This document shows positions 1-24,083 of a stretch of DNA of 24,083 nt, in pieces. Below the pieces are notes generated by a model that saw only the letters and a program-made list of their open reading frames with translations, made no database searches and had not been told where the DNA came from. How positions within the stretch are numbered: the stretch's first letter is position 1; every line of letters starts with the position of its first letter. Origin of the DNA: a virus. The translations under genes were made by a program, and so were the position numbers. The stretch covers positions 1 to 24,083 of the IMG/VR virus record IMGVR_UViG_3300046012_000895; one strand, 5' to 3'.

Positions 1-22
1 AGAAGGCCACGCGATAACAAAG

Positions 23-45
23 GGGGGTTAAATCTACAGACCCCC
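23..45 (-). terminator. G-rich hairpin after the last gene, possible terminator
   Basis: Read on the minus strand, GGGGGT (45-40) can pair with ACCCCC (28-23) around an 11-base loop, just after the stop codon of the 59-289 gene. The T-tract that follows is poor (CTTTGTTAT), so this may be a weak terminator or simply a homopolymeric G stretch. The rest of bases 1-58 shows no coding start I can support. Confidence 0.3.
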
Positions 46-58
46 TCCCCCCATCTTT

Positions 59-289
59 TTATAGATCATCAATAGAAACTTTTTTCCACATTCCAGAAAC
101 ATTTTCTTCTATAATCTCATCAATTGCTTGTTCGATTACTCTTGTTTGTTCATCAAGAGGTAGATCGGGTGAGAGCTTAGCTATTCTTGCTAGGAAGGCG
201 GATGAATTATATCCTTTTTGAGTATCAAATCTAAACCATTCATCCCATTCGGTGAAAGGATTAAAAGGATTATCCACGGTTGTTAACAT
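59..289 (-). CDS. Conserved small phage protein, function unknown
   Basis: The 76-residue acidic protein begins MLTTVDNPFNPF and is followed by a W/F-rich patch (EWDEWFRFDT) and a helical acidic C-terminus. It resembles, from memory, a small conserved protein found next to the RNA polymerase-like gene in other phages; no enzymatic motif is visible. A GTG 12 bases further upstream (299-301) would add four residues and overlap the stop of the preceding gene. I prefer the ATG at 289 because it gives a compact N-terminus and follows a GGTTGAG stretch. Its position, directly after the polymerase-like gene, implies translation from the same mRNA. No function is proposed. Confidence 0.75.
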   Translation of the reverse strand: MLTTVDNPFNPFTEWDEWFRFDTQKGYNSSAFLARIAKLSPDLPLDEQTRVIEQAIDEIIEENVSGMWKKVSIDDL

Positions 290-293
290 ATAC

Positions 294-3002
294 TCAACCA
301 CGTTCTAATCCAAGCTTTAATGTAGTTAAGCCTATACCCAACTGATCAGAAACTTCTTGCTGAGTGTATCCATTCTCTAACATAACTTTAGCACGACTAA
401 GTTCCACACTCGATAACTTAGGAATATGTTTTGGCATAGCCAACTTCTTGATATGATCTAGATCCGTATTAGTAAGAATCTCATCAAGTTTATGTGTACT
501 AAGTGAACCAGCTTGAATAGCTTCCCATTCTCGATCCGTAATATCAATCTTAGTTTTTTGTGCACCCGTTCTACTTCTTGCTTCATTTAATGCATATTGT
601 TTTACTTTCTTTAATTCATCTGTTTCCATATTAGGATTAGCTTGACGTCTTAAAGATACCATTTCATTTGCTATAAGCTGGGCATGTCTTTCAAGGGGGG
701 CATTCTTTTTTGCAAGATTAAGTTTAGCATTTAATGACGCAACTTCATCTGCATATACTTTCCTAGCAGATTTAGACTGAGGTAAACTTCTTAAAGAAAT
801 AGCTTCTTTTCTTGCACTATTTGCCATAGCTTTAAGTCTATTAGAATGCTCAGCATATACAGTCTCCATAACTGTACCAGAAGATAATGAAAAAGCATCT
901 TCAATATTAGCTAAACGTGAGACTTTTATAGTAACAGGAATCTGACGGCCTGTCTCTACTCTAATTCTTTTGCCAGTATCTGGATCTACTTTAATTCTAT
1001 ATTCGGGTCGTGTACGTCCAGTAAGTTCAAAGACTTTCTTGCCAGTAACGGGATCAATAGGACCACCTCTACTAGCAGGTCTTTCTATTCTTTCAGCGAT
1101 ACGATCAACAGCCTTTTTCTGGCTGATTAAAGTAGAAGCTCCTGCTCTTTTTCCACCTTGATACTTCTCTTTTAACTGACGAATTCCATTATCTTTTTCA
1201 GATTGTAGAAAATCAAGCTCATGTTTGTCAGCATCAATAACAACCATTGAATGTCGAACAGCACGAGCAAGCTCTTCTGTGTTTGCACGATGAAGAGTCA
1301 TATCAGTAATTAGATTCGAAACACTTCCCATTTCTTGCTGTTTACGAGCAGCTGTCATTCTAGGAACAAGGGAATCTTTCGGAATCTTATACATCATCGG
1401 ATCAAACTTCTTCAAACCCTCAAGAGCAGCAGTACTTTTTACCAATCGCTTATTATTAGGAATAACAAGAACTGTATCACCATCAAAATCAGCACCAGAT
1501 AAACGTTCGGCTATAGAATGATGAATACCAATAGCATCACTTGCTGCGCCCAATAAACTGCGTCCTTCACGATTACGATTATTTACAGTTAATTCAGGAA
1601 TTTCAAAAGTACCACCATGAGGATAACGAACAAGAGCTACACGTTCACCATCTCTTAAACCACGAGCATAAACTTCTGTTGGTTTAATAGACGAAATTGG
1701 AAGAAGAACTTTTGTGGATTGTCTAGGTAAACTTGCTGCTTTTAAATGTACAGCAGAAGAATCGGTTGAATCAGCAAATCCCAGCAAGAGCTTTTTACGA
1801 ACAGTTGGATTTGTTAAAGAATTAATTTCATCCAATTCTCTAACTCGACGTTGAAAAGTAACATTAAGTTGAGTCTTCGCAAGATCTGGACTTTGTTTTG
1901 ATAGCATCTGAGCAGAAAGATTTCTCGACCATGTATCCCAAGCTCCTTCTGCACCAGCACCTTCTTTAGCTCCCACAATATTTAAAGCAGATGAAACTTT
2001 ACCATCCGGTCCATGAATTTGCCTAATAATCGATCCAAATGGAAGCTCAGGATCATTCTCAATGGGTTTCATAGCATCTTTTTTTCTACCAGTATTAGAT
2101 TTCTTAGTATTAAACTGTAAATCTGTACCAGCAGGAAGATCATCTTTATAAACGGCCATGCCTTTTAAGTAATGTGTACCATCAACCATGATACGAACCT
2201 GAGCATAACGATCAGCACCCAAACTTAGATCTTTTACACCAGGACGAACAAATATAACACCATCTGCTTTAGATCCACCATCTTCTCCATATTTAATACC
2301 AATTCGTCTAGAATTAACCGAAAGTGGTGGTTGGCTTTTGAAAAAGCTACGACCATTATCATTTGAAAAATCTGTAATAGTTTTTATTTGACCTCTATTT
2401 CTTTGTACTTCTGACAAAGAAATTCCAGGCTTTGTTAAAACTTTTGTGGTAGTAAATTTACCAGTTCCGATTTGCTGGACTTTAATTGTATGAACTTCAT
2501 ATCCCTGTTCTTTTAATACAGAAAGTGCTGTGTGTAGACGAGTTTGTGTAATCCCTAATTGACTATCAACTCCTCTACCAACGTCCACATATTTTTTCTT
2601 ATCAACATGCCCCTTTAACATATTTGCTGTGGTTTGTAAAGCATCAGCTTTATCTTTTTCGCCAGGAGCAAGAAGAGCTCGGACCGAAGATTCATTAAGT
2701 CCCATACGTTGACCAATTGCAGTATTAGATAAACCATGTTCTTTATACCGCTGAGCTCTAAGAATTTTTTCTTGCTTCTGTTGAGCAAGAGCAATTGATC
2801 GCGCTGCACGAAGTTGTGTGGTTGTAATGCCAAAACCTTTAGCGATCTCGGATTCTGACATCCCTTTCTTTTTTAAATTATTTACTGTATCTAAATAGCT
2901 ACGATTTCTAGCACTCTCAGTTCCACCAGATCCCCAAGGATAACGTCCCGAACGGCGAAGGATACCATAATGCGCAAGATGTTGTTCTTCTGTGCGAATC
3001 AC
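294..3002 (-). CDS. YonO-like single-polypeptide RNA polymerase-like protein with HTH units
   Basis: The 902-residue protein contains SGADFDGDTV at residues 502-511. The DFDGD core (505-509, bases 1476-1490) is the metal-binding signature of the beta-prime double-psi barrel of cellular RNA polymerases, and is also seen in eukaryotic RNA-dependent RNA polymerases and in SPbeta YonO, a single-chain DNA-dependent RNA polymerase. The N-terminus (HYGILRRSGRYPWGSG, 11-26) is followed by two HTH-like units (about 46-71 and 88-112) and a winged-helix-like stretch (about 135-190). A fourth HTH-like unit forms the C-terminus (about 877-900). The length is comparable to YonO-type enzymes. The predicted role is transcription of phage genes; DNA dependence and promoter choice are inferred. 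The gene overlaps the nuclease gene upstream by 4 bases (ATGA-like coupling). Sigma-like domains are not evident. Confidence 0.8.
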   Translation of the reverse strand: MIRTEEQHLAHYGILRRSGRYPWGSGGTESARNRSYLDTVNNLKKKGMSESEIAKGFGITTTQLRAARSIALAQQKQEKILRAQRYKEHGLSNTAIGQRMGLNESSVRALLAPGEKDKADALQTTANMLKGHVDKKKYVDVGRGVDSQLGITQTRLHTALSVLKEQGYEVHTIKVQQIGTGKFTTTKVLTKPGISLSEVQRNRGQIKTITDFSNDNGRSFFKSQPPLSVNSRRIGIKYGEDGGSKADGVIFVRPGVKDLSLGADRYAQVRIMVDGTHYLKGMAVYKDDLPAGTDLQFNTKKSNTGRKKDAMKPIENDPELPFGSIIRQIHGPDGKVSSALNIVGAKEGAGAEGAWDTWSRNLSAQMLSKQSPDLAKTQLNVTFQRRVRELDEINSLTNPTVRKKLLLGFADSTDSSAVHLKAASLPRQSTKVLLPISSIKPTEVYARGLRDGERVALVRYPHGGTFEIPELTVNNRNREGRSLLGAASDAIGIHHSIAERLSGADFDGDTVLVIPNNKRLVKSTAALEGLKKFDPMMYKIPKDSLVPRMTAARKQQEMGSVSNLITDMTLHRANTEELARAVRHSMVVIDADKHELDFLQSEKDNGIRQLKEKYQGGKRAGASTLISQKKAVDRIAERIERPASRGGPIDPVTGKKVFELTGRTRPEYRIKVDPDTGKRIRVETGRQIPVTIKVSRLANIEDAFSLSSGTVMETVYAEHSNRLKAMANSARKEAISLRSLPQSKSARKVYADEVASLNAKLNLAKKNAPLERHAQLIANEMVSLRRQANPNMETDELKKVKQYALNEARSRTGAQKTKIDITDREWEAIQAGSLSTHKLDEILTNTDLDHIKKLAMPKHIPKLSSVELSRAKVMLENGYTQQEVSDQLGIGLTTLKLGLERG

Positions 3003-3556
3003 GATTCCTCCTCCAATCGCCGGTGATCAATTAATTTATCAAACTCTTGAATACGTTCCATAATAAATTGAATGTCCTCTGGGTCTGCATCATAAACAGC
3101 CACTTCATCTGCTTGATAAATACGAAGTTCTATTTTAATCTCGAATGGATCGACTTCATATTCTAAACAAAATAAAGCTGCATAAATTTCGAGTTGATGG
3201 ACCGATCCTGGAATAACTCCAGTTTTTAAATCATGAATTCGAAGAGTTTTGTAACGAAAGGAAATTGTATCAGCAGTACCAAAACAATTATCAGAATAAT
3301 AAAGAACTTGTTCACAAGTCATACGATATTTGATAGCATCATTAATATATAATCCAATAGTACCTATCAAATTCGAAAGTCGTTCTGCTTGAATTTCACG
3401 TAAAGCATACTCATGTTGAAGTGTTCCATATTCTGCCGCTTGAGCAGCCGTCCACTTCTGAACTAATTTATTCGGAGTATAATGAATCCAATGATATTGA
3501 CTAGGACTTAGAAACGCGTGTTCTCCTTGGAGGCTTAAATGCCTGTTCCAACGCAT
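2999..3556 (-). CDS. PD-(D/E)XK nuclease, Cas4/RecB-nuclease-like
   Basis: The 185-residue protein has the motif order of the RecB-type nuclease fold: a possible motif-I histidine in GTLQHEYA (H48), GTAD (93-96), HDLKTG (108-113) with D109 and K111 as catalytic candidates, and QLEIYA (121-126) supplying the Q-x3-Y motif. Family knowledge suggests a single-strand DNA exonuclease or end-processing role in replication or recombination. No CRISPR array or other cas gene is present, so a Cas4 adaptation role is not implied. I see no four-cysteine Fe-S cluster set. The ATG at 3556 follows an AGGAGG ribosome binding site, and the gene overlaps the end of the VRR-NUC gene by 56 bases. Confidence 0.78.
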   Translation of the reverse strand: MRWNRHLSLQGEHAFLSPSQYHWIHYTPNKLVQKWTAAQAAEYGTLQHEYALREIQAERLSNLIGTIGLYINDAIKYRMTCEQVLYYSDNCFGTADTISFRYKTLRIHDLKTGVIPGSVHQLEIYAALFCLEYEVDPFEIKIELRIYQADEVAVYDADPEDIQFIMERIQEFDKLIDHRRLEEES

Positions 3557-3818
3557 CCAAAACCTCCTCTATATTATCAGGATGAATAAATGCGGCAAAA
3601 GACATACCATCCAATCTTTGAATATAATATTCTTGATTTGGCTGTATATTTGCGTTTGCGGACTTCTTAAATTCTAAAGATGCCCAATAATCTTGCCAAA
3701 GAATAATCAAATCAGGAATTCCTTGACTATATGATGGGTCTGGTTTTATAATTTCACAACCAGGAAACATAGTCTTAAGTCGAGTAATTACCTTAGTTTT
3801 AAACGTTCCTTCATTCAT
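3501..3818 (-). CDS. VRR-NUC-type endonuclease
   Basis: The 105-residue protein carries GIPDLII (33-39), SLEFKKS (47-53) and a Q-rich QPNQEYY (59-65), the G-x-PD...E-x-K...Q layout of the compact VRR-NUC branch of PD-(D/E)XK nucleases. D36, E49 and K51 are the likely catalytic residues. Stand-alone phage VRR-NUC proteins are thought to cut branched or structured DNA, possibly resolving replication intermediates; that role is inferred. The length is normal for the stand-alone form. An AAGGAAGGG ribosome binding site precedes the ATG, and a sigma70-like promoter lies about 50 bases upstream. It heads the nuclease-polymerase segment. Confidence 0.75.
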   Translation of the reverse strand: MNEGTFKTKVITRLKTMFPGCEIIKPDPSYSQGIPDLIILWQDYWASLEFKKSANANIQPNQEYYIQRLDGMSFAAFIHPDNIEEVLDALEQAFKPPRRTRVSKS

Positions 3819-3865
3819 TATCCCTTCCTTCGCAAAAAAATAACACGCGATATCTATCTTCTTCT

Positions 3866-3894
3866 ATTATATACCGCGATTTTACCACTATCTA
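3866..3894 (-). promoter_or_regulatory. Candidate sigma70-type promoter before the nuclease genes
   Basis: On the minus strand, TAGATA (3894-3889) and a perfect TATAAT (3871-3866) are separated by 17 bases and precede the VRR-NUC start at 3818. The CGCA element of the other promoters is missing at the equivalent position, so this would be a different class. It overlaps the stop of the 3899-4066 gene region. Confidence 0.4.
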
Positions 3895-3898
3895 ATAT

Positions 3899-4066
3899 CT
3901 ATTTAATTATTCTGTCAAAAATTCTCCAAATTGTATCGGGCGCTTCTCGCTTAAATATAAATCGACATCCATCCCAATCCACTTCAGCAAATTCACGTTT
4001 AATTTGTTCTGATTCAAAAAGCCACCATCTATCGAGTATCATCCAAGTATCTAATATAATGATCAT
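3899..4066 (-). CDS. Small phage protein of unknown function
   Basis: The 55-residue protein is rich in tryptophan and charged residues (DRWWLFESEQIKREFAEVDW) and has no motif I recognise. I start it at the ATG at 4066 because it overlaps the stop of the HNH-like gene as ATGA, the usual coupling here. An upstream in-frame start at 4096 would lie inside that gene. Presumably it is co-expressed with the HNH-like protein. It might be a regulatory or helper protein, but there is no direct evidence. Confidence 0.55.
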   Translation of the reverse strand: MIIILDTWMILDRWWLFESEQIKREFAEVDWDGCRFIFKREAPDTIWRIFDRIIK

Positions 4067-4560
4067 TTTACTCGGAACCGTTGATATGTGGGCCAAACAT
4101 ATGTATTATTTAAAATAGCTAGAATAATCTCATTTTCCAAAAGACCATATTTTTTTGCACACTCAAAAGAATTTTCTGTAATTTCACCAGTTTTTAAATC
4201 TTCAATGGGAACATTAATCTGATTCTCATATGGAACCTCTTCTTTAAATTGTTTATTATATTTTACTGCAAACCATCTGGGACGCCACATTAAATTATCA
4301 ACATGATTATTATTTCGATTACCATCTAAATTAATTGGTGTATCGAATGGACCTGAAGGTTGAGGAATAAAAAATCTAGCCACAAGTAATGGCACAGATC
4401 TATGATATTGTTTTCCATTTTTCATTAAACCAACTTGAACTAAACCAGATTGATTTGCATAGCTTACCAAAATTCTTTCCGACCAGTTAGAGCGAACTCT
4501 ACCAAAATTACTTACACTATAATTTTCAAAATCTTCAACTTGTTTCCATACTTCTTTCAT
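4063..4560 (-). CDS. NUMOD4/HNH-like endonuclease, catalytic histidine apparently replaced
   Basis: The 165-residue protein starts with a NUMOD4 motif (EVWKQVEDFENYSVSNFGRV, 3-22). It continues with a valine/arginine-rich stretch and the HNH_3-type segment PINLDGNRNNNHVDNL (75-90), and ends with a NUMOD1-like DNA-binding region (about 117-160). Family members usually read NHxDG in this segment; here the position of the first histidine is leucine (INLDG). Cleavage may therefore be lost or rely on other residues, and the protein could act as a DNA-binding regulator. The ATG at 4560 overlaps the preceding stop as TAATG; a GTG at 4566 is possible but adds only two residues. It is a free-standing gene with no intron visible nearby. 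Confidence 0.7.
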   Translation of the reverse strand: MKEVWKQVEDFENYSVSNFGRVRSNWSERILVSYANQSGLVQVGLMKNGKQYHRSVPLLVARFFIPQPSGPFDTPINLDGNRNNNHVDNLMWRPRWFAVKYNKQFKEEVPYENQINVPIEDLKTGEITENSFECAKKYGLLENEIILAILNNTYVWPTYQRFRVK

Positions 4561-4727
4561 TACCACTTAACCCAACCCATAATATTATCATCCCAAATAA
4601 TTGTAGAACCACAATATTTACAACTAGATATATTTAAATCAACATCAATAACAGATAAAAACCCAGATATATTATCATCTGCCTCGTGTCCCCATAACCA
4701 ACATCTAAATAATGCTATAAATTTCAT
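4560..4727 (-). CDS. Small zinc-ribbon-like protein
   Basis: The 55-residue protein begins MKFIALFRCWLWGHEAD, with CKYCG at residues 36-40. The pattern of an early C/H pair (C9, H14) followed by CxxC resembles small prophage zinc-binding proteins (DUF1660-like, from memory). Metal binding is inferred, and its partner is unknown. The ATG at 4727 has a GGAG site within the end of the preceding gene and overlaps its stop as ATGA. The stop overlaps the next ATG as TAATG. It is thus locked into the 5068-3899 mini-operon. Confidence 0.65.
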   Translation of the reverse strand: MKFIALFRCWLWGHEADDNISGFLSVIDVDLNISSCKYCGSTIIWDDNIMGWVKW

Positions 4728-5068
4728 AATTTCTCCTTACTGTAATCACGTTCAATTCTTTCTTCAACTATAGCTTGTAAGCGTCTACTACTATGATATT
4801 GTTGAGATGTTTTACCACGAAGTCTATCTTCTTTTCTTTTACGTATAAGTGCATCTAAAATTTTACGAGCAATTTCTAATTGTACAGTGTCATATTCACG
4901 ATATATAACTATCCTATATATAGTTCCTATACCAATATTTGCATATTTTGCTGCTTTTTCACAACTTTCACATCTAAGAACCAATTCTGTTGCATGTGGT
5001 AAAAGGGCTTTTAAAGGAACTCGAGTAATTACTTCATATGGCTTCCGCAAGGCACCGCCCTTTCTCAA
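4724..5068 (-). CDS. Helix-turn-helix DNA-binding protein
   Basis: The 114-residue, strongly basic protein has an HTH-like segment at about 33-56 (CESCEKAAKYANIGIGTIYR) with the typical A-x3-G/N turn and T-I-Y recognition helix. A long charged helical tail follows. The two cysteines (CESC) could bind metal but have no obvious partners. The start is uncertain: the longest reading starts at TTG 5068 with a weak purine-rich site. It is the first gene after a 268-base non-coding region containing a 17-bp inverted repeat, which makes it a candidate autoregulator or a regulator of the downstream nuclease genes. That regulatory role is inferred. Confidence 0.6.
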   Translation of the reverse strand: MRKGGALRKPYEVITRVPLKALLPHATELVLRCESCEKAAKYANIGIGTIYRIVIYREYDTVQLEIARKILDALIRKRKEDRLRGKTSQQYHSSRRLQAIVEERIERDYSKEKL

Positions 5069-5133
5069 GAGCTCTTTTAATATCTAAACGACTTTACAAA
5101 GTGGGTCTTGATTAAAACAAAAATGAGATCTTG

Positions 5134-5301
5134 ATATCTATTTGCCAAGATTTCTTGACCAAAAAGTATCTGTAGTAAATTAGTAAATATCTAAAAGATA
5201 GCGCGTGGGAATAGAGAAATAGAGCAGATATGACAGTAGAATAGATATTGGGTATGAAATATGAGATACTTTTAAGACTGATTTTCTTGGCAAATAGATA
5301 T
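5134..5301. repeat. Widely spaced 17-bp perfect inverted repeat in a non-coding region
   Basis: The arms 5134-5150 (ATATCTATTTGCCAAGA) and 5285-5301 (TCTTGGCAAATAGATAT) are exact reverse complements, 134 bases apart. A further copy of ATAGATATTGGG occurs at 5241-5252, matching 5294-5305. The region between the SF2 helicase terminator and the HTH gene has no supported ORF. The arms could be operator sites for a dimeric regulator or ends of a looped structure. Confidence 0.6.
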
Positions 5302-5312
5302 TGGGAACAAAT

Positions 5313-5333
5313 AAAAATGGCTTGTTTAAGCCA
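5313..5333 (-). terminator. Intrinsic terminator of the SF2 helicase operon
   Basis: On the minus strand TGGCTT-AAAC-AAGCCA (5333-5318) forms a 6-bp hairpin immediately followed by TTTTT and more T-rich sequence. It begins only a few bases after the helicase stop codon. Confidence 0.75.
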
Positions 5334-5336
5334 AAT

Positions 5337-6578
5337 CTATATTGAATCTAATGAAACACGGTCCAAATCATACTTACCTGCGTTGAAATTTTCCTTCCTT
5401 TTCAGACTATCCCAGATAGCAGAATCGATAAAACTCTTACTTCTCAGTGTATAATAGAATAAATCGATAAATGGCGTATTCATGCGATCAATTCTACCAT
5501 GTCCTTGCTCCCAATGTTTATAAGAATAAGTAAGACTATAGAAGACAATTGTATCAGTTTCTATACAATTCCACGCTTCCGAACCTGCTACATACTGAAC
5601 TAAGTAAACCCAGCTATCTGTCTCGGGAATTTCCTCGTGCTTATGACCATTGAGCTCAGCTACTGTTGTAACGCGTTCTAAGGCTCGTAGAGCGTCTAAT
5701 TCATAGTCGAAGTTATAGAACACGATGATCTTAGGATGAGTCTCTAACAGCTTCCTAATCGCTCGTACACGACTGGGATCACTATTGACAATCCTGCGCA
5801 TCACCAAAAAGAGCTCTGCGATGTCTCTAATCGGTCGATCAGCGAAAATATGCCAGCGATTCTTTAATACATGCTTCAATAAATCGATATTATGACTGAC
5901 AAACATAGTCTTATCGTGTCGTACAGTCATCTTTGGATAAGGCATGTGTACTAGAAGCTGAGCTCGTAGTTTTAACAATCTTCCTTCATTGATATAATGG
6001 TCTACTTTGGGAAATTTGGTATAAGGAGCATATACGACATGCTCACGTTTGAATGCTGTGCGATTCTTATAGAAACCATTGGCAATGAATACCGGAATAT
6101 AGTCCAACCAGGTATCACCTGGCGTTGCACTGAGCATGATCCAATGATTGTTTCTGGCAATTCGGAGGAAAGCTTTGACCCAGGCTCCATTTCCGACCAG
6201 TCTTTGCTCGTCGAAGATAAAGAATGCATGTTCAATATCTTTATATTTATCTAATCCTTGCCAACTATCAACCGTCAGTACACCACCAAAAGTGGCATCA
6301 GGTTCTTTACCAATCACCATGTCCGCGAATTCATGATCCCAATCCAGGCTATCTCTTTTCTTGGCTGTGGTAATTACATAAACATCTAGATGAGGACATG
6401 TTTTTAAGTAATAAGCTACAGCAACTCGAGATTTACCTGTACCTACCCCACCCCAGAGAATTTTACCGTTATCTAGCTGAGTTAGAGCCAGCTTCTGATG
6501 TGGTTTTAGCTGGATATCCAATTGTCTTGAATCTATCTGTACATTTTGGATTGATGCAGAAGAATTTTGGTACTCCAT
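5337..6578 (-). CDS. SF2 DNA helicase (SNF2/DEAD-like)
   Basis: The 413-residue protein has a Q/PHQ motif (KPHQKLAL, 25-32), Walker A GGVGTGKS (43-50), motif II IFDEQR (121-126, with D123-E124), motif III LSATP (149-153) and motif VI QGHGRIDR (358-365). This is the full set of a compact superfamily 2 ATP-dependent translocase, close to phage SNF2-type helicases. It probably remodels replication forks or displaces protein from DNA. The assigned ATG at 6578 has GGAG 9 bases upstream and makes the gene overlap the zinc-ribbon gene by 110 bases. A later TTG (residue 20) is the other option and would shorten the overlap. A terminator follows directly. Confidence 0.85.
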   Translation of the reverse strand: MEYQNSSASIQNVQIDSRQLDIQLKPHQKLALTQLDNGKILWGGVGTGKSRVAVAYYLKTCPHLDVYVITTAKKRDSLDWDHEFADMVIGKEPDATFGGVLTVDSWQGLDKYKDIEHAFFIFDEQRLVGNGAWVKAFLRIARNNHWIMLSATPGDTWLDYIPVFIANGFYKNRTAFKREHVVYAPYTKFPKVDHYINEGRLLKLRAQLLVHMPYPKMTVRHDKTMFVSHNIDLLKHVLKNRWHIFADRPIRDIAELFLVMRRIVNSDPSRVRAIRKLLETHPKIIVFYNFDYELDALRALERVTTVAELNGHKHEEIPETDSWVYLVQYVAGSEAWNCIETDTIVFYSLTYSYKHWEQGHGRIDRMNTPFIDLFYYTLRSKSFIDSAIWDSLKRKENFNAGKYDLDRVSLDSI

Positions 6579-6633
6579 TTTGTGAAGCTCCAGTAGAGAG
6601 TTTATTTTTACATGTGGGACAGTTAAGTATCAT
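6469..6633 (-). CDS. Small zinc-ribbon protein overlapping the SF2 helicase start
   Basis: The 54-residue protein has CPTC at residues 5-8 and CINPKC at 26-31, a four-cysteine zinc-ribbon layout (CxxC...CxxxxC). AGGAGACATA precedes its ATG at 6633. The last 110 bases overlap the helicase gene in another frame, so one sequence would encode two proteins. The four ordered cysteines and the good ribosome binding site support this frame. Function is unknown; it could be a helicase partner or nucleic-acid-binding protein. Confidence 0.6.
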   Translation of the reverse strand: MILNCPTCKNKLSTGASQNGVPKFFCINPKCTDRFKTIGYPAKTTSEAGSNSAR

Positions 6634-6647
6634 TATGTCTCCTAATC

Positions 6648-6867
6648 TTAATTAGCGCACCAAATTGCTCTAGTACCAACAATAAAAGCAATGTTGTTAT
6701 CTCCATCAATAGACCACATACCCGATGTGGTATCCCCTTCGATTGGGTCTGAATTTTTACCACTAAATAAAATTAACGATGATATTATTGCTGCGGGTAG
6801 TACTATCACGAGATCTGGATCACGCATTAAACTAATGCGTCTTTTTGTTTTTTTTTTCTTCTACCAT
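6648..6867 (-). CDS. Short phage protein interrupted by an A10 tract (frameshift needed)
   Basis: Behind an AAGGAGAC site, an ATG at 6867 opens MVEEKK. The frame then meets a run of ten A (plus-strand T 6848-6857) and stops within a few codons. Dropping one A, or shifting +1, gives an open frame to a TAA at 6648-6650, about 72 residues, reading KTKRRISLMRDPDLVIVLP, then a hydrophobic stretch (AAIISSLILF) and an end such as MWSIDGDNNIAF. An internal ATG before RDPD has no ribosome binding site. Explanations are transcriptional slippage on A10, ribosomal frameshifting, a real mutation, or a homopolymer sequencing error. The RR..L..DP start loosely resembles the N-terminus of the beta-propeller protein next door. 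Confidence 0.5.
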
Positions 6868-6876
6868 TCAGTCTCC

Positions 6877-8019
6877 TTAATGATAAATTGCAACATAAGC
6901 GTTAAGGCTAGAATCTTGGCCCACAGCTAATATTCCATCTGGAGAAGAAATTATATCAAAAACTTCTGCGTTTCCACCTCCACCAGAATCATCAAATGGT
7001 GATGGATAGGGATTCCAAGTAATTATATCGCTGGACTTATATATAGTAATTGTGCTATCACTATTTTTACCACCAATGTAAATATCTCCACTGTGGTCAC
7101 AAACAGCTTGCGAATTAAAACCGCTTGCCACTGTTTGTGCTGTCCAAGTTATACCATCCGAAGAAATTAGAATATCTAAAGTTCCAGCAACTGCAATAAA
7201 TAAATTTAACTCTGGTGACCAACATATATTAAGAGGATTTCCACCCAAAATGTCCAAAGGAGTAGTTTGTTCTGTCCAGGTTATACCATCTGGTGAAGTA
7301 GCAACGCCCTTGTTTGTTGATCCACCTGGTTGTGCACACGCCACCCAAAGATCAAGAGATGGTGAATAAGCGAATCCACCACTAACACTACCCGAAGCGC
7401 CAGCAGCATTCCAAGGACTAGATCGAGTTGTCCACGTTGTGCCATCGGGGGAAGTTGCAATCACATCATGGCCACCATTAGAGCTAGATCCAACAACGAA
7501 AAGTGCTTGTTCTTCTGACCATTCAACAGATAATCCGTTATCTGTAGAGGGGGAAGTTGCGGTGAATGGATTTCCTTGTCTAGTCCAATTTTGTCCATCT
7601 GGAGAAGTACAAATAGAATAAGGATTTCCTGAACCGGCAACACTATTACCACCAACAGCAACAAATAATCCCAATGATGGCGACCAAGCAACATCCCAAG
7701 CTCGACCATAATTTGGTGGATATGTGAATGGATTTGTATAATCTGTATCAAAAGGACTCCCACCAGCGTGTACCCCAGCAGTCCAATTAATTCCATCGGT
7801 TGACCATAAGAGAACACAACCAAAAGAATCTGTTGTATAAGCGGCAAGAACATATAACCCTAATTCTGGTGAATAACAACCATGAGTTGGATAACCCACA
7901 CACGGAAGAGTGAGAGTTGGATACCAAGCTGGTGGTGGAGGGGGTGGAGGGGGTGAAGAAACATCAATAGAAATTTTTCTTGGATCAAGTATTAATCCAA
8001 CGTGTGTTCTTCTGGGCAT
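6877..8019 (-). CDS. Beta-propeller tail/receptor-binding protein
   Basis: The 380-residue protein has a short head (MPRRTHVGLILDPRKISIDV), then SS and eight prolines as a hinge. At least six repeats follow, each centred on S-x-DG-x-x-W-T (STDGINWT, TSPDGQNWT, TSPDGTTWT, TSPDGITWT, SSDGITWT and a degenerate SSDIITWN). These are the Asp-box/BNR type hairpins of sialidase-like and YCF48-like beta-propellers. No catalytic sialidase set is evident. In a phage, with a LamG-like gene and tRNAs nearby, a tail fibre or receptor-binding role is the best inference. The ATG at 8019 follows GGAG; the longer reading from 8049 would begin inside the leader. The poly-proline tract probably separates an attachment head from the propeller. 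Confidence 0.75.
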   Translation of the reverse strand: MPRRTHVGLILDPRKISIDVSSPPPPPPPPAWYPTLTLPCVGYPTHGCYSPELGLYVLAAYTTDSFGCVLLWSTDGINWTAGVHAGGSPFDTDYTNPFTYPPNYGRAWDVAWSPSLGLFVAVGGNSVAGSGNPYSICTSPDGQNWTRQGNPFTATSPSTDNGLSVEWSEEQALFVVGSSSNGGHDVIATSPDGTTWTTRSSPWNAAGASGSVSGGFAYSPSLDLWVACAQPGGSTNKGVATSPDGITWTEQTTPLDILGGNPLNICWSPELNLFIAVAGTLDILISSDGITWTAQTVASGFNSQAVCDHSGDIYIGGKNSDSTITIYKSSDIITWNPYPSPFDDSGGGGNAEVFDIISSPDGILAVGQDSSLNAYVAIYH

Positions 8020-8058
8020 TATTTCTCCTAACAAAAAATTAAATTGCATGTTGGTACA

Positions 8059-8089
8059 GTAAGGGCATCTAATAATTAGACACCCTTAC
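8059..8089. other. Strong intergenic hairpin
   Basis: GTAAGGGCATCTAA (8059-8072) pairs with TTAGACACCCTTAC (8076-8089) over 14 positions, with two G-T wobbles on the RNA strand and a 3-base loop. It lies between the 8095-8271 gene and the beta-propeller gene. The T-run (TTTTTT) comes about 20 bases later on the minus strand, so it is not a typical terminator. It could be an RNA-processing or stability element. Confidence 0.55.
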
Positions 8090-8094
8090 CATAC

Positions 8095-8271
8095 TTAAAA
8101 CGTTACTCTAATTTCATTAGTAAGTCTGAGAGCATTCTGCCAACGATCGAGAGTAGTTCGGAGTTCAACTTTTGTCTCTCGATCAAGTTTAGACTCATTC
8201 ACTGCAGTGATCAGATTCTGTACAAGACTCATATCCAGTTTATCAATTAGAATATTTTTATCTGGAAGCAT
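8095..8271 (-). CDS. Small helical phage protein, function unknown
   Basis: The 58-residue protein (MLPDKNILIDKLDMSLVQNL...) is predicted helical and charged, without cysteine or motif. Its ribosome binding site (CAGGAG) lies in the last codons of the preceding gene, so the two are coupled. Its position between tRNA genes and the beta-propeller gene suggests a virion-related or tail-accessory role, but nothing in the sequence shows it. Confidence 0.65.
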   Translation of the reverse strand: MLPDKNILIDKLDMSLVQNLITAVNESKLDRETKVELRTTLDRWQNALRLTNEIRVTF

Positions 8272-8274
8272 GAT

Positions 8275-8466
8275 TTACTCCTGTTTATATTTACGATCAC
8301 TCCCCACTAATTCCCAACCACTATCTAACTTAAAACGTGTGCGAGCAAAATTTACTGCTTGGATATCATCGGTTGAAACAACGTCAGCACAAACTGTGAG
8401 ATTATTTGAAGAATTATAAAATTCGACAGTATAAGTATTTTCTAGTAATGCGGGAGCAAGTTCCAT
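8275..8466 (-). CDS. Small phage protein of unknown function
   Basis: The 63-residue protein begins MELAPALLENTYTVEFYN and appears to be a small alpha/beta domain, with DIQAVNFARTRFKLDSGWEL as its best-defined stretch. This resembles short phage proteins that take up most of one beta-alpha-beta unit. AAAGGAG precedes the ATG at 8466. It follows the tRNA-Lys gene by 18 bases and shares its mRNA with the next gene. Function is not recognised. Confidence 0.7.
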   Translation of the reverse strand: MELAPALLENTYTVEFYNSSNNLTVCADVVSTDDIQAVNFARTRFKLDSGWELVGSDRKYKQE

Positions 8467-8484
8467 TTTAATTCTCCTTTACAA

Positions 8485-8557
8485 TGGGATGGGTGGGGAT
8501 CGAACCCACGACCTCGAGATTAAAAGTCTCTTGCTCTACCAACTGAGCTACCATCCC
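8485..8557 (-). tRNA. tRNA-Lys (anticodon TTT)
   Basis: The 73-base cloverleaf has acceptor stem GGGATGG/CCATCCC plus discriminator A. Its D-arm is AGCTCAGTTGGTAGAGC, its anticodon loop CTTTTAA in a GAGA stem region, and its T-arm GTGGGTTCGATCCCCAC. CCA is not encoded. It reads AAA/AAG codons, which are frequent in these AT-rich genes. Confidence 0.95.
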
Positions 8558-8565
8558 AGTTAGAA

Positions 8566-8639
8566 TGGGCCCGCTTGGATTCGAACCAAGGACAAACGGA
8601 TTATGAGTCCGCTACTCTAACCAGCTGAGTTACGGGCCC
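8566..8639 (-). tRNA. tRNA with CAT anticodon (Met, or Ile2 if lysidine-modified)
   Basis: The 74-base cloverleaf has acceptor GGGCCCG/CGGGCCC with discriminator A, anticodon loop CTCATAA on a GCGGA/TCCGT stem, and T-arm CTTGGTTCGAATCCAAG. The paired first base (G1-C72) argues against an initiator tRNA. Elongator Met and Ile-CAU cannot be separated by eye. CCA is not encoded. Confidence 0.9.
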
Positions 8640-8659
8640 TTAAACTCTAAATAGCAATT

Positions 8660-9346
8660 TTATACTTTGAGTAGATCTGGACTAGTACGACCGCCTTTAG
8701 CAAAACTAGTTCCAGTAAGAATTCCCGGAACATGTGCAGCTATTCCAAGATCAGGTTCTGGTGAATCGATACCCCAGAGTGGCCAGTAATGATCGGGACC
8801 AAAATGGGAAGCAGGAAGGCCAGCAGAAAGTGCAATAATCTCTGAGATTGAGAGTAAACGAGACCAGGTAGCAACTTCGGCAACGATTCCAGCATAGAGA
8901 TTACCGTTGCCAGATCGAGATAGTACACCGATTCCAGTGCGAGCTGGAGGATTTTGAAAGCCGGAACTTGCTGCATAGGTACCGCTAAGATCGAGTATGC
9001 CATCGACATAACTGATATAATTCATGGGACTGGCTGCATCTTGACCGAAGAAAACGTGATGCCAGACATTTGCCTCGAATGCTGTTAGAGTCCCGGTACG
9101 ATCGAGTTTTACAGAGCCTGAGTTGTTGTCGACAAAAATTCTTAACTTTGCTTGATTTACAGTAGTTCCACAGAGGATTCCCCAACCCTCATTGCTAGTT
9201 CCTCCGTCGGCATAAATCGTTCCTCCAGAAAAAACACCTTTAACCCAAGCGGAAACAGAGCAAGCGACCTGCCCAGTTGTTGTTTTGAAAATACTAGCAC
9301 CATCAGCTCGGATTCTGTCTGTGGTTCCGTTGAAGTTACGTGGCAT
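8660..9346 (-). CDS. LamG/concanavalin-like lectin-fold tail protein
   Basis: The 228-residue protein begins MPRNFNGTTDRI. It has the rhythm of a laminin-G/jelly-roll domain: FS-AWVKG (about 32-38), WHHVFF (about 95-100), YVDG (about 113-116), GIVAEVATWSRLLS (about 153-166). Such domains in phage occur in tail fibres or capsid decoration proteins that bind cell-surface sugars; the exact location in the virion is inferred. The first residues match, from memory, other phage LamG proteins, so the ATG at 9346 is favoured. That ATG has no strong site of its own: the AGGAGG-type site belongs to an 8-codon ORF that overlaps it, which suggests coupled translation. The tRNA-Met gene follows the stop. 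Confidence 0.75.
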   Translation of the reverse strand: MPRNFNGTTDRIRADGASIFKTTTGQVACSVSAWVKGVFSGGTIYADGGTSNEGWGILCGTTVNQAKLRIFVDNNSGSVKLDRTGTLTAFEANVWHHVFFGQDAASPMNYISYVDGILDLSGTYAASSGFQNPPARTGIGVLSRSGNGNLYAGIVAEVATWSRLLSISEIIALSAGLPASHFGPDHYWPLWGIDSPEPDLGIAAHVPGILTGTSFAKGGRTSPDLLKV

Positions 9347-9362
9347 CAGAACTCTTACTCAT
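9336..9362 (-). CDS. 8-codon leader ORF overlapping the LamG start
   Basis: ATG at 9362 follows GGAGG at a 5-base spacing and encodes MSKSSDAT before a TAA at 9338-9336. The LamG ATG (9346-9344) lies inside it in another frame. The reading is real; its role as a translational coupling leader is inferred. A sequencing indel merging both frames is an alternative. Confidence 0.4.
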   Translation of the reverse strand: MSKSSDAT

Positions 9363-9378
9363 ATTAACCTCCGAATTC

Positions 9379-9531
9379 TTAGTACCAATTCTTAATAATA
9401 CGTAGAGATTTACGAATATTGCGACGATGATTCCAATGCTGGGTATAAATGTTAACGAAGACAACGATGATTCCAAATAAAATTATTCCGTAGAAAAGCA
9501 ATTCAAGCAGAATTTTATAATAAAACATCAT
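9379..9531 (-). CDS. Small single-span membrane protein
   Basis: The 50-residue protein has a hydrophobic segment at about 7-28 (ILLELLFYGIILFGIIVVFV) and a basic C-terminus (HRRNIRKSLRIIKNW), so the C-terminus should be cytoplasmic. GGAGGAAA precedes the ATG at 9531; a second ATG follows directly. It lies between the tRNA-Leu gene and the LamG leader ORF. Function is unknown. Confidence 0.65.
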   Translation of the reverse strand: MMFYYKILLELLFYGIILFGIIVVFVNIYTQHWNHRRNIRKSLRIIKNWY

Positions 9532-9550
9532 TTTCCTCCGATTAATTAGA

Positions 9551-9634
9551 TGCCCGGAGTGGGACTTGAACCCACAAGGATTTTCATCCGGCAGATTTTA
9601 AGTCTGCTGTGTATACCGATTCCACCATCCGGGC
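9551..9634 (-). tRNA. tRNA-Leu (anticodon TAA)
   Basis: The 84-base type II tRNA has acceptor GCCCGGA/TCCGGGC with discriminator A, anticodon stem GCAGA/TCTGC with loop CTTAAAA, a long variable arm (about CGGATGAAAATCCTTG) and T-arm GTGGGTTCAAGTCCCAC. The UUA codon it reads is common in AT-rich phage genes and rare in high-GC hosts. CCA is not encoded. Confidence 0.95.
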
Positions 9635-9646
9635 CCGAGTTTAATA

Positions 9647-9814
9647 TTAATCTGGATATTCTCGATTAACGATCATCCAGTCTTTATAACGACAGTTGGT
9701 GGAACGAACACAACGATGATAATCAGTAACTATTCCATCATTTACTACAGTAGATATTTCCCAACGATGAAGAACACCAATAAAACAAAAAAATCGTTGA
9801 ATTAAATTTTTCAT
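9647..9814 (-). CDS. Small phage protein of unknown function
   Basis: The 55-residue protein (MKNLIQRFFCFIGVLHRWEI...) has a short hydrophobic N-terminus and a tail with histidine and cysteines (YHRCVRSTNCRYKDW), which might form a metal site. The ATG at 9814 overlaps the stop of the winged-helix gene as ATGA, which supports translation. The tRNA-Leu gene follows 13 bases after its stop. No family is recognised. Confidence 0.6.
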   Translation of the reverse strand: MKNLIQRFFCFIGVLHRWEISTVVNDGIVTDYHRCVRSTNCRYKDWMIVNREYPD

Positions 9815-10086
9815 TTTTCTAAAGCTTTACGTCCCCGAGAAGTAAGTTCCCAGACAATAACATCCCGCTTCAATTTCTTGTCCCACTGACTCCGTGCTCG
9901 AACTAAATTTCGATTTTCCAAACCACGCATACAACCATGAACAGCACCTTTGGTAACGTGACTATTAATTTTTATAATTTGGTCGAAAGCTTTTGTTGTG
10001 GTTTTGGGGGCGCGTTTTAAAATTTTTAAACAAGTAATCTGACGATCAGTTAAATTTGGTTTACTTTCTTTTACCAGAGTTTTCAT
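9811..10086 (-). CDS. Winged-helix transcriptional regulator
   Basis: The 91-residue basic protein begins its domain with LTDRQITCLKIL (12-23). It continues with a helix-turn-helix (about 32-60; KGAVHGCMRGLENRNLV) and a beta-wing (RARSQWDKKLKRDVIVWELTSRG), the MarR/wHTH layout. GGAG lies 11 bases before the ATG. It is the first gene after the G+C-rich possible RNA locus and is followed by the tRNA and tail-type genes. It may control their expression, but no operator can be assigned. Family membership is from fold pattern only. Confidence 0.7.
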   Translation of the reverse strand: MKTLVKESKPNLTDRQITCLKILKRAPKTTTKAFDQIIKINSHVTKGAVHGCMRGLENRNLVRARSQWDKKLKRDVIVWELTSRGRKALEK

Positions 10087-10120
10087 TATGTAGATTTACT
10101 CCTATGAATAGAAATGAAAG

Positions 10121-10356
10121 AAAAAGCGGGGGCAGGATTTTGGATTACCTGCAAGGAGGGGCCACGAGTTTCCTCATGATAATATAATACCCTCCAACTA
10201 CACGTTGCTGTCAAGCACTCCTTCGGCCTGGAACTACCCAGGTTATCCTCCACGCAGTTGCGCCTTGGAACTTAGGGAGCCGTGTATACATTAGGGCCAG
10301 CCGTAGCGATACCCTTATTCTGTCACCCCAACGATGGACCGTCGCTCGGGCCAAAA
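10121..10356 (-). ncRNA. Candidate structured non-coding RNA, G+C-rich
   Basis: About 235 bases between two genes have no supported ORF and, by hand count, roughly half G+C, well above the flanking sequence. Clear minus-strand hairpins include CCTGG-N6-CCAGG (10242-10227) and a 6-bp stem closed by a GAAA tetraloop (10178-10163). A GCAGG-N11-CCTGC stem (10152-10132) followed by a C-run and TTTTT (10125-10121) could be a terminator. A TTGACA (10214-10209) with TATTAT 19 bases later (10189-10184) lies inside, so part of it could instead be a promoter. I do not recognise a named RNA family. Confidence 0.45.
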
Positions 10357-10539
10357 TTAGGCAGTAGTAGTTTTCGGAACATACTGCGGATGCTCGTAAC
10401 CAGGAGTCTCATTGAGCATCGTCGAGAGATCGATTTTGTCCTGGGTCGACAAAGCCTTGAACTCTTCGATCTCGACCTTGCGACCGAACGGATCCACCGA
10501 GAAGAATGCCTGACACGACTTGACAAACGAATCGAACAT
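10357..10539 (-). CDS. Conserved small phage protein, function unknown
   Basis: The 60-residue protein begins MFDSFVKSCQAFFSVDP and ends NETPGYEHPQYVPKTTTA. It resembles, from memory, a widespread small actinophage protein with a GYEHP motif; the role is unknown. A GAAAGGAG site precedes the ATG at 10539; an upstream in-frame start (10596) lies in the T-rich leader and is rejected. Transcription probably starts at the CGCA/TATAAT promoter at 10621-10647, giving a leader of about 75 bases that contains a hairpin plus T-tract. Confidence 0.75.
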   Translation of the reverse strand: MFDSFVKSCQAFFSVDPFGRKVEIEEFKALSTQDKIDLSTMLNETPGYEHPQYVPKTTTA

Positions 10540-10553
10540 AATGGCTCCTTTCG

Positions 10554-10590
10554 GAAAAAAGAAAAAATATCCGGTGTTAAATTTCACCAG
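10554..10590 (-). terminator. Leader hairpin with T-tracts, possible attenuator
   Basis: In the leader between the promoter at 10621-10647 and the gene at 10539, CTGGTG (10590-10585) pairs with CACCGG (10576-10571), closing 8 bases. ATATTTTTTCTTTTTT follows. This has the shape of an intrinsic terminator lying inside the untranslated leader. Confidence 0.5.
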
Positions 10591-10620
10591 GGACAAATAA
10601 AGAATTAAAGCTCTAACTCT

Positions 10621-10647
10621 TCATTATAATACGTGTTTATTCTGCGA
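10621..10647 (-). promoter_or_regulatory. CGCA-N14-TATAATGA promoter (copy at 10.6 kb)
   Basis: The minus strand has CGCA (10646-10643), 14 bases, then TATAAT (10628-10623) and GA. There is no TTGACA -35 box. It lies inside the 3' end of a small ORF (10624-10764) and drives the gene at 10539. It shares fixed spacing with the other six sites. Confidence 0.75.
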
Positions 10648-10764
10648 TTCGTCTTTTTTCTTATTATCTGAACCAAGAGGAATTTCTTTTTCTATATGTT
10701 TTGCGTATGTATCCGCAAGTTGTTGTTCTATAGGTTTCCAAGATTTTTTAGAATTCTTTTTCAT
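10624..10764 (-). CDS. Possible small charged protein
   Basis: The 46-residue ORF from ATG 10764 is lysine-rich (MKKNSKKSWKPIEQQLADTY...) and ends within the promoter at 10621-10647. It has no ribosome binding site. Its ATG forms part of a TATAATGA string that may be chance or the -10 of a weak promoter, which would imply a leaderless mRNA. It is the only plausible ORF in the 10621-10857 stretch. It may not be translated. Confidence 0.35.
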   Translation of the reverse strand: MKKNSKKSWKPIEQQLADTYAKHIEKEIPLGSDNKKKDESQNKHVL

Positions 10765-10857
10765 TATAATCGTGATTTATAGATTGAAATCGATATTCGA
10801 TACTTATAAGGTAATCTAATTAATTTATGCCATTTCATTATTTGCATTCATGTTATC

Positions 10858-11058
10858 TTAAATCTGATTATCTGGATTTAATAAATCAACAGAACCAGTT
10901 GTGTTTGTGACAACACTAGCAGATGTAATATTATTACCATTTTGAGCTTTGAGACTTTCAACCAAAGCCATTGATTCCCCAACAATCACACGTTCTAATG
11001 CTTCTTTTTCATCACCAGAAAGATCATCATGTCCATTAATATTCACAGTCCAAGTCAT
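10858..11058 (-). CDS. Conserved small phage protein, function unknown
   Basis: The 66-residue protein has the pattern MTWTVNINGHDDLSGDEKEA, with a helix around ALERVIVGESMALVESLK and an end rich in T, S and V (ITSASVVTNTTGSVDLL). Similar small phage proteins are familiar to me but have no known function. AGGAGG stands just before the ATG at 11058. It is followed by 93 bases without a supported gene (10765-10857), apart from an 8-codon ORF. Confidence 0.7.
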   Translation of the reverse strand: MTWTVNINGHDDLSGDEKEALERVIVGESMALVESLKAQNGNNITSASVVTNTTGSVDLLNPDNQI

Positions 11059-11074
11059 GAAAACCTCCTGTTAT

Positions 11075-11212
11075 TTACTTCTTTTTCGCATGTTGACTAG
11101 CTCGAATTGCTCGACCTTGTTTGGCAGCTTTTGCTTTAGCTCCCTTACCACGATAGGTCTTCCCCGAACTACCGTATTTGTAACCACCTTTAGTTTTTCT
11201 TACCGGAGACAT
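11075..11212 (-). CDS. Small highly basic protein
   Basis: The 45-residue protein is almost entirely lysine, arginine, glycine and alanine (MSPVRKTKGGYKYGSSGK then YRGKGAKAKAAKQGRAIRAS). It probably binds nucleic acid or packages with DNA, but this is inference from composition. Its ATG overlaps the stop of the lysozyme-like gene as TAATG. It has no fold signature. Confidence 0.65.
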   Translation of the reverse strand: MSPVRKTKGGYKYGSSGKTYRGKGAKAKAAKQGRAIRASQHAKKK

Positions 11213-11586
11213 TATCTTAATCCACAATATCTAGCTGTGTTTGGCCATGGATCCCAACCACGTGAAAAATATCCATGTAGACCCGCAAGTAATTGAGCCC
11301 ATATTGGCCAATGATCTGCTGTACCCCATTTTTTTGAGAAATATATTTTATGCACATGTGGTGTGTGTTTTGCTACTCTTATCCAACCATAGGTTGCTTG
11401 AAAGCTTAAATCCATTTGTAATCCACCCCAATAGGGTGGATCAGGATCAAACCAAGAGCCCTCGAATGAATGAATGCAAAACAACCCACGAGTTATATAA
11501 CTTTGATGTTTTTTAGCTTGGGCTGTCGATGTCATGACTAGTCCTAAAGTAAAAACTAGTGCACTTAGTGCGATCAGCTTACGCAA
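11212..11586 (-). CDS. Secreted lysozyme/transglycosylase-like protein
   Basis: The 124-residue protein starts with a signal peptide (about 1-24: KL, a hydrophobic core LSALVFTLGLVM, then AQA cleavage). The mature domain has IHSFEGSW with a likely catalytic Glu, DPPYWGGLQMDLSF, and WPNTARYCGL at the end. I recall this arrangement from resuscitation-promoting-factor or goose-type lysozyme-like proteins of Actinobacteria and their phages. The expected substrate is peptidoglycan in the host cell wall. I choose the TTG at 11586, which has AAGGAG seven bases upstream, over the GTG at 11655. It lies just downstream of a holin-like gene. Catalytic activity is inferred. Confidence 0.72.
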   Translation of the reverse strand: MRKLIALSALVFTLGLVMTSTAQAKKHQSYITRGLFCIHSFEGSWFDPDPPYWGGLQMDLSFQATYGWIRVAKHTPHVHKIYFSKKWGTADHWPIWAQLLAGLHGYFSRGWDPWPNTARYCGLR

Positions 11587-11610
11587 AACAAATCTCCTTG
11601 ATGGTTTACA

Positions 11611-11736
11611 CAAACTAATATCTAATTTTTGGGTTTTAAGCTGTCTAATAGACACTCCTTATAACCACTTAGCCTAATTATAAGTCGCAGAATTTTCCAC
11701 ATCATCCCACTCAAAACCCAAACTAATATCTAATTT
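11611..11736. repeat. 18-bp direct repeat around the leader of the lysozyme-like gene
   Basis: CAAACTAATATCTAATTT occurs exactly at 11611-11628 and 11719-11736. One copy lies just after the holin-like gene (stop at 11738) and one about 25 bases before the lysozyme-like start. The space between them holds an A/T-rich leader with a TATAAT (around 11677-11682). The two copies could be regulator sites. Confidence 0.6.
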
Positions 11737-11737
11737 A

Positions 11738-12061
11738 CTACCGAACTACTGGACTACTATCATTCTTTGGACCAGTGTTTCCAGACGTACTTCCTTCGAT
11801 AGCTGGAACAATCCCGACCGGCTTCCACAAACCCTTATAGCTAGCGATTGCAGTAACTAGAATCAACAGTGTACTACTTACCCAATCGTGCCAACTCCAG
11901 CCTCCGTGCTGAATCAGTACAGTTCCGATTGCTGCCCCAACGCAAGCAACAAACGTTACTACAGACCGAAGTTCTGCCGTCCAGCCTGGCTGCTGAACAA
12001 CAGCAATCAAATGCGGCATAAAGAACCCTACGATTAGAGCCCACATAGCAGCATTATTCAT
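11738..12061 (-). CDS. Holin-like three-span membrane protein
   Basis: The 107-residue protein has hydrophobic segments at about 6-22, 34-50 and 62-79, separated by short loops. A polar serine/asparagine-rich tail follows (EGSTSGNTGPKNDSSPVVR). The MxxALIVGFFMPHLIAVVQQP start and the YKGLWKP segment resemble phage holins of this type, from memory. It would form membrane lesions or pores at lysis, near the secreted wall hydrolase gene. Its ATG (12061-12059) directly abuts the previous stop. A holin call by topology is not proof. Confidence 0.65.
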   Translation of the reverse strand: MNNAAMWALIVGFFMPHLIAVVQQPGWTAELRSVVTFVACVGAAIGTVLIQHGGWSWHDWVSSTLLILVTAIASYKGLWKPVGIVPAIEGSTSGNTGPKNDSSPVVR

Positions 12062-12382
12062 CTAACTCGTCTCCTCTACCTTGTCGAAGTTTGCCTGGAA
12101 AGCCTTGGTCGTATAGACCTTATATCCGCGCTCCGTGTAAAGAATCCAGTCTCCTACGAATGCCTTCGTCTGTCTTGGGTTCTTCGGGTTGTGAACACGA
12201 ACATGTATATACTGTTTAGAGGGTTCGACTTCGGCAGATAAGTCGACGTTTGTTTCGTCAATATTGTGGATCTCGCCAAAACACCATCTCGCAACATCTG
12301 CGAAATTTTCCTCACTTACCTGTACAGCATCAACAAATAAAGGCTTACGAACATACTTTTCAGTTATACTTGTATTTTCCAT
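12062..12382 (-). CDS. Conserved phage protein, function unknown
   Basis: The 106-residue protein has stretches (YVRKPLFVDAVQV, YIHVRVHNPKNPRQTKAFVGDW and GYKVYTTKAF) that I recall from many phage proteins of unknown function. The pattern is a compact alpha/beta domain without catalytic residues I can name. GAGGAAC precedes the ATG at 12382. It lies between the small membrane protein and the holin-like gene, possibly in one transcript from the replication block. Confidence 0.75.
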   Translation of the reverse strand: MENTSITEKYVRKPLFVDAVQVSEENFADVARWCFGEIHNIDETNVDLSAEVEPSKQYIHVRVHNPKNPRQTKAFVGDWILYTERGYKVYTTKAFQANFDKVEETS

Positions 12383-12388
12383 GTTCCT

Positions 12389-12493
12389 CTACTCGGGTTG
12401 ATTTTGACGATTACGTATACTACCTAAATAATAACCAAATGCGACACTGAACAGAATCAAGATTGCCGTGACAAAGATTATTACGAGAATCAT
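12389..12493 (-). CDS. Small single-span membrane protein
   Basis: The 34-residue protein is mostly one membrane helix (ILVIIFVTAILILFSVAFGYYL) with a short basic tail (GSIRNRQNQPE). The ATG at 12493 overlaps the stop of the ssDNA-binding-type gene as ATGA. Tiny membrane proteins are frequent in this window. The role is unknown. Confidence 0.65.
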   Translation of the reverse strand: MILVIIFVTAILILFSVAFGYYLGSIRNRQNQPE

Positions 12494-12960
12494 GATGTCT
12501 GGTCTAGTTCACCGTACTTACGCTCTAACTCATCTTCCTCGATAGTTACATATAGACTCTGCAAATAAGCCTTAACTCCGCTCTTACCATTCACAGTCCA
12601 TTCGTAAGGGCGTACAATTAGATCGACATTGACAATTGTCGCCCAATCAAGCATCTCAACCTGAGTATCATCTATATTAGTGCGACCCCGTGACGTAATC
12701 ATTACAATTCTGGGTGGCCGACCCTTATAACTTACCGAGACTGGTAGATATGCTTGCGGTGTTTCTTCCTCGTCTTCGCCACGAGGTGGTAACCATTTCA
12801 CATTCCAGTTATCTTCCGCCATCGCTGTGGCCACTGCATCATCAAGTAGGACAGCGAAGTTACGATCACCCTCGCGATTGTACTTACCTTCTTTGCCCGA
12901 GAAATTACGGAAGATAATTCGCACACCTTCCATTAATACAGTATTATCCTGAGGTGGCAT
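12490..12960 (-). CDS. Probable phage ssDNA-binding protein
   Basis: The 156-residue protein carries NTVLMEGVRIIFRNFSGKEG, GDRNFAVLLDD, NVKWLPPR, GRPPRIVMITSRGRT and VNVDLIVRPYEW, with a strongly acidic C-terminal half (TIEEDELERKYGELDQ). Together these suggest an OB-fold single-stranded-DNA-binding protein of a kind familiar from phages with this polymerase family. The acidic tail is typical of SSB partner recruitment. It lies four small genes after the polymerase gene, which fits coating of replication intermediates. I choose the ATG at 12960, eight bases after AAGGAG, instead of the TTG at 13002. Homology is from memory. Confidence 0.65.
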   Translation of the reverse strand: MPPQDNTVLMEGVRIIFRNFSGKEGKYNREGDRNFAVLLDDAVATAMAEDNWNVKWLPPRGEDEEETPQAYLPVSVSYKGRPPRIVMITSRGRTNIDDTQVEMLDWATIVNVDLIVRPYEWTVNGKSGVKAYLQSLYVTIEEDELERKYGELDQTS

Positions 12961-13096
12961 CTTCTGTTTCTCCTTTATCTTCTCCACGGAGAATTGTCTC
13001 AATAAACTCCCTCGAATAGGTGTGAGATGCCAAAACTCTAATAGCTCTTTCTATTCGATCTAGACGTCTTTCAATTTCAGTTTTAGGCTCTGCCAT
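12944..13096 (-). CDS. Small charged protein of unknown function
   Basis: The 50-residue protein (MAEPKTEIERRLDRIERAIR...) is helical with a heptad-like charge pattern, suggesting a short coiled coil. The ATG at 13096 overlaps the previous stop as TGATG. Its 3' end overlaps the ssDNA-binding-type gene by 17 bases. It could help assemble the replication proteins; that is inferred from position only. Confidence 0.6.
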   Translation of the reverse strand: MAEPKTEIERRLDRIERAIRVLASHTYSREFIETILRGEDKGETEDATSG

Positions 13097-13356
13097 CAGT
13101 CAGGTACCTTAACCTTATCTCGATTATCACGCTGCCAGTTGATGAAATCACTGATTACCGAACCAACATCTTCATACCAGGAAAATAATTTCTCTGCTCC
13201 AATTTTCGATCCGTCACGTACCATTTTGCGATAAGATTGAATTGTCTTAACCGAGAATCTATCTTGCGCTCTGATAATAAAGATTGGTTCATCTTCCGGA
13301 ATATCTAAAAGCTGTTTAACTTTATTATATGTTTCACTATCCCGATGTACACCCAT
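13096..13356 (-). CDS. Small phage protein, function unknown
   Basis: The 86-residue protein includes ETYNKVKQLLDIPEDEPIFI and RAQDRFSVKTIQSYRKMV, a helical fold with a conserved-looking EPIFI-RAQD segment that I recall from similar phage proteins. No catalytic motif is present. The ATG at 13356 has GGAG and overlaps the preceding stop as TAATG; an in-frame start at 13392 would overlap the earlier gene and is rejected. It is encoded between the polymerase and the ssDNA-binding-type gene. Confidence 0.7.
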   Translation of the reverse strand: MGVHRDSETYNKVKQLLDIPEDEPIFIIRAQDRFSVKTIQSYRKMVRDGSKIGAEKLFSWYEDVGSVISDFINWQRDNRDKVKVPD

Positions 13357-13532
13357 TATTTCTCCTTCAGAGCACGTACTCGAGTTGCACATTCTTCACA
13401 TAGATCTAACAATGTATGTGCTCCGGTAGAATATCCAATAAAAATAGGACGTGCACCAGCGGCTAATTCAATGATGCGAAATGTTGCCACCACATCACGA
13501 TCTGGATGATTATCACATTTTATTAGTTTCAT
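13356..13532 (-). CDS. Small cysteine-containing protein
   Basis: The 58-residue protein has CDNHPDRD (6-13) and LCEECATRV (44-52). A C...H/C...CxxC pattern of this type could hold one zinc ion. The ATG at 13532 overlaps the preceding stop as ATGA and its stop overlaps the next ATG as TAATG, so it belongs to the polymerase operon. The specific role is not known. Confidence 0.65.
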   Translation of the reverse strand: MKLIKCDNHPDRDVVATFRIIELAAGARPIFIGYSTGAHTLLDLCEECATRVRALKEK

Positions 13533-13729
13533 ACTTCCTCCACATGAGATTTTAGTTTAAATCTACGAGTATCATCTTTTTTAACTACAATGGATTCCCC
13601 CAAATAGGGTGGAAGACTTGGCAACATTTTTTCATTAAATGAGTCAATATCTTCTTCATCAGTAGTTTCTAATATCTCCATACTAATTTCTTTGCCACGA
13701 GTAATTGAAAAAATTAAAAATGTGGTCAA
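13529..13729 (-). CDS. Small acidic protein after the polymerase
   Basis: The 66-residue protein is acidic in its first half (MEILETTDEEDIDSFNEKML) and basic at the end. The reading starts at TTG 13729, whose TTGA overlaps the polymerase TGA. A methionine further in (17th residue, MEIL) may be the true start. It has no known motif. Translation is likely coupled to the polymerase gene. Confidence 0.55.
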   Translation of the reverse strand: MTTFLIFSITRGKEISMEILETTDEEDIDSFNEKMLPSLPPYLGESIVVKKDDTRRFKLKSHVEEV

Positions 13730-16700
13730 TTTACAAACTCCTCAAAAGAGCCGAATTTTTCGATTGTCTTGACAGCTTCATCCTTTAATTTTTCAAAATA
13801 AGACATATTGATTTTTAGATCCGGAATAGTTTTTGCTATATCAGCATCGATCCAACGATAACCTTTGGTTCCAGTTACTGCGTAGAATCGTCCTTCTTTG
13901 ACTCGATAGAGAGTGCCCCCGTCTTCTTGTACAGGTACGAAGCGGCCAGCACGCCCAAGGTGGCGCATGTTGCTAAGATCAGGTTCTTCATCTTTATCAT
14001 ATTCCTTTCGATCAAGATACATTGTTCCCTGTGTTACATTTCTTGTCTCACAGAAATCATCAAAAGTGAGATCTTCACCAGAGAATAATGTTTTGAATAC
14101 ATAGGGATGTTGAAATTGAGCTCCTACAGCAGTCCATTGATTTCCATCACGAGCAATATACACAGCATCATTGACTAGGCAGAATTTATCAAATGTTTTC
14201 TCGTGCTCGAATTCATAACCATAACGTTCACCATGCTTGATCACAAATTTAATCGATTTGGGGGAGGCATTGGGTATTTTAACGGAGTCTGTCTTAATAT
14301 GCACCACATCATAACCCGTATCCTTTAAATCATGTTTTAGATCGATCATATATAAAGCACCACGCTTGGCAACGATATTATCTTTATTGCGAGGATCTCG
14401 AAATGGATTGGGAAAACTCGCTGAAGTTAAACCATAAATGGAGTTGATCACAATTTTCAAGGCATAAGCGAGTTCGTCTGCTCCTTCTTCATTTTCTAAA
14501 TAAGGAACCAGATGTCCATCCAGCATTTTTCTGGCTAGAGCATAATCATGACGTTTGATAGCCAGGCGGGCTTCTTTGAGATCACTGAATTTAGTTGTGT
14601 ACTTACCGAAGAGATTGAGGATCTCAATTGTGGTTGGGTGCATAGAAGCCACGTCAAGTAAAGCAACGTCTGTGTAGATACCTGGCTCGGCATAAACATA
14701 TCCACCTTCACCGGGATTCTCACCACGATAGGAGCTTTTTCCAGCGTCAAAAGTATATCCATTAAATTCCTCACTTAAATCAGTATAAACAAATTGTTTT
14801 TGAGGATTTTTATCTTTGCCGAAAATAATTTCAGCAGTATGCCTCTGAGTTGTGTCGTTGATAGTTAAGCCACTTAATTCTGCCAAAATTTGCCGGGCAA
14901 CGAAATCTTCCCAACGATTTTCTAAGACAGCTTCTGTTGCTATTACATCATTGACACAATACTCAACCACTTCAAGCCAATCTTCTTCATCCACTGGTTG
15001 ATCTAAGGGTAGATCAATTTCCATGTGATGAATACCAAGATCAATTTCAAACATCTTCAAGCTTTTTTTAATCGAGCTAATATCCCAAATATCAGCATAA
15101 GACAAGTTATATGCTTGAGCAAACATAACATTGCGATTATTCTCGATAATAATTTGCCGTGTCAATTCATGAATTTGCTCTACAGTGTAACCAAGAATCG
15201 CGGCATACAAAATATGATTGTCATAACGACGATTATAAAAACCAACTAATTTTAATTTTGTCAAAGCTTCGACTTCTGCTTGACTAGGATTGATCATCCG
15301 AACAACCGTGTTATCGCCCCGAAATTTCCAGCAAATAACAAAGAGGTTTGGATAACTCTCAATATCAAAAATAACTAATCGATCATCACTAACTTTTATG
15401 CTTTTATCTTTATCTGAACCAACTTCTGATTCAGATTGAAACTTCATATTCTGGACAATTTTCAGACAAGTGGATGCTTGATTAGTACTGTTGTTAGCAA
15501 AAGCCATCAGTCTCGACCGAAGATCAGAAACGTCATATTTCAAACCATTTTTATTAGCCTCTTCGAGAATATAAGCAATAAAATCAATCGATGGTTTAGT
15601 ACCAGGATGAATTTCTTTGCGTAAGTTGCGTTCGATTAATTCACGAAGACCTTTTTCACTGGTAATAGTCTTTCCTTTTAGCATCTTCTCCTTCTTCGGT
15701 CGAAGAGGAAGACCACTAGTCAGAATCGACACTGGTACCGAATTACAGCGAGTTAATTTTCGTCTTAATGCTGCATCACCAGGATAGGATTTTATCTCGA
15801 TTCCTTCTGAATAAACAAGTGCTAATTCAGTAGGATCTCCGGGATATTCATAATGAAGATGCACACCTTGGCCAGATTGACTGAGTTCGGCATAGGTCGG
15901 TTGCCATTTGCTAGCAGCTTCTAGATTGCGCTCCAACCCACTGGTACCATTGGTGGATTTTAGATCAAAGTCGATAACTATATGTTTTTCTGGTACCTTT
16001 ACATAATGTAATCGAGATGTGTCAATATCTAAAAGTGTAGATTTTACCTTGGACCAAGTTCGGCTCGGAGTCCCCTTCTTGTTAGCATATTGAGCATATT
16101 GTTCCGCCAGATAGTCGTCAAGAAGAGAAGTAGTTTCATCCACGACAAGAGAAAACGCAGGTAAGTCTTCGTCATTCTCTTTAGGAATCTTAAATTTCTC
16201 CGCGTTGAATCCTTCATAAAGACTACGTATTGTTTCACCATCTATTTCACCTCGATCTTTGAATTCATCAAAGTAATCACGAAGTTCTTCCCGAATTTTA
16301 TATTGCGGTAAAGGTCTGTTAATTCCGGTTTCCTCACAAAATTCTTTATACAAACCATAAGCTTGTTTTAAAGTTGTGTAATTTTGTGACTTGAAGACAT
16401 CGTAATATGCTTCGATAAAATTAAAGAAAATATCGGTCTGCAACATCATTGTCAATGGCCGATATCCATTATAATAATTTTTACCCATGCTCAAATAGAC
16501 TTTGAGACAATGAGATGCAATAGCCCCTAGTTCGAAATTTACTTGGCTAATTAAAGTATTATAACGTCTAACGGGTAATCTGACCCCAGTTGGATTGATA
16601 TCAATTAATCGACGAATGATTCCAGACTTGGCATCAGTTATCTTGACGGGTTGATTTGTACCGATAAACAAGAGGGCGTAAGCTTTTGCAGTATAACTCG

Positions 16701-17481
16701 GTTTATATTTTTCATTCATTGTCATTGATTCGTGTGAGACAATTGAATTTAACCGAGTGTTATCATCCAGTTGCGAGAGATCACCATCGTGCTGAATGGC
16801 TACAAGTGGATTTGATTTAAATGCTTCCGTTGCAAATGCAGAATCGCTACGCCCTAACGCTTTTCCATCAAATGTGGTAGTATAACCGTCAAATAATTTT
16901 TGTATAATATTTAGAATTGTTGATTTACCCGATCCAGCGGGACCATAGAGAACAAAGAATTTCTGGATATCTTTGGAATCTCCAGCAACAATAGATCCTA
17001 TGGCCCATTCAATCTTAGCCCTCTCGTCCACTGAATATAATGTTCCAATTAACTCATCCCAGGCTGAGATATCACCTTCTTCTAACGGATAGTTTAATCG
17101 TTTACTAGCATAATCCGTTTTCTTTACCGAAGAATTAGAAAATAGAATTTTGGAATCTAGCGGATGACTATTATCACTTATGTTGGCCATGTATTTTCGA
17201 AACTGTGCCCATGTGTTAGTTCCAAATGAGCGCATATATCTGACCTGATATTTTATCCCCGTTTTTTTCCTAAGTCTCTCAGCTTCTTCATCAAGATGCT
17301 TGTCAACTAATCTTTGAACATCATATTCATCGCGAGACCAAAGGCCTTTTTCTTCGTCCCAAATTGCATAAAAGGTTCGCCCCTGGACCATTAAGTCCTG
17401 AGAACGTTGGACGACGAAATCGGGATATAACTCAATTCCGCCGCCCTTCGCATCTCGAGAGCGAATCTCGTAAAAGGCCAT
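13726..17481 (-). CDS. Replication fusion: SF3 helicase, PrimPol-like primase and family B DNA polymerase
   Basis: The 1251-residue protein has three visible modules. Residues about 1-440 look like a D5_N plus SF3 helicase: Walker A GPAGSGKST (180-188), HDGDL in the Walker B position (231-235), FIGTN sensor (272-276) and RR (290-291). About 490-600 is PrimPol-like: IDFD (503-506), SQSGQGVHLHY (534-544), GIEIKSY (560-566). About 700-1251 is a family B polymerase. Its exonuclease motifs are DIE (706-708), NRRYD (750-754) and YCVND (841-845); its polymerase motifs are DVASMHP (943-949), KIVINSIYG (1009-1017) and KTDS (1063-1066). KTDS keeps the catalytic second Asp of DTDS. The predicted role is fork unwinding, priming and proofreading synthesis in one chain. 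GGAAGGAGG precedes the ATG. The primase lies behind the helicase, the reverse of common primase-helicases. Confidence 0.85.
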   Translation of the reverse strand: MAFYEIRSRDAKGGGIELYPDFVVQRSQDLMVQGRTFYAIWDEEKGLWSRDEYDVQRLVDKHLDEEAERLRKKTGIKYQVRYMRSFGTNTWAQFRKYMANISDNSHPLDSKILFSNSSVKKTDYASKRLNYPLEEGDISAWDELIGTLYSVDERAKIEWAIGSIVAGDSKDIQKFFVLYGPAGSGKSTILNIIQKLFDGYTTTFDGKALGRSDSAFATEAFKSNPLVAIQHDGDLSQLDDNTRLNSIVSHESMTMNEKYKPSYTAKAYALLFIGTNQPVKITDAKSGIIRRLIDINPTGVRLPVRRYNTLISQVNFELGAIASHCLKVYLSMGKNYYNGYRPLTMMLQTDIFFNFIEAYYDVFKSQNYTTLKQAYGLYKEFCEETGINRPLPQYKIREELRDYFDEFKDRGEIDGETIRSLYEGFNAEKFKIPKENDEDLPAFSLVVDETTSLLDDYLAEQYAQYANKKGTPSRTWSKVKSTLLDIDTSRLHYVKVPEKHIVIDFDLKSTNGTSGLERNLEAASKWQPTYAELSQSGQGVHLHYEYPGDPTELALVYSEGIEIKSYPGDAALRRKLTRCNSVPVSILTSGLPLRPKKEKMLKGKTITSEKGLRELIERNLRKEIHPGTKPSIDFIAYILEEANKNGLKYDVSDLRSRLMAFANNSTNQASTCLKIVQNMKFQSESEVGSDKDKSIKVSDDRLVIFDIESYPNLFVICWKFRGDNTVVRMINPSQAEVEALTKLKLVGFYNRRYDNHILYAAILGYTVEQIHELTRQIIIENNRNVMFAQAYNLSYADIWDISSIKKSLKMFEIDLGIHHMEIDLPLDQPVDEEDWLEVVEYCVNDVIATEAVLENRWEDFVARQILAELSGLTINDTTQRHTAEIIFGKDKNPQKQFVYTDLSEEFNGYTFDAGKSSYRGENPGEGGYVYAEPGIYTDVALLDVASMHPTTIEILNLFGKYTTKFSDLKEARLAIKRHDYALARKMLDGHLVPYLENEEGADELAYALKIVINSIYGLTSASFPNPFRDPRNKDNIVAKRGALYMIDLKHDLKDTGYDVVHIKTDSVKIPNASPKSIKFVIKHGERYGYEFEHEKTFDKFCLVNDAVYIARDGNQWTAVGAQFQHPYVFKTLFSGEDLTFDDFCETRNVTQGTMYLDRKEYDKDEEPDLSNMRHLGRAGRFVPVQEDGGTLYRVKEGRFYAVTGTKGYRWIDADIAKTIPDLKINMSYFEKLKDEAVKTIEKFGSFEEFVN

Positions 17482-17512
17482 CTAGCCAGTGACCTCCTTC
17501 CTCGCAATTTAG

Positions 17513-18058
17513 CTAGGAGGTTTCGTTTTGAATTATTTCGTTGACATAGGCATTTAACTGATACCATATTTCAACTTTAGTTTGATCTTCCTCGGGAAAA
17601 AGTAGTGGGAAGAAACCGCCTTTACCATTTCGTTCATAGGTCCGCCAAATTAAGGTTTGGACAATTTCATTAACTCCAGCTAACTTTTCTCTATCTAAAG
17701 GATCATAGAAATGATTTAAGCCAAGATTATCAATTAGTCGCCAAGCCCAGCCCGGAGCTTCTCCCCCCGCAACAAAAGAAAGAATTCGACTAACAGCTAT
17801 TATAATTTCTAGAATAGAAACATATTCCTTGAATTCTAATTCCGGAAAATCATTTGGAAGATCAACCGCATATCTGAATTCAGTTCTTAAATCTATTCCA
17901 TCTTGGATGCGATTGTCATCACCAGGAATCATCCAAACAAATTCAATGGCATGTAAATGTTCAAGTAATTGATTGAATGTTTTTTTAAAATTTCTGGGAA
18001 ATTCAATCTGAGAAACTAACCATTTAAAATAGGGTTCATCCTGGTTCACTGGAATCAA
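17513..18058 (-). CDS. Conserved phage protein, function unknown
   Basis: The 181-residue protein has recognisable conserved stretches (IEFVWMIPGDDNRIQDGIDLR, LIWRTYERNGKGGFFPL and TKVEIWYQLNAYVNE), which I recall from unknown proteins near the polymerase in many phages. No enzyme signature is seen. The start is unclear: TTG at 18058 is the longest, and GTG at 18049 is the alternative; both overlap the preceding gene. It ends 31 bases before the polymerase start. Confidence 0.72.
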   Translation of the reverse strand: MIPVNQDEPYFKWLVSQIEFPRNFKKTFNQLLEHLHAIEFVWMIPGDDNRIQDGIDLRTEFRYAVDLPNDFPELEFKEYVSILEIIIAVSRILSFVAGGEAPGWAWRLIDNLGLNHFYDPLDREKLAGVNEIVQTLIWRTYERNGKGGFFPLLFPEEDQTKVEIWYQLNAYVNEIIQNETS

Positions 18059-18779
18059 AACCTAACACTTCTTCATCCCAACTTTTTGGAATCTGTTCAA
18101 TCACAATATCAAGTTCTAATTCGGGATTTCGCACATATACCAATTCATCACTGTATGGTCGAGAGCGAAGTTGATCAAGAAGTTTTTCACCAACCAGGTC
18201 TTCTCTATTAGTGAGAATATTTTGTTTATCTGCTTCATCAACTAAAGTATCATCTCCAGTAAAATATAGATATGATACTCTCGAATAGCCGCTCTTATTT
18301 AAATGAAAGTCATTCTGATTAATAAGTATGACATGATCATCAGCAGTTAACGTTTCACGACGAGTTGATACCGATGAAGGCTTGGGTGGATTAACTGGAA
18401 CCGAGGGACGAATGGATCTAACATTAGGTTCTGCTGCTGGATCCTCAAGACGTGAATAATCTAATCCTGTTTCTTTTTCGGGAGTATATCCTCTTTCTCG
18501 AACAATTTCTTCAACAGATTCCTTATCCTGAGCTTCTGCAGCCAGGATTTTTTTCTGATAATGTTCACGAATTGCGGAAATTTCTTGCTCAGCTTCCTCA
18601 AAAATCTCAACTCGAAGCTTCTTTTTACTATAATGATAACCGATATAAAAGCCAATTGTGACACCAATTCCCAGACCAATTAAACCAGAACCAATTACTT
18701 TGTTATCAAGTTTTCGAGTTATAGTTGCAGCCTGCTCGAGCTCTTCAGCTACTGTTTCAGTCAATGCCCCAGTTGCCAT
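18036..18779 (-). CDS. Membrane-anchored phage protein with coiled tail
   Basis: The 247-residue protein has one glycine-rich membrane segment at about 28-50 (GSGLIGLGIGVTIGFYIGYHY), then a lysine/glutamate-rich coiled region (about 54-95). A soluble C-terminal domain follows (TADDHVILINQNDFHLN, SYLYFTGDDTL). It is similar in plan to other membrane proteins in this segment. GGAGAGG is well spaced before the ATG at 18779, and the start overlaps the preceding gene by 19 bases. It may be part of a membrane-associated replication or assembly platform, which is an inference. Confidence 0.7.
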   Translation of the reverse strand: MATGALTETVAEELEQAATITRKLDNKVIGSGLIGLGIGVTIGFYIGYHYSKKKLRVEIFEEAEQEISAIREHYQKKILAAEAQDKESVEEIVRERGYTPEKETGLDYSRLEDPAAEPNVRSIRPSVPVNPPKPSSVSTRRETLTADDHVILINQNDFHLNKSGYSRVSYLYFTGDDTLVDEADKQNILTNREDLVGEKLLDQLRSRPYSDELVYVRNPELELDIVIEQIPKSWDEEVLGFDSSEPG

Positions 18780-19675
18780 GACAAATCCTCTCCAATTTGC
18801 TCAATTTTATCATAAATAAGACCGTCTACATTAAAATCACATAAAACGGCACCATCACGGCCATTAACAAAATCGCGAGAATTTTCACTCTGACCTTCAA
18901 AAACACCAAAGCTAATATAATTATCAGTTGAACTATCGTGAGATAAGATCCAACCAACAACTGAACCAGCCTTGGATCTAGGCATTCCCAAGCGATCATA
19001 TACTTCATTCAAAAATACATGTCCTCGAGCCTTCAGCAAATCGTTAGCATAATTTTGCTGACACTTAAGGAAAAACAAATTTACTTCGGGATCTTTACTC
19101 CAAGAAGGACTGAATGGATCGAAGAATCTAGCATAACCAGATGCTTCACCAGTTATTCGTGTAATTTCCTTCTTTTTCTTTCCTTCACCAACAGTTACTT
19201 GTTCAGAATCAAAACGAAAATCTCGATCCTGCTCTTCACCATATTTTTCAATCACTCGTCCGCGATATCTTGTGAAGGCTTCATCAAGAGTCGTATACGC
19301 TGCAGTAATTGCTGCATTTCTCTGAGTAAGAATTCGATGCGAACTAGTAAGAGCAGCAATCCCAATGCCAGTAACAATAACAGCAGGGAAATATAAACGT
19401 CCAATTGCTACTCCAGTCTGAAAACGAACAAGAGATAGATCATGTTGACGATCTTTTTCAGTATAATTACCATCTTCAAAATTATGAACTTTATTCATTT
19501 TTATTGTGGCTTCATCTAGAACAGAATCCATTTTTAAAGTTGCGCGACAAGCTAAAACTGTACCACTCACTACGCTCACAACGCCAACTCCAAAAAGAAT
19601 ATTTGGAGAAGACTTCTGAAGAAGTAACGCTTTGCGGCCCAGCTTAGTGGTAATTACTGCTGGAACTAGATTCAT
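18761..19675 (-). CDS. Two-span phage membrane protein (DUF6353-like), paralog of 21620-22417
   Basis: The 304-residue protein has hydrophobic segments at about 26-43 and 95-111, each followed by basic or charged stretches. Shared with the 21620-22417 protein are an early SS/SP..IL.G.GVV...RA..K.....VLD.A block and a later A...Y...V.E..GE.QD block (for example RVIEKYGEEQD here). I recall this pattern from DUF6353-type phage proteins of unknown function. It presumably sits in the host membrane. GGGAG precedes the ATG. No enzymatic residues are visible. Confidence 0.7.
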   Translation of the reverse strand: MNLVPAVITTKLGRKALLLQKSSPNILFGVGVVSVVSGTVLACRATLKMDSVLDEATIKMNKVHNFEDGNYTEKDRQHDLSLVRFQTGVAIGRLYFPAVIVTGIGIAALTSSHRILTQRNAAITAAYTTLDEAFTRYRGRVIEKYGEEQDRDFRFDSEQVTVGEGKKKKEITRITGEASGYARFFDPFSPSWSKDPEVNLFFLKCQQNYANDLLKARGHVFLNEVYDRLGMPRSKAGSVVGWILSHDSSTDNYISFGVFEGQSENSRDFVNGRDGAVLCDFNVDGLIYDKIEQIGEDLSWQLGH

Positions 19676-19703
19676 TATAACTCCCTTTTTTGGAAAATGT
19701 CAG

Positions 19704-19877
19704 CTATTTGAACTGTAAAACCTTGAATTGAATATTTGCTGCATCTTCCTTTAAATTTTGAATCTTTTTTATATGGGTTTTATTACTAGAAGTATTTGGT
19801 AATAAATTGAGATAAAAATCACACATTTCTTCAACACGTCGTGCAAAATCTTTAATATCAATTTGTTCCACCCACAT
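19704..19877 (-). CDS. Small helical protein, function unknown
   Basis: The 57-residue protein (MWVEQIDIKDFARRVEEMCD...) is charged and helical. Its ATG at 19877 overlaps the previous ORF stop as TGATG, the usual coupling here. It precedes the DUF6353-like gene by about 28 bases. No family is recognised. Confidence 0.6.
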   Translation of the reverse strand: MWVEQIDIKDFARRVEEMCDFYLNLLPNTSSNKTHIKKIQNLKEDAANIQFKVLQFK

Positions 19878-20008
19878 CAATATTCTTCTTTATTTTCTGG
19901 ATTCTCCAATACACCTTTAGTATGTTCCATAGCAGCCTTATAAATTTCAGATACAGTTTCATTTTTAGTTGAAAGGCGTGGGATCCGGGAGATCCAACAT
20001 GTAACCAT
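19877..20008 (-). CDS. Possible small protein, start and frame uncertain
   Basis: The C-terminal part (TKNETVSEIYKAAMEHTKGV) reads like coding sequence and ends in a TGATG overlap with the next gene. No convincing start codon exists after the end of the preceding gene, which overlaps the first 44 bases. The ATG at 20008 gives 43 residues, while an internal ATG gives only 17. The other frame (ending at 19858) is lysine/isoleucine-rich noise. A frameshift in the sequence is also possible. Confidence 0.4.
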   Translation of the reverse strand: MVTCWISRIPRLSTKNETVSEIYKAAMEHTKGVLENPENKEEY

Positions 20009-20597
20009 CGCGGACTCGAGAAACCCCAGCTCCCCGAAGATCGCTCCAACCCCACTTATGATCGGTATGATTAGAGGGAAGACCAACCAACTCGTAGAGG
20101 TCTGCAACTGTTGCTGATTCATAACGACTCACCAGGTCAAATAATCGGTCGATTACTTCTTCGGCATCTGGACGTGATTCTAATACAATCTCGTCAAAAT
20201 CATGTCGAGCTCGAGCCATTCGACTCATTGCTCTTTGTGGACCAGCCATTCTATTTCCACCCATAGCATAACGATTATAGCTAACATACCCAGTTGGTCC
20301 AGATTGTGGAGGTGTTGATCCTCGTCGACGAGAATTGCCAAAAATTAATTTTTCAATTCCTCCTGATCCAGCTTCCCAAAGCATATCTCGCAATGTTGGA
20401 AGCAAAATATCAAAGGCAACATATCTTACGGACGATTTTAGATCACCAGCAATAAATGTATCTCTCAATTGCTTTCGAAGAGACCTTTTCTTTCTAATTG
20501 CTTCTCCGGAAGTAACTTTTTCAATATTTTTACCTTCAAGATCACCGCTTAGTTTTTTACTTGCTTCACTATTCGGCGGAAAATTTGTAGAATCCAT
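19965..20597 (-). CDS. Conserved phage protein with DUF-type C-terminal domain
   Basis: The 210-residue protein has a charged N-terminus (KKRSLRKQLRDTFIAGDLKS), a glycine/arginine-rich middle (RYAMGGNRMAGPQRAMSRMA) and a conserved-looking C-terminus (AEEVIDRLFDLVSRYE, HTDHKWGWSDLRGAGVSRVR). I recall the last part from many phage proteins of unknown role, some next to membrane proteins. AGGA lies 6 bases before the ATG at 20597, shortly after a terminator. Function is unknown. Confidence 0.72.
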   Translation of the reverse strand: MDSTNFPPNSEASKKLSGDLEGKNIEKVTSGEAIRKKRSLRKQLRDTFIAGDLKSSVRYVAFDILLPTLRDMLWEAGSGGIEKLIFGNSRRRGSTPPQSGPTGYVSYNRYAMGGNRMAGPQRAMSRMARARHDFDEIVLESRPDAEEVIDRLFDLVSRYESATVADLYELVGLPSNHTDHKWGWSDLRGAGVSRVRDGYMLDLPDPTPFN

Positions 20598-20616
20598 TTA
20601 TATCCTAACTTTTGAC

Positions 20617-20650
20617 AAAAAGAGAGTACCAGTAGTTGGCACTCTCCTTT
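20617..20650 (-). terminator. Intrinsic terminator after the small membrane protein gene
   Basis: On the minus strand GAGAGTGCC (20646-20638) pairs with GGTACTCTC (20630-20622) around a 7-base loop. AAAG stands before the stem and TTTTT follows. It separates the gene at 20657-20920 from the 20597 gene, which then needs its own promoter or read-through. Confidence 0.8.
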
Positions 20651-20656
20651 ATTTAC

Positions 20657-20920
20657 TTATGTAGTAGGAACTTTCTGCTCATCTTCCTGATTCTTCTCTT
20701 GCCTATGCCAATCAACAAGCTCATCGATCGTTCTATTGACATGATTTGAAGCTTGCTCGACAATCATTGATCCCAGCACAAGACCACCGGCATTAACCAA
20801 AAATCTCTGAGATCCAGTTAAAACAGTGGTATTATTCTTGACAATGTCACCAACAACTTTTGACACACCAAGAGCTGATACAACATTGGCCGCTAACTTG
20901 GCGGAAGTAAGTGAAAGCAT
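20657..20920 (-). CDS. Small phage membrane protein
   Basis: The 87-residue protein (MLSLTSAKLAANVVSALGVS...) has an amphipathic N-terminal helix, a hydrophobic segment near 41-56 and a charged, glutamine/glutamate-rich tail (WHRQEKNQEDEQKV). Similar short phage proteins are familiar, function unknown. AAGGAG precedes the ATG, and the promoter at 20951-20977 starts transcription about 25 bases earlier. A terminator follows, so it is a monocistronic unit. Confidence 0.72.
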   Translation of the reverse strand: MLSLTSAKLAANVVSALGVSKVVGDIVKNNTTVLTGSQRFLVNAGGLVLGSMIVEQASNHVNRTIDELVDWHRQEKNQEDEQKVPTT

Positions 20921-20950
20921 TTCAACTCCTTAAAAAAATATAATGGGTCT

Positions 20951-20977
20951 CTATTATAATAGATGTTTATATTGCGG
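20951..20977 (-). promoter_or_regulatory. CGCA-N14-TATAAT promoter (copy at 20.95 kb)
   Basis: CGCA (20976-20973), 14 bases, TATAAT (20958-20953), then AGA. The CGCA lies within the last codons of the 20967-21434 gene (the GCA ATA TAA region), and the box drives the small membrane protein gene starting at 20920. Confidence 0.75.
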
Positions 20978-21434
20978 TTGAATCTTTTTCAACTTCTTCA
21001 TTATTGGGGATATCCGGAGCAGGTACTAACTTTGGATTTGTTTCCTGTTCAGCAATTTTTGCTGCTTCTTCGACCATTCCCGCCGGAACAATACCATTGA
21101 TAAAGTCCGCAGCACTATCAGCGTCTGTAACTAAGTCCATAAAAATGGTGGAATAAGCTTCTGAAGATTCGAACTCTTCGCGAATCTGCTGATTCTTAAT
21201 AAATCTACGTCCATCGTCCGAACGCTTTCCATAAGATCTAAGAAGAATATCCTTAAATGTCGTTATAATCTCTTTACCATCGTTAGAAGCAACAATCTTT
21301 TTTAGATGATCAGCCATACCGCCATCTACACTAAGTTCCATTTCAGTTAATTCAGCTTTGGAAAGATTGAAGTAACAATCTTCCTCCACCTCCTCACCAT
21401 TAAAATCTGTATATTTAATTGTTTTCTTTAGCAC
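20967..21434 (-). CDS. Conserved phage protein, possible tail assembly chaperone
   Basis: The 155-residue protein contains the stretch KKTIKYTDFNGEEVEEDCYF, then FNLSKAELTEMELSVDGG, YGKRSDDGRRFIKN and a soluble helical remainder. From memory, many phages have proteins of this form, sometimes annotated as tail assembly chaperone, but I am not sure of that role. The start is GTG (21434), with GAGAGG upstream, overlapping the end of the previous small membrane protein. The acidic C-terminus (NNEEVEKDSTAI) is disordered-looking. Confidence 0.7.
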   Translation of the reverse strand: MLKKTIKYTDFNGEEVEEDCYFNLSKAELTEMELSVDGGMADHLKKIVASNDGKEIITTFKDILLRSYGKRSDDGRRFIKNQQIREEFESSEAYSTIFMDLVTDADSAADFINGIVPAGMVEEAAKIAEQETNPKLVPAPDIPNNEEVEKDSTAI

Positions 21435-21573
21435 TTTTTTCCTCTCTAAAACCTACAAATAAACAAGTTAAGCCAAGAGCAATAATACTGAACAATTGAA
21501 AAACATGGCCAAAACTTCCATAAGCACCAGCACAAGCAATTGTTATAAGTACTAGACCCAATAATGGGTTCAT
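21415..21573 (-). CDS. Small membrane protein
   Basis: The 52-residue protein consists of hydrophobic segments (LLGLVLITIACAGAYGSFG and LFSIIALGLTCLFVGF) with a charged end (REEKSAKENN), a two-span arrangement. AGGAG precedes the ATG at 21573. Its 3' end overlaps the GTG start of the next gene. Function is unknown. Confidence 0.65.
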   Translation of the reverse strand: MNPLLGLVLITIACAGAYGSFGHVFQLFSIIALGLTCLFVGFREEKSAKENN

Positions 21574-21581
21574 TGATTCTC

Positions 21582-21620
21582 CTAAATATCGTCACATCCT
21601 TGTGGCCAATCACCCTTCAT
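21582..21620 (-). CDS. 12-residue ORF between two genes
   Basis: ATG at 21620 overlaps the stop of the DUF6353-like gene as TAATG and encodes MKGDWPQGCDDI before a TAG. The next gene ribosome binding site starts at its stop. It may be a translated micropeptide or only a spacer. Confidence 0.3.
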   Translation of the reverse strand: MKGDWPQGCDDI

Positions 21621-22417
21621 TATTCGTGCAGCTGCCAATAACTGGCGAAAGGGTGGGGTACAAAATCCACCACCATACATGGCCGATTATCTTGAGACAT
21701 TGTTGCCGAGATTTTAATCTCGATCAACTTATCCGGATTCCAACCAACTTCATCGGAATATGCAGTAGGAGCAAGCCCCAGCTCATCATAAAACTCACTT
21801 AAACTAGCTCCCATATGATTATTGATAATATGATTAATACGATTCTCGGCACGCTTGAGCTCTTCCATAGTACTCATAAAATATCGACCAGTTAGAGCAT
21901 CAAGACAAAGCACTTGTCCATCGCCGGTGATTACAAGCTCTTTTCCTGGCGGAGATTTATCTACACGATTCTGAGCAATTTCATCGCGAAGCTTTGTATC
22001 TTGGCGCTCACCCAATCTCTCTACAACTTTTTCTCTATATTCTTTCAATGCACGCTCAGAGATTCCAGAAGCTACTGTTAACGCCATTACCTTTTTCGCA
22101 TCAATACGATGAGCAAAAATAATAGCAGTAATAGTAACAATCCCCGAACCGGTTGGTGGTAGATAGTAACGCCAAGTAAGCTTAAAGACGTCAAAGCGAG
22201 ACAAATTTCGATAAACTGGAATATCACTTCCACCGGTTAAATCACTTTCCATAATATCATTTTTAGCATCATCAAGTACTCCTGCAGCTTTGAATGATGC
22301 ACGACCAGTTAAATAAGCAGTACCAACAGTCCCTACAACTCCAATTCCAGTTAGAATAGTAGATGAATTTTGATTTAACAAGAATTTTGCCTTATGAGCA
22401 AGACTAGAAAAATACAT
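21620..22417 (-). CDS. Two-span phage membrane protein (DUF6353-like), paralog of 18761-19675
   Basis: The 265-residue protein has hydrophobic segments at about 20-37 (TILTGIGVVGTVGTAYL) and 90-102 (GSGIVTITAIIFA). Its C-terminal region is rich in charged residues (SERALKEYREKVVERLGERQ). It matches the order and key residues of the 18761-19675 protein but is strongly diverged and shorter. The precise role is unknown. Its ATG at 22417 is ten bases after the stop of the preceding gene. Confidence 0.72.
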   Translation of the reverse strand: MYFSSLAHKAKFLLNQNSSTILTGIGVVGTVGTAYLTGRASFKAAGVLDDAKNDIMESDLTGGSDIPVYRNLSRFDVFKLTWRYYLPPTGSGIVTITAIIFAHRIDAKKVMALTVASGISERALKEYREKVVERLGERQDTKLRDEIAQNRVDKSPPGKELVITGDGQVLCLDALTGRYFMSTMEELKRAENRINHIINNHMGASLSEFYDELGLAPTAYSDEVGWNPDKLIEIKISATMSQDNRPCMVVDFVPHPFASYWQLHE

Positions 22418-22426
22418 AATGCCCTT

Positions 22427-22603
22427 TCAACTTTGTGGATATGGCGAACGATCAATACCAGTAGATTTGGGATTTTGTCTTAAAGCGCGTCTTTCTGCCT
22501 GTTCTCGAGTATGAGCTCGAATAAATACCGAATGAGATAAACCTCCGGGATACTTTAAAACAATTCTATGGAGTCTTTTTTGTTTCATAGCTAACATAAC
22601 CAT
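22427..22603 (-). CDS. Small basic protein
   Basis: The 58-residue protein has many arginine, lysine and histidine residues (KRLHRIVLKYPGG, FIRAHTREQAERRALRQNP). It has a polar, DNA- or RNA-binding-like profile but no fold I can name. Its ATG overlaps the previous stop as TAATG. It forms a pair with the membrane protein upstream. Confidence 0.6.
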   Translation of the reverse strand: MVMLAMKQKRLHRIVLKYPGGLSHSVFIRAHTREQAERRALRQNPKSTGIDRSPYPQS

Positions 22604-22737
22604 TAATAAGATCTTCGACGCATTTCACGCACGAACACCCAGATAAGCCAAAGACCACCGGTGAAAATTGTCATAATGCAATCGCCGATAAATTTCCAAA
22701 ATCCATAGGTTTTCTTTTCCACGACATACAAAATCAT
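22603..22737 (-). CDS. Small membrane protein
   Basis: The 44-residue protein begins MILYVVEKKTYGFWKFIGDC, then has a hydrophobic helix (MTIFTGGLWLIWVFV) and a basic end. I recall close relatives from actinophages; no function is known. GGAGGTGA precedes the ATG. It is transcribed from the promoter at 22815-22841 with a leader of about 75 bases. Confidence 0.72.
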   Translation of the reverse strand: MILYVVEKKTYGFWKFIGDCIMTIFTGGLWLIWVFVREMRRRSY

Positions 22738-22750
22738 ATTCACCTCCTTC

Positions 22751-22816
22751 AAAAAAATTTAGGGCGAGGATGGCATCGTGTGAGCGTCTTCATCTAATGA
22801 TGAAAGTATCCATCCT
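22751..22816 (-). promoter_or_regulatory. Structured leader before the 22603-22737 gene
   Basis: On the minus strand TTCATC-ATTA-GATGAA (22804-22789) is a perfect 6-bp hairpin. It is nested inside AGGATGG (22816-22810) pairing with CCATCCT (22773-22767), and TTTTTTT comes about 9 bases after. The outer 5' arm lies upstream of the expected transcription start of the promoter at 22815-22841. The whole fold would therefore form only in read-through RNA. Confidence 0.4.
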
Positions 22817-22841
22817 ATTAAAGTGAATGTTTATTTTGCGA
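22815..22841 (-). promoter_or_regulatory. CGCA-N14-TTTAAT promoter (copy at 22.8 kb)
   Basis: CGCA (22840-22837), 14 bases, TTTAAT (22822-22817). It is the one copy whose -10 is TTTAAT instead of TATAAT. The CGCAAAATAA part coincides with the last codons and stop of the gene at 22831-22929. Confidence 0.65.
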
Positions 22842-22929
22842 ACCTTCTTTTAATACGTTCATCAAAAGCATTAATAATACCTTCGATGTAACCAATCCCG
22901 TACGCAATATAAAGAAGAATTTTCTTCAA
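22831..22929 (-). CDS. Small basic protein with amphipathic helix
   Basis: The 32-residue protein begins MKKILLYIAYGIGYIEGIIN and ends RIKRRFAK. It could be a membrane-associated helix. The start is TTG at 22929, six bases after GGAGG. It lies in a leader of about 70 bases from the promoter at 23001-23027. Its stop overlaps the next promoter. Function is unknown. Confidence 0.6.
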   Translation of the reverse strand: MKKILLYIAYGIGYIEGIINAFDERIKRRFAK

Positions 22930-23000
22930 TTTTCCTCCGAAGAAAAAATAAAAAAACAAACTAACAACTTACAACTAACATTGAGGATTACAGATTCACC

Positions 23001-23027
23001 TCATTATAGAGCATGTTTTTTCTGCGA
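23001..23027 (-). promoter_or_regulatory. CGCA-N14-TATAATGA promoter (copy at 23.0 kb)
   Basis: CGCA (23026-23023), 14 bases, TATAAT (23008-23003) and GA. It sits directly behind the terminator at 23027-23069 and drives the 22929 gene. Confidence 0.78.
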
Positions 23028-23069
23028 AAACAAAAAGGAAGTCCATGTATCTGATGGGACCTCCTTTTT
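23027..23069 (-). terminator. Intrinsic terminator, near-identical to the one at 23267-23310
   Basis: AAAAAGGAGGTCC (23069-23057) pairs with GGACTTCCTTTTT (23044-23032) over 13 positions, one a G-T wobble. The loop is CATCAGATACAT. The T-run and GTTTT continue into the promoter. Confidence 0.85.
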
Positions 23070-23075
23070 CCGAAA

Positions 23076-23216
23076 CTACCTACTGAAACGGGACTTCAGG
23101 TGACGACTGATCTTGACCGCACCCTGCACCGCATCAAGGGCCAAGTGAACGTACGCATACGTTACGAGGCCGCGAAAAGCGAGTCGGGTGATGGGATTAT
23201 AGACCAGTGTGGCCAT
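23076..23216 (-). CDS. Small basic phage protein
   Basis: The 46-residue protein begins MATLVYNPITRLAFRGLVTY and ends VKISRHLKSRFSR, amphipathic and basic. AAGAAAGGAA precedes the ATG at 23216. It is the only gene of the unit between the promoter at 23239-23265 and the terminator at 23027-23069. The G+C-rich codons differ from the neighbours. Function is unknown. Confidence 0.65.
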   Translation of the reverse strand: MATLVYNPITRLAFRGLVTYAYVHLALDAVQGAVKISRHLKSRFSR

Positions 23217-23238
23217 GAAAATTCCTTTCTTAGGGGTT

Positions 23239-23265
23239 TCATTATATGACATGTTTTTTCTGCGA
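23239..23265 (-). promoter_or_regulatory. CGCA-N14-TATAATGA promoter (copy at 23.2 kb)
   Basis: CGCA (23264-23261), 14 bases, TATAAT (23246-23241) and GA. It follows the terminator at 23267-23310 and drives the 23216 gene after a leader of about 25 bases. Confidence 0.78.
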
Positions 23266-23266
23266 A

Positions 23267-23310
23267 TAAAAACAAAAAGGAAGTCCGTGTATCTGATGGG
23301 ACTCCCTTTT
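23267..23310 (-). terminator. Intrinsic terminator, near-identical to the one at 23027-23069
   Basis: AAAAGGGAGTCC (23310-23299) pairs with GGACTTCCTTTT (23286-23275) over 12 positions with one wobble. The loop is CATCAGATACAC, and TTTTTGTTTTT follows. Confidence 0.85.
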
Positions 23311-23315
23311 CTGAG

Positions 23316-23429
23316 CTATGCAAACGACAGGGCGTGAACAATCATGCCGTACAACTCATGCAAACCAAGTGCGAATGCGCCGCCAAGGGCGGTCACAATC
23401 ACAAAGTGGCTTAAATGAACTTTAAACAT
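23316..23429 (-). CDS. Small single-span membrane protein
   Basis: The 37-residue protein (MFKVHLSHFVIVTALGGAFA...) is nearly all hydrophobic with histidines (LHELYGMIVHALSFA). AAAGGAG precedes the ATG at 23429. It is a monocistronic unit from the promoter at 23454-23480 to the terminator at 23267-23310. Function is unknown. Confidence 0.65.
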   Translation of the reverse strand: MFKVHLSHFVIVTALGGAFALGLHELYGMIVHALSFA

Positions 23430-23453
23430 GCGATTCTCCTTTGTGGAATAGCT

Positions 23454-23480
23454 TCATTATATACGATGTAATATCTGCGA
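23454..23480 (-). promoter_or_regulatory. CGCA-N14-TATAATGA promoter (copy at 23.45 kb)
   Basis: CGCA (23479-23476), 14 bases, TATAAT (23461-23456) and GA. The gene starts about 25 bases downstream at 23429. Confidence 0.75.
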
Positions 23481-23493
23481 GTTTGAGCAAAAA

Positions 23494-23508
23494 TTTCCCC
23501 CGGGGAAA
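23494..23508. other. GC-centred palindrome TTTCCCCCGGGGAAA
   Basis: A 15-base near-perfect palindrome with flanking A and T runs lies just upstream of the promoter at 23454-23480. It could act as a weak terminator on the minus strand (TTTCC/GGAAA stem then TTTTT) or as a protein site. There is no evidence to decide. Confidence 0.4.
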
Positions 23509-23535
23509 AAATTAAATTCAATGTTGAGAATGCGA

Positions 23536-23566
23536 GAAAAAATATGAAAGGCCGCGCAAAGCGGCC
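23536..23566 (-). terminator. Intrinsic terminator after the 23585-23875 gene
   Basis: GGCCGC-TTTGC-GCGGCC (23566-23550) is a perfect 6-bp GC stem, followed by TTTCATATTTTTT. It ends the transcription unit of the 23875 gene. Confidence 0.82.
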
Positions 23567-23584
23567 CCTCATATCTAAACTCTC

Positions 23585-23875
23585 TCAAGTTCTTGTGATT
23601 GGTCTTAGTAGTAACTGGAATGCTCTAGAAGTGATCACATTCACGTGTTCGTGCTTGACGACCATGATGATCCCCAGAAGATTTCCGAAGACAACGGCTA
23701 GAGTATCCCTACTTCCGAATTTGGATTTATCTTCTTCCTTTATCCGATGTAGAGAGACAAGTCTATCCAGTATCTTCAAATATTCTTCCGAGTTCACATC
23801 ATGACGAGCCAAGTCACGAAGACCATGAGCGATCTCTTTCTCGAGCAACTCAGTTATCTCACTTTTTCCAAACAT
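23585..23875 (-). CDS. Conserved small phage protein with membrane segment
   Basis: The 96-residue protein begins MFGKSEITELLEKEIAHGL and has a charged helical region to about 56. A hydrophobic segment at about 58-73 (TLAVVFGNLLGIIMVV) is followed by KHEHVNVITSRA. I recall relatives in many actinophages, with a conserved KHEHxNVITS stretch, function unknown. AAAGGAA precedes the ATG at 23875; the promoter at 23897-23923 lies about 25 bases before it and the terminator 23536-23566 after it. Confidence 0.75.
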   Translation of the reverse strand: MFGKSEITELLEKEIAHGLRDLARHDVNSEEYLKILDRLVSLHRIKEEDKSKFGSRDTLAVVFGNLLGIIMVVKHEHVNVITSRAFQLLLRPITRT

Positions 23876-23896
23876 AAGATTCCTTTCTGTAGAGTC

Positions 23897-23923
23897 TCAT
23901 TATAGTAAGTGTTTTACTTGCGA
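23897..23923 (-). promoter_or_regulatory. CGCA-N14-TATAATGA promoter (copy at 23.9 kb)
   Basis: CGCA (23922-23919), 14 bases, TATAAT (23904-23899) and GA. It overlaps the stop of the partial gene at 23914-24083 and drives the 23875 gene. Confidence 0.75.
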
Positions 23924-24083
23924 TCAGACTCTTCTTCGGGAATCAAAACTTTGAATCTCACTTCTTTTTCTAATACGAGTTCTTCTGGATTATCATCTAA
24001 TTCAAGTGAAAATAAAGTTATTCCTTCATTCTTAGTAACGACAATATTACCGATATATTTAGATTGTCGCACTAACAATCTTC
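23914..24083 (-). CDS. Partial gene at the window edge, unknown function
   Basis: An open frame runs from the right edge to the TAA at 23916-23914. It contains RQSKYIGNIVVTKNEGITLF and a glutamate-rich end (EELVLEKEVRFKVLIPEEES). It might begin at a TTG or GTG a few bases in from the edge, or continue past it. No family is recognised. Confidence 0.6.
   Translation of the reverse strand, partial: RLLVRQSKYIGNIVVTKNEGITLFSLELDDNPEELVLEKEVRFKVLIPEEESDRK

Follow-up and report, generated by a model that had tools for sequence, protein, structure and literature searches.

Phage-encoded RNA polymerases of a single chain of about 900 aa with a two-barrel (double-psi) core are exemplified by YonO of Bacillus phage SPbeta, and the window analyzed here (the whole stretch of 24,083 nt of viral DNA) likewise encodes such an enzyme, a protein of the phrog_4291 family. 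YonO, the best-studied of these enzymes, acts on late genes; the study left open which promoter sequence it uses (PMC5467207). A profile (A1) of the phrog_4291-type polymerase gave no match in SPbeta at E ≤ 1, which does not exclude a distant relation; the sequence-homology criterion for the YonO family proper was not met by the phrog_4291 protein, and only a noise-level match to the CGCA motif described below was found in SPbeta. Own short promoter motifs were proposed for the P23-45 polymerases (PMC10770324). These motifs, of AT-rich and GC-rich types, are tied to the P23-45 enzymes, whereas the motif described here consists of three fixed blocks. The P23-45/P74-26 non-virion RNA polymerase and QDE-1 resemble the predicted phrog_4291 model in structure; the enzymes analyzed here differ from them by two N-terminal HTHs and one C-terminal HTH.

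Among promoters read by host enzymes, T4 middle promoters have a MotA box near −30, which replaces the −35 element beside TATAAT, and MotA/AsiA act with the host polymerase. The box of the CGCA element has a different sequence and is accompanied by a second block at −20 to −18; matches to the MotA/AsiA family were absent among the proteins scanned, and the criteria for a T4 MotA-type system were not met. Mycobacterial PafBC promoters carry an activator-bound element between −35 and −10 at a fixed distance to −10, but its sequence is different and it serves a host regulon, while the CGCA motif is phage-specific. Start-associated sequences and stoperators of mycobacteriophages are repeated, short and asymmetric, the former being located upstream of gene starts; they also differ in sequence from the CGCA element, whose spacing to −10 is invariant. 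We failed to find a published description of a CGCA–ACA–TATAAT phage element in the literature searched.

The Predicted Promoter Element in the Window

An earlier note on this DNA had claimed a family of seven minus-strand sites with CGCA exactly 14 bases ahead of T[AT]TAAT. All seven are present, although the positions given were shifted by 2 bases (the −10 hexamers have their last base at 10623, 20953, 22817, 23003, 23241, 23456, and 23899), and the total was too low: an eighth site (CGCA 23534-23531, TTTAAT 23516-23511) with ACA in register had been overlooked (Table 1). This site shares one gene with the site at 23456, is followed by a hairpin with a T-run (23508-23494), and is possibly a degenerate copy. 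A close copy of element 8 was found in one relative (L008).

The pattern search of the whole window for CGCA-N14-TWTAAT revealed eight matches on the minus strand and none on the plus strand; in the comparison with shuffled sequence proposed in the same note, 500 dinucleotide shuffles of the window averaged 0.128 matches and never exceeded 2. The spacing is observed directly: in a scan from 5 to 25, 14 bases yielded the eight matches, 11 bases yielded one, and all other spacings were empty. The reversed pattern had no matches in the window. Chance or base composition was rejected by the shuffles, spacing scan, and strand control.

The hexamer was TATAAT at six of the eight sites and TTTAAT at two. 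GA, described as usual after the hexamer, was present at five sites and absent from three. A small gene with a ribosome binding site had been noted downstream of each site; this was clear only at 23899, 23456, 23241, and 20953, with the start codon 23–32 nt downstream, while 73–83 nt separate the sites at 23003, 22817, and 10623 from the closest plausible start.

Table 1. Predicted promoter elements and related genes in the window.
Feature	Coordinates	Strand	Details
Element 1, TCGCA-AGTAAAACACTTAC-TATAAT-GAGA	23895-23923	-	CGCA 23922-23919, −10 23904-23899
Gene after element 1, 96-aa ORF (phrog_5818)	23585-23875	-	ATG 23 nt past hexamer
Element 2, TCGCA-TTCTCAACATTGAA-TTTAAT	23507-23535	-	CGCA 23534-23531, −10 23516-23511; not in the earlier list
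Element 3, TCGCA-GATATTACATCGTA-TATAAT-GAAG	23452-23480	-	−10 23461-23456
Gene after element 3, 37-aa ORF	23316-23429	-	ATG 26 nt downstream
Element 4, TCGCA-GAAAAAACATGTCA-TATAAT-GAAA	23237-23265	-	−10 23246-23241
Gene after element 4, 46-aa ORF	23076-23216	-	ATG 24 nt downstream
Element 5, TCGCA-GAAAAAACATGCTC-TATAAT-GAGG	22999-23027	-	−10 23008-23003; no clear nearby gene start
Element 6, TCGCA-AAATAAACATTCAC-TTTAAT-AGGA	22813-22841	-	−10 22822-22817; ORF start at 22737, 79 nt away
Element 7, CCGCA-ATATAAACATCTAT-TATAAT-AGAG	20949-20977	-	−10 20958-20953
Gene after element 7, 87-aa ORF	20657-20920	-	ATG 32 nt past hexamer
Element 8, TCGCA-GAATAAACACGTAT-TATAAT-GAAG	10619-10647	-	−10 10628-10623; ORF start at 10539, 83 nt away
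phrog_4079, 210 aa, function unknown	19965-20597	-	Rival candidate for promoter-reading factor
Primase/DNA polymerase, phrog_4210	13726-17481	-	Hallmark accompanying the motif
Endonuclease	3501-3818	-	In endonuclease–exonuclease–polymerase operon
Exonuclease, phrog_3953	2999-3556	-	Directly upstream of polymerase gene
Single-chain RNA polymerase, phrog_4291, 902 aa	294-3002	-	Proposed promoter reader
Tandem N-terminal HTH region of polymerase	2658-2873	-	Residues ~44-115; weakly sigma-region-4-like
C-terminal HTH of polymerase	300-410	-	Residues ~865-901

Distribution among Phages and in Host Genomes

In 132 related phage loci, CGCA-N14-TATAAT was found 208 times in the sense and once in the antisense orientation, while every other spacing gave 0–3 matches. 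From the logo, the element as a whole reads T(−31)CGCA–N6–ACA(−20..−18)–N5–TATAAT–GARA, without −35. When sites were selected by the box only, three groups had sense:antisense ratios of 95:0, 49:0, and 50:1, and the −10 hexamer stood at a fixed distance in nearly all of them. The median distance to a start preceded by a ribosome binding site was 25 nt (183 of 195 sites). The criteria for a promoter family with fixed spacing—occurrence above chance, one orientation, fixed spacing, and position just upstream of gene starts—were therefore met, the last of them clearly at four of the eight sites in the window.

The spread of the element is wide: early and replication genes lie downstream of it in phages of Streptomyces, Gordonia, Arthrobacter, Rhodococcus, and Curtobacterium, as well as in Firmicute prophages. 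The CGCA box is common to phages of Actinobacteria and of Firmicutes, with variant boxes in Lactococcus phages, such as TTTA in P118; in Firmicute prophages, TTTTAT and TCTTAT also occur as hexamers. FP_oengus and its relatives have a single convincing copy, which bears CGCG and TTTTAT and lies ahead of the polymerase operon. Carriers had 6–23 matches per genome; control phages without the polymerase had at most one noise match. Gapped-word discovery per genome was dominated by codon bias, and a polar ATATTY hexamer emerged from it. Late promoters of the CGCA type were not seen near structural genes at the left genome ends; the left-end candidate motifs TTGACATGAACC and TTGTATCGAAACTA were not repeated in the manner of a promoter class.

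Some carriers of the motif are prophages, and in many phages a shared operator represses multiple early promoters, so that the box might be a phage repressor operator overlapping sigma-70 promoters of co-repressed early genes. We regard this as very improbable: an operator does not need an invariant 14-base spacing at hundreds of sites, and a shared repressor gene was not found among the universal proteins.

The motif is specific to phages. A scan of bacterial and archaeal genomes (257 Gb) gave 95 matches, mostly single, against ~120 expected by our own estimate from the base count, whereas it was abundant among the matches listed for IMG/VR virus records. Contigs with multiple matches in Bacilli, Ruminococcus, and Blautia MAGs encode the same RNA polymerase and DNA polymerase, and three multi-match contigs in the bacterial genome scan are prophages with these polymerases. 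Its chance-level frequency in these genomes led us to reject a host alternative-sigma or host-activator regulon and also makes an alternative host sigma factor unlikely as the reader.

The statement that TTGACA is missing at −35 was correct. By the host primary-sigma criterion (16–18 bp), TTGACA-like sequences were not a feature of the sites: they occurred at 6% of box sites in 28 genomes (22 of 343) versus 11.6% of random positions. Classical sigma-70 promoters (TTGACA/TATAAT) had no strand bias in the 28 genomes (81:82). Ordinary sigma-70 promoters were rejected, as the sites have no −35 element and the 28 genomes no strand-biased TTGACA/TATAAT class. TATAAT is the commonest bacterial −10, and the upstream likeness could in principle have arisen by chance or from base composition at otherwise ordinary host promoters; this is hardly credible, since the controls with shuffled sequence, strand, spacing, other phage genomes, and host genomes all exclude it.

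The −11A and −7T are the most conserved −10 bases of sigma-70 promoters. In actinophages, A−11 was conserved at 92% and T−7 at 97% of sites. Sites of Firmicute prophages, unlike those of actinophages, appear to run opposite to the sigma-70 preference: a weak A−11 (67%; T, C, or G in 33%) beside invariant T−10 and T−7 (100% each).

The Single-Chain RNA Polymerase and Co-Occurring Genes

The PHROG label of phrog_4291 is 'RNA-dependent RNA polymerase'. The criteria for a two-barrel single-chain RNA polymerase (DxDGD motif and two-barrel fold) were met: ADFDGD was located at residues 504-509 of the window polymerase and was invariant in 28 of 28 sequences, and the predicted model had a QDE-1-like two-barrel fold (pLDDT 80.6), matching the structures of QDE-1 (2j7n, E 4.7e-9) and P74 gp62 (8f5m, E 2.6e-7). 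With its three HTHs, the polymerase is the sole protein with recognized DNA-binding HTH domains among the proteins near-universal in these genomes.

Co-occurrence of the motif and the polymerase gene was observed in two ways. Of 33 comparison genomes, 32 had the gene; the one without it also lacked the adjoining genes. Among the matches listed for IMG/VR records of at least 40 kb found by the motif alone, 26 of 27 had the ~900-aa RNA polymerase and 27 of 27 the same DNA polymerase. One genome (G087) has the motif and the DNA polymerase without the RNA polymerase and exonuclease; it may be truncated, since it ends 4.0 kb past the helicase gene and the exonuclease is missing too. As the RNA polymerase and DNA polymerase occur together, co-occurrence with the motif does not single out one protein. 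In the analysis of residue-by-base covariation between the polymerase and the box, the top columns were those differing in one Lactococcus lineage; the search for further Lactococcus- and Faecalibacterium-type polymerases yielded only five loci.

Most relatives carry a promoter copy ahead of the endonuclease–exonuclease–polymerase operon. A clear box copy was not found ahead of the window's own polymerase operon, which counts against reading by the phage's own polymerase.

Probable Reader of the Sites

The earlier proposal of a promoter family read at about −30 to −18 by a non-standard factor is supported by the spacing, orientation, missing −35, absence from hosts, conservation across two phyla, and co-occurrence with the polymerase, although no transcript ends are available. 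It had named a phage activator, an alternative sigma factor, and a phage RNA polymerase as possible readers; of the three, the data favor the last, and a phage activator of host RNA polymerase is not excluded. We infer, with moderate confidence, that the sites are phage-specific promoters of the phage's own single-chain polymerase, driving early and replication genes. Neither biochemical nor transcript data underlie the promoter function, the identity of the reader, the assignment of HTHs to blocks, or the location of the transcription start.

The putative promoter would consist of three blocks one helical turn apart: TCGCA (−31..−27), ACA (−20..−18), and TATAAT with GARA (−12..−3). CGCA and ACA may be the contacts of the polymerase's N-terminal tandem HTH; the body of the enzyme would melt the TATAAT region, with the start predicted in or just past the conserved GARA.

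According to the main rival explanation, the host holoenzyme reads TATAAT, a phage co-activator at −31 to −18 substitutes for the −35 contact in the manner of T4 MotA/AsiA or mycobacterial PafBC, and the phage polymerase is kept for late genes. This seems unlikely, but it deserves serious attention. TATAAT, a perfect sigma-70 −10, and the purine-rich discriminator fit the primary sigma; given this hexamer and the A−11 of actinophages, host RNA polymerase could read the sites. The sites also precede early genes, whereas YonO transcribes late genes, and the box is positioned as in activator-bound spacer promoters. Both the perfect −10 and the early genes weigh against reading by the phage's own polymerase, as does phrog_4079, which is as universal as the polymerase (all 33 comparison genomes) and unexplained, and which is thereby a candidate for the co-activator. 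As an activator, however, phrog_4079 gained no support from its predicted structure, which had no meaningful match, and no universal HTH protein other than the polymerase was found. The co-activator would also have to suit host polymerases of two phyla as a single factor, and the variable −11 beside invariant T−10 in Firmicute prophages is at odds with reading by the host holoenzyme.

A further point against reading by the phage's own polymerase is that its operon usually carries the motif, so that something else would have to make the first polymerase, unless the protein enters the cell together with the phage DNA. Two readers might act in turn, with the host holoenzyme starting weakly at TATAAT immediately after infection and the phage polymerase then acting at the same sites via CGCA/ACA in positive feedback. 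This would account for the position of the sites at early genes, for the −10 being almost perfect in actinophages, for the presence of the motif before the polymerase operon in most genomes, and for the absence of another oriented promoter class. However, TTTTAT and TCTTAT hexamers in Firmicute prophages fit it poorly and kinetic data are lacking; we consider it improbable.

Significance

Among single-chain phage polymerases, this structural class was founded with YonO, the promoter of which was stated to be unknown (PMC5467207). The sites provide a specific sequence and hundreds of natural variants for the pairing of polymerase and promoter, and cultivated phages of Streptomyces, Gordonia, Arthrobacter, and Lactococcus allow a direct test of it. 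There is about an even chance that these are the cognate promoters of widespread two-barrel phage polymerases with specificity built in via three HTHs, one polypeptide serving as core and sigma and being portable between host phyla. Should the polymerase read the sites on its own, it would constitute a compact orthogonal transcription system in which an HTH pair stands in for sigma, with consequences for how promoter specificity arose in two-barrel polymerases. If it does not, the motif still reveals the transcription program of a large phage group, mostly annotated as 'hypothetical'.

Gene Content

The window, an IMG/VR record of 24,083 bases, carries the half of a phage genome that is devoted to replication, and all its recognised genes were located on the minus strand (see the table). 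Related phages come from Streptomyces, Gordonia, Arthrobacter, Rhodococcus, Curtobacterium and Microbacterium, and also from Lactococcus and Faecalibacterium. The phrog_4291 protein (hereafter the RNA polymerase) is presumed to be DNA-dependent, which is inferred from its polymerase class, against the wording of its PHROG label.

Features of the window (positions in nt; strand −)
Feature	Position	Strand	Remarks
phrog_4291 protein, PHROG label 'RNA-dependent RNA polymerase'	294-3002	−	902 aa
Exonuclease		−	
Endonuclease		−	
NUMOD4/HNH homing-endonuclease-like gene	4063-4566	−	between helicase and polymerase operon
Helicase		−	
tRNA-Lys	8484-8558	−	
tRNA-Met	8566-8639	−	
tRNA-Leu	9551-9634	−	
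Primase/DNA polymerase, phrog_4210	13726-17481	−	1251 aa
Single-strand annealing protein		−	
DUF6353 (phrog_2152), two copies	18761-19675; 21620-22417	−	each in nearly all relatives
phrog_4079	19965-20597	−	210 aa; no known domain; in 33/33 comparison genomes
Hairpin TTTCCCCGGGGGAAA, then T-run	23508-23494	−	between two promoter elements
Eighth motif site	CGCA 23534-23531; TTTAAT 23516-23511	−	pattern search

The Motif in the Window and in Related Phages

A pattern search of the window with CGCA-N14-T[AT]TAAT revealed eight sites on the minus strand and none on the plus strand; the reversed pattern, taken as a control, had no matches in the window. The earlier note had proposed a family of seven minus-strand promoters with a spacing of exactly 14: strand and spacing held, while one site had been overlooked and each coordinate was 2 bases too low. 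The family also stood out against shuffled sequence (mean 0.128, maximum 2 in 500 dinucleotide shuffles), and among spacings of 5–25 only 14 gave matches, save a single one at 11. The small gene with a ribosome binding site claimed downstream of every site was clear at four of them (start codon 23–32 nt downstream) and less clear at the others. A sequence similar to the tabulated hairpin, GGGGAAATTTT, lies 5' of the equivalent promoter in two comparison loci (L059 and L060); therefore, the hairpin and T-run may form a terminator/promoter unit with the adjacent promoter.

Queries with the RNA and DNA polymerases yielded 132 related loci. Across these, CGCA-N14-TATAAT occurred 208 times in sense and once in antisense orientation, with 0–3 matches at other spacings. 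The logo of 195 distinct sites consisted of T-31 (93%), CGCA, an A/T-rich stretch at -25 to -21, A-20/C-19/A-18 (93/99/86%), TATAAT, G-6 A-5 R-4 A-3, and a C-rich stretch; the median distance to the start codon was 25 nt. Full conservation of CGCA and TATAAT in this logo (100% each) is a product of site selection. When only the box, i.e., the CGCA...ACA part, was demanded (TCGC[AG]N3WWWACA), the -10 hexamer still turned up at the fixed distance, and sense versus antisense counts were 95 vs. 0 in actinophages, 49 vs. 0 in Firmicute prophages, and 50 vs. 1 in metagenomic phages. With a model built for each genome, the motif was recovered 7–33 times per genome in 27 of 28 (antisense 0–3); in the annotated genomes, almost all copies fell within the non-structural region. 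Lactococcus phages retained ACA and TATAAT or TATAGT, CGCA being replaced by TTTA (P118) or CACA (CHPC971); metagenomic phage G039 had CGTA. The Faecalibacterium group had one copy, upstream of the polymerase operon (endonuclease, exonuclease, and RNA polymerase genes).

Two further signals were observed in the relatives. The hexamer ATATT[TC], noted outside the window, was nearly confined to the sense strand, for example 151 vs. 1 in ReqiPepy6 (L158-L161), 107 vs. 1 in Avazak (L162-L164, L233), 122 vs. 2 in OhMyWard (L190-L193), 94 vs. 0 in DrGrey (L181-L183), and 210 vs. 16 in G039 (L213-L215). It was found in every codon phase and also between genes, and it was over-dispersed (in ReqiPepy6, no gaps below 60 nt vs. 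24 expected). Possible roles are in transcription, RNA processing, replication, or the polarity of recombination. The genome ends of reference phages were strongly conserved (right, GGGGGAGGGG..TCTCGCAA..CCCCCC..TGCATCGCC; left, CCCCGGGGG-AATTTTT) across actinophages and, partly, Lactococcus phages; these are probably cos and packaging signals.

Phage Origin and Accompanying Proteins

When bacterial and archaeal genomes totalling 257 Gb were scanned with TCGCA-N6-ACA-N5-TATAATGA, 95 stretches matched, close to the ~120 that base counts alone would give by our estimate; they were mostly single and in unrelated phyla. Three of the multi-hit contigs of bacterial MAGs (Bacilli, Ruminococcus, Blautia) encoded the same RNA and DNA polymerases, a gene content that identifies them as prophages or binned phages. 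With a looser pattern, polymerase-less phages of the same host genera (phiC31, ArV1, GTE7, ReqiPine5, sk1) and SPbeta had 0–1 matches, and polymerase carriers 6–23. Thus, the motif belongs to the phages, not to their hosts.

The former pattern was also run through IMG/VR, where the number of matches listed is a lower bound. Among these, records of at least 40 kb that were found through the motif alone encoded the phrog_4210 DNA polymerase in 27/27 cases and the RNA polymerase in 26/27; the single exception stops 4.0 kb past the helicase gene and lacks the exonuclease too. Window proteins with counterparts in at least 31 of 33 other genomes were the RNA and DNA polymerases, helicase, endonuclease, exonuclease, annealing protein, both DUF6353 proteins, and phrog_4079. 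Of these, the RNA polymerase alone carries recognised HTH domains.

These form a tandem at residues ~44-115 and a C-terminal unit at ~865-901. The N-terminal pair bears a weak resemblance to sigma factors (Pfam Sigma70_r4_2, E 1e-4, under its cut-off; PDB SigL, E 0.015). The best PDB matches of the AlphaFold model (pLDDT 80.6) in Foldseek were QDE-1 (E 4.7e-9) and Thermus phage P74 gp62 (E 2.6e-7), and ADFDGD was invariant in 28 relatives. Short separate frames resembling the HTH region were noted in three related genomes (G014, 33981-34151; Qui, W10, 51253-51465; G086, 27214-27381), matching polymerase residues ~62-121 (121-190 in Qui). Conceivably, these frames encode independent regulators that compete for the same boxes.

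Which Factor Reads the Motif

The -11A is the most conserved base of sigma-70 promoters, and -10T is less so. In Firmicute prophages the order was opposite (-11A 67%, T-10 and T-7 100%), a base profile that would argue against the primary sigma as the only reader. TTTTAT and TCTTAT hexamers were found beside intact boxes, and TTGACA at -35 was absent, as the earlier note had remarked. Near-consensus sigma-70 promoters were equally frequent in the two orientations (81 vs. 82), which makes it improbable that they serve these mostly one-directional genomes as promoters. On these grounds we lean, with moderate confidence, towards the phage RNA polymerase as the reader, both the promoter role and the reading being inferred. 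Centred near -28.5, -19, and -9.5, the blocks are each separated by roughly a helical turn and share one face of the DNA, a layout that one protein with two HTH units and a melting site would fit.

Counting against the phage polymerase are the perfect TATAAT in actinophages, the position of the sites at early genes, the role of YonO, the single-chain RNA polymerase of SPbeta, in late-gene transcription (PMC5467207), and a bootstrapping problem: the motif also precedes the polymerase operon in most relatives, in which case the first polymerase molecules would have to be injected or come from weak host transcription. The main rival is a phage co-activator of the host polymerase, MotA- or PafBC-like. 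The universal phrog_4079, otherwise without explanation, is a candidate for it; the well-predicted C-terminal part of its model gave no structural match. Covariation between polymerase residues and box letters did not separate the phage-polymerase and co-activator readings.

We failed to find any mention of the motif in the literature on these phages, subscription literature being outside the search; the word "promoter" is absent from the Arthrobacter cluster AM/AU paper and from the Scarif paper. The promoter sequence of YonO remained undetermined (PMC5467207), whereas short motifs of their own have been proposed for the P23-45 polymerases (PMC10770324). The sites described here are inferred to be phage-specific promoters, most likely recognised by a polymerase that the phages themselves encode and whose built-in HTH units are unusually arranged.
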